35,116 bases of DNA from a virus. A model generated the notes under the pieces. It worked only from the letters and a program-made list of their open reading frames with translations, was not told the origin of the DNA and made no database searches. The stretch is from positions 1 to 35,116 of IMG/VR virus record IMGVR_UViG_3300010392_000345; one strand, written 5' to 3'. Shown here piece after piece: positions 1 through 35,116 of the stretch (positions within the stretch are counted from its first letter, which is position 1; each line of letters opens with the position of its first letter). A program made the translations under genes and the position numbers.

Positions 1-1
1 C

Positions 2-613
2 GAGCGGCTGACCCCGCGTGGCCTGTTGCTGGATGGTCCCCCCGGCACTGGTAAAACCATGGGGGCCAAGTACATTGCCAAAACCCTTGGCGTTCCCCTG
101 TACCGGCTTGACTTGTCCGGGGTGATGAGCAAGTGGCTCGGCGATGCAGAGTCCAACCTGAAACGGGCCCTGAACCAGATTGATCAGGAGGCACCCTGTG
201 TAATGCTGATTGACGAGGTAGAAAAGGCCTTCAACTCATCGGGTGAGCACGAGACCACCGGCAGAATCCTCGGATACCTGCTCTGGTGGCTGCAGGAACA
301 CCGCACCCGGGTACTGACGGTCATGACCACCAACCACAAGAAAAGCCTGCCCCCGGAGGTCTACAGACCCGGTAGGGTGGACGCGGCCATCAACATGCCG
401 CCCATGAATTGCTCAGATGCCAATGAATTCGCCAAGAATGTCCTCGACACCTTTGGGCTGCTGGACGGATTGGAGAAGGACGTGCTGGGAGAGATTGATG
501 AAATTTTCCCTATGGGTAAAAACTCACTGAACCCAAAAGAACAGTGGGCTCATGCAGACGTGACGGAGGTGGTGCACCAGAAAATCAAAGAACACTCGAA
601 AAAGTACATTTGA
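2..613 (+). CDS. AAA+ ATPase, 5' end cut off by the window
   Basis: The reading frame is open from the first bases, so the N-terminus lies outside the window. The visible 203 residues are a classical AAA+ ATPase core: Walker A GPPGTGKT near visible residue 12, a pore-loop-like KWLGDAE, Walker B VMLIDEVE near residue 67, a sensor-1 TTNH, and an arginine-finger region RPGRVD typical of the AAA second region of homology. AAA proteins of this group are ATP-driven unfoldases or remodelers that act as hexamers. The target here is unknown. Because the missing N-terminus usually carries the substrate-binding part, a specific role cannot be given. Its TGA stop lies within the -35 of the next promoter. 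The family assignment is firm; the function is not known. Confidence 0.85.
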   Translation, partial: ERLTPRGLLLDGPPGTGKTMGAKYIAKTLGVPLYRLDLSGVMSKWLGDAESNLKRALNQIDQEAPCVMLIDEVEKAFNSSGEHETTGRILGYLLWWLQEHRTRVLTVMTTNHKKSLPPEVYRPGRVDAAINMPPMNCSDANEFAKNVLDTFGLLDGLEKDVLGEIDEIFPMGKNSLNPKEQWAHADVTEVVHQKIKEHSKKYI

Positions 614-638
614 CAAACGTGTAACCCAGTGTAAGACT
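610..638 (+). promoter_or_regulatory. Sigma-70-like promoter, weak -10
   Basis: A -35 TTGACA at 610-615 is followed after 17 bp by AAGACT at 633-638. Spacing and flanks (CATTTGACAAAC) match the other promoters of the window, but the -10 is poorer than the usual GATACT. It would transcribe the gene at 675. The upstream stop codon overlaps the -35. No palindromic operator lies upstream. Confidence 0.6.
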
Positions 639-674
639 GAATACGAATACCCAAACCCGCAAGGAGAAGACCTT

Positions 675-1301
675 ATGTTTTCAGATCATAATTTCGAGAA
701 AGGCAGTGAGGGCAACATGGATTACCTCCGTGTTGGTACCAAGAACGGCATGTACGTGGGCATCAAGCCCCTCATGCGTCAGGGCGGCATGTACGGCCCC
801 TCAGGTATCGGTTATTGCGGCAAGGCCCTGATGATCGGCTTCCGGGTCCGGGTCTCTGGCCCCAATGGAGCAACCGAGGCAACGGCCAGCTTCCCCAACC
901 TGTCAGAGAACTTCCTGAAGAAAAGCGGAAGCCGCTGCTCATTCATGAAGCTGCACACCATCAGCACCACTACCGACATTCCGGACAAGGCCCAGATTGA
1001 CGATGTGTTCTCCAAGATTCTGCCCCAGTTCTTGGACGAGTTGATGGAAGACCTGACCAAGGATGACCTGAGCTTCGAGCAACGGAAGAACCAGCTTCTT
1101 CAGTACTGCCTGAGCAAGCTCCAACCGACCTTCGACAAGATGTACGGTTCCATCCCTGAGCAGTTCATGAAGACTCAGGATCAACCTCAGGAAGCTGAGA
1201 AGCAAGAAGACAAGGGTCACTTTGATTCCCTCATGAAGCAGCCGCCGCTGGGTGGCTACAAGGCACCGCCCATGGCTGGCGGTAGCGACCACGAAGAATA
1301 A
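675..1301 (+). CDS. Unknown phage protein with acidic, proline-rich tail
   Basis: This is a 208-residue protein of no family I recognise. The start is preceded by a good AAGGAGA ribosome site. The first 110 residues are glycine-rich and contain several Cys, Met and Phe. A helical, charged middle part follows (about 110-165). The tail is rich in Gln, Glu, Pro and Gly and ends GGSDHEE. It sits between an AAA+ ATPase and the replication initiator, with a promoter before it and a terminator after it, so it can be made as a separate abundant product. It could be an adaptor for the upstream ATPase, but that is a guess from position only. Confidence 0.75.
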   Translation: MFSDHNFEKGSEGNMDYLRVGTKNGMYVGIKPLMRQGGMYGPSGIGYCGKALMIGFRVRVSGPNGATEATASFPNLSENFLKKSGSRCSFMKLHTISTTTDIPDKAQIDDVFSKILPQFLDELMEDLTKDDLSFEQRKNQLLQYCLSKLQPTFDKMYGSIPEQFMKTQDQPQEAEKQEDKGHFDSLMKQPPLGGYKAPPMAGGSDHEE

Positions 1302-1324
1302 TCCTGCCTGCTGCTGTTGTTGTC

Positions 1325-1353
1325 CCCCGGGTCTGACCCTCCCGGGGTTTTTT
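1325..1353 (+). terminator. Rho-independent terminator (probably leaky)
   Basis: A perfect 7 bp GC stem, CCCCGGG (1325-1331) with CCCGGGG (1341-1347), closes a 9-nt loop and is followed by six T. It separates the gene at 675 from the initiator gene at 1368. No promoter is visible between them, so some read-through must feed the downstream genes. Confidence 0.85.
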
Positions 1354-1367
1354 AAGGGGAAGAATCA

Positions 1368-2228
1368 ATGTCAAAAGACCACCGAGACGCCGCTTGGCGT
1401 GTCTCTTTACCGACTGTATCCGCAAAATTGGTTCTGCTGTGTCTGGCAGAGCATTCCAATAGCAAAGGTGTCTGTTGGCCCTCCGTGGACCGGATGATGA
1501 CCCTGACCGGGTTGTCCCGTAGCTCAGTGACCCGAGCAATTTCCTCCCTGAAGAAAGCGGGATTGATCACCGTCACCAGCAAAAAGATGCGAAATTCGTA
1601 TACCCTGAATATGAAAGCTATGAGTCACTGTGACCCATTGAATGAGTCATCCTGCGCCATGGAATGCGTCACCATGACCCATAGTATGAGTCACCATGAC
1701 CCATTAATAGAACCGTCAGTAGAACCGTCAGAGGAACCGGAAGTGAACCAAGGCTCTCCGAAGCCGGGGAAACCGAAATTAACTCTGGTCGGTGGGAAGG
1801 AGAAAACGAACGTGGCTACCCTCAGTGATATTGTTGGAAACAAGGAATGGAAGAAATTGCCGAAGTCGAAGAAGCAGACCATGATCGGGGCACTGGAACA
1901 GGAATGGCGAGAAGCGATCCTGTCCTTTGACCCAGATTCGTTTGTGGCGGCCCTGACTGCTGCCCAGCGTGGGCAACTCGGACACATGGTTAACCGGGTT
2001 GGTTTTGAGCCGGCGAAGACACTTCTGGCTGCCGCTGTAGGTGATTGGGGAGACTTTGCGTACTACGTGCAGGGTTTGGGTATCAAGGCCCCTGAGGAGC
2101 CTCAGATTGGCTTCCTGCTGTGGCGGATCGAGGATGCGATTTCGTGGCACAAGGAGCAGGCCAAGAAACCTGTGACATTAACGTCAAACGGAACCGGCAA
2201 ACCCAAAGCCCACATCCCGGAGTTCTGA
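1368..2228 (+). CDS. Replication initiator, winged-helix, lambda O-like
   Basis: This 286-residue protein probably binds and opens the phage origin. Residues about 15-80 form a helix-turn-helix of the HTH_36/replication-initiator type (LTGLSRSSVTRAISSLKKAG), followed by a linker and a helical C-terminal part (about 150-270) rich in Trp, Lys and Gln. The linker region of the gene contains four 19 bp repeats spaced exactly 22 bp apart, in different reading frames, so they are DNA elements rather than protein repeats. That is the arrangement of lambda O, whose gene contains ori. The next genes are a probable helicase loader and a DnaB-like helicase, which fits. The ribosome site is AAGGGGA. A degenerate copy of the phage operator palindrome lies near the 3' end (2173). 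The DNA-binding fold is well supported; the initiator role rests on the repeats and neighbours. Confidence 0.75.
   Translation: MSKDHRDAAWRVSLPTVSAKLVLLCLAEHSNSKGVCWPSVDRMMTLTGLSRSSVTRAISSLKKAGLITVTSKKMRNSYTLNMKAMSHCDPLNESSCAMECVTMTHSMSHHDPLIEPSVEPSEEPEVNQGSPKPGKPKLTLVGGKEKTNVATLSDIVGNKEWKKLPKSKKQTMIGALEQEWREAILSFDPDSFVAALTAAQRGQLGHMVNRVGFEPAKTLLAAAVGDWGDFAYYVQGLGIKAPEEPQIGFLLWRIEDAISWHKEQAKKPVTLTSNGTGKPKAHIPEF
1620..1704. repeat. Four phased iterons, candidate replication origin
   Basis: Four 19 bp units start at 1620, 1642, 1664 and 1686, exactly 22 bp apart (two helical turns). Unit 1 is ATGAGTCACTGTGACCCAT, unit 3 ATGCGTCACCATGACCCAT and unit 4 ATGAGTCACCATGACCCAT; unit 2 (ATGAGTCATCCTGCGCCAT) is degenerate. 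Each good unit is an interrupted palindrome with arms ATGRGTCA and TGACYCAT. Because 22 is not a multiple of 3, neighbouring units are read in different frames, so conservation is at DNA level. The set lies inside the initiator gene between the DNA-binding and C-terminal coding parts, as in lambda O. Origin activity is inferred. Confidence 0.75.
1708..1743 (+). repeat. 12 bp tandem repeat next to the iterons
   Basis: TAGAACCGTCAG occurs twice in tandem (1708-1719, 1720-1731), followed by a diverged third copy AGGAACCGGAAG. It encodes a repeated EPSV/EPSE/EPEV linker in frame, so it may be only a protein linker repeat. It could equally be part of the origin, since it directly follows the last iteron. 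Confidence 0.6.
2173..2186. promoter_or_regulatory. Operator palindrome copy inside initiator gene
   Basis: TGACATTAACGTCA differs at one position from the 14 bp palindrome found upstream of six promoters. It lies near the 3' end of the initiator gene, and no promoter is visible beside it. It may be chance or a secondary binding site. Confidence 0.45.
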
Positions 2229-2229
2229 T

Positions 2230-2823
2230 ATGACTGTGATCCTTGACGACAAGAAACACCGGGAGAAGTACGCCAAGTACTATGATCCCGGGCTACTGGT
2301 GCCAAAGCACCACCGCAAGCTGGTGGAGAACATCGAGAAGGTTTGCGGCCAAGCCCGTATCCCGGCCCTGTATGTCCACACCTGTCCGCTGGACAAGTAT
2401 TGCGACGAGGCAGACATTGGTTGGGTGAAGGGCTACCACGGCTGGGCAGACAAAGGCGTTGCCGGCATGGCCTACACGAATCAGGTGAACCGTGTCGAAG
2501 ACCGCATGATGGCGATTGCCGGGGCCCTGATCCGAAATTACATCGACGCCAAAGTCATGACGGTGCAAGAAATCATCCAAGCCGTGAAAGACGACGACAC
2601 CCCAATGTGCTCCACACTACTGGTGCCGAACTTCTACCTCCCGCGTGACAGTGGGGGCAAGCTCCCCGAGTGGCAGGTATCCATGCTGTCCGGGGCCATG
2701 CTGTCCCGATTCAGCCGGGGAGTTCAGACGGTGATCTACGTGGACGACATGACCAAGCTGGCCCGGGACTACGGGCAGATGCTTGCCGAACACATCAAAA
2801 ATCATTACTACATGGTGGGGTGA
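2230..2823 (+). CDS. Probable helicase loader, degenerate AAA+ DnaC-like
   Basis: This 197-residue protein starts one base after the initiator stop and ends three bases before the DnaB-like helicase. No Walker A is present. The second half nevertheless has the pattern of the DnaC/IstB AAA+ core after Walker B: a hydrophobic LLVPNFYLP where LLVIDD would sit, a helix ending in an Arg (MLSRFSRG), a VIYVDD strand in place of the sensor region, then MTKLARDYGQMLAEHI resembling the segment after sensor 1. Position between initiator and helicase is where lambda P and other loaders lie. The loader role is therefore an inference from gene order plus faint similarity. An ATP-independent loader or an unrelated replication protein are alternatives. 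Confidence 0.5.
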   Translation: MTVILDDKKHREKYAKYYDPGLLVPKHHRKLVENIEKVCGQARIPALYVHTCPLDKYCDEADIGWVKGYHGWADKGVAGMAYTNQVNRVEDRMMAIAGALIRNYIDAKVMTVQEIIQAVKDDDTPMCSTLLVPNFYLPRDSGGKLPEWQVSMLSGAMLSRFSRGVQTVIYVDDMTKLARDYGQMLAEHIKNHYYMVG

Positions 2824-2826
2824 CGC

Positions 2827-4107
2827 ATGGGGATTTCTGTTGGCTATGATATGGTCTCGGCCATACTGACCAATGAGATTGAGGACGCCCTTAATCTGCA
2901 GTTGCAGCCCGAGTGGCTGAAGGAAACCGAACAGGAGTTGTACCTGTTCGTGAAGCACCACATTCAGAAGTACTCCAAGATTCCGGACTTGGGGGTGGTG
3001 AAAAAGGAGTTCCCGGAATTCTCGCAATCGAACACCACTGAGCCGCCCCAGTTCTACGCTGACAAGGTGCGGGAGCGGTACCTGTTCGAGAACCTGAAAA
3101 AGGGAATGAAGGAGAGTCAGGCTTACCTTGACAAGAAGCTCACTGACTTCAACCCGGACACGGCCATGGAGAAGCTGTCCGACACCATTGCCAAGCTCAG
3201 GTTCATGAACAACCGGTCGGACGTGGTGGACTTTCGGGACGCACACGACACCCTGCACGCGGATTACATTGCCAAGGTAAAAGGCTTGTATGACGGGGCC
3301 ATACGTTTGGGCTGGGAAACGGCGGACGAATTCTCCGGAGGCATGGTCGGGGGTGACGTTGTATCCATCCTTGGTCGCCCGGGTCAGGGTAAGACGTGGG
3401 CCCTGTTGCACTCCGCACTGCGGGGGTGGGTGACTCAGAAAAGCGTACCCATGATGGTCTCCATGGAAATGATACCGCTGCCTATCCAGCAGCGGTTGTC
3501 GGCCATGATGATGCACATCAACCCGACCTACATCAAAAACGCGGAGATGAGCACGATCCAGAAGAACAAGCTGTTCACTGGATTGAAAGGCATCAAAAGC
3601 TATGACACGCCGTTTTGGATCGTGAACGGTAACCTCGCCGCTTCGGTGGAAGACCTGTTCAATCTGGCACTGCAGTTGAAGCCCTCGGTGATTTACATTG
3701 ACGGTGCCTACCTGCTGCAAGCGGAGAACCGTAGGGCCATGGGCTGGGAGAGGGTAGCGGACACATCCAATGGGATTAAGAGATTCCTGTCCACGGAATT
3801 GAATATCCCGGTGGTGGCGACTTACCAGTTCAACCGGGAAGCGGCCAAGAAACTCAAGAAAGACCCGATGGACGTAGGGCTGGAAGATATTGCCGGCGCG
3901 GACGCCGTTGGCCAGAACAGTAGTGTGGTCATGGGCTTACTGCAGGAGGAGAACATTGAATCCCTGCACCGCAAGTACATGAGCATTCTGAAAGGCCGGT
4001 CGGGAGAGTGCGGGGGCTTCTGGATGAATTGGGACTTTAAGGGGGTGGACTTCTCAGAAATTGATTTGTCCATGGAGCAAGAACAAGAGTTGCAATACCT
4101 GATGTGA
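2827..4107 (+). CDS. Replicative DNA helicase, DnaB/gp41 family
   Basis: This 426-residue protein unwinds DNA at the fork as a hexamer. The C-terminal RecA-like domain carries Walker A GRPGQGKT at 183-190, the SMEM motif at 212-215, Walker B VIYIDG at 288-293, a QFNREA segment near 330, and DIAGADAVGQNSS shortly after, as in the DnaB and T4 gp41 families. The N-terminal 150 residues are helical and correspond to the domain that binds primase or loader in this family. Length is close to the usual 430-470. The start follows a GGGGTGA ribosome site only three bases after the upstream stop. A strong terminator follows. This is a confident call. Confidence 0.92.
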   Translation: MGISVGYDMVSAILTNEIEDALNLQLQPEWLKETEQELYLFVKHHIQKYSKIPDLGVVKKEFPEFSQSNTTEPPQFYADKVRERYLFENLKKGMKESQAYLDKKLTDFNPDTAMEKLSDTIAKLRFMNNRSDVVDFRDAHDTLHADYIAKVKGLYDGAIRLGWETADEFSGGMVGGDVVSILGRPGQGKTWALLHSALRGWVTQKSVPMMVSMEMIPLPIQQRLSAMMMHINPTYIKNAEMSTIQKNKLFTGLKGIKSYDTPFWIVNGNLAASVEDLFNLALQLKPSVIYIDGAYLLQAENRRAMGWERVADTSNGIKRFLSTELNIPVVATYQFNREAAKKLKKDPMDVGLEDIAGADAVGQNSSVVMGLLQEENIESLHRKYMSILKGRSGECGGFWMNWDFKGVDFSEIDLSMEQEQELQYLM

Positions 4108-4118
4108 TGTACGATACT
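4090..4118 (+). promoter_or_regulatory. Possible weak promoter at helicase gene end
   Basis: TTGCAA at 4090-4095, a 17 bp spacer and GATACT at 4113-4118 copy the geometry and -10 of the other promoters, with a degraded -35. Transcription would begin near 4125 and run straight into the terminator at 4160-4197. Confidence 0.35.
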
Positions 4119-4124
4119 TTGAGC

Positions 4125-4197
4125 GTGGTTATGGGTTTTCTCCATTTGGGTACACCACGAAACCCCCGTCTTACTTCCCCTTTGGCGGGGGTTTTTT
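4125..4197 (+). ncRNA. Possible short structured RNA ending in a terminator
   Basis: If the promoter at 4090 works, it would give an RNA of about 73 nt. Its 5' part can fold with two nested stems, GTGGT with ACCAC and ATGG with CCAT, and its 3' part is the strong terminator hairpin. No ORF is present. It may instead be only the 3' untranslated end of the helicase transcript. Confidence 0.25.
4160..4197 (+). terminator. Strong Rho-independent terminator
   Basis: AAACCCCCG (4160-4168) pairs with CGGGGGTTT (4186-4194), and the run of six T at 4192-4197 forms the U-tract. It ends the initiator-loader-helicase unit just before the next promoter. Confidence 0.9.
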
Positions 4198-4209
4198 ACG
4201 CGCTATTAT

Positions 4210-4238
4210 TTGACAAATTAGCCGGGGTGGGCGATACT
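4210..4238 (+). promoter_or_regulatory. Sigma-70 promoter for DUF6011/primase unit
   Basis: -35 TTGACA at 4210-4215, 17 bp spacer, -10 GATACT at 4233-4238, followed by TGACACTG. It lies between a terminator and the gene at 4276. There is no operator palindrome upstream. Confidence 0.85.
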
Positions 4239-4275
4239 GACACTGTAGGCATCAAATTTCACGGAGGGTAACCAC

Positions 4276-4968
4276 ATGACCATGCCAGCAACCAAAGAAC
4301 AGTGCATTGAAGCCATTGAATCGTTGGAGCAGTTGATCGACATTAACGCATTCCAGCGTTTGGCGGATAAGAGCTTTGCTGTATCCCTGAAAGACCAGTT
4401 CCGGAAGAAAGGAACCCTCAGTGAGAAGCAATGGATTTGGGTAGACAAGCTCACACAGAAGGCCATAATGCCCGAGCAGGCCGAAGACAAACCAACCACC
4501 AACATTGGAAACTTGAGCGGCCTCGTTGCTCTCATGGACACCGCCAAGGCGAATCAGAAGTCACTCCCCAAGCTGACCCTGAAAGTCGGGGAGCAGAAAG
4601 TGAAACTCAGCGTGGCGTCCCAGCACTCCAAGTACAACGGTGGCATCCATGTCACTGATGGGGGCCCTTATGGCAACAATGTCTGGTTTGGAGCGGTGTA
4701 CCCTACCGGCGAATTCAAAATGAATCCCAAGGTGGAAGACGAGCAACTGGATACCGTTACTGCCCTGCTGAAGAAGTTGTCGGAAGACCCGCACAAAACG
4801 GTCTCCGAGTTGGGCAAGCTCTCCGGAAACTGTGTCTTCTGCAACAAGGAATTGAGCGACCCAAAAAGCCTGAAAGTGGGCTATGGTGAAACATGCTCAA
4901 AGACTTGGGGATTGCACTCCCAATGGAAGGCAGCACTGAAAGAAGCAACTTATACCCCGGCCAATTGA
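4276..4968 (+). CDS. DUF6011-like zinc-binding protein
   Basis: This 230-residue protein is the first gene after a strong promoter, with a CGGAGGG ribosome site. The N-terminal 70 residues are helical. The middle (about 75-160) looks like a beta-rich domain. Residues about 185-215 have the pattern of the DUF6011 zinc finger: CVFCNKELSDPKSLKVGYG followed by ETC, meaning two close Cys, a conserved DP-S, a G-YG and a third Cys. DUF6011 proteins are common in phages, often near replication genes, but their role is not established. Zinc and nucleic-acid binding are plausible. The domain call is fairly firm; the function is unknown. Confidence 0.75.
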   Translation: MTMPATKEQCIEAIESLEQLIDINAFQRLADKSFAVSLKDQFRKKGTLSEKQWIWVDKLTQKAIMPEQAEDKPTTNIGNLSGLVALMDTAKANQKSLPKLTLKVGEQKVKLSVASQHSKYNGGIHVTDGGPYGNNVWFGAVYPTGEFKMNPKVEDEQLDTVTALLKKLSEDPHKTVSELGKLSGNCVFCNKELSDPKSLKVGYGETCSKTWGLHSQWKAALKEATYTPAN

Positions 4969-4996
4969 TGGCCGGATCACCCGTAAGGAGAAAACC

Positions 4997-5470
4997 ATGG
5001 CAGTGAAAATTGCGAAGAAGCCAGTCAAGGCCAAAGCAAAGACCGAAGAAAACTCTGAATCCATGCAAGAAGCCCTCATGCAAGACATGCGGGATATTGT
5101 CGATGACATTGCTCCCACCCTGAAACGGATCAAAGAGCTTGATGCTGAGCTGAAAAAGCTGAAGCCCAAGGTTGATGAAGCCAAGAAAGACCTGCTGGGG
5201 CTGGCCAAGGTCTACGTCAATGAAGACCCTGCCGAAAGTGTCACGGTCATTGCTGAAAAGGGCAGTGCCGAGATTGGCAAGGAATCCCAGTCTCGTACCA
5301 TCGTGGACAAGGAATTCATTATCGAGTCGCTGGACAAGATTGAAGACGGTCTGGCCTTCCAGTTGGCCGAGTTTAAGCTGGGAGACTTGGACAAGTACCT
5401 CACCCCTCAAGAACTGGAAAAAGGTATCAAGAAGGAATACAGCGGCACCCGCACCGTGAAGTGGGGGTAA
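4997..5470 (+). CDS. Unknown coiled-coil protein with basic N-terminal tail
   Basis: This 157-residue protein begins with a Lys/Ala-rich tail (AVKIAKKPVKAKAKTEEN) and continues with a long charged helix, about 20-75, whose heptad-like pattern (LKRIKELDAELKKLKPKV) suggests a coiled coil. The C-terminal half is mixed. The start has an AAGGAGA ribosome site. It lies between the DUF6011 gene and the primase gene and ends three bases before the primase start, so the two are probably translated together. A basic tail followed by a coiled coil would suit a DNA-binding oligomer, but no family is recognised. Confidence 0.75.
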   Translation: MAVKIAKKPVKAKAKTEENSESMQEALMQDMRDIVDDIAPTLKRIKELDAELKKLKPKVDEAKKDLLGLAKVYVNEDPAESVTVIAEKGSAEIGKESQSRTIVDKEFIIESLDKIEDGLAFQLAEFKLGDLDKYLTPQELEKGIKKEYSGTRTVKWG

Positions 5471-5473
5471 TCC

Positions 5474-6433
5474 ATGGATGCCACCAGACTGAAAGAATTA
5501 CTGCATCTGCTGGGGGCTGAGAAGGTGCGGACAGTTGGGGATTGGGTGACCTGTTCCTGCCTGTTCGCGCCGTATACTCACGCCAAGGGAAAAGACTCGA
5601 ACCCCTCCTTTGGCCTGTCCATCCACCCCACCTCTGAAAGTCGCTGCAGTTGCTTCACCTGTGGGGAAAGCCACAACCTCTATGAAATGGTCCTGCGATT
5701 GCGGAAGTTCGACCGGGAAGAAGGGGTCGATCATGGCCGGGACTTTGGGGCAGCCATAGCCCTTGCACTGCAGGATGAAGATTCAGACTTTGACATGGAA
5801 GACCTCAGTTACGAGGAAGCCAGTACAGGCCAAGCAGATACCTTCTATGAGTTCCCGAAGTTCTGGCTTGAGTCGTTTCCGAAGATGCCGAACCACCCCT
5901 ATCTCAAGGAGCGGGGCATTCCCGAGGCCTTGGCCAAAGAAATGGGGGTCCGCTTCGATTTCCAGAAGCAACGAATCTGCTTCCCGTATTGGGACTTTGA
6001 AGGCCGGTGTGCTGGTATGCAGGGCCGGGACGTAACCGGTCAATCTGACTTGAGATACCTGTCCTACCTGTACGAGGGCCGGCAGAACCGGCAAATCTGG
6101 ATGGGGGAGCACCTTGTCAACTTTGATGAGCCCATCATCCTTACGGAAGGCCCGGTTGACTACGCCAGCATTCGTCGGCGCTCCGGGAATGTACTGGCCT
6201 CCCTGACCTCCGCCCTTGGTGAGAACAAGCTGAAACGCCTTGAGCCGGCCTTCTGCATTTACACCGCCTATGATTTTGGGACTGGTGGAGACAAAGCCCG
6301 GGCGACCATTGAACAACGGTTTCCGGACAAGTTGGTCATCCACATGATCCCCAATGAGAACCCCGGTGATTTCGGGGGAATGACCGAAGACCAAGTACAG
6401 GAGATGCTTGATAAACATTTGACAAACGAATGA
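5474..6433 (+). CDS. DnaG-like primase, zinc ribbon plus TOPRIM
   Basis: This 319-residue protein makes RNA primers for the lagging strand. A zinc-binding site is formed by Cys27, Cys29, His36 and the cluster Cys58, Cys60, Cys63 (CSCFTCG). Between the two modules is the pattern HPYLKERGIP typical of DnaG-type primases. The TOPRIM fold shows its glutamate in ILTEGPVDYA (about 222-231) and acidic YDFGTGGDKA near 266. At 319 residues it is about half the length of bacterial DnaG, as in T4 gp61-like primases, and it lacks the C-terminal helicase-binding domain. Together with the helicase at 2827 it would form the primosome. The next promoter overlaps its 3' end. Confidence 0.9.
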   Translation: MDATRLKELLHLLGAEKVRTVGDWVTCSCLFAPYTHAKGKDSNPSFGLSIHPTSESRCSCFTCGESHNLYEMVLRLRKFDREEGVDHGRDFGAAIALALQDEDSDFDMEDLSYEEASTGQADTFYEFPKFWLESFPKMPNHPYLKERGIPEALAKEMGVRFDFQKQRICFPYWDFEGRCAGMQGRDVTGQSDLRYLSYLYEGRQNRQIWMGEHLVNFDEPIILTEGPVDYASIRRRSGNVLASLTSALGENKLKRLEPAFCIYTAYDFGTGGDKARATIEQRFPDKLVIHMIPNENPGDFGGMTEDQVQEMLDKHLTNE

Positions 6434-6447
6434 TCCCGAATGATACT
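6419..6447 (+). promoter_or_regulatory. Sigma-70 promoter for the ssDNA-binding protein
   Basis: -35 TTGACA at 6419-6424, 17 bp spacer and -10 GATACT at 6442-6447. The -35 lies within the end of the primase gene. No operator palindrome is nearby. It lets the binding protein be made in excess over primase. Confidence 0.85.
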
Positions 6448-6502
6448 GTAGTTGCCACCGTAAGAAGGTGGTCATAGTCACTTAGTAGACAGGAGAGCCG
6501 AA

Positions 6503-7231
6503 ATGGCTGTAACAATGAAGAAAGGTAGCAAGCCTGCATGGGCGAAGACCGGTAAAGCTGCTCAGAAGGCTTTTGAGAAAGAAGAAGCCAAGAAAGAACA
6601 GCAACAGGAACAGAGCAAACGTCTCAGACGCCACTGGATGCCAAAGAACACGGAAACCCAACTGACCTTCCTCGACGGTAACCTTGACGATGACGGTGTA
6701 CTGGATGCCATGGTGTTTCACGAGCATCAGGTGTTCATGAACGGTAACTGGCGGAACTGGTTTGTCTGCACTCAGGATCAAGAGCCCTGCCCGATCTGTG
6801 AAGGTGGTGATAACCCCTCGCTGGTTGGTGTGTTCACGGTCATTGACCACTCTGAGTTCGAGTACAACGGCAAGACCTACAAGAACATCCGAAAGCTGTT
6901 CGTGGCGAAGACACAGACCATGAAGCAACTGCAGAAGATTGCAGCCAAGCGTGATGGACTGGCCGGGGCCACTTTTGACGTGAGCCGTACCGGTGACAAG
7001 TCAGCCGGTGTTGGTGACATGTTCGATTTCACCGAGAAACGCTCTCTGGCCCAACTGAAGAAAGCGTACCCGGATGTTACGGAATGGGGCCCAGCCAACT
7101 ATGAAGAAGAAATCATCTACAAGGACGCGGATGAGCTTCGGGCAATTGGCTTCGGTACCGACTCCATGATTGGCAACGAAACCCCGCTGGGTGATGAAGC
7201 GGAAAACACCAACCCTGAAGCCGACATGTAA
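6503..7231 (+). CDS. Single-stranded DNA-binding protein, gp32-like
   Basis: This 242-residue protein should coat single-stranded DNA during replication and recombination. It has a lysine-rich N-terminal tail, an OB-like core (about 45-190), a His plus three Cys zinc-like site (HEHQ near 73, Cys89, CPIC at 96-99) reminiscent of the zinc subdomain of T4 gp32, and an acidic C-terminal tail (LGDEAENTNPEADM) typical of such proteins. Its own promoter and an immediate terminator agree with a protein needed in many copies. The ribosome site is ACAGGAGA. The assignment rests on architecture and context, not on close sequence recognition. Confidence 0.75.
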   Translation: MAVTMKKGSKPAWAKTGKAAQKAFEKEEAKKEQQQEQSKRLRRHWMPKNTETQLTFLDGNLDDDGVLDAMVFHEHQVFMNGNWRNWFVCTQDQEPCPICEGGDNPSLVGVFTVIDHSEFEYNGKTYKNIRKLFVAKTQTMKQLQKIAAKRDGLAGATFDVSRTGDKSAGVGDMFDFTEKRSLAQLKKAYPDVTEWGPANYEEEIIYKDADELRAIGFGTDSMIGNETPLGDEAENTNPEADM

Positions 7232-7237
7232 GGAGAC

Positions 7238-7258
7238 GGGGCCTTCGGGCCCCTTTTT
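7238..7258 (+). terminator. Rho-independent terminator after ssDNA-binding protein
   Basis: GGGGCC-TTCG-GGCCCC (7238-7253), a very stable UUCG tetraloop hairpin, is followed by five T. The downstream recombination genes have no promoter between here and 7265, so read-through is implied. Confidence 0.88.
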
Positions 7259-7264
7259 AAGCCT

Positions 7265-8614
7265 ATGGCAAAAATCGCTGTATACCCGCACGACCCGGTG
7301 GCCATGACTTCCGGGGGCGTATTCCCTTACTCCGATGAACTGAGAAACAGCTATACCTTCCAGTCCAAGTATGGCGACCCGATCAAGCTCTACAAGGTGC
7401 AAGGCAACAACATACTGCTGCCCCGAGGCCTGACCATTGAGGGTGGGCATGATCGCCGGGTGTCCGGCAGTGACATTAATGTCACAGACCATTTTAAAGC
7501 GCGGAGTCCGGAACAGGACCGAGTGGTTGATGAAGTAACGGCCTTGCTCAAAAGTGGAGTAAGCCATATCTGCGAGTGCCCGACCGGTTTTGGTAAGACC
7601 ATCGTGGGGGCGGCAGCTATCGCCCGTATTGGCAAGAAAGCCTTGGTGATCGTTACCAAAGACGACATTAAATCCCAGTGGGTGGCGGCGTTTCAGACCG
7701 TTATGAAGCTGAAGAAGTCTGACATTGGACTGATTCAGGGAGACAAGATGGATGTGGCTGGCAAGCCTATCGTTATTGCCATGGTCCATTCTGTTTGCAA
7801 GGATGGCCGCTACCCGTCATGGATTTACAAAGAGTTTGGGCTGGTGGTGATTGACGAGGTTCACCGCATGGGGGCGGAAACCTTTGGAGAAGCAATCTGG
7901 ATGTTCCCTGCCAAACTGAGGCTTGGGCTATCCGCTTCCCCAAACCGGAAGGATGGGAAGGATATTCTGTTCAAGAGCCATATTGGCCCTGTCAGAGTAC
8001 GCTCAGATGCCTACCCTTTGATTCCCAAAGTCATGACCTTCACTCACCAATCAAAAATGCCAAAGATGGCCGTACAGGCTGGTAGAACGGCGCACATTGA
8101 TCGTATCCTTTCTCGTGACAGCCACCGGAACAGGATCATTGCTGGCTTCATGACTACGGCATGGAACAAAGGCCGGAACCCGGTGTTCTTCTCGTCCCGG
8201 GTGGATCACCTGCAAACCATCCACGATATGCTGGTTGGCCGGGGTGTCCCTCAGAAGAACATTGGCTTCTACGTGGGTGGTTTGACGGATGAACAGAGGG
8301 ACGTGGCCAAGCGGAAAGACGTTGTGCTGGCGACTTACCAAATGGCGTCTGAGGCAACTGATGCACCTTGGTGGGATGTGGCCGTGTTGGGCACACCGCG
8401 TTCGGATGTGCTACAGATTGTAGGCCGAGTATTGCGAGAGTACGAAGGCAAATGCAATACCGGTGAAGAAGGGGGTGGTAAGAAAGCCCCGATTGTCCTC
8501 GACATTGAGGATGTGAAACCAACCCTGTTCCGGAAGTATGCTCAGAAGCGCCGTGTCTACTATGGAAAGCTGGGGGCTCCAATCCAACGAATCTCAGTGG
8601 AGAACTTCTTATGA
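7265..8614 (+). CDS. DNA helicase, SF2, UvsW-like
   Basis: This 449-residue superfamily 2 helicase resembles T4 UvsW, which handles branched DNA and R-loops. Motif I is PTGFGKT at 106-112, motif II is DEVH at 197-200, motif III is LSASPNR near 219, and motif VI is QIVGRVLRE near 390. Length agrees with UvsW-type enzymes. The start is odd: there is no Shine-Dalgarno sequence close to the ATG, and the nearest AGGAG (7231-7235) is about 30 bases upstream, on the far side of the terminator hairpin. A perfect copy of the operator palindrome lies inside the gene at 7471. It is the first gene of the recombination operon and overlaps the next by four bases. Confidence 0.9.
   Translation: MAKIAVYPHDPVAMTSGGVFPYSDELRNSYTFQSKYGDPIKLYKVQGNNILLPRGLTIEGGHDRRVSGSDINVTDHFKARSPEQDRVVDEVTALLKSGVSHICECPTGFGKTIVGAAAIARIGKKALVIVTKDDIKSQWVAAFQTVMKLKKSDIGLIQGDKMDVAGKPIVIAMVHSVCKDGRYPSWIYKEFGLVVIDEVHRMGAETFGEAIWMFPAKLRLGLSASPNRKDGKDILFKSHIGPVRVRSDAYPLIPKVMTFTHQSKMPKMAVQAGRTAHIDRILSRDSHRNRIIAGFMTTAWNKGRNPVFFSSRVDHLQTIHDMLVGRGVPQKNIGFYVGGLTDEQRDVAKRKDVVLATYQMASEATDAPWWDVAVLGTPRSDVLQIVGRVLREYEGKCNTGEEGGGKKAPIVLDIEDVKPTLFRKYAQKRRVYYGKLGAPIQRISVENFL
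7471..7484. promoter_or_regulatory. Perfect operator palindrome inside UvsW-like gene
   Basis: TGACATTAATGTCA is identical to the operator upstream of several promoters, and its flanks extend it to a 16 bp palindrome (one G and one C outside). No -35/-10 pair is visible next to it. It could act as a roadblock or as a distal site. Confidence 0.6.
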
Positions 8615-9075
8615 GCAAGAAAAGCGCACAAAACAAGACCCCCTTCCAAAGCTGGTATGAGAAGAATAAAGAGGAATTCAACCGGAAGCGGAGGGAGAAG
8701 TACCATAAAGACCCCGAAGCCCGGGAGAAGGCCTTGGAAAACTCACGCCGGCAGCGCCAGAAGACTCAGACAGGTGAGAGCCCGAAGCCCAAGGAACCCC
8801 AAACCAGAACGCTGGGGGACAAGAAGGTGAGGGTCTACAGCATATCTGAAGCTGCAAAAATGATTGGCCGCTCTATCGCCACCATTCGTTCGTGGGAGCG
8901 TAGAAAGCTGATCCCGAAAACTGTGTTTGAAGGCACTACCCGGTACTACACAAAGAATCAGATCAACCTGCTGAAATGGATGGTTGATGAAGGCGAGAAA
9001 GCACCCTCCAAGATGCTTCAGTATCACGCCTACATGAACTGCTCGGATGTTCTGAAAGAGAAGTGGGGAAACTAA
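8611..9075 (+). CDS. MerR-like helix-turn-helix DNA-binding protein
   Basis: This 154-residue protein has a long basic N-terminal half (about 1-70, rich in Lys, Arg and Gln) and a MerR-type winged helix-turn-helix at about 74-122: YSISEAAKMIGRSIATIRSW, then RRKLIPKT and a TRYYT wing, ending in a helix. Unlike true MerR regulators there is no long dimerisation coiled coil. It overlaps the UvsW-like gene by ATGA and is co-transcribed with the recombination genes. It is a candidate regulator for the window's palindromic operator, though MerR sites usually lie between -35 and -10 rather than upstream. It may instead be an excisionase-like or replication accessory protein. Confidence 0.75.
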   Translation: MSKKSAQNKTPFQSWYEKNKEEFNRKRREKYHKDPEAREKALENSRRQRQKTQTGESPKPKEPQTRTLGDKKVRVYSISEAAKMIGRSIATIRSWERRKLIPKTVFEGTTRYYTKNQINLLKWMVDEGEKAPSKMLQYHAYMNCSDVLKEKWGN

Positions 9076-9414
9076 ATGGCGGTCAAGATAAAGAAAGGGG
9101 GAAGCTACTCAGCCAAGAAAGCCGAGGCTTCAGTAGAGATTGAGAAGAAGTCCAATGGACAGACACTCACCAACAACTACACCGAAATGGTGGACTCCGG
9201 GGCCTTGATGGAGGGGCCAACGGCCAGTGTGAGTTTCAAGGCTGGTGTCACAAAGAACCTTGGGGACTACAACAGTGCCCGGGTGGATGTAATGTTGACC
9301 ATGCCCACACTGCCAACCGAGGAATACGTCAACTCAGCATTTGAGTTCGCTCAAAAATGGGTAGACGACAAGCTCACGGAAATCAGCGATTCACTGGATG
9401 GGGAAGACGAATGA
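9076..9414 (+). CDS. Unknown protein between HTH protein and RecA
   Basis: This 112-residue protein starts directly after the previous stop and overlaps RecA by ATGA, so it is tightly tied to the recombination operon. It has a basic N-terminus (AVKIKKGGSYSAKK) similar in style to other DNA-binding phage proteins here. A probable beta-rich centre (TASVSFKAGVTKN, ARVDVMLTMP) is followed by a helix (EFAQKWVDDKLTEI) and an acidic end. The tight placement suggests a recombination partner such as a mediator that loads RecA on coated DNA, but I see no motif to show this. Confidence 0.72.
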   Translation: MAVKIKKGGSYSAKKAEASVEIEKKSNGQTLTNNYTEMVDSGALMEGPTASVSFKAGVTKNLGDYNSARVDVMLTMPTLPTEEYVNSAFEFAQKWVDDKLTEISDSLDGEDE

Positions 9415-10481
9415 AGCTGGACTCTGTAGTAAAGAACATGACCAAGGCCCATGGGGAGGGCACGGCCAGTATTGGCGTTGTCCAACACGACACGGCCCGA
9501 ATACCTACCGACACCTTTGCCTTTGATCTGGCCAGCGGTGGGGGATTCCCGGAAGGGCGTATCTCCGTGGTGTACGGGCCGAAAAGCTCAGGCAAGACCA
9601 ACCTCTGCCTGAAAGCTATTGCCCAGTACCAGAAGCTCTATCCGGAAATGAAGTGCGTGTTTCTGGATGTGGAAAAGTCCTTTGATTCCAAGTGGGCCAA
9701 GGCACTCGGGGTGAACGTGGATGAACTGGTCTACATGCTCCCCAACTTTGCTGAGGAAGCGATAGACATGTTCTCTGCGGTACTGCAGGCCGAGGATGCC
9801 GGTCTGATCGTGGTGGACTCTGTGGCTGCTCTGACTCCCATGAAGGAAGCGGAGTCCAGTGCTGACAGGCAACAGGTTGGGGGCAACTCGCTGCTGATAG
9901 GCTCCATGATGCGTAAGGCCATTGTCGGAATGACTCAGGCCCAAAAGGAAGAACGGTACCCAACGGTGCTGCTGATCAACCAGATCAGAACCAAGATAGG
10001 GGTGATGTTCGGCAATCCTGAATCCATGCCCGGGGGCCATGCCCTTGACCACGCATCCAGCCTGACGGTTCGGGTCTACGGTAAGAACGTGATTGACAAG
10101 AAGGTCTCGGATGCTCTGCCGGCGATCAAGGAAACCAAGGTGGTGATCAACAAGTGGAAGGCTCCCATTGTCTCGGTGAACTGCGAGTACAATATGGTGA
10201 TGATTCCACATAACGGCATGAAGCCGGGAGACACCAATGAATGGGTGACCCTATCGAACTACCTGAGGGACATGGGCTTCCTGACCAATGAAGGCAAGAC
10301 GTGGCAGTTGAATGGGAAGGACTACAAGACCCTCAAGGACATGAAAGCCGATGTGGAATCCAACCCGGCTCTGCTCTATGACCTGAAGCAGATGGTGATC
10401 AACCAGAAGCTCATTGATGTTCACGGTGGCCCGGAGGATATTCATGGTGTGGAAAAAGAACCCGTATCTGGCGACCTCTGA
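9411..10481 (+). CDS. RecA/UvsX recombinase
   Basis: This 356-residue protein forms a filament on single-stranded DNA and carries out strand exchange. Walker A is GPKSSGKT at 56-63. The catalytic glutamate sits in LDVEKSFD near 88. Walker B is LIVVDS at 132-137. The DNA-binding loop region is INQIRTKIGVMFGNPE near 189. The start chosen is the ATG that overlaps the previous stop, because a longer frame starting at 9357 would lie inside the neighbouring gene. The length is typical. With the UvsW-like helicase, binding protein and nucleases it makes a full recombination-dependent replication set. Confidence 0.93.
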   Translation: MKLDSVVKNMTKAHGEGTASIGVVQHDTARIPTDTFAFDLASGGGFPEGRISVVYGPKSSGKTNLCLKAIAQYQKLYPEMKCVFLDVEKSFDSKWAKALGVNVDELVYMLPNFAEEAIDMFSAVLQAEDAGLIVVDSVAALTPMKEAESSADRQQVGGNSLLIGSMMRKAIVGMTQAQKEERYPTVLLINQIRTKIGVMFGNPESMPGGHALDHASSLTVRVYGKNVIDKKVSDALPAIKETKVVINKWKAPIVSVNCEYNMVMIPHNGMKPGDTNEWVTLSNYLRDMGFLTNEGKTWQLNGKDYKTLKDMKADVESNPALLYDLKQMVINQKLIDVHGGPEDIHGVEKEPVSGDL

Positions 10482-10818
10482 TAGCCACGGTACGCAATCC
10501 GAGAAACGAGTCGTGTCCAAGGTGGGTGGTCGTTTGACCCCCGCCAGCGGAGCCCTGAAAGGCTGTAAGTCGGACGGTACGTGGGACGTGGACGAGAACT
10601 ACAACTTGAGAATCGAATCCAAGGCCACTATCAATGCCTCCATGAGCCTGAAGCACGACTGGCTCTGCAAGATAGCTGCAGAAGCCCGGGAGACCAACAG
10701 ACAACCGGTGCTGATTGCCAGCTTCACCAACGGAGACGGTAGGGCCAAGAAAGATGGGGATTGGGCAGTGGTCCCCCTGTGGCTGCTCCGTGAACTATTG
10801 CCGGGAGAAGACCTGTGA
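10444..10818 (+). CDS. PD-(D/E)XK nuclease, Holliday-junction resolvase-like
   Basis: This 124-residue protein has the pattern of small PD-(D/E)XK resolvases: basic start, KRVVSKVGGRLTPASGALKG, catalytic Asp44 in CKSDG, the E-x-K pair in IESKAT (Glu58, Lys60), then a helix and a final beta hairpin (DWAVVPLWLLREL). It probably cuts branched or displaced DNA. The start is set by a clear GGAGG at 10433, inside the end of recA, giving a 38-base overlap. A RuvC-like enzyme lies two genes downstream, so the operon has two potential junction resolvases. Nuclease family is confident; exact substrate is inferred. Confidence 0.78.
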   Translation: MVWKKNPYLATSDSHGTQSEKRVVSKVGGRLTPASGALKGCKSDGTWDVDENYNLRIESKATINASMSLKHDWLCKIAAEARETNRQPVLIASFTNGDGRAKKDGDWAVVPLWLLRELLPGEDL

Positions 10819-11732
10819 AATTTGCCAAGAAACTGTCTGCCGCTATGCCCCGCAAGTTCAGCCTGAAGAAATACCTGCACGAGAGCATGGTGGGCTTTGA
10901 CCCGCCCCGCTCCGTGAAGCGTATCCATGCCTCAGCGGTGACCAAAGAATTGGAGTTCTGCCCCCGGGCCCATGCCCTAATCGACATTACCGGTAATGAA
11001 GACAAGTCTGAGTTCATCGGAACCAGTATGCAGTACACCTTTGGTATTGGTCGGGCGCTGGAAAAGATGCTCAGGGAAGACTGGGCTGGGGCCATTGCCT
11101 ATGGCGACTGGGAGTGTCATTCCTGTGGAACCCCTCACTACATGCAATTCCGGCCAGTGGCCTGCAAGTACTGCCATGCTGGGGGCAAGGGCTTCCGGTA
11201 TGTGGAGCCCCGGTTCACCAGTGCAATCTCGGGCCTGTCCGGGGGCATTGACCTGATGGTACGGTTGCCCGGGTACAAGAAGGCCACCTTGATTGAAGTC
11301 AAGACCATGAAGGAGGATGAGTGGAAAGCACTGAGCGCCCCCTTGTCAGAACACCGGTTGAGGACTAACCTTTATCTTCGCTTGGTGGATGAAAGCGATG
11401 GCGACCTGAAGAACTACGTCATGACCGACAGGGCGATCATAATTTACCTCGTGAAAGGGTTTGGGGCCAAAGACCCGAAACTGAAAGACCTTGGAGTAAA
11501 GGAGTTGTTTTCTCCGTTCAAAGAATTCATTATTGAGCGCGACGACTCAAAGACAGATCACCTGACAGACAAGGGAGTGCAATGGCTGACTTGGAAGAAC
11601 ACCGGAACACCGCCAGACCGTATCTGCGATTCCCCGGACTGTGCCCGAGCCAGCAAGTGCCCTGTCAAGAAACCGTGTTTCTCGGCTCCCAAAAGCCTCT
11701 GGACTGACCACTATGAAAATAATGGGCATTGA
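10815..11732 (+). CDS. Cas4/RecB-like Fe-S nuclease with zinc ribbon
   Basis: This 305-residue nuclease has RecB-type PD-(D/E)XK signatures: GGID with Asp146, the pair Glu161/Lys163 in LIEVKTM, and a motif with His and Tyr shortly after (EHRLRTNLYLRL). As in Cas4 and AddB there is one Cys near the N-terminus (CPR at 49-51) and a C-terminal Cys cluster (271, 276, 282, 288), which would hold a 4Fe-4S cluster. Between them lies an unusual insertion with CHSC (101-104) and CKYC (117-120), a zinc-ribbon pattern not typical of Cas4. It likely resects DNA ends for the RecA-like protein. It overlaps its neighbours at both ends. Confidence 0.78.
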   Translation: MKFAKKLSAAMPRKFSLKKYLHESMVGFDPPRSVKRIHASAVTKELEFCPRAHALIDITGNEDKSEFIGTSMQYTFGIGRALEKMLREDWAGAIAYGDWECHSCGTPHYMQFRPVACKYCHAGGKGFRYVEPRFTSAISGLSGGIDLMVRLPGYKKATLIEVKTMKEDEWKALSAPLSEHRLRTNLYLRLVDESDGDLKNYVMTDRAIIIYLVKGFGAKDPKLKDLGVKELFSPFKEFIIERDDSKTDHLTDKGVQWLTWKNTGTPPDRICDSPDCARASKCPVKKPCFSAPKSLWTDHYENNGH

Positions 11733-12261
11733 TCCTTCGCTGACCAACACAGGCCTTTGCTTGATTCAAAGTGAGGAAGGCTTCTGCCCTGAAGTTCTGG
11801 ACTTGGTGCTGGTGGAGACAACGCCGGCCCCAAAAAAGTCCTACCGTCACGTATCCCATGATGACCTGTACCGACTCCGGAAGATTAGAGCGGAGATTAA
11901 CCGGATGCAGGAGAAGGCAGATTTCGTAGCGGTGGAGCTTCCCGGGAGCAATACCCAAAGTGCCCGATCCGGTTGGGCTTTGGGGGCTTGTGTGGGGCTC
12001 ATGTCCATTATTTACAAACCCCTGATTCTGGTTACTCCGAAGCAGGTGAAGCAGGTTGTTTCCAGTGAAGCTAAGGTATCGAAAGAGCGGGTGGTTGCAT
12101 GGGCCTATGACCTTTACCCGGATGCACCATGGCTCAGGACAGTCAGTAAGGGAGTGCCAAGATTGTTGAGTAAAAACGAGCACTTAGCAGATTCGATTGC
12201 GGTCGTACATGCCGCAAGGGAACTGCCAGAGTTCCATGTTCTGGCAGAAGAATTCAAGTGA
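11713..12261 (+). CDS. ruvC: RuvC-like Holliday junction resolvase
   Basis: This 182-residue RNase H-fold nuclease matches RuvC: MGIDPSLTNTG at the start (catalytic Asp7), VAVELPGS with Glu75, TPKQVK near 108, and the final helix NEHLADSIAVVHAA with His157 and Asp160. It should cut four-way junctions before packaging. The start chosen is the ATG inside the end of the Cas4-like gene. The longer frame from 11641 would add residues that do not belong to the family, since RuvC proteins begin right before GIDP. It is the last gene of the recombination operon and is followed by the next promoter. Confidence 0.88.
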   Translation: MKIMGIDPSLTNTGLCLIQSEEGFCPEVLDLVLVETTPAPKKSYRHVSHDDLYRLRKIRAEINRMQEKADFVAVELPGSNTQSARSGWALGACVGLMSIIYKPLILVTPKQVKQVVSSEAKVSKERVVAWAYDLYPDAPWLRTVSKGVPRLLSKNEHLADSIAVVHAARELPEFHVLAEEFK

Positions 12262-12270
12262 TTCAGTTTT

Positions 12271-12284
12271 TGACGTTAATGTCA
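12271..12284. promoter_or_regulatory. Operator palindrome, one-base variant
   Basis: TGACGTTAATGTCA is one change from the perfect palindrome. It ends 8 bp upstream of the -35 at 12293, the usual position relative to the promoter. Confidence 0.75.
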
Positions 12285-12292
12285 CAAATCAT

Positions 12293-12321
12293 TTGACAAA
12301 CTAATGGTACTAGGCGATACT
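12293..12321 (+). promoter_or_regulatory. Sigma-70 promoter with upstream operator
   Basis: -35 TTGACA at 12293-12298, 17 bp spacer and -10 GATACT at 12316-12321. It drives the gene at 12364, which has its own terminator. Confidence 0.88.
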
Positions 12322-12363
12322 TGAATGGTACCCAAAAAACCACCAATGGTAGGAGACATAACC

Positions 12364-13152
12364 ATGTCCGCAACTAAAACCGCCACTAAGGCAACCACCA
12401 AAAAGAAAGCGGATGTAGACCTGATTGAGGCTACAGTCCACGAAGTCGAAAACCTGACCGCAGCAACCGCACTCCCGGAAGCAGATCGCCTGCTGAACGA
12501 TGCGGAGTTCAACTACTTCAAGTTGGGCGGTGTACTCGTCGTTATTCAAGAGAATAGCTGGTGGGAATCAGAAGGGTTCGAGAACTTCAAGGAATTCATC
12601 GAACAACGTATCGACATGCCTTACCGCAAGGCCATGTACCTGATCAACATTTACCAGTGCTTGGTAGATGCCGGCATCAAGTGGGATTCGGTGAAAAACA
12701 TCGGATGGACCAAGCTGAAAGACATTGCTCCCCTGCTTACCGAGGACAATGTGGACGAGTGGGTCCAACGCGCCGAAACCATGACCACCCTCGAACTGCA
12801 GGAATACATCAAAGCCCATAAGGCTGGCGGTGGCTCTGCCGAGGAAGGTGATGAAGAAGAAACCAAAGCGACCAAGGTCAGCACCATGACCTTCAAGTTG
12901 CACGAGGACCAGCGTGAAACCATCCGTACTGCGCTGGACAAGGCTCAGGGTGACAACAACACCGAGTATGACGCGGTGGCCCTTGAATACATCTGTATGC
13001 AATATCTGGAAGGCGGTCTGGGCAAGAGCAAGAAGTCCGAGCCACAGAAATCGCTGAAAGACTTGATGGCCGAGGCGGATGTAGAAGGTACACTGGCCAT
13101 CTTTGAAGAACTCTGGCCTGACGTGGAACTTTCCGTGGAAATGCCTGAGTAA
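12364..13152 (+). CDS. Unknown, well-expressed protein of a single-gene unit
   Basis: This 262-residue protein stands alone between a strong operator-linked promoter and a strong terminator. The ATG at 12364 follows AGGAG; an in-frame ATG at 12325 lies at or before the expected transcription start and is rejected. The N-terminus is a Lys/Thr/Ala-rich tail. Residues about 45-150 form a helical domain with several Trp and the pattern FKEFIEQRIDMPYRKAMYLI, which resembles HTH-containing proteins that decide DNA binding in plasmids and phages. A low-complexity acidic linker follows (GGGSAEEGDEEE), then a second helical part. The layout is that of an abundant DNA-associated protein, but no known function can be given. 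Confidence 0.75.
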   Translation: MSATKTATKATTKKKADVDLIEATVHEVENLTAATALPEADRLLNDAEFNYFKLGGVLVVIQENSWWESEGFENFKEFIEQRIDMPYRKAMYLINIYQCLVDAGIKWDSVKNIGWTKLKDIAPLLTEDNVDEWVQRAETMTTLELQEYIKAHKAGGGSAEEGDEEETKATKVSTMTFKLHEDQRETIRTALDKAQGDNNTEYDAVALEYICMQYLEGGLGKSKKSEPQKSLKDLMAEADVEGTLAIFEELWPDVELSVEMPE

Positions 13153-13189
13153 AACGCAACCGGCAATGACGGTAGCGAACTTGTGGGAC

Positions 13190-13216
13190 GGGGCCTTTCG
13201 GGGCCCCTTTTCTTTG
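13190..13216 (+). terminator. Rho-independent terminator
   Basis: GGGGCC (13190-13195) and GGCCCC (13202-13207) pair around a 6-nt loop, followed by TTTTCTTTG. It closes the single-gene unit of the 12364 protein. Confidence 0.85.
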
Positions 13217-13225
13217 TTCTTTTAT

Positions 13226-13254
13226 TTGACAAACCATACGGGGTATACGATACT
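13226..13254 (+). promoter_or_regulatory. Sigma-70 promoter
   Basis: -35 TTGACA at 13226-13231, 17 bp spacer and -10 GATACT at 13249-13254, then TGAAAGTAC as at several other promoters. It has no operator; a terminator occupies that position. Confidence 0.87.
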
Positions 13255-13290
13255 GAAAGTACAGAAACACATACCCACAGGGGAAACCAA

Positions 13291-13524
13291 ATGACCAACT
13301 CAGTAGCCACCCGGATCGAAGAAGACGCCCAATACCTGATCAACCTTGGCCTCCCGGCTGACCGGATCAACAAGCTCTCTGCCGAGGAAATCAATACTGC
13401 TATGTTGGCCATTGAAAACGCGGAAGACGACCTACTCAACGGCAAGACCACCCTTGAAGATATGTGGGCGGACAACGAGAACCAAGCATTCGCAATGTAT
13501 GTAGAAGGTGCACTGGGCTGGTAA
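13291..13524 (+). CDS. Small unknown helical protein
   Basis: This 77-residue acidic protein is the first gene after a promoter. The longer frame from 13183 would start before the promoter, so the ATG at 13291, preceded by AGGGGA, is the start. It is predicted to be mostly helical (RIEEDAQYLINLGLPADRI, EEINTAMLAIENAEDDLL) and has no recognised domain. Confidence 0.75.
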   Translation: MTNSVATRIEEDAQYLINLGLPADRINKLSAEEINTAMLAIENAEDDLLNGKTTLEDMWADNENQAFAMYVEGALGW

Positions 13525-13550
13525 GCTCAGCACCACAAGGAGGGAGAAAC

Positions 13551-13997
13551 ATGAAAGAATTGAAATTCAGCAGTGACCCATACTCAGATGTAAACCGGGC
13601 CCGGTATCTCTATTGGATTGCTCGTAGAAAGTTTGGGCAGGCCCGTAAGCCAGACTCAGATATGACTTTCTCGAAAGTGTCCAAAGTCATGGCTGCAGCC
13701 AAGAGGCACCTGAAAGCCGTGGCCTATGAAGCCCGTGGCCAGAAGTACACCCCACCCGAGAGATACCACCCGGAAGACCACACCTACGACCACTTCCGAA
13801 TCCAAGGCATCCCATGCTTGCTGGTGCTCACCTACCATGTACCTGCAGAGCCGGCCAGCCAGTGTGAGCCCCCTGTTATGGAGGAAGTGGAATGGGTGGT
13901 CACTGATGACCGTGGTTACCGTATGCGGTGGTTAGAGAAGAAAATGACCAAGGAAGAAAGGCGAGAAGCAGACGAGATTCTGCTGAAAATCATTTGA
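13551..13997 (+). CDS. Unknown protein with basic N-terminal half
   Basis: This 148-residue protein starts after an excellent AAGGAGGGAG ribosome site at 13551; the frame open from 13464 overlaps the previous gene and is not needed. The first 60 residues are basic and helical (ARYLYWIARRKFGQARK, VMAAAKRHLKAV). The middle contains aromatic and His residues (RYHPEDHTYDHF), and the end is charged. No family is recognised. Its TGA stop lies inside the next operator palindrome. Confidence 0.75.
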   Translation: MKELKFSSDPYSDVNRARYLYWIARRKFGQARKPDSDMTFSKVSKVMAAAKRHLKAVAYEARGQKYTPPERYHPEDHTYDHFRIQGIPCLLVLTYHVPAEPASQCEPPVMEEVEWVVTDDRGYRMRWLEKKMTKEERREADEILLKII

Positions 13998-14008
13998 CAT
14001 TAATGTCA
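13995..14008. promoter_or_regulatory. Perfect operator palindrome
   Basis: TGACATTAATGTCA, extended by flanking TT and AA to an 18 bp perfect palindrome, ends 7 bp before the -35 at 14016. It contains the stop codon of the upstream gene. Confidence 0.85.
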
Positions 14009-14015
14009 AATACCT

Positions 14016-14044
14016 TTGACAAACCCAAGTACATAGATGATACT
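14016..14044 (+). promoter_or_regulatory. Sigma-70 promoter with upstream operator
   Basis: -35 TTGACA at 14016-14021, 17 bp spacer, -10 GATACT at 14039-14044, then TGAAAGTG. It drives the long series of small genes from 14081. Confidence 0.88.
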
Positions 14045-14080
14045 GAAAGTGTCAATTAACACCACAAAGGAGTGGAGATC

Positions 14081-14287
14081 ATGGAGAAGCAAGTTGCAAA
14101 AACAGACCTGACCCTCGGTAAAGTGTGTAGCCACGCTGGAACCAAGGTTGAAGTCATGGGCTTCCAATCTGTCTACCAAGGCATTGGAAAATCTGTCGTT
14201 GTTAAGGTTCGTGCCCTGCACAACAACAACGTGTATCGCGTGTCCCCCGGCCAGCTTGAAGAAGTTGAGCCGGCGGCTCTCCATTGA
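14081..14287 (+). CDS. Small beta-rich protein, unknown
   Basis: This 68-residue protein starts after AAGGAGTGG. A sequence like GKVCSHAGTKVEVMGF followed by VVVKVRALHNNNVYRVSP suggests a compact beta barrel of SH3 or KOW type, and the C-terminus GQLEEVEP would fit. It is the first gene of its operon, so probably well expressed. No function is recognised. Confidence 0.72.
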   Translation: MEKQVAKTDLTLGKVCSHAGTKVEVMGFQSVYQGIGKSVVVKVRALHNNNVYRVSPGQLEEVEPAALH

Positions 14288-14311
14288 TCCACTCTCACAC
14301 GGAGGTAAACC

Positions 14312-14710
14312 ATGAACACCATTAACGCAGTGTTGGAAGAACAGCTTGCCACTTACCATAAGATCAAGCAGCACAATGAAGAAGAATGGGGCCGGGGCGA
14401 CCTGACAGACGATGAATTGTCCTTAAAGCTCCAACGCTTGAACCTGCAGATCGCTACGGTGTGGGAGATCAAGGAAGCCCTGAGAACCACGGTGACCAAG
14501 ATCGACGACACCCTGCAGGAGAGCTTCAAGGTGTTGGCTCCATTCTGCCACCCGGACTTCTGCCAGACTTTGCCCAGCAACGGTAGTATGGGCGATGACG
14601 CACCCCTCTTTGTGAGAAACGGTGCAATGATGACCATAGGCGACTGCAGGGCCGCATCCCGGCTCCATGACAAGGTTGCCAAACTACTCGATGGAGACAA
14701 CGAAGAATGA
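14312..14710 (+). CDS. Unknown helical protein
   Basis: This 132-residue protein has a CGGAGG ribosome site. The first 75 residues are a long charged helical region with coiled-coil character (EEQLATYHKIKQHNEEEW). The second half contains a few Cys (CHPDFCQ, GDCRAAS) but no clear metal motif. It overlaps the next gene by ATGA. No family is recognised. Confidence 0.72.
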   Translation: MNTINAVLEEQLATYHKIKQHNEEEWGRGDLTDDELSLKLQRLNLQIATVWEIKEALRTTVTKIDDTLQESFKVLAPFCHPDFCQTLPSNGSMGDDAPLFVRNGAMMTIGDCRAASRLHDKVAKLLDGDNEE

Positions 14711-15036
14711 CATTCAAGAAAGGTGATCCAGTACAAACCAATGCTTTTGACTTTGGGGTAGTTATCGAAGACCCGGCCCCATTCCCGAAAGATGAGGTTT
14801 GGGTGGAACTATACCCAAGCGGAGTGCAGCGGTTTTTCTCTGCCCATAATCTGGTGAAGTTGGAACCTGCCCGGTCCTTTGACCCGGGGGTTATTATGGG
14901 GAAGGTGGAGTCGGCTATGGCCGAGTACATGGACAAGCACGAGAAGTGGGGCAAGCGCCTTGCCAAGCACACCAAGGGCACCCCTATCCTCAATGATCTG
15001 GCTGTAATGATCACCAAGAAGCTGACCGGGGGCTGA
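14707..15036 (+). CDS. Small protein with SH3/KOW-like N-terminal domain
   Basis: In this 109-residue protein, residues 1-55 look like a small beta barrel: FKKGDPVQTNAFDFGVVIED, then VWVELYPSGVQRFF and LVKLEP, the usual strand pattern of SH3-like or KOW domains. The second half is basic and helical. It is translationally coupled to its upstream neighbour and ends one base before the next ATG. The role is unknown. Confidence 0.7.
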   Translation: MTFKKGDPVQTNAFDFGVVIEDPAPFPKDEVWVELYPSGVQRFFSAHNLVKLEPARSFDPGVIMGKVESAMAEYMDKHEKWGKRLAKHTKGTPILNDLAVMITKKLTGG

Positions 15037-15037
15037 C

Positions 15038-15541
15038 ATGCAGACTACCACGACCAAGAAGAAAACCCTTGCCCAACTACTGTTGGAGTGGGAGAAAGAA
15101 AACGGTCGGTGTTGGGTAGAGCAGATTGAAGAATGGGCCAAGGAGGGCGAAGTCTGGCGCACAGTTGCCGATAAGCTGGGCGTAGATATGAAGAACCTCA
15201 AGAACTTCTGCTACAAGCGGGAGTTCAAGTTCTCATGGCAGGGCCGCCAGTCAAAGGTCTACCGCAAAAGTAAAAGCGAGCAGATCAAGAACAACCCTAT
15301 CCCGAATCGACCAATCCCCAAGTACTATGCTTTTGGTAAGTACAAGTCTTTGGCAGAGCACTGCCGAGAGTGGGGCATTGGCCACCCAAACACCGTCCTG
15401 TACCGGATGAGTAAGAGAGGAATGACCTTGGAGCAAGCATGGGAAACACCGTGCATGACCAAGCGAGAAGCGGGCCTTTACGCACTGAATATCCAGAGAG
15501 AAAAGCGCCGATCCAGAAAAGCCGAGAAGGTGGGAGCCTGA
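15038..15541 (+). CDS. Basic DNA-binding-like protein with HTH repeats
   Basis: This 167-residue protein is very basic. Residues about 28-65 look like a helix-turn-helix (WAKEGEVWRTVADKLGVDMK). Residues about 105-140 (KYKSLAEHCREWGIGHPNTV, then YRMSKRGMTLEQAWETP) match the repeat often found next to HNH homing nucleases, in which SL-E-C/A-GI leads to a helix and ends in TLEQA-ETP. There is no HNH motif here, so this would be a stand-alone DNA-binding remnant or regulator. It could be a regulator or nuclease partner. The resemblance is seen; the function is inferred. Confidence 0.68.
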   Translation: MQTTTTKKKTLAQLLLEWEKENGRCWVEQIEEWAKEGEVWRTVADKLGVDMKNLKNFCYKREFKFSWQGRQSKVYRKSKSEQIKNNPIPNRPIPKYYAFGKYKSLAEHCREWGIGHPNTVLYRMSKRGMTLEQAWETPCMTKREAGLYALNIQREKRRSRKAEKVGA

Positions 15542-15542
15542 C

Positions 15543-15860
15543 ATGGCTCGTCGTCGTAAGCGCCCGTTCCAGATAACCTGCCGGTGTGGGGCCTACCATT
15601 TCCCCCATCGGATTGGGGGAGGCAAGTGTACCGGTGACATGTGGGCGGAAGCCTACCACCTGTACGTGAGCAATCAATGTAGGCACTGCAACTGCAATCA
15701 CAATGGGGTGTGTGAAGTTGGCACCGGGGCCGAGAGCCTGAAACATTGTGAGGCCTATATGGAAGCAATGAGAGCGGAGAAACAGCCAGAAGTCCCCATG
15801 ACGGAGGAAGAACTGGCGGGAGGCTACGATGACTATTATGACGAAAGTGAACCACATTGA
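15543..15860 (+). CDS. Cysteine/histidine-rich small protein, zinc-binding
   Basis: This 105-residue protein begins MARRRKRPFQ and has several metal-binding patterns: TCRCGAYHFPHR with GGKC about ten residues later, then QCRHCNCNHNGVCEV, and CEAY. Seven or more Cys with His suggest one or two zinc sites. The end is acidic. Such small zinc proteins are common in phage accessory regions without known roles. Its 3' end overlaps the next gene. Confidence 0.72.
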   Translation: MARRRKRPFQITCRCGAYHFPHRIGGGKCTGDMWAEAYHLYVSNQCRHCNCNHNGVCEVGTGAESLKHCEAYMEAMRAEKQPEVPMTEEELAGGYDDYYDESEPH

Positions 15861-16098
15861 ACTGAGAACCCAACTGGACATGCGGGGGCTAATTGACAAG
15901 TACGTGCACAACGGCTGGTCACTCGAAACCCGGGAGCCCACGGTAATCATTACCCGGGGCAGGATTGCCAAGCATGTTGACCATGGGGTTCTCAAAGACG
16001 GAAGACCCACGGAGGACCACGATGAACAGAATGATCAGGCCAAACCTAACCACCCCGAGTCTGGAACAAAAAGTGGAGAGGCAAAGGCCATTCTTTGA
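15829..16098 (+). CDS. Small unknown protein
   Basis: This 89-residue protein starts at 15829, preceded by GGGAGG with five-base spacing. The N-terminal part (IELRTQLDMRGLIDKYVHNG, VIITRGRIAKH) may form a small mixed fold. The C-terminal third is polar and low complexity. It overlaps the next gene by 77 bases, which is longer than usual here, so either its end or the next start may be misjudged. Confidence 0.55.
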   Translation: MTIMTKVNHIELRTQLDMRGLIDKYVHNGWSLETREPTVIITRGRIAKHVDHGVLKDGRPTEDHDEQNDQAKPNHPESGTKSGEAKAIL

Positions 16099-16657
16099 AT
16101 CCAGCGCAATGCAGGCAGGCCTACCTCTCGATAGGTTGGAGGGCCCGCGCAATGACCGGTATGAGTCCATGGAAGCAGAGTGGGCTTGGCGGGGCTGGAT
16201 CGCCGGACTGCAGGTAAACAACGCACTCGACATAGCTGAGGAGAGAGACCGGGTGGGGGAAGAACTGGGTAAGCTGAGGGAATGTAAAGCCCTGCTGATG
16301 GAACACGCTATCAAGCACGAGAATGACTCTGCTTGGGATGAAGCCAAGTGGCATGAGCAGGTTGCCGGTCTTCTTGGCCCGGACCTTGAAAGGTTGGACA
16401 ACCTCACTGCCTACCGGGTCGGGGACTATGACATGGTGCTGGCTTACAACCCATCGGACGCTATGGTGGTCCTGAGCGAAACCATTGGAGTCGCAGAGCT
16501 TAACAGTCAGGGGCTCACCCTCGATGACGTGGAGGAGGTCTCCGAAAAAACCCTGAGCCTGCCCCTGAGAGACGAGGACGGTAACGACCTTCGTCAGACC
16601 TTGCAGCAATTCATCTATGCGGTGGCCAAGCGGGGCTACTTGCTGGGGTGGGAATGA
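16022..16657 (+). CDS. Unknown accessory protein with W-rich helix and coiled coil
   Basis: This 211-residue protein starts at 16022 because GGAGG at 16011 is well placed; an in-frame ATG at 15965 has no such site. Residues about 45-90 (YESMEAEWAWRGWIAGLQ followed by a heptad-rich ERDRVGEELGKLRECK) are the Trp-plus-coiled-coil pattern seen in Ea22-like phage accessory proteins. The C-terminal part is acidic. Its stop overlaps the next start by ATGA. No function is known. Confidence 0.65.
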   Translation: MNRMIRPNLTTPSLEQKVERQRPFFESSAMQAGLPLDRLEGPRNDRYESMEAEWAWRGWIAGLQVNNALDIAEERDRVGEELGKLRECKALLMEHAIKHENDSAWDEAKWHEQVAGLLGPDLERLDNLTAYRVGDYDMVLAYNPSDAMVVLSETIGVAELNSQGLTLDDVEEVSEKTLSLPLRDEDGNDLRQTLQQFIYAVAKRGYLLGWE

Positions 16658-16824
16658 GCAAGAGAGCTTGGTACAGATGCAATGAGCGAAAAGCCAAGGC
16701 ACTGATCGAGCAAGGCATTACCGTCCGCTACGAGCGGGGCATCTATTACTACCAGCGCCGGGTGGACAACAAGGGGAAGAAGAATGGAAGAAAGAGACGA
16801 GATAGCAAAGGCCCTACTTCCTGA
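16654..16824 (+). CDS. Small basic protein (56 aa)
   Basis: This very basic ORF starts with ATG overlapping the previous stop (ATGA) and encodes MSKRAWYRCNERKAKALIEQ, then a Tyr-rich stretch (RYERGIYYYQRR) and a Lys/Arg tail. Position, coupling and the lack of any other gene in this interval support it as real. It overlaps the next gene by 41 bases in another frame. The composition suggests nucleic-acid binding, but this is a guess. Confidence 0.6.
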   Translation: MSKRAWYRCNERKAKALIEQGITVRYERGIYYYQRRVDNKGKKNGRKRRDSKGPTS

Positions 16825-17011
16825 GGTTTACCGGGAGTACCAAACCTCAGTCCGCAGCGGGGACGCAGAGCCCTCCATGGATTGGCGCAGAGACATTGCC
16901 CGGTCAGCCTACAAGATGGCGGACGCCTTTCTGCAGGTGCGAGCCAATCAACCTGACCGAACACCACCCATGGCACCGCCACCGACCAGCGAATATGTGG
17001 GGGGTAAGTGA
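16784..17011 (+). CDS. Small helical accessory protein
   Basis: This 75-residue protein has an AGGGGAAGAAG ribosome site. Its helical part EVYREYQTSVRSGDAEPSMD followed by WRRDIARSAYKMADAFL is the type of helix found in Ea22-like or related phage proteins; a Pro-rich end follows. It overlaps the next gene by ATGA. The role is unknown. Confidence 0.65.
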   Translation: MEERDEIAKALLPEVYREYQTSVRSGDAEPSMDWRRDIARSAYKMADAFLQVRANQPDRTPPMAPPPTSEYVGGK

Positions 17012-17334
17012 TGAGCGAATCAAGAGAAGAATTCGACAAGCTGGTAGCCAAAACTATTTGGCCCACCACCATGCAGCCAACCAAAGAGCAACTTGATTGG
17101 ATGTATGCCGGCTGGAAGATGGCCACTGAAAAGGCACCAACAACACTTGACCACCTGTTATCCAAGGCGTGGTTGAAGAAACTGAAGAAATGGGACGACC
17201 TGTTGGTGGAAGTAAAGAAACAGGGAATCCCCAACCACCTTCGTAGTCAGATTGAATTCATGAGAAAAGGACTTGAACGGTACCGAGACTACGGATGGAA
17301 GTATACAGCGGGGCATGACGATGATGCAGACTGA
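17011..17334 (+). CDS. Ea22-like accessory protein, short
   Basis: This 107-residue protein begins MSESREEFDKLVAK and contains EQLDWMYAGWKMATEKA, the ESR-x-FE plus W-x-x-W-x-A pattern of Ea22-like phage proteins. The gene after it starts the same way (MQTESRKAFEKV), so the two are probably related and arose by duplication. The C-terminal half is basic. No function is known for this group. Confidence 0.68.
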   Translation: MSESREEFDKLVAKTIWPTTMQPTKEQLDWMYAGWKMATEKAPTTLDHLLSKAWLKKLKKWDDLLVEVKKQGIPNHLRSQIEFMRKGLERYRDYGWKYTAGHDDDAD

Positions 17335-18262
17335 ATCAAGAAAAGCATTTGAGAAGGTGAACGCCATCCCAGTGGATGCCAAGTGGAACGAAGAAAAGCA
17401 GGCCTACAAATGGTGGGGCCACCCCAATGTCGATCACCCAGTCAATGATCTATGGCTGACATGGCAGGAAGCTGTGGACTGGCAGGCCACACATACCAAG
17501 TATGCGGAGCCGGGGGCTCGTCATGAGTGGGATGAATCCGGAGAGCGTTGCCTAAAGTGCGGAGATAAAGACTGGTTTGCCGGACCTGTATGCGAGGAAA
17601 CAAAAGTTCGTACCAACCCGCCAGCCTGGAGTCAGGGGGTGCCGGAGGGCATCGCTGATCAGATTGAGCGCGTCGATTGGACGCCCGAAGAAGCACTAAA
17701 GTGGTACGCCAGCGGCAAGCACTTTGACGTCGTGAACGGTCGTACTCGGATTATTGATTCGGGCTCGGTTGCAAGTAACGCCCTCAAGCATTTGTCCAGC
17801 GAGTATTTGGAGATGAAGGGAGACGCGGAGCTTTCGGAGCTTAGGGATGCTGTGAATGGTTCAGTTCAGGCTCATGGCGGGGAGCTATCCACCAGCCCCG
17901 GCAATGGGTGGGTTAGGTGTGAGGATAGGCTGCCGACAGAAAGGATGCTAGAAGCGGCAATGAGTGAACGCGACAGACAACATCCTGAAAACGCTAAACG
18001 ATACCTTAGTCATGTTTGGGATCGGATGTGCGAAGCAAGCAACCACCTTCCTGACGCTTACGGGGTGATAGATGACGAAGGCCAGATCAGTTATAGCGTC
18101 CGAATCATGGACAACGTGACTGCCAGAATTGCCTATGACCTTTGCCAGCAGCACGTAAACGATGCAGCCGGCAGCGGAGTCGAAGGTTCTGGGAAATGGG
18201 TTGTAAGACCATTAAGGATCGGGGAGCGCCCAGCACCACCAACCACCGGAGAATCAAAATGA
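17321..18262 (+). CDS. Ea22-like protein with zinc knuckle, mosaic
   Basis: This 313-residue protein begins MQTESRKAFEKV; ATG 17321 follows a GGGG ribosome-like site, while the longer frame from 17273 lies inside the previous gene. Order of parts: Ea22-like N-terminus, a Trp-rich stretch (LWLTWQEAVDWQA), a zinc-knuckle pattern HEWDESGERCLKCG with a later Cys, then a region starting NGWVRCEDRLPTE, resembling the start of DUF551, and a final helical part. The second half has more CpG and fewer G-runs than the neighbours by eye, so it looks like a transferred or fused piece. No function is known. Confidence 0.65.
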   Translation: MMQTESRKAFEKVNAIPVDAKWNEEKQAYKWWGHPNVDHPVNDLWLTWQEAVDWQATHTKYAEPGARHEWDESGERCLKCGDKDWFAGPVCEETKVRTNPPAWSQGVPEGIADQIERVDWTPEEALKWYASGKHFDVVNGRTRIIDSGSVASNALKHLSSEYLEMKGDAELSELRDAVNGSVQAHGGELSTSPGNGWVRCEDRLPTERMLEAAMSERDRQHPENAKRYLSHVWDRMCEASNHLPDAYGVIDDEGQISYSVRIMDNVTARIAYDLCQQHVNDAAGSGVEGSGKWVVRPLRIGERPAPPTTGESK

Positions 18263-18444
18263 ACACAGTAATCAGAACCAGAGTAAACCATCGTTGTGCC
18301 AGCCATACCCGATTCGGCGGGGTGACACGAATCAAAGGGCATCGTTGCGGTGACCTGTTCCTACCAGCAAAGGGGGTCCGGGTACTGAACTATGAGAGAA
18401 CAATACCAGCACCGAGACGGGAGCCGGAGACCAGCAATGAGTAG
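18259..18444 (+). CDS. Small basic protein (61 aa)
   Basis: This 61-residue frame starts with ATG overlapping the previous stop (ATGA) and is rich in Arg (MNTVIRTRVNHRCASHTRFG). The frame is also open upstream to 18142, but that part lies in the previous gene. It overlaps the next gene's start region. With an isoelectric bias to basic and two Cys with His, metal or nucleic-acid binding is possible; nothing more can be said. Confidence 0.55.
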   Translation: MNTVIRTRVNHRCASHTRFGGVTRIKGHRCGDLFLPAKGVRVLNYERTIPAPRREPETSNE

Positions 18445-18847
18445 CGAAGACTGGGAAGGATGGAAGGAGTGGGAGAAGGAGCAGAAGGAAGATCGCCGGC
18501 AGAAGAACATGGAGGTGTTGGAGACCTGCCCGTATGAGTTCACCACCAAGAACCATGGCGAGTCCTTACTGTTCCGGGAGGAAGGAAAGCCCCCGATAGA
18601 CTTTTACCCGGGCACTGGACGCTGGCGTATAGTGGGGGTGGGGGCAAAAACCTTCCGTGGAGGGGCCACCGCCTTCCTGAGCTGGTACAGCAAGCAGAAG
18701 GCCCTACCATCCCAAGGGTCCGGAGGAATACCCTCTCAAAAGGCCTCACACAAGCTCACCAATGAATTAGGACAGGAGGTGAAACCCTACAACCACCCCA
18801 CCATTCCCCCATGGGATGACGATGCACCGGAGAATGAGCTTGTTTGA
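18437..18847 (+). CDS. Conserved-type phage protein, unknown
   Basis: This 136-residue protein starts at ATG 18437 after GGAGACC; an in-frame ATG at 18392 lies deeper in the preceding gene. The N-terminus is charged and helical (EDWEGWKEWEKEQKEDRRQK). The core, about residues 33-90 (YEFTTKNHGESLLF, then IDFYPGTGRWRIVG), has the look of a small beta domain I have seen in many phage accessory proteins, where YPGTG-W is conserved. The tail is Pro-rich. Its stop codon lies inside the next operator. Confidence 0.65.
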   Translation: MSSEDWEGWKEWEKEQKEDRRQKNMEVLETCPYEFTTKNHGESLLFREEGKPPIDFYPGTGRWRIVGVGAKTFRGGATAFLSWYSKQKALPSQGSGGIPSQKASHKLTNELGQEVKPYNHPTIPPWDDDAPENELV

Positions 18848-18858
18848 CATTAATGTCA
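18845..18858. promoter_or_regulatory. Perfect operator palindrome
   Basis: TGACATTAATGTCA overlaps the stop codon of the preceding gene and ends 7 bp before the -35 at 18866. Confidence 0.85.
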
Positions 18859-18865
18859 CTCACAT

Positions 18866-18894
18866 TTGACAAACCCAACCACATGTACGATAAT
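18866..18894 (+). promoter_or_regulatory. Sigma-70 promoter, GATAAT -10
   Basis: -35 TTGACA at 18866-18871, 17 bp spacer, -10 GATAAT at 18889-18894, then an A-rich start. It is the best-matching -10 of the set and drives the RarA-C-like gene. Confidence 0.87.
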
Positions 18895-18921
18895 AAAAAA
18901 ATAAACCCAAATGGAGCCATT

Positions 18922-20019
18922 ATGAGCAACATAGTTAAAGTCCAGAGCCATTCAGACCCGGACGTTTACTACGAAGTAGATACGGTCAATAAGACCTGCA
19001 CCTGCCCCGCCTTTACCAAATCCAAAAGCAAGAAGCCCTGTAAGCACATGGCCTCGTTGACCGGTATGCTGGCTGACGGCCCCAAGCGCCCAACCTATAG
19101 TCCTGCCGTTTCAGCTTTGATCAAGGCTGTTCGGATGCGTAATGCTGAGGACACAGCAATCTGGTATCACTACTTGTGCACATTCCCGGAAGCCACCTAC
19201 AAGCTACAACGCCGGGTGGTGCTGATCGCTGCTGAAGACAACTTCTGTATCGACCGCATGGAGAAGGTGCGTGTCTGGTGGGATTCCTATCGGGACAGCA
19301 AGATCAAGGCGCTGGGTAATATGCTGGCCATCTGTCGGACTCATAATTGGTGGTCCCTGCCCATTGGCCAGTATTACTTCCTTAACTACCACAAGGCTGA
19401 AAAGGCCATGAAAGACAAGGAGTTGATGGCAGCGTTCCATGAGATAAGCACCCTTGAGCTTGAGAAGCTGCTGCTCGAAGCCTTGGAAGACGATGAGGCG
19501 TACTTGGCCACCCTCTACAGCGAAGTTCTGTGGGCGAGACCCAGAAAGAGTAAGAACACCATGGATGGCTGGGACATGTTTGAGTTCCTGAAGCGCCTGA
19601 GACCATTGGCCGAAGCCAAGGACAGTAAAAACGCTATCCGGCTAATTGACCTGATGGAGTTTTACGGTAAGGTTATCTGGGGGGACAGCAACTATTGGGG
19701 CCAAGTTCTGTATCAGATCATGTTCAACTTTGAAGTAGCTGACGGGCAGATCAAGGGCCATGAAGTGAAGGATTACGTGGAATTGGCCCGGGAATACTGG
19801 AAAGACCCAAAACCCATCCCCTCCCACTATCTCGATGGCATCCACACAGGGGGCAGTGACCCACGGTTTGCCGGTACCATCCGGTCAATGGCAGGCTGTT
19901 GCCGAGCGTATCGTGAGTATGGACGACTGATCCCTGAAGACCCATGGCCCGGGCATATCTGGACCGGAGCCAAAGACCCCGACCCGCTCGAAAAGATTTT
20001 GCACGAGCCAATCAAATGA
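18922..20019 (+). CDS. SWIM zinc finger plus RarA/MgsA C-terminal-like protein
   Basis: This 365-residue protein starts at ATG 18922 after TGGAG; the frame upstream of it lies before the promoter start. Residues about 22-42 are a SWIM zinc finger: CTC (26-28) and CKH (40-42). Residues about 60-115 (SALIKAVRMRNAEDTAIWYH, then RRVVLIAAEDN) match the C-terminal domain of RarA/MgsA and clamp-loader-like ATPases, where ALIK-R and RR-ASED are hallmarks. The last part (KPIPSHYLDGIHT) recalls the VP-HL end of that domain. No ATPase domain is present. RarA acts at stalled forks, and this protein may imitate or bind to its tetramerisation domain. The fold match is by eye. Confidence 0.65.
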   Translation: MSNIVKVQSHSDPDVYYEVDTVNKTCTCPAFTKSKSKKPCKHMASLTGMLADGPKRPTYSPAVSALIKAVRMRNAEDTAIWYHYLCTFPEATYKLQRRVVLIAAEDNFCIDRMEKVRVWWDSYRDSKIKALGNMLAICRTHNWWSLPIGQYYFLNYHKAEKAMKDKELMAAFHEISTLELEKLLLEALEDDEAYLATLYSEVLWARPRKSKNTMDGWDMFEFLKRLRPLAEAKDSKNAIRLIDLMEFYGKVIWGDSNYWGQVLYQIMFNFEVADGQIKGHEVKDYVELAREYWKDPKPIPSHYLDGIHTGGSDPRFAGTIRSMAGCCRAYREYGRLIPEDPWPGHIWTGAKDPDPLEKILHEPIK

Positions 20020-20028
20020 GGAAAGAAC

Positions 20029-20640
20029 ATGCAAAAGAAAATTGAGGCCATGTACGAGGAGAACATCGCCAAGAAAGGGACCGACCCTGCGTTGGGCTAC
20101 CCTGAAGGCACCAAGGAAGAACGAATGAGCAAGACTGCTGCCCTGATTGAGCAGGTGGCCGGTAAACTCCGGGTGTTCGGGGACTACACGGTTCTGGATG
20201 TGGGGTGTGGCTACGCTGACCTCTACAACTTCCTGCAGAAGCCAGTTGAGTACACAGGCATTGAGCAAATGGACTGGATTGCCAATGAAGCCAGAGTACA
20301 GAACCCGGACATTGCCAACCGAATCCACCATGGGAACATCATGGAAATGTTCACGCCCGAGCCCAAGTACGATGTGGTTGTGGGGGTGGGTGTTCTGGCC
20401 TGCCTGTCAGATGAAGAAGACGAGGCCTTCCGGGACCGGCTGTTCAATGCCTGTAAGCCCGGGGGCCATGTGATCCTCTCATTCATCGACAAGAGCCAGT
20501 ATGACGGTTTCTTCCGGGGCCTGAATGCCGAGTATGTTTACGGCCTCTATGGTGTGGACCCAGAGCGAGACCCGATCATGGTATCCATGGGGAACCACAT
20601 TACGTTCGCAGTGAAGAACATGCCCTCCCGGAGGAAGTGA
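20029..20640 (+). CDS. SAM-dependent methyltransferase, class I
   Basis: This 203-residue protein has the Rossmann-type methyltransferase signature: motif I VLDVGCGYADL at about 55-65, an acidic residue in IEQMDW (motif II), NIMEM near 105, and YDVVVGVGVLACL as motif IV. It continues into a C-terminal part with a conserved-looking NHITF. Substrate is not visible; the sequence lacks the DPPY or PC motifs of DNA methyltransferases, so a small-molecule, sugar or protein target is more likely. It sits in front of a WbqC-like gene, with a stop overlapping the next ATG, which ties it to sugar chemistry. Confidence 0.82.
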   Translation: MQKKIEAMYEENIAKKGTDPALGYPEGTKEERMSKTAALIEQVAGKLRVFGDYTVLDVGCGYADLYNFLQKPVEYTGIEQMDWIANEARVQNPDIANRIHHGNIMEMFTPEPKYDVVVGVGVLACLSDEEDEAFRDRLFNACKPGGHVILSFIDKSQYDGFFRGLNAEYVYGLYGVDPERDPIMVSMGNHITFAVKNMPSRRK

Positions 20641-21398
20641 TGGACCTGACGACCAGCACCCAGCCCCAGATATTCCCCCAGTTCTACATGGCCCAGCGCA
20701 TGTCACAGTGCCGGGACTTTGTGGTGATGGAGGAAGCCCAAGTGACCAAAGCCCATTGCCGGTTCACCTTGGGGACGAAGAACGGCCTGCAGGTAATCTC
20801 CATTCCCCTCGACAAGAGTGGGGGTAGCAGAAAGAACTTCAATGAAACCTTCCTGAAGGACTTTCCGGATTGGTGGGGGAAGTTACTCACCACACTGGAA
20901 CTGACCTACCGAAAGACCCGGTACTACGACGAGCTGATGCCCTACCTGATTGAGTGGGGGGATAGCATCTTGCCCCACTACAAGACCATGACCTTTGCGG
21001 ATGTGGGGTACGCCAGTTATACCCTGATGGCCAGAGTCCTGAAACTCACTGCCCGGATACACCCAAGCACCATGTTGGTGGGGGAAAGACCAGATAACGC
21101 CTGTGAGTGGATAGCTCAACTTGTGGAGGAAACAGATAACCAAGGATACATCCAAGGCCTGAAATCCATGGATGACTACTTTGACCCTGAGCCCTTCGAG
21201 AAACGAAACATCGAACTGTTCTATCAGAAGTTCAAAGTCCACTACAGGGAAGGCAAGTTCCCCATGATCGACCCGACCGTCAGTTGGATAGACTGGGTGT
21301 TCAAGTTGGGGGCGGTGAGATGCAGAACCCTGTTGTTCGACTATCTGCTGAAGGACGACACTGTAGTCCCATGGACACCGTTACCCAAAGACGACTGA
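20640..21398 (+). CDS. WbqC-like protein
   Basis: This 252-residue protein matches the WbqC family found in O-antigen and nucleotide-sugar clusters: QPQIFPQFYMAQRMSQC at the start, a DFVVMEEAQVTK strand, VISIPLDKSGG, and the helix YRKTRYYDELMPYLIE. The enzymatic reaction of WbqC proteins is not well settled; a role in modifying sugars or amino-sugars is assumed from context. Phage copies usually lie beside glycan or base-modification genes. It directly follows the methyltransferase and precedes the non-coding region and a glycosyltransferase. Start is the ATG that overlaps the methyltransferase stop. Confidence 0.8.
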   Translation: MDLTTSTQPQIFPQFYMAQRMSQCRDFVVMEEAQVTKAHCRFTLGTKNGLQVISIPLDKSGGSRKNFNETFLKDFPDWWGKLLTTLELTYRKTRYYDELMPYLIEWGDSILPHYKTMTFADVGYASYTLMARVLKLTARIHPSTMLVGERPDNACEWIAQLVEETDNQGYIQGLKSMDDYFDPEPFEKRNIELFYQKFKVHYREGKFPMIDPTVSWIDWVFKLGAVRCRTLLFDYLLKDDTVVPWTPLPKDD

Positions 21399-21468
21399 CT
21401 CATTGATATTTTTGGGGGAAAAGGAAATCCCCCAATAGCCTATAGACAAAAAGTTTCCCCTCCTGACT

Positions 21469-21474
21469 TATAAT
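21469..21474 (+). promoter_or_regulatory. Possible -10 box of a promoter unlike the others
   Basis: A perfect TATAAT with no good -35 at 16-18 bp. TAGACA lies 20 bp upstream (21443-21448), which is too far for a strong sigma-70 promoter. It may need an activator or be a middle/late promoter. It is the only candidate promoter for the gene at 21630. Confidence 0.4.
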
Positions 21475-21499
21475 CCCGCCAGAAATGTCCTATGCTCCT

Positions 21500-21546
21500 T
21501 TGAAAGTGTCCTTTCAATGTCTAGGGAGTCTAAAGTATCCTAGACA
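21500..21546 (+). ncRNA. Two back-to-back perfect hairpins, candidate structured leader
   Basis: TTGAAAG/CTTTCAA with loop TGTC ends at 21517, and TGTCTAGG/CCTAGACA with a 13-nt loop begins at 21518, so the stems can stack coaxially. Neither is followed by a T-run, so they are not ordinary terminators. They would be transcribed in the leader of the downstream operon, or serve as paired protein-binding sites. Confidence 0.4.
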
Positions 21547-21629
21547 CCCTGAGTGATTTGAACCGATTGCCCTGAGGCCCCGCAATACACGCCTTGGGGG
21601 AAGGAAACCAACCAAAAAGGCGAGAGTAC

Positions 21630-23138
21630 ATGAAGATACTGCTTGACCCCATCTATACGACTTTACCCTCAAGGTGTGCCTCAACGATCAAGATGGTAAG
21701 GGTATTTGAACACCTGTCAGAGAAGTACGATGACGCCTATTTCTACTGGATTGTCCCCAACGATCTGCCTGCCGAGGAACTGAACTGGCTGCCCCAGAGT
21801 GACCGGATCATGTATATCCCCCTGCAGATGGATGAGGAGCTGGACCGGTACAAGCAGTACAGCCGACTGGCCTTTGACCTTGAGAACGTGATTGCCTTTG
21901 ATGGCGACTACTGGGACTGGGATATTCTGGTAACGAACAAGTCCGCCATGGTTCCCCTGTACCGGATGATCTGCTGCAAGCCGAGAGCCCAACGGCTGAA
22001 GTGGTGCCGGAAGATCGTGATCCTAGAAGACATGCCGATGATGAGCTTCAAGGGATTTGTGCAGACGCCACCGGGAGACTACTCAGACTACCTGACCATG
22101 TTGGGGTATCTGACTGCTGACAAGGTGGCGATCTGTGCCTATTGGGAGAAAGCCAAGATCATGGAGCTGGCGAAGAAACACTTTAGCCCGTCGAGCGCCC
22201 GGAAGATTGGCAACAACATAGTCGAAGCCACCCCGTCCCTGTTCCACGATGTTCAGTTCAAGAGCAAGAAGACCGTGGAAGCCACCATCAACCGCAAGAA
22301 GCCGTTTACCATTTCCTTCTCGGGCCGGTTGGTCAAAGGCCACCGCATGGAGGAGATACTGGATATTATGTCGAAGCACTGGATCATGAGGAACAACGAC
22401 AAGCATCCGGTGAACTGTGTGCTGACATCGGCCTCCAAGGGCGTGGGGGCTGGCATCAAAGTCCCTGAGTTCGTGAACGTGGTCCCGGCTCCCCGGGAAG
22501 AATTCTGGCGCATTGTGAAAGAAGAATCAGACGTAGGGGTGTTCCTGAGCGTCGAGGAGGACTACTCCATGTCGGTGATTGAACCACTGACCATGGGCCT
22601 GCCGATTGCCGTGTATAAGTGCGAGTGGTCCGTGGCCTCGTTGGGGGAGGAATACCCATTCTTCATCAAGAGCGCCAAGGAGGCTTATGGAGTCATCAAA
22701 GCCTTCTACGATGATTACGCAACCCAGTACAAAAAGTTCGTGGGCTGGTCCCGTAACCACTTCCTGCCCCTGCTCTTGGAGCGCAACAAGGAGTACACCC
22801 CGGAGATTGTCGATACCCAAGTAGAGCAGTGGAAGAAAGACCTGAAAGAGTGGGGTGAGAACAACACCACCCAGAACGATCTGGTGGACCGCCTTCCGGA
22901 ATTCTTGGAGGGAGGACAGCCCACTATCTTTGAAGCGGTGGAGGCCATGGCCCTGACCTATGGGGACGTGACCACGTTCTTGGAGAAAGCTACCACAGGC
23001 ATCCGCTCCAAGTACCGGCTGGTCTATTCGACGGATTGGAACAGTGTACGTTTGACATTAATGTCAAAACACGGACTGAAGGATACCGGGGTAGCCCCCG
23101 GAGCAATGGGCAACGTGAAGGGGAAGAACCATGAGTAA
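21630..23138 (+). CDS. Glycosyltransferase, GT-B fold
   Basis: This 502-residue protein looks like a GT4-type glycosyltransferase, which moves a sugar from an NDP-sugar to an acceptor. The C-terminal donor-binding half has FSGRLVKGHR at 230-239, FVNVVPA near 281, and the E-x7-E motif in EEDYSMSVIEPL (Glu310, Glu318). The N-terminal half is the more divergent acceptor domain. No signal peptide or membrane segment is seen. A perfect operator palindrome lies near the 3' end. The gene overlaps the ParB-like gene by eight bases. Acceptor could be phage DNA, a virion protein or host surface sugar; the sequence does not show which. Confidence 0.8.
   Translation: MKILLDPIYTTLPSRCASTIKMVRVFEHLSEKYDDAYFYWIVPNDLPAEELNWLPQSDRIMYIPLQMDEELDRYKQYSRLAFDLENVIAFDGDYWDWDILVTNKSAMVPLYRMICCKPRAQRLKWCRKIVILEDMPMMSFKGFVQTPPGDYSDYLTMLGYLTADKVAICAYWEKAKIMELAKKHFSPSSARKIGNNIVEATPSLFHDVQFKSKKTVEATINRKKPFTISFSGRLVKGHRMEEILDIMSKHWIMRNNDKHPVNCVLTSASKGVGAGIKVPEFVNVVPAPREEFWRIVKEESDVGVFLSVEEDYSMSVIEPLTMGLPIAVYKCEWSVASLGEEYPFFIKSAKEAYGVIKAFYDDYATQYKKFVGWSRNHFLPLLLERNKEYTPEIVDTQVEQWKKDLKEWGENNTTQNDLVDRLPEFLEGGQPTIFEAVEAMALTYGDVTTFLEKATTGIRSKYRLVYSTDWNSVRLTLMSKHGLKDTGVAPGAMGNVKGKNHE
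23053..23066. promoter_or_regulatory. Perfect operator palindrome inside glycosyltransferase gene
   Basis: TGACATTAATGTCA, part of an 18 bp perfect palindrome with TT and AA flanks identical to the copy at 13995. It lies near the end of the gene, 78 bp before the ParB-like start. No -35/-10 pair with normal spacing follows it. Confidence 0.65.
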
Positions 23139-23970
23139 GGCGATTGAGCGCACGAAGCAACTGCGCCGGGAAGATATTGACGTAACGAAGCTGATCCCGA
23201 ACGAAGACAACCCCAACGAAATGACGGACGGCCAGTTCAACCTGCTCTATGACAGCATCGAGGAGGGGGGCTTCATTGACCCCATCTATGCCGTGGACTT
23301 GGGCGATGGAACCTATCGTGTCGTGGGTGGCCACCACCGCTTGGAGGTTGGCAAGCTGATCGGGTTTACCAAGGTGCCTTGTACCATCGTGGATAACGCC
23401 CAGTTGGGGGAAGACCTTGAGAAGTTCCAGATGGTGAAGCTGAACACCATCCATGGTCAGATTTCCCCACAGAAGTTCACCAAGCTCTACGATGAACTGA
23501 GCGAGAAGTACAAGGACGATGTGCTTCAGGAGATGATGGGTTTTGCCTCTGAGGAGGAATTCAAGCGGCTGGTGAAACAGACCGGTGAGTCCCTGCCCCC
23601 AGAAATGAAGCAGGAATTCAAAGAAGCCAGTAAGGAGATCAAGACCATTGATGATCTGGCGACCCTGCTCAACAAGATGTTTGCTGAGTACGGCGACACG
23701 CTGGACTACAACTACATGATTGTAGATTTCGGTGGGAAGGATTCTATCTGGTTACGCATGAGCCCGAAGCAGAAGTCTGCCTTCCTCAAGTTGGCCGGCA
23801 CTTGCAAGAACGAGAACCGGGCCATGGACAGCATCATGGAGGCACTGATCCTGCAGCTTGAGAAAACCGGGACCGCCAACCTGCAGGAGATCATTGCGGC
23901 CTGCCCCGAGGTGGAGATTCCGGATCACATGGAAACTCCGACACTGGACTTCCTAGACGCTGAGTTCTGA
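23131..23970 (+). CDS. ParB/Srx-domain protein near terminase
   Basis: This 279-residue protein has an N-terminal ParB/sulfiredoxin-like domain (about 15-110): LIPNEDNPNEM, SIEEGGFIDPIY, and the hallmark RVVGGHHRLEVGKLIGF at about 63-79, where GGHHR marks the nucleotide-binding pocket. ParB-type proteins in phages can be CTP-binding DNA clamps, nucleases or methyltransferase-linked proteins. The C-terminal part is helical and charged. It lies immediately upstream of the terminase genes, a common place for ParB-like genes, suggesting a role in packaging or in DNA marking. Start overlaps the glycosyltransferase stop. Confidence 0.85.
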   Translation: MSKAIERTKQLRREDIDVTKLIPNEDNPNEMTDGQFNLLYDSIEEGGFIDPIYAVDLGDGTYRVVGGHHRLEVGKLIGFTKVPCTIVDNAQLGEDLEKFQMVKLNTIHGQISPQKFTKLYDELSEKYKDDVLQEMMGFASEEEFKRLVKQTGESLPPEMKQEFKEASKEIKTIDDLATLLNKMFAEYGDTLDYNYMIVDFGGKDSIWLRMSPKQKSAFLKLAGTCKNENRAMDSIMEALILQLEKTGTANLQEIIAACPEVEIPDHMETPTLDFLDAEF

Positions 23971-23972
23971 GC

Positions 23973-24662
23973 ATGGCCAAGAAACCCAATAAAGCGAGAA
24001 AGACGACAGCCTACACTCGCCTCCGGGGGCTTGGCCCTGAGCGTATGGCGACCATTGAGTACCGGATGCTCCGGGGTGATGGGCCTGTACTGGTAGCTCG
24101 CCTGATACAGGAGGAGTGGGGCGAGTTTCAGGACGTGAAGCACCACACACTGGTCAAGCAGTTGGCCCGGTACAAGGAATCCGAGCTGAGCAACCAGATG
24201 GCTCTGCTAAAGGACTCCCCGGACGCGGAGAAGCGCACCGAGATACTGGACAAGCTCGACAAGCAATTGGACGTGGCGCAAGAGATGGCCGAACTGATTG
24301 GCATCCAGAAGAAGCGTTTGAAGAAAGGCTTGGATTTCGAGGAGAAGATGCCAACCCTCTCCAAGCAACTGAACATGGAAGTACGCCTTCTCAAAGATAC
24401 CCTGAATGATCTGGGTAAACTGCAATTGGAGACCGGCATTCTCCACCGGGCAGCGCACAGACTGGACGCCCGGGTGACTCACGAGACCACAGAGCGTGGC
24501 TACCAGAACTTGGAATTCGAGAAGGATCAGCAGGACAAGATCAGTAAGGCGACCGAGCAGGCCTTGAAGGAGCTTGGCCTGTTGGGGTGGACAGACACCG
24601 TGGATGCCGAAGACGCAGAATGGAGTGCAGTTGACGATGCAACAGATAACCCTGACCAGTAA
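23973..24662 (+). CDS. Probable small terminase subunit
   Basis: This 229-residue protein sits directly before the large terminase, the usual place of the small subunit. The first 65 residues are basic and could hold a helix-turn-helix (ATIEYRMLRGDGPVLVARLI). Residues about 70-200 are a long helical region with heptad patterns, as in the oligomerising part of TerS proteins. The end is acidic (DDATDNPDQ). I see no signature that proves TerS, so the call rests on position, size and architecture. It overlaps the large subunit by 26 bases. Confidence 0.6.
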   Translation: MAKKPNKARKTTAYTRLRGLGPERMATIEYRMLRGDGPVLVARLIQEEWGEFQDVKHHTLVKQLARYKESELSNQMALLKDSPDAEKRTEILDKLDKQLDVAQEMAELIGIQKKRLKKGLDFEEKMPTLSKQLNMEVRLLKDTLNDLGKLQLETGILHRAAHRLDARVTHETTERGYQNLEFEKDQQDKISKATEQALKELGLLGWTDTVDAEDAEWSAVDDATDNPDQ

Positions 24663-26556
24663 CGAACAGGCACACAAAGTCCTGATGAAGGTACTGGGTC
24701 GGAAGGGCGAGACCATCTACAACATAGGGGCGACCATTGACAGCCCCAAGCACAGGCTCTCATGGTACGAGAACATCATCATGGGGATGCTGACCGGGAA
24801 GACCGGGGTGTTTGAGCAGATTACCGCGTTCAAATACCAGCCTGTAGATATTCAGACCTTTATTGAAGACCCGTTCTACCTGAATGCCAAGGACACCGTG
24901 TACCCGGTGGTCATGGAAGCACTGAAGGAGATGACGACTGGGGATTACGTGGAGACCGTGCTGACCGGAGGTATCGGCTCTGGTAAGACCACCTGTGCCC
25001 ACTACCTGATCGCGTATAACCTGTATGTGCTCAGTTGCATGAAAGACCCGCACCGGTTCTTCGATCTTGACCCAAGTCACGAAATCCTCTTTGTGTTCCA
25101 GTCCCTCAGTGCGAGCCATGCCAAGCAGTTGGAGTACAACCGGTTCCGGTCCCTATTGGAGAGGAGCCACTACTTCACCGAGGTCTACCCGTTCGACAAG
25201 GACTTGGAATCCAGAATCGTGTTCCCGGATCGCATAGAAGTGGTGCCCCTGTCCGGGCAGGAGACTGCAGCCATTGGTCAGAACGTCATGGGTGGCGTAC
25301 TGGATGAGGTGAACTACATGGCCGTGGTGGAGGACTCCAAGAGCAGTGTGGACGGTGGTGTGTTCGACCAAGCGTGGGCCCTCTACAACTCGATTGCTCG
25401 TCGCCGGAAGTCTCGTTTCACCAAGGGCGGTAAGGTGTACGGGATGCTCTGTCTGGTCTCCTCGAAACGCTACCCGGGCCAGTTCACTGACATTAAGGAA
25501 CAGCAGGCCAAGGAACAGATCGCCCTGTATGGGAAGTCTGACATTTACGTCTATGACAAGCGTGTGTGGGAGATTGCCCCGAAAGGCACCTACTCAGGCA
25601 ACACGTTCCCGATCTTCATTGGCGACGAGTACCGGAAGCCACACCTGATCACGCCGGACGAGAAGATCGACCCGGAGAACGAGCACATGGTGTGGCACAT
25701 CCCTGTGGAGTACCGGGATGACTTCAAGAAGGACATCCTCAACTCTCTCCGTGAGATTGCCGGCATCTCGACTCTGGCCGCCAGCCCGTATATCTCAGAC
25801 ACAGATTCGGTGACGGACGCCATGGCCCATAAGCACGCCAGCGTGTTCAGCCGTGAACAAGTTGACTTCGTAACCAGTAAGCTCTTGCTGTACCCGACCA
25901 AGGTCAAGAACCTTGACGAGCCCCGGTGGTGCCACATCGACTTGTCGGTGACCGGTGACAGTACCGGTGTGGTGATTGGGTACATTGATAAGTTCGTGGA
26001 GCTGGACCGGGGGGACTGTATCGAGTACTGGCCAAACATCATTGTGGATGGAGTGCTGGAAGTGAGCCCGCCGCCCAATGGGGAGATCGAGTACCACAAG
26101 ATACGGAGCATCCTCTACAAGCTGAAGCAGGCCTTGAAGGTCAACATCAAGTGGGTGTCCTTCGATTCCTACCAGTCCGTAGACAGCATTCAGGTATTGC
26201 GGCAGGGGGGCTTCCTGACGGGCCAGAAATCCATGGACACAGATATTCGGCCCTATGCCATGCTGAAGTCTGCCCTCGGGGACAGGCGCATAATCCTGCC
26301 CCAGCACGCGAAGCTGCGGAAAGAATTGCTCTCCATTGAATACGACTTCAAGAAAGGGAAGGTGGACCACCCGGCCCACTCAAGTAAGGACATATCCGAT
26401 GCACTGGCTGGTGTCGTTCATGGCTTAACGACAAGAACCGAGCTATGGGCACGGCACAAAATCAACCCGAACAACATGCCTGAGTCTGTGAAGCAGGTAT
26501 CCAAGAAACAGGAGAAGAAGAATGAGTTTGCTGATGGTGGTGTCGCCGCATTGTGA
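24637..26556 (+). CDS. Terminase large subunit
   Basis: This 639-residue protein is the ATP-driven DNA-packaging motor with nuclease. The ATPase domain shows Walker A GGIGSGKTT at about 111-119 and Walker B VLDEVNYM near 220. The RNase H-like nuclease domain shows its acidic residues in CHIDLSVTGDSTG (near 432), WVSFDSYQS (near 505) and SSKDISDALAG (near 582). Start ATG 24637 is preceded by GGAG at 11 bp; a longer frame from 24574 would overlap TerS more. It is longer than usual (about 450-600), mostly in the N-terminal part. The deacetylase gene overlaps its end. Confidence 0.92.
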   Translation: MQQITLTSNEQAHKVLMKVLGRKGETIYNIGATIDSPKHRLSWYENIIMGMLTGKTGVFEQITAFKYQPVDIQTFIEDPFYLNAKDTVYPVVMEALKEMTTGDYVETVLTGGIGSGKTTCAHYLIAYNLYVLSCMKDPHRFFDLDPSHEILFVFQSLSASHAKQLEYNRFRSLLERSHYFTEVYPFDKDLESRIVFPDRIEVVPLSGQETAAIGQNVMGGVLDEVNYMAVVEDSKSSVDGGVFDQAWALYNSIARRRKSRFTKGGKVYGMLCLVSSKRYPGQFTDIKEQQAKEQIALYGKSDIYVYDKRVWEIAPKGTYSGNTFPIFIGDEYRKPHLITPDEKIDPENEHMVWHIPVEYRDDFKKDILNSLREIAGISTLAASPYISDTDSVTDAMAHKHASVFSREQVDFVTSKLLLYPTKVKNLDEPRWCHIDLSVTGDSTGVVIGYIDKFVELDRGDCIEYWPNIIVDGVLEVSPPPNGEIEYHKIRSILYKLKQALKVNIKWVSFDSYQSVDSIQVLRQGGFLTGQKSMDTDIRPYAMLKSALGDRRIILPQHAKLRKELLSIEYDFKKGKVDHPAHSSKDISDALAGVVHGLTTRTELWARHKINPNNMPESVKQVSKKQEKKNEFADGGVAAL

Positions 26557-27196
26557 TGACTCTGAATTGGGCGTCGGCGGTTACATGGCGAAGAAGATAC
26601 AGCAAGGGTGGGAAGTCATCGTGGTCGTGGCTACGGTGTCCTCCATCAAGTTTCTGCATAACAGCACTGAGGTATCCCATGAGGACAGAATTAGCGAGTT
26701 CCGAAGGGCTCTCGAATGTCTGGGGGTGACGGGCTACCACACCCTGACCCTGAACATGGACGGTAAGCTCCACCTGCACCCGATGAGTGACTTGGTGAAG
26801 CAGTTGGATGAGATACAGGAACACTACAAGCCAGACGAGGTATTGATTCCACTGCCATCAGCGCATCAGGATCACCGGACAGTCTGGGAGGCCTGTGTCG
26901 CCAGTACGAGACCAAGCCCTGCCAAGCACAACCCAAGGATGATCGCCGCCTATGAGTACCCACTGACAGGCTGGGGCCCGGGCTCAGACATGAGTGCCTT
27001 CCGTGGAGGATTGTATGTGGACATAAGCGAGCAGTTGGACCTAAAGTTAGAGGCACTGAAATGCTATGAATCGCAGATGAGGGGGGAGAACGAGCAAATC
27101 TCTCTGGAAGGTGCCAAGGCATTGGCCCGTTTGCGGGGCGTGGAATCAGGATGCTCCTATGCGGAGCTATTTCACATACTAAGGCTGAGGGGTTAA
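26522..27196 (+). CDS. PIG-L/LmbE family deacetylase
   Basis: This 224-residue protein is a zinc-dependent N-deacetylase of the PIG-L type. Its metal-binding motifs are SPHCDDSELGVGG (His10, Asp12, Asp13) and SAHQDH (His115, His118). PIG-L enzymes remove acetyl groups from N-acetylglucosamine-type sugars. It overlaps the terminase end by 35 bases and has its own AGGAG at 26511, so it is translated together with packaging genes. Together with the glycosyltransferase, methyltransferase and WbqC-like genes it suggests the phage edits a sugar. The substrate is unknown. Confidence 0.88.
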   Translation: MSLLMVVSPHCDDSELGVGGYMAKKIQQGWEVIVVVATVSSIKFLHNSTEVSHEDRISEFRRALECLGVTGYHTLTLNMDGKLHLHPMSDLVKQLDEIQEHYKPDEVLIPLPSAHQDHRTVWEACVASTRPSPAKHNPRMIAAYEYPLTGWGPGSDMSAFRGGLYVDISEQLDLKLEALKCYESQMRGENEQISLEGAKALARLRGVESGCSYAELFHILRLRG

Positions 27197-27199
27197 GCA

Positions 27200-27613
27200 A
27201 TGACTAACGCACAACGGGTAAAGCAGTTCATGAACATGGGCGGGCAACAGGTAGACCTACCGGCCAATGAGCCCATGCCCTTTGATGTGCTGTGCCTGAG
27301 GCACCGGTTGGAGACCGAGGAGCACATGGAAATGATCGAGGCCCTGCACAACTATGCCGAGAGTGAGGGCACCAGTGCGAAGGACCGGGCTCATCTGGCC
27401 AAGGAGTTGGCGGACAAGCTGGTGATCTCCTACGGAACCCTGATCGCCATGGGGCTGGACCCGGACAAGGTATTCAATATCGTCCAAGACGAGAATGACG
27501 CCAAGATCGCTACGGGCACCAAGCGGGATGACGGTAAGATCATCGTGTCCCCGGAAGTAAAGGCCCAGTTGAAGCAGGAGACCTACAAGAAGCTGTTGAT
27601 GCTCGTCAGTTGA
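27200..27613 (+). CDS. PRA-PH/MazG-type nucleotide pyrophosphohydrolase
   Basis: This 137-residue protein fits the all-helical NTP pyrophosphatase superfamily, PRA-PH branch, common in phages. The metal-binding acidic residues are in LRHRLETEEHMEMIEAL (Glu38, Glu41, Glu44) and AKELADKLVISYG (Glu69, Asp72); DGKIIVSPE near the end is also typical. It would hydrolyse a nucleoside triphosphate, perhaps clearing unwanted or modified nucleotides. It starts three bases after the deacetylase and has only a weak ribosome site. An operator begins two bases after its stop. Confidence 0.8.
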   Translation: MTNAQRVKQFMNMGGQQVDLPANEPMPFDVLCLRHRLETEEHMEMIEALHNYAESEGTSAKDRAHLAKELADKLVISYGTLIAMGLDPDKVFNIVQDENDAKIATGTKRDDGKIIVSPEVKAQLKQETYKKLLMLVS

Positions 27614-27615
27614 TT

Positions 27616-27629
27616 TGACATTAATGTCA
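27616..27629. promoter_or_regulatory. Perfect operator palindrome, closer to -35
   Basis: TGACATTAATGTCA ends only 4 bp before the -35 at 27634, compared with 7-8 bp at the other sites. Confidence 0.85.
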
Positions 27630-27633
27630 CTAT

Positions 27634-27662
27634 TTGACAAACGGGCAAACGTGTGCGATACT
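27634..27662 (+). promoter_or_regulatory. Sigma-70 promoter with upstream operator
   Basis: -35 TTGACA at 27634-27639, 17 bp spacer, -10 GATACT at 27657-27662, then TGATAATAC. It drives the gene at 27723. Confidence 0.88.
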
Positions 27663-27722
27663 GATAATACGGGCTCAAACAACTGGGTCCGTGTTCTTTA
27701 ATAATTCAAGGAGGGTAATACC

Positions 27723-28019
27723 ATGATCTATGTGATCGTGACCGCCTCAGGCAACTGGGGCAAAGCTGAATCTCTTAACGAAGCAGCCAAACATGCACGG
27801 GTCCGGGCTCAGCCAGTTCGAGCCAAAGTGATGAAGATGGACCCAAGACTGCACAGCGATGTTGGTGTTGATGGCATGGGCGGAGTTGTGTGGAACCGCA
27901 CGGACCAACTCATGGAAGCACCAGAACCCATCAAAGCAGCGGTGAGGGACGTGTGCAACCTCGGCTACTTCAACATCAAAATGTCGAAGGGCAACCTCGT
28001 GATGCAAGTCATCGAATAA
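27723..28019 (+). CDS. Unknown small protein, first gene of its unit
   Basis: This 98-residue protein has an ideal AAGGAGGG ribosome site and follows an operator-linked promoter, so it is likely abundant early after infection. The sequence suggests a small alpha/beta fold (MIYVIVTASG, AAKHARVRAQPVRAKVMKM). A short WNRTD motif and a final strand are visible, but no family. Genes in this position in phages are often host take-over proteins; this is a guess. Confidence 0.75.
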   Translation: MIYVIVTASGNWGKAESLNEAAKHARVRAQPVRAKVMKMDPRLHSDVGVDGMGGVVWNRTDQLMEAPEPIKAAVRDVCNLGYFNIKMSKGNLVMQVIE

Positions 28020-28026
28020 CCATCCG

Positions 28027-28046
28027 GCCCCTGCTTAGGCGGGGGC
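28027..28046 (+). other. Stable hairpin between genes, not a terminator
   Basis: GCCCCTGC pairs with GCGGGGGC over 8 bp (one G-T wobble) with loop TTAG. No T-run follows. It lies just upstream of the AAGGAGG of the next gene and might stabilise RNA ends or modulate read-through. Confidence 0.5.
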
Positions 28047-28068
28047 TACCATTCCCAAGGAGGAAGAG

Positions 28069-28353
28069 ATGCGAGAAATCAAGCACCCACTGGAAGACGA
28101 AGAAGGCATCCCCCTGTTAGTGCAGAGAGTAATCACAGGCCGGGACTTTGAAGTCACCCTGTTCACAGGGCAAGTAGTGGTTATAGCGTCTGAGTTCATT
28201 GAGGATGCCTTCTCTGCCTACATGTTCCTGCTAAGGAAAGGAGTGGCCGACCCAATCCACATGATGAATGACGTGGTACGGCATCCGGTAATCTGGCCCA
28301 CCATTCAGAAAGTTCTGCAGACCGAGTTTTCCCACGACCAGATTCTTTTTTGA
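28069..28353 (+). CDS. Unknown small protein
   Basis: This 94-residue protein has an AAGGAGG ribosome site. It is mixed alpha/beta in style (FEVTLFTGQVVVIASEFIED) and acidic at its start. It shares the transcript with the gene at 27723. Its TGA stop lies inside the next operator. No family is recognised. Confidence 0.72.
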   Translation: MREIKHPLEDEEGIPLLVQRVITGRDFEVTLFTGQVVVIASEFIEDAFSAYMFLLRKGVADPIHMMNDVVRHPVIWPTIQKVLQTEFSHDQILF

Positions 28354-28364
28354 TATTAATGTCA
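28351..28364. promoter_or_regulatory. Operator palindrome, one-base variant
   Basis: TGATATTAATGTCA, one change from perfect, overlaps the preceding stop codon and ends 8 bp before the -35 at 28373. Confidence 0.8.
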
Positions 28365-28372
28365 ATTACTAT

Positions 28373-28401
28373 TTGACAAATTAGTAGGGGTATACGATAC
28401 T
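28373..28401 (+). promoter_or_regulatory. Sigma-70 promoter with upstream operator
   Basis: -35 TTGACA at 28373-28378, 17 bp spacer, -10 GATACT at 28396-28401, then TGATAGTAC. It drives the series from 28442. Confidence 0.88.
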
Positions 28402-28441
28402 GATAGTACCAAGCACATAAATACCCAAGGAGGGTAAGCAG

Positions 28442-28702
28442 ATGAAAGTCACCAAGACCCAGATCAACAACTTCATCAAGACCGTCAAAGAAGATCGCCA
28501 GATGGGCACTCCACACGCCCGAGTGGATGACAACCACAAAGACGTGAAGAACGGGTGGGTGATGCAGATCAAATCTCAGAAGCATGACCTCGTTGCCTAT
28601 GCTTTTGATATTGTTGGGAATATGAGCGCCCTCCACGCTGACGGGTACATCCGCCAGCACATTGGACATGACGAAATCGCCGTGGCACTGGGCCGGTTCT
28701 GA
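28442..28702 (+). CDS. Unknown small protein, first gene of its unit
   Basis: This 86-residue protein follows an operator-linked promoter and an AAGGAGGG ribosome site. It begins with a basic helix (KVTKTQINNFIKTVKEDRQ) and contains a possible beta pair (GWVMQIKSQKHDLVAYAFDI). His-rich ends are seen. No family is recognised; a host-directed or DNA-associated role is possible from its position. Confidence 0.73.
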   Translation: MKVTKTQINNFIKTVKEDRQMGTPHARVDDNHKDVKNGWVMQIKSQKHDLVAYAFDIVGNMSALHADGYIRQHIGHDEIAVALGRF

Positions 28703-28724
28703 GACCGGTCCTTGGGAGCAGCAG

Positions 28725-29060
28725 ATGGCCAAGAAACTGACCAAGACCCAGAAGACAAGGCTCCGCCAAGAACAGCAGCAGAGAGCCAAGGCGGAGCGTG
28801 AGAGACTTGAATCCATCAACCGGGGTCTGGGCCTCACCAATCAGCGGCCAGACCACCTACCAAGCTCTCCGAAGCCCTACAAAAGGGAAACGACCGAGTA
28901 CCCTTCACTGGATACCCAAGCACACGACTGCAGCTACCGTGAGCCCCTGCGCTACACCGGGGACCGGCTGAAGGGTATCGGCATGATGCACAAATCCAAC
29001 CTTGTCCCGATCTTTGACCAGAGTGAGGCCGAGGACATTGCCAAGATGCGGAGAAACTGA
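28725..29060 (+). CDS. Conserved-type phage protein with MHKSNLVPIF motif
   Basis: This 111-residue protein starts at ATG 28725 after GGGAG; the frame open from 28662 overlaps the previous gene. The first half is a basic helix (AKKLTKTQKTRLRQEQQQRA). The second half ends with the pattern REPLRYTGDRLKGIGMMHKS followed by NLVPIF and MRRN, which I recognise as a recurrent motif in small phage proteins of unknown function. Its stop overlaps the next start by ATGA. A nucleic-acid-linked role is only suggested by the basic composition. Confidence 0.7.
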   Translation: MAKKLTKTQKTRLRQEQQQRAKAERERLESINRGLGLTNQRPDHLPSSPKPYKRETTEYPSLDTQAHDCSYREPLRYTGDRLKGIGMMHKSNLVPIFDQSEAEDIAKMRRN

Positions 29061-29221
29061 TGAAGGACGTATTGCTGGGTCTGCAGGTGATTATGGTTTT
29101 TGTCGGGGTGGTAGCCTTACTTCACGGTACCCAACTGGACGTTATTCAAGGCCTGTTGATTCAATGCTTAATAGGGATTGGTCAGGTGTACCTGTTGGTA
29201 GCAAGGACAAGGAGAAACTGA
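29060..29221 (+). CDS. Small membrane protein, two TM segments (53 aa)
   Basis: The ORF starts with ATG overlapping the previous stop and ends with a stop overlapping the next ATG. It encodes two hydrophobic stretches, VLLGLQVIMVFVGVVALL (about 4-21) and GLLIQCLIGIGQVYLLV (about 31-47), with a basic end RTRRN. It would insert in the host inner membrane. Possible holin-like or superinfection-exclusion roles cannot be told apart from sequence. Confidence 0.7.
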   Translation: MKDVLLGLQVIMVFVGVVALLHGTQLDVIQGLLIQCLIGIGQVYLLVARTRRN

Positions 29222-29490
29222 TGAGACGCTGGCCTGATGGAACCCCGGTCATGGTCAAGACCGTAAAGGTCTGGAACAAGCCATATCACATGACCGTCTA
29301 CAACAACGGGGATGGTTACTTCTCACTGGACGGAACGCCAGAGACAGCCACCCCCCTGTCCGAACTTGAGCCGGCCTTTGTCCCCGGAAGTCACATTGTT
29401 CCTGACCACCGGGCGGCGGCAAGGCAGTCCTTCAAGAGCTTTGCCGAGGGGTACACCTACCGAAACATCCAATGGAGATACGCAGAATGA
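29221..29490 (+). CDS. Unknown small protein
   Basis: This 89-residue protein starts at ATG 29221 after AAGGAG (29208-29213); a longer frame from 29002 lies within two other genes and is rejected. The sequence is beta-rich at first (TPVMVKTVKVWNKPYHMTVY) and may be a small barrel; the rest is charged. Both ends overlap neighbours by ATGA. No family is recognised. Confidence 0.7.
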   Translation: MRRWPDGTPVMVKTVKVWNKPYHMTVYNNGDGYFSLDGTPETATPLSELEPAFVPGSHIVPDHRAAARQSFKSFAEGYTYRNIQWRYAE

Positions 29491-29648
29491 AATGCCAATG
29501 CGGCAAGGGCTATGCCAGTGAAGTTGATCATCTGTGTAAGTTCTGCCGGGAGAACAAAGTCAGACGTGCCGTGGCCAAGCAGGTGGGCGTGAAATACCGG
29601 GGCGATGGCATGACCTTGGACCAGTACGAGAAGGCGAAGAAGCTATGA
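29487..29648 (+). CDS. Small zinc-ribbon protein (53 aa)
   Basis: This 53-residue ORF begins MKCQCGKGYASEVDHLCKFC. The CQC and CKFC pairs about 12 residues apart form a zinc ribbon, followed by a basic helical tail. Both ends overlap neighbours (ATGA). Too short for further assignment; the strong coding bias and coupling make it a real gene. Confidence 0.68.
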   Translation: MKCQCGKGYASEVDHLCKFCRENKVRRAVAKQVGVKYRGDGMTLDQYEKAKKL

Positions 29649-30139
29649 CACCAAGTGAGAAGCTAAATAAGGAACTCGAACTCAAGACCACCAAGAGTCT
29701 GCAGCTCTACGGGCCTTTCCTTAACCATGATATTGATGAGGAGTTCCCCGGAAGTGGCTGCGAGGACTACACCAATGAAGTCCTGCTGAAAGGGGTAAGG
29801 CTGGTCAATGAGCAATGGTTGCTTGATCTGGTAGATCGTCATATCAAGTTGGAAGCCACTATTGCCCATATCCAACAGGAAATGGACGGGGAGATTTGGG
29901 AAGCAGATATGCTCCCAGCTATTGCTAAAGCCATCGGTGAGTCAGGCTACCCTGTTTCATCAGATGGTGGTCAAAAAACCCCACTGTGGGGGAATGACGA
30001 AAAGGACACTGACTACTGCCGTTGTGATTCCAAGTCAAAGCACTACAGCGAGTGGATCATTCATGAAGACGGGACCGAGACACAACCCAAAGATTGCGGG
30101 TGTGCCTTCGGCCAATGTGCGAAAGGGTTGATACTATGA
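29645..30139 (+). CDS. Unknown protein with Cys-rich C-terminus
   Basis: This 164-residue protein begins with a polar helix and has a long helical part near 60-95 (LDLVDRHIKLEATIAHIQQE). The last 40 residues contain YCRCDSKSKHYSEW and DCGCAFGQCAKG, five Cys and a His, which suggest a zinc site. Start overlaps the zinc-ribbon stop and its stop overlaps the next start. No family is recognised. Confidence 0.7.
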   Translation: MTPSEKLNKELELKTTKSLQLYGPFLNHDIDEEFPGSGCEDYTNEVLLKGVRLVNEQWLLDLVDRHIKLEATIAHIQQEMDGEIWEADMLPAIAKAIGESGYPVSSDGGQKTPLWGNDEKDTDYCRCDSKSKHYSEWIIHEDGTETQPKDCGCAFGQCAKGLIL

Positions 30140-30912
30140 CTGAACCAAAGAAATTCAACAGCCTGCATGGGTTGGTAAACAACCTGATGGACTTGGGCCG
30201 AGACACGATGGACCGAAGGCTTTACCGGTTAGCCAACACCAAGGACCATTACTGCATCCTTGACCCAGATCACACTATGAGGCATGTCCTGTGTGGGGAA
30301 GCCGACCTCTATTACAAGGGACAGCACCGCGATGGTGAGCCCGAGTACCCGGTGTTCCCGGCTGGCGGCCAGAAAGAAAAGACCTTAGGCCCCATGGAGC
30401 CGGTGTACGTGAATGCCAGTGGAGGGTTCAAGAATGCCAAGGGATTCGTGGTGGGGGGCACCAACGAGGGGGTGGTGGTAGTCCAGTTCGGCAATGACCA
30501 GAAGATACCCGGGACGTTCAAGTTCAGCACCCGGGAAGTCAGTAATGAGCCTATTGTGGAGAAGATCACCAAGGACCACCTGAGAAAGGCCCGAGACAAG
30601 ATGCGGAAAGCCACCGTGGCCTTCAATGAGCTTGCGCGGGAGTACGCCAAGCAGGAGTGCCCCTTAAAGGTTGGAGACAAGACCACCATCCTCAGGAAAG
30701 CTCACCAAGGCAAGACCATGGAGGTCCGTAAGATCACGGTGGACACTGACTATACTGACCGCATCCCAACGTGGCGGGTGAGCGGCCCTGTCCTCAAGAA
30801 GGACGGTAGCCCATCAGAGCACACCGGTTCCCTGAGCCAGATGCAGTGGGACACCCTGCACGAGACGTTCGGGGGCGATATGGACAAATACTTCGAGGAC
30901 TTCAAGCTGTGA
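30136..30912 (+). CDS. Unknown 258-residue protein
   Basis: The start ATG 30136 overlaps the previous stop; the open frame from 30094 adds only residues within the previous gene. The protein is beta-rich in the middle (KGFVVGGTNEGVVVVQFGND, then KIPGTFKFSTREV), followed by a basic helix (DHLRKARDKMRKATVAFNEL) and a second beta-rich part. The middle pattern may be an SH3-like barrel pair. It is one of the larger genes of this accessory series, with no recognised family. Confidence 0.7.
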   Translation: MTEPKKFNSLHGLVNNLMDLGRDTMDRRLYRLANTKDHYCILDPDHTMRHVLCGEADLYYKGQHRDGEPEYPVFPAGGQKEKTLGPMEPVYVNASGGFKNAKGFVVGGTNEGVVVVQFGNDQKIPGTFKFSTREVSNEPIVEKITKDHLRKARDKMRKATVAFNELAREYAKQECPLKVGDKTTILRKAHQGKTMEVRKITVDTDYTDRIPTWRVSGPVLKKDGSPSEHTGSLSQMQWDTLHETFGGDMDKYFEDFKL

Positions 30913-31139
30913 TAGAAGATTCGATTCTGAGTGTGATACTGGTGCTTTCTACCACCCTGATGGCGCACCTGTTTATGAAAAGCCTGTACTTGACCGGCTG
31001 GTGGTTGAGGGCCACTTACCGGGTCAACATCCCAAGCTACCGGCGCAAGGTGTATGTAGGCCTGCTCTTGATCAGTGTAACGGGCATGATGACTGCACTG
31101 GGTGTGTGGGTGAACCTGACACGGTGGGGGTGGGTATGA
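30909..31139 (+). CDS. Small membrane protein, two TM segments, GTG start
   Basis: This 76-residue protein starts at GTG 30909, overlapping the previous stop. It has one hydrophobic segment at about 6-22 (ILSVILVLSTTLMAHLF), a basic loop with YRRK, and a second at about 51-70 (VGLLLISVTGMMTALGVWV). It probably lies in the host inner membrane. Together with the small membrane proteins at 29060, 33175 and 33309 it suggests a set of membrane-acting phage genes. Confidence 0.68.
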   Translation: MIEDSILSVILVLSTTLMAHLFMKSLYLTGWWLRATYRVNIPSYRRKVYVGLLLISVTGMMTALGVWVNLTRWGWV

Positions 31140-31360
31140 TTGACGAGGACAAGCAAGTGCTCGTGGTGGGAGGAGCCAGACCCGGTATACGCACTCTGAA
31201 CGCGGCCATGGCCAAGGCCCTGATCGAGGCAGCCCATACAGAAGTAAAGGCACTGGCGGACAGGAGCGACCTGCAGGACTACGATCAGGGAATGATCGGA
31301 CGCAAGCGCAAGAAACCCAAGAAACGCAGACTGAAGCGAAAGCCGGGAGGAAGGTTATGA
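31136..31360 (+). CDS. Small protein with very basic tail
   Basis: This 74-residue protein starts at ATG 31136 overlapping the previous stop. The N-terminal half is mixed; the last 25 residues are almost all Lys and Arg (RKRKKPKKRRLKRKPGG), a nucleic-acid-binding type tail. A longer frame from 31001 runs through the membrane gene and is rejected. The role is unknown. Confidence 0.68.
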   Translation: MIDEDKQVLVVGGARPGIRTLNAAMAKALIEAAHTEVKALADRSDLQDYDQGMIGRKRKKPKKRRLKRKPGGRL

Positions 31361-31590
31361 GTGTTCGTATGCTATGCCAGTACTCGTTTTGTAAACAGGC
31401 TATTGAGCCCGGCACCACCCAAGAACTGATTGACGTGGCTGAGGGGCATATTCTCTGCCCGAGTTGTGGGTTGCCCCACTTGGTGCCTGAGGAAGACCAG
31501 AAACAGGTGACGGTCCACATCCTTGAAAAGCTGCAGGAGCTTGAGAACCGCCTTGCCCAGTTAGAGCTACCCAACAAGATTGGAGGTTGA
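31357..31590 (+). CDS. Zinc-ribbon plus coiled-coil protein, paralog 1
   Basis: This 77-residue protein has Cys7 and Cys12 in LCQYSFCKQ, then CPSCG near 34, forming a zinc ribbon, and a short coiled coil (VHILEKLQELENRLAQLE). The gene at 32993 encodes the same layout (CRNCG, CPKCG, then SMLERIEKLEEKVKNQ), so the two are likely paralogs. It overlaps its neighbours at the start. Such proteins may be DNA-binding dimers; nothing in the sequence shows a target. Confidence 0.72.
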   Translation: MSVRMLCQYSFCKQAIEPGTTQELIDVAEGHILCPSCGLPHLVPEEDQKQVTVHILEKLQELENRLAQLELPNKIGG

Positions 31591-31592
31591 CT

Positions 31593-31898
31593 GTGAAACA
31601 GATATACAAATTGATCGAGAAAATGCCGGCAGGCGAAAAGGTGTATGAGCTTTACTTCCGAATAGTAGATCGGGAGATACGGTTGGAGCGTGGGGAAGTC
31701 CCCTATCCGGAGAGTGATAATGGCACCCGGTATAACTGTCAGACGTTGGACTTGGAAGGTAACCCCACCAAAGACCTGCCCAGCCACCTACCGGAGATGA
31801 TGAAGTTCATTGATGAACAGCCAGCAGAACTCAGGCTGACATGGACCTTCATGATCATGCGGGGCCTGACGGTCTACCAGTACCTGTACCCAGAGTGA
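31593..31898 (+). CDS. Unknown small protein, GTG start
   Basis: This 101-residue protein starts at GTG 31593, which has GGAGG at 31582-31586 with ideal spacing; a TTG at 31587 is too close to it. Sequence is mixed, with a helical C-terminal part (LPEMMKFIDEQPAELRLTWT). Its TGA stop lies in the next operator. No family is recognised. Confidence 0.7.
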   Translation: MKQIYKLIEKMPAGEKVYELYFRIVDREIRLERGEVPYPESDNGTRYNCQTLDLEGNPTKDLPSHLPEMMKFIDEQPAELRLTWTFMIMRGLTVYQYLYPE

Positions 31899-31909
31899 CA
31901 TTAATGTCA
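31896..31909. promoter_or_regulatory. Perfect operator palindrome
   Basis: TGACATTAATGTCA overlaps the previous stop codon and ends 7 bp before the -35 at 31917. Confidence 0.85.
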
Positions 31910-31916
31910 TTTTTAT

Positions 31917-31945
31917 TTGACAAACTATAAGCACTGAACGATACT
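31917..31945 (+). promoter_or_regulatory. Sigma-70 promoter with upstream operator
   Basis: -35 TTGACA at 31917-31922, 17 bp spacer, -10 GATACT at 31940-31945, then TGACAGTAC. It drives the final series. Confidence 0.88.
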
Positions 31946-31983
31946 GACAGTACAGAAAATCAATTCCCAAGGAGGGAAAGGAA

Positions 31984-32274
31984 ATGCACGTACTCAACCC
32001 AACCAGTCCAGTAGATGCCGTGTTCTCCCAAGAAGCCCGCGAAGTTATTGTCAAGGCCTTCCGTGACATATTCCACTGGGAGATTATCGGTGACCCAGAA
32101 GCCCCGGAAACCAACTTGGAAGTCGTGGGCTACATCATGGACAGCCACTACCTGCACGACAGCCGGTACGAGGAAGCCAATCTACTGATCTGTCAGGCGA
32201 TTGTCTCGGAGGGAATCAACGAGTACTGGGTGCAACGTGACATTGACCGCTTCACCAAACTGAGAGGCCAGTAA
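31984..32274 (+). CDS. Unknown small acidic protein, first gene of its unit
   Basis: This 96-residue acidic protein follows an operator-linked promoter with an AAGGAGGG ribosome site. It is mostly helical (EAREVIVKAFRDIFHWEI, RYEEANLLICQAIVSEGI). As with the other first genes of operator-linked units, it should be made early and in quantity. No family is recognised. Its stop codon overlaps the next ATG. Confidence 0.74.
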   Translation: MHVLNPTSPVDAVFSQEAREVIVKAFRDIFHWEIIGDPEAPETNLEVVGYIMDSHYLHDSRYEEANLLICQAIVSEGINEYWVQRDIDRFTKLRGQ

Positions 32275-32555
32275 TGGAACTGCCGATTAATTACACAACT
32301 GCCAATGCCCGGGCCCGTAAGGCGGCCCGGATGGAATACGCAAGCAAGCAGAAGGGTAAGTGCTGGCACTGCGGATTCACCCTCGGGGGAGGCCCACGGC
32401 CTGACATGGCCAAGAAGGTTATCAACAAGAACCTGTTTCCCCCGGGATTCTTCAACAACCCTGTGCACCTGCACCACGACCACAAGACCGGCATGACCAT
32501 TGGCGCAGTCCATGCCAAATGCAATGCGGTGCTGTGGCAATACCATGGAGAGTAA
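32274..32555 (+). CDS. HNH endonuclease-like protein
   Basis: This 93-residue protein carries a zinc pair CWHCG (Cys30, Cys33) and the HNH core VHLHHDHKTG (His67-His70) with HAKCN (His80, Cys83, Asn84). The HNH fold cuts DNA with a metal ion. It is shorter than homing HNH proteins and may be a free-standing type VI-like HNH used for packaging or host-DNA cutting. The terminase is 6 kb upstream, so a packaging link is possible but unproven. Confidence 0.82.
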   Translation: MELPINYTTANARARKAARMEYASKQKGKCWHCGFTLGGGPRPDMAKKVINKNLFPPGFFNNPVHLHHDHKTGMTIGAVHAKCNAVLWQYHGE

Positions 32556-32556
32556 G

Positions 32557-32802
32557 ATGAGAGCCCTGATCCACTACCAACTGACCCTGCAAGAAGTCAG
32601 AGCCCAGCGTAACAGCATGGGTGACTTTGGTCCTGAGATGGCCTGCCATACCGGTGATGGTCATGCCCGGGGCACCCGCAACCTCGGGGCCGTAAACTGC
32701 CTCCACTGCAGGCGAGCCCTGAAAGACATGAACAAGATCATCAGCGACCCGGACGAAGTGGAGGAGGAAGGTGAGCTGGTGGAAGAAGGGGAAGACTCGT
32801 GA
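32557..32802 (+). CDS. Small Cys/His protein with acidic tail
   Basis: This 81-residue protein starts at ATG 32557 after GGAG (32547-32550). It holds a zinc-like pattern CHTGDGH, then NCLHCRR, and ends in an acidic tail (EEEGELVEEGED). The frame open from 32500 overlaps the HNH gene and is rejected. Its stop overlaps the next GTG. The role is unknown. Confidence 0.65.
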   Translation: MRALIHYQLTLQEVRAQRNSMGDFGPEMACHTGDGHARGTRNLGAVNCLHCRRALKDMNKIISDPDEVEEEGELVEEGEDS

Positions 32803-32993
32803 GCTTTGAACTGATCATCGACAGCATGGGTAATGACGCCTTCCGGGAAGACCCGAGAGCGGAGACCATGCAAATAATCCAGAACGTGGTAGACCAGCTT
32901 TCTGCCGGGGAACAAAGCGGGGTGCTCCATGATGTGAATGGGAACCCCGTTGGCCATTGGTCTGCCGAGTTCCCCGACGAGGAGGAGGAATAA
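32799..32993 (+). CDS. Small acidic protein, GTG start (64 aa)
   Basis: This 64-residue protein starts at GTG 32799, overlapping the preceding stop. It is acidic and helical (DPRAETMQIIQNVVDQLSAG) with a tail EFPDEEEE. Its stop overlaps the next ATG (TAATG). Position and coupling support it; the role is unknown. Confidence 0.62.
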   Translation: MSFELIIDSMGNDAFREDPRAETMQIIQNVVDQLSAGEQSGVLHDVNGNPVGHWSAEFPDEEEE

Positions 32994-33178
32994 TGAGCAC
33001 ATACTGCAGGAATTGTGGGATGGACACCGGCAGGGCTACAGACAAGCGCATCCTTGAGGGCGACAACAACTGCCCTAAGTGCGGCTGGTTCCGCCCTGTC
33101 GATGATTATCACAAAGAGGTTCTGGTCTCTATGCTGGAACGTATCGAGAAACTGGAAGAGAAGGTGAAGAACCAGTGA
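32993..33178 (+). CDS. Zinc-ribbon plus coiled-coil protein, paralog 2
   Basis: This 61-residue protein has CRNCG at 6-10 and CPKCG near 29, then a short coiled coil SMLERIEKLEEKVKNQ. It has the same layout as the protein at 31357, with similar spacing and a similar leucine pattern, so they are probably paralogs. It starts at ATG 32993 overlapping the previous stop; its own stop overlaps the next GTG. Confidence 0.7.
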   Translation: MSTYCRNCGMDTGRATDKRILEGDNNCPKCGWFRPVDDYHKEVLVSMLERIEKLEEKVKNQ

Positions 33179-33324
33179 ACATCATCATGGTGGTGATCAG
33201 CATCCTGATGTGGGGGCTGTTCCTGTTCTCTATCCCCGGAGGATTGAACCCTCTGTCGGTAGCCACGTTTCTGTGGGCCTGTCTGCTGACCGGAGCCACT
33301 TGGCTTCTATGGGATTTGCATTGA
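33175..33324 (+). CDS. Small membrane protein, two TM segments, GTG start (49 aa)
   Basis: The frame begins GTG at 33175, overlapping the previous stop, and encodes two hydrophobic stretches: NIIMVVISILMWGLFLFSI and VATFLWACLLTGATWLLW. With only 49 residues it is a minimal hairpin membrane protein. It overlaps the next frame by 16 bases. Its function is unknown. Confidence 0.62.
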   Translation: MNIIMVVISILMWGLFLFSIPGGLNPLSVATFLWACLLTGATWLLWDLH

Positions 33325-33524
33325 CCCACGGTGAGCACCACCCAAACTTCCTGTGCCTGTTGCTGGCGGCGGTGATTGTCGGTGGGCTCACCCACGGCAT
33401 GTTGTTGGGTACCCTGAAGCGCCAGATGGACGTACCTGAGAAAGTAGCAACCCTCCCAAAATTTACCCTGACCGGTAGGGACGAGAATGGCCGGCAAACC
33501 CTCGACTACGGAGAAAACCAATGA
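33309..33524 (+). CDS. Small membrane-anchored protein (71 aa)
   Basis: This 71-residue protein starts at ATG 33309 within the previous gene. A GGAG lies 14 bases upstream, a weak site, so translation may be coupled. It has one hydrophobic segment (FLCLLLAAVIVGGLTHGMLL at about 15-34) and a polar C-terminal part. It may be a partner of the preceding membrane protein. Confidence 0.58.
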   Translation: MGFALTHGEHHPNFLCLLLAAVIVGGLTHGMLLGTLKRQMDVPEKVATLPKFTLTGRDENGRQTLDYGENQ

Positions 33525-33883
33525 GCAACGAGCAAAAGATAATGGGCGTAGACCTGTCCTACAGTGGCTCGAACCCATCAGGAAAATTTTTACTTGAGGT
33601 TCTGATGGAGAACCAAAGGGCCAGAGAAAAGTTCCCCAAGGGAGCCAAACTTGACACGGCCCTCATGGAGGAAGTCGGGGAGCTGGCCGAAGCCCTGCTG
33701 AAGATAGAAGAATCAGGCTGGCCACCGGAGAGGGTCTACAAGGAAGCCGTGCAGGTAGCCTCAGCCGCCATGAGAATAGCCATCGAGGGCTGCCCAGAGC
33801 ATAAGTACAAGGGAACCAAGTGCGGTTATGCTGGCTGCAACCAACCTACTGTTGGCGGGCCCTGCCCCCTCTGTTACGAATAG
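33521..33883 (+). CDS. MazG-like NTP pyrophosphohydrolase with zinc tail
   Basis: In this 120-residue protein, the segment TALMEEVGELAEALLKIEES holds the EExxE metal motif of the MazG-type NTP pyrophosphatase (Glu50, Glu51, Glu54), and the second helix KEAVQVASAAMRIAIEG takes the place of the E-x2-D part, though the expected acidic residue there is weak. The last 30 residues (CGYAGCNQ, then CPLCYE) are a zinc ribbon not usual for MazG. It would be the second pyrophosphohydrolase of the window besides 27200. Phage MazG can alter host ppGpp or nucleotide pools. The family call is moderately sure. Confidence 0.62.
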   Translation: MSNEQKIMGVDLSYSGSNPSGKFLLEVLMENQRAREKFPKGAKLDTALMEEVGELAEALLKIEESGWPPERVYKEAVQVASAAMRIAIEGCPEHKYKGTKCGYAGCNQPTVGGPCPLCYE

Positions 33884-33893
33884 GAGAAGACCA

Positions 33894-34400
33894 ATGACTG
33901 AGTTCAAGAGAGAAGAACGCTACATCGTTACCAAGTTAAAGCGTATGGATAACGTGACGGAGGATGCCCTGAGAAAATTCCTCATTGAGCGTGGGGTGCC
34001 TACGGAAGAATGTGTGGTGGTTGAACACGATTGGCCCAACTATGAGCATGTATGGGAGACGGTTCAGGCAGTAGCGGAAGGCAAGTGGCCGCCCCGGGTA
34101 TCGACCGGACTCAGTGACTCCATGGGTGTAGAAATCTACATTGGGGACAAGGTGGCCATAGACACCAGTATCAATAAGGAAGTCCATGGGGAGTGGGCGG
34201 TATATACCGTGGAGCAGAGAGGCCTGACCCCGGTGCTGATGTACGATTACTCGGAGAAGGGGCAGATTCTCCCCAAGGGCTACACCGGGTGTTGTTTGTC
34301 AGACTTCTATAACTCAAAGATGTTTATGTTCCACAAAGACCCTCGGGCCCTGACCCCAGATGACAGAATGCGGGTGCTGGAAGAAGGAGAAACGCCATGA
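33894..34400 (+). CDS. Unknown protein, possibly YopX-like C-terminal part
   Basis: This 168-residue protein starts at ATG 33894 after TAGGAGA; the open frame from 33828 overlaps the previous gene. N-terminal part is helical with a YIVTKLKRMDNVTEDALRKF segment. The C-terminal half (VEIYIGDKVAID, WAVYTVEQRG, YTGCCLSDFY) resembles the strand pattern of YopX-like domains, where EIYEGD is conserved. This is a faint resemblance. The role is unknown in either case. Confidence 0.55.
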   Translation: MTEFKREERYIVTKLKRMDNVTEDALRKFLIERGVPTEECVVVEHDWPNYEHVWETVQAVAEGKWPPRVSTGLSDSMGVEIYIGDKVAIDTSINKEVHGEWAVYTVEQRGLTPVLMYDYSEKGQILPKGYTGCCLSDFYNSKMFMFHKDPRALTPDDRMRVLEEGETP

Positions 34401-34846
34401 GCAGCAGAGCCAAGCAGTTACTCACCAAGTTGCTGGACGATGACATAATCCGGGTGCGGCCCAGTGATCGTGAACGCTTCATGAAAGAGTGGCGGGAGGC
34501 CATGGAGGACTTGGAAATGCCCAAAGTCCCCAAGGCTACCGAGGAGGTCAACTGGGAAGGCCGGGTGCGGCACCTTGAGTACTACACTACCCAGCCGAAG
34601 GTGATCTACTCCAACCCTCATGTAGTCAAGATCATCCGCGACATTAGGCAGCTATGGGATGAAGTGCAGGCGTGGAGGCAGAAGTCAGTGAGTAACCGGT
34701 TACCGGAACGTCTGACCCGGGAGCAGGCAGAACCAATCTGTGAACTGACCTGTACGGACCTGTGCCATGGAGACTGCGATTGCAATCCTGATGTGCAGAT
34801 TGTGTGGGAAACCCTGAAAGGCCGGTTGGAGAACCCAGATGGCTAA
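34397..34846 (+). CDS. Unknown protein with Cys cluster
   Basis: This 149-residue protein starts with ATGA overlap. It is helical and charged, with Trp residues (EEVNWEGRVRHLEYYTTQPK). Near the end, CELTCTDLCHGDCDCNP holds five Cys and one His within 17 residues, a likely metal site. No family is recognised. It overlaps the last gene by eight bases. Confidence 0.68.
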   Translation: MSSRAKQLLTKLLDDDIIRVRPSDRERFMKEWREAMEDLEMPKVPKATEEVNWEGRVRHLEYYTTQPKVIYSNPHVVKIIRDIRQLWDEVQAWRQKSVSNRLPERLTREQAEPICELTCTDLCHGDCDCNPDVQIVWETLKGRLENPDG

Positions 34847-35116
34847 GAGCAAGCGGAAGCCGAACAGCGGTAAGCGCCGAAAGAGCCGGCTGTATAACCC
34901 AGCCCTGATGTGGGCATGGGAATCGGATGTAGACCCCGGAGATACCCGTAGGAACGCCTATGGCATGGTCCGCATGGCCGGGGTGTACGTGAACCTTGAC
35001 TACCGGGGCTTTCGCCAAGTACTGGACTCTCCGCGCCTGTGGACCGTGTGCTGCAGAGCCCTGATCTACCACCAAGCCAGCGGCAAAGAGTGGTTGGAGA
35101 TCGAGGAGGGGGCAGC
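34839..35116 (+). CDS. Unknown basic protein, 3' end cut off by the window
   Basis: The frame starts at ATG 34839 inside the end of the previous gene and is open to the end of the window (92 residues visible). The N-terminal 20 residues are very basic (AKSKRKPNSGKRRKSRLY), followed by mixed sequence with Trp and Cys (LWTVCCRALIYHQASGKEW). No family is recognised; the rest lies outside the window. Confidence 0.6.
   Translation, partial: MAKSKRKPNSGKRRKSRLYNPALMWAWESDVDPGDTRRNAYGMVRMAGVYVNLDYRGFRQVLDSPRLWTVCCRALIYHQASGKEWLEIEEGA

Follow-up and report, generated by a model that had tools for sequence, protein, structure and literature searches.

A dispersed 14-bp palindrome phased with promoters in DLP5-like phages: putative operators of a KorB-like regulator

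Which protein reads a short palindrome that recurs along a phage genome, and what would it do there? The question arises from the window, by which we mean the whole stretch of 35,116 nucleotides of viral DNA that was analysed. TGACATTAATGTCA occurs in it in nine copies, far above chance: six are exact (starting at 7471, 13995, 18845, 23053, 27616 and 31896) and three have one mismatch (2173, 12271 and 28351). When up to 3 mismatches are allowed, the window contains 11 matches, whereas shuffled sequences average 1.05 and never exceed 5; the 3-mismatch matches at 4641 and 25539 may be due to chance. These counts confirm the original prediction that nine near-identical copies are a real signal, and the positions and distances that it gave, with six copies 4-8 bp before a TTGACA -35 box and three in genes (2173, 7471 and 23053), were reproduced.

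All six palindrome-linked promoters lie on the + strand and have a 17-bp spacer with GATACT or GATAAT as -10 box, and TTGACA begins 8, 7, 7, 4, 8 and 7 bp past the palindromes at 12271, 13995, 18845, 27616, 28351 and 31896, respectively. The first of them, TGACGTTAATGTCA (12271..12284), precedes the promoter TTGACA-N17-GATACT at 12293..12321, which belongs to the gene at 12325-13152; a palindrome is kept at the equivalent promoter in many relatives. Exact copies at 13995..14008 and 18845..18858 are followed by TTGACA-N17-GATACT (14016..14044) and TTGACA-N17-GATAAT (18866..18894), and another exact copy at 27616..27629 is followed by TTGACA-N17-GATACT (27634..27662). Promoters of this last type also follow TGATATTAATGTCA (28351..28364) and the exact copy at 31896..31909, at 28373..28401 and 31917..31945. 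At four of the six promoter sites, namely 13995, 18845, 28351 and 31896, the upstream ORF terminates in the palindrome, using the first TGA there as stop codon. Among the genic copies, TGACATTAACGTCA (2173..2186, one mismatch) lies within the end of an O-like replication ORF (1368-2228), 43 bp before the next ORF; the exact copy at 7471..7484 is within an SF2 helicase gene (7265-8614) and has no adjoining promoter, and that at 23053..23066 is within the end of a glycosyltransferase-like ORF, about 64 bp before a ParB_N gene. Beyond the original prediction, the palindrome is absent at three promoters of the same type in the window (4210, 6419 and 13226) and at position 609, where a TTTGACAAA box lies.

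The window is a fragment of a DLP5-like siphophage. It is syntenic with DLP5 from the DnaB helicase to gp066, whose family includes the gene at 12325-13152, and along ParB_N-gp113-terL; the replication module, the ParB_N gene and the terminase order mark the phage as Delepquintavirus-like, which expresses likeness only and not a genus assignment. The 14-bp palindrome is present in all 20 group genomes or fragments that we compared, and each lineage has its own variant of the common core TGCAAT-NN-ATTGCA, with sites whose two halves match perfectly or almost so. Those of the 20 genomes that are complete or nearly so contain 27-49 copies, one per 2-3 kb, and a Rhizobium phage-plasmid, found by a gp066 scan of a plasmid collection, contains 53. 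The motif count in full phage genomes, proposed with the original prediction, thus returned 27-53 copies in complete relatives including this phage-plasmid. The palindrome was also found in about 20 of 24 further IMG/VR loci, and three phages with related terminases that are absent among the gp066 matches listed have 3, 2 and 0 palindromes. A gp066 scan of a genome contig collection returned no match, and a terminase scan of a viral contig collection returned no relative. Since lineage-specific variants of one core span unrelated hosts, a host-encoded regulator is unlikely to be the binder.

We measured the distance to the -35 box for the 581 sites in the 20 genomes. Two ranges stand out: 65 sites lie 7-10 bp from it, against about 1.6 expected, and 20 sites lie 17-21 bp from it, against about 1.5 expected. 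These peaks are one helical turn apart, and the 7-9 bp peak is seen again in independent loci. In the Stenotrophomonas phages, the scoring used detected no classical promoters downstream of the palindromes. Overall, the idea of a phage-wide site tied to promoters, and hence of a putative operator, holds in the window and across the 20 genomes.

The original prediction had further reasoned that a site upstream of the -35 box points to an activator and not to a repressor. This does not follow, because the RK2 plasmid protein KorB acts as a repressor both at operators placed 4-10 bp ahead of promoters and at distal ones (PMC11790492). The putative operators described here have the same layout, at 4-8 bp in the window and with a peak at 7-10 bp in the group, and many of them are distant from any promoter. 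We therefore dropped activation as the sole reading and kept it as a rival, in which an activator or anti-silencer would recruit RNA polymerase from -50 and -61 or remove host silencing as VirB does. Any protein in contact with RNA polymerase would be compatible with helical phasing, and the sharp phasing between site and -35 is what a contact activator needs; the sites moreover lie upstream of the promoter and not over it, and VirB, a ParB-type protein, is reported to relieve silencing (PMC10770331). However, the promoters already have good -35 and -10 boxes, the majority of sites have no promoter nearby and KorB represses with equal geometry, so that we consider this reading rather improbable.

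Other features of the array, like its presence across the phage group, go beyond the original prediction. The spacing of the palindromes is about twice as even as chance (CV 0.43-0.72; P < 0.01 in 17 of 20 genomes), and in the relatives most sites are genic or lie between genes that have no promoter. The genic copies are conserved as DNA: 18 of 18 are identical between DLP5 and Summit, compared with 50 of 148 control 14-mers. By inspection, the stem of a putative RNA hairpin would be only 5 bp and imperfect palindromes occur in both orientations; DNA is therefore a likelier target than RNA, and we rejected the hairpin.

The distribution of the sites raises the possibility that they act, as stoperators do in cluster A mycobacteriophages, as roadblocks to RNA polymerase during elongation, their even spacing preventing any long prophage transcript. 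One site per 2-3 kb is similar to the density of stoperators. Intergenic sites are enriched in DLP5 (9 of 35 sites versus 5% of bases, P = 5e-5), in SM1 palindromes often lie in the gap from a stop codon to the start codon that follows, and in the window two palindrome-free promoters have a terminator-like T-run directly upstream instead. Yet the majority of DLP5 sites are within genes, and the helical phasing with promoters would be left unexplained. In addition, stoperators have an asymmetric sequence that a repressor binds as a monomer, at many positions over the phage genome (PMC9283540), whereas the sites here are palindromes whose imperfect copies occur in both orientations. Roadblocks therefore seem to us quite unlikely. 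Even spacing that is independent of gene function would also fit a role in DNA handling, such as partition of a plasmid prophage, condensation, packaging or recombination, with the promoter copies just using free intergenic space. The plasmid lifestyle of DLP5 and of the Rhizobium plasmid, and the predicted ParB-type domain in gp066, are consistent with this role; we nevertheless regard it as very unlikely, because the sharp phasing at 7-10 and 17-21 bp and the repeated site at one homologous promoter indicate a link to transcription.

That homologous promoter is the promoter of the gp066 gene, which has the most constant of the palindromes. It is found upstream of this gene in Stenotrophomonas, several Vibrio, Rhizobium, Rhodobacter and Pseudomonas phages, in the Rhizobium phage-plasmid and in 12 of 24 IMG/VR loci, usually 7-9 bp from the -35 box; it is absent from the gp066 promoter in a number of the group's Vibrio phages, such as HC, SIO-2 and 29Fa.3. 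The dispersed palindrome co-occurs with the gp066 gene in the group genomes and IMG/VR loci, and the gene is present in every sufficiently complete group genome. In the window, this gene (12325..13152, + strand; the true start may be the ATG at 12364) encodes a protein with a predicted ParB/Noc/KorB-type helix-turn-helix DNA-binding domain at residues about 42-171. The corresponding part of the gp066 AlphaFold model (residues 42-171; mean pLDDT of the model 73) matches the folds of Spo0J-parS (Z 9.9), ParB-parS (8.9), Noc-NBS (8.6) and KorB-operator (6.8), a moderate match, and apart from Raf1 all remaining rows have Z <= 4.2. The match to Raf1, the Rubisco accumulation factor, is on a par with the ParB-type rows; the two domains presumably have a similar fold, and we take this match as shared fold and not as a functional clue. 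Comparison with ParB families in Pfam and with PDB sequences returned no sequence-level match, and a ParB_N CTPase domain was not matched in any of 26 members of the gp066 family. As no ParB_N domain is recognised in this protein itself, we do not file gp066 as a ParB and claim only KorB-like working. On the predicted fold and its co-occurrence with the sites, the gp066-family protein is the best candidate binder of the palindrome.

Its main rival is the MerR-type winged-helix protein encoded at 8611..9075 (+ strand), between the SF2 helicase and UvsX-like recombinase genes, which could act as a transcription factor or as a RacA-like chromosome-binding protein. It matches PF13411 at 1.4e-10, over the cut-off, and phrog_19880 'transcriptional regulator', and its model is confident (pLDDT 91), showing a MerR winged helix with PDB relatives that include RacA, CarH and GlnR/TnrA. 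The RacA site is a 14-bp palindrome with TGAC...GTCA ends, which the window palindrome shares. The gene is present in Vibrio, Stenotrophomonas and Pseudomonas phages, in most IMG/VR loci and in the Rhizobium phage-plasmid. Nevertheless, four carriers of the palindromes, namely Rhizobium phage Y1_11, Rhodobacter phage RcZahn and loci L123 and L127, yielded no match to it, so that it does not seem to accompany the array everywhere; gp066 is present in the MerR-free Y1_11 and RcZahn. The alignment of the MerR-type proteins offered no stretch conserved enough for scanning, and a distance-matrix comparison for co-evolution of protein and motif (only 15 genomes shared all proteins) gave this protein no advantage and gave gp066 no clear support either. 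We consider it a rather unlikely binder. A weak XRE-like protein is common to the Rhizobium and Rhodobacter phages.

A second protein with a ParB connection is encoded at 23131..23970 (+ strand), next to the terminase genes. It consists of ParB_N only (PF02195); with no DNA-binding domain recognised, and its gene not found in seven site-bearing Vibrio phages, we rejected it as the sole binder. It could, speculatively, be a CTP-switch partner. We see a small chance that a ParB-type system has been split in two, with gp066 marking the even palindromes and separate ParB_N CTP-switch proteins loading and sliding. Together they would coat or silence the genome and, held in constant helical register with promoters, would adjust these as well, forming a programmed phage nucleoid.

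In our judgement, the chances are evenly balanced that the palindromes are operators and dispersed loading sites of one KorB-like phage regulator, with gp066 as the best candidate. A dimer of the protein would occupy each 14-bp palindrome. Next to promoters, its place would be a single face of the helix immediately before the -35 box, centred at about -50 or, one turn further, about -61, from which it could contact RNA polymerase and adjust the activity of the promoter, its own promoter included. We consider repression in the manner of KorB the more likely sign of regulation. From the evenly spaced genic and intergenic copies the protein would be loaded throughout the genome, every stretch being within a few kb of a site, and this loading may serve silencing or organisation genome-wide, for example in the plasmid-prophage state. 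We infer gp066 as the binder, the sign of regulation and what the distal sites do. Abstracts on several relatives call these phages lytic, so that lysogenic silencing cannot be the only function.

If this reading is correct, a widespread phage group on Stenotrophomonas, Vibrio, Pseudomonas, Rhizobium and Rhodobacter runs a KorB-like network that is apparently undescribed: literature searches with the two commonest site sequences and the group names, in a collection with few of the subscription journals, found no published account of the repeat. The group would provide many naturally diverged operator-protein pairs to study how ParB-type specificity changes, and would make it testable by what means a genome keeps binding sites evenly spaced within coding sequence. 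It would also help to study how lysogeny is controlled in DLP3, DLP5 and other temperate phages; for DLP3 and DLP5 we found no characterised repressor.

Several known systems share part of this arrangement. As in Noc/NBS and Spo0J/ParB/parS, which give the best fold matches to the gp066 model, the sites are palindromic, and their 14 bp fall within the length of about 13-16 bp of the palindromes bound by the ParB/KorB/Noc family; unlike those of the chromosomal Noc and Spo0J/ParB, they are spread evenly over a phage genome and stand in phase with its promoters. RacA of Bacillus subtilis has the MerR-type winged helix of the rival candidate, but its role is chromosome anchoring in sporulation and the resemblance of the sites is limited to the window variant. 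Cluster A stoperators are likewise many and spread over the phage genome (PMC9283540), whereas the sites studied here are palindromes in a fixed helical relation to the -35 box and lack the asymmetry of stoperators. SPBRE, a 15-bp element that recurs in the temperate phage SPbeta, is the target of the phage master repressor MrpR; unlike gp066, MrpR is tyrosine-recombinase-like with no ParB-like domain, and SPBRE is described in intergenic regions (PMC10516654). The proposed regulator resembles KorB in its predicted ParB-type DNA-binding domain and in the proposed control of many promoters by one protein. It differs in that gp066 has no sequence-level match to KorB and that no ParB_N CTPase domain was recognised within the gp066 chain. 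RK2 has about 12 KorB operators, whereas the phages have 27-53 sites, evenly spaced and mostly genic. The KorB operators (OB) of RK2 (IncP-1) are scattered over a single replicon, some of them 4-10 bp ahead of target promoters and the rest distal (PMC11790492), and the phage sites share this layout.

All nine copies of the 14-bp palindrome that the original prediction placed in the window are present: a sequence search recovers six exact copies of TGACATTAATGTCA (7471, 13995, 18845, 23053, 27616 and 31896) and three one-base variants (2173, 12271 and 28351). When up to three mismatches are allowed, the window holds 11 matches, whereas shuffles that preserve dinucleotides hold 1.05 on average. 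At six sites the palindrome ends 8, 7, 7, 4, 8 and 7 bp before a TTGACA box, followed after a 17-bp spacer by GATACT or GATAAT. Three further promoters of this type (4210, 6419 and 13226) and the TTTGACAAA box at 609 lack the palindrome. Directly upstream of two palindrome-less promoters (4170-4210 and 13185-13226), a G/C-rich stretch and then a T-run look like an intrinsic terminator; a promoter may be insulated either by a palindrome or by a terminator. At four of the six promoter sites (13995, 18845, 28351 and 31896), the upstream ORF terminates at the palindrome's first TGA, which is its stop codon. Beyond their -35 and -10 boxes, the promoters between 12293 and 31945 have in common TTTGACAAAC and a downstream, partly symmetric GATACTGAnAGTAC, which could be the site of another regulator.

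Beyond the window, the palindrome belongs to the phage group as a whole. Two blocks of gene order in this 35 kb virus fragment (DnaB helicase, SF2 helicase, MerR-type protein, UvsX-like recombinase ... exonuclease, unknown protein; and ParB_N, unknown, large terminase) agree with Stenotrophomonas phage DLP5, reported to be temperate and capable of a phagemid state (PMC5834331); phage DLP3 also forms lysogens (PMC7326821). DLP5 carries its own 14-bp palindrome, TGCAATCAATTGCA, in 26 exact copies, and de novo counts detected a dispersed dyad in most relatives, including Vibrio, Stenotrophomonas, Pseudomonas, Rhizobium and Rhodobacter phages and metagenome contigs. Motifs fitted to each complete or nearly complete genome returned 27 to 49 sites, one per 1.8 to 3.2 kb, where chance predicts about 2 at the threshold used. 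The sites of phages HC and PJ32, one half of which is degenerate, became visible only with this fit. TGCAAT-NN-ATTGCA is the core common to the variants; TGACAT-TA-ATGTCA is the form in the window and in contig G001, and hybrid sites, TGACATTAATTGCA, occur in Vibrio phage KarBoss. The palindrome also occurs in most of 24 further IMG/VR loci, retrieved via gp066, the universal protein encoded in the window at 12325-13152 (+). Rhizobium bangladeshense plasmid p7 (NZ_CP071625.1), which combines phage tail genes with the replication module of the DLP5-like group, is a natural phage-plasmid, with 53 TGCAN6TGCA sites compared to 0 for a reversed-pattern control. It is 109 kb long and typed as non-mobilizable. 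Three control phages with a related terminase, taken from lower in the terminase ranking and from genera other than those that gave gp066 matches, have 3, 2 and 0 sites. A second dispersed element, with about 8-16 copies per genome, is found in the Vibrio phages KarBoss, VH2_2019, V-YDF132, LV6, VhaS-a and 29Fa.3; it consists of a Shine-Dalgarno-like AGGA/AAGG between 3-bp inverted repeats that vary by phage (GTC-AGGA-GAC, GGC-AGGA-GCC, GCT-AAGG-AGC).

For each of 581 sites, we located the best sigma70-like promoter in the next 60 bp downstream, measured how far from the site it lay, and drew expected counts from nearby control positions. Because the genomes are related, not all sites are independent; 65 lie at 7-10 bp (about 1.6 expected), 20 at 17-21 bp (about 1.5 expected) and 2 at 11-16 bp. 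The two peaks, separated by one helical turn, support the functional tie to promoters that had been proposed. A 7-9 bp peak recurs in separate IMG/VR loci, although a small number of their sites lie at 12-15 bp. The association is most constant at the gp066 promoter, where the palindrome usually lies 7-9 bp ahead of the -35 box: it is found in Stenotrophomonas phages, V-YDF132, VH2, KarBoss, LV6, RcZahn, the Rhizobium phage, SM1, plasmid p7 and 12 of the 24 IMG/VR loci, and is missing there in some Vibrio phages. Sigma70-like scoring detected no classical promoter downstream of the sites in Stenotrophomonas phages, and many SM1 sites lie between a stop codon and the following start codon.

The sites are also evenly spaced. 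The coefficient of variation of their spacings is 0.43-0.72, compared to about 0.95 for random positions, and 17 of the 20 genomes give P < 0.01 (the exceptions being G001, G002 and phage 29Fa.3); plasmid p7 is likewise even (0.56). In DLP5, 9 of 35 sites are intergenic, compared to 5% of bases (P 5e-5), and the remainder lie inside genes. The exact genic DLP5 sites are identical in Summit in 18 of 18 cases (random 14-mers, 50 of 148) and in DLP3 in 14 of 18 (26 of 145). The DNA letters of genic sites, and not their codons alone, therefore appear to be conserved.

Two candidate DNA-binding proteins stand out: the MerR-type protein encoded at 8611-9075 (+) and gp066. The gene of the first candidate was not detected in two phages of Alphaproteobacteria or in two loci, all of which have the array. 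The gp066 gene is present in all genomes whose completeness allows a judgement. Rhizobium phage RHph_Y1_11 (MN988558.1) and Rhodobacter phage RcZahn (MW677529.1), which have no MerR-type gene at the usual locus, both encode a small XRE-like helix-turn-helix protein. One phage locus, L122, has two adjoining MerR-like family genes (5648-6474) and a different palindrome variant, TGAACTTAAGTGCA. An AlphaFold model of gp066 built with 26 sequences has a mean pLDDT of 73, and of about 81-90 over most of the central domain. Foldseek matched it to the Noc DNA-binding domain on its site with probability 0.54 and a poor E-value. With VIA-align 2, residues 42-171 aligned to Spo0J-parS (Z 9.9, 112 residues, rmsd 3.1), ParB-parS (Z 8.9), Noc-NBS (8.6) and KorB-operator (6.8), while unrelated rows, except Raf1, were at 4.2 or below. 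Sequence searches recovered no relation of gp066 to the ParB, Noc or KorB families. Proteins with such a fold recognise palindromic sites of 13-16 bp. Given this property, the ParB-type predicted fold and its universality, gp066 is favoured over the MerR-type protein as the predicted binder. A co-evolution test based on distances did not distinguish the two candidates.

On plasmid RK2, KorB acts as a repressor from proximal operators, 4-10 bp upstream of the promoters it controls, and from distal ones, 45 to >1,000 bp upstream; repression from the distal operators relies on CTP-dependent sliding (PMC11790492). The window sites show the proximal geometry, and the genome-wide phage copies resemble distal operators. 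By this analogy, we infer that a KorB-like global regulator may serve the palindromes. At promoter sites it would touch RNA polymerase from position -50 or -61, and elsewhere it would load evenly along the phage genome. Alternatively, the sites may serve activation instead of KorB-like repression, roadblock termination or DNA partition. Unlike KorB, the candidate gp066 has no recognisable ParB_N CTPase domain; ParB_N-only proteins are encoded apart from it, at 23131-23970 (+) in the window, and DLP5 has two ParB-domain proteins. A split system, with gp066 as DNA binder and separate ParB_N proteins, is possible but speculative. The literature searched, incomplete in coverage, returned no description of the repeat. 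Two other systems of dispersed phage repressor sites, stoperators (PMC9283540) and SPBRE/MrpR (PMC10516654), differ from the palindromes described here in having asymmetric sites or a protein of another family.
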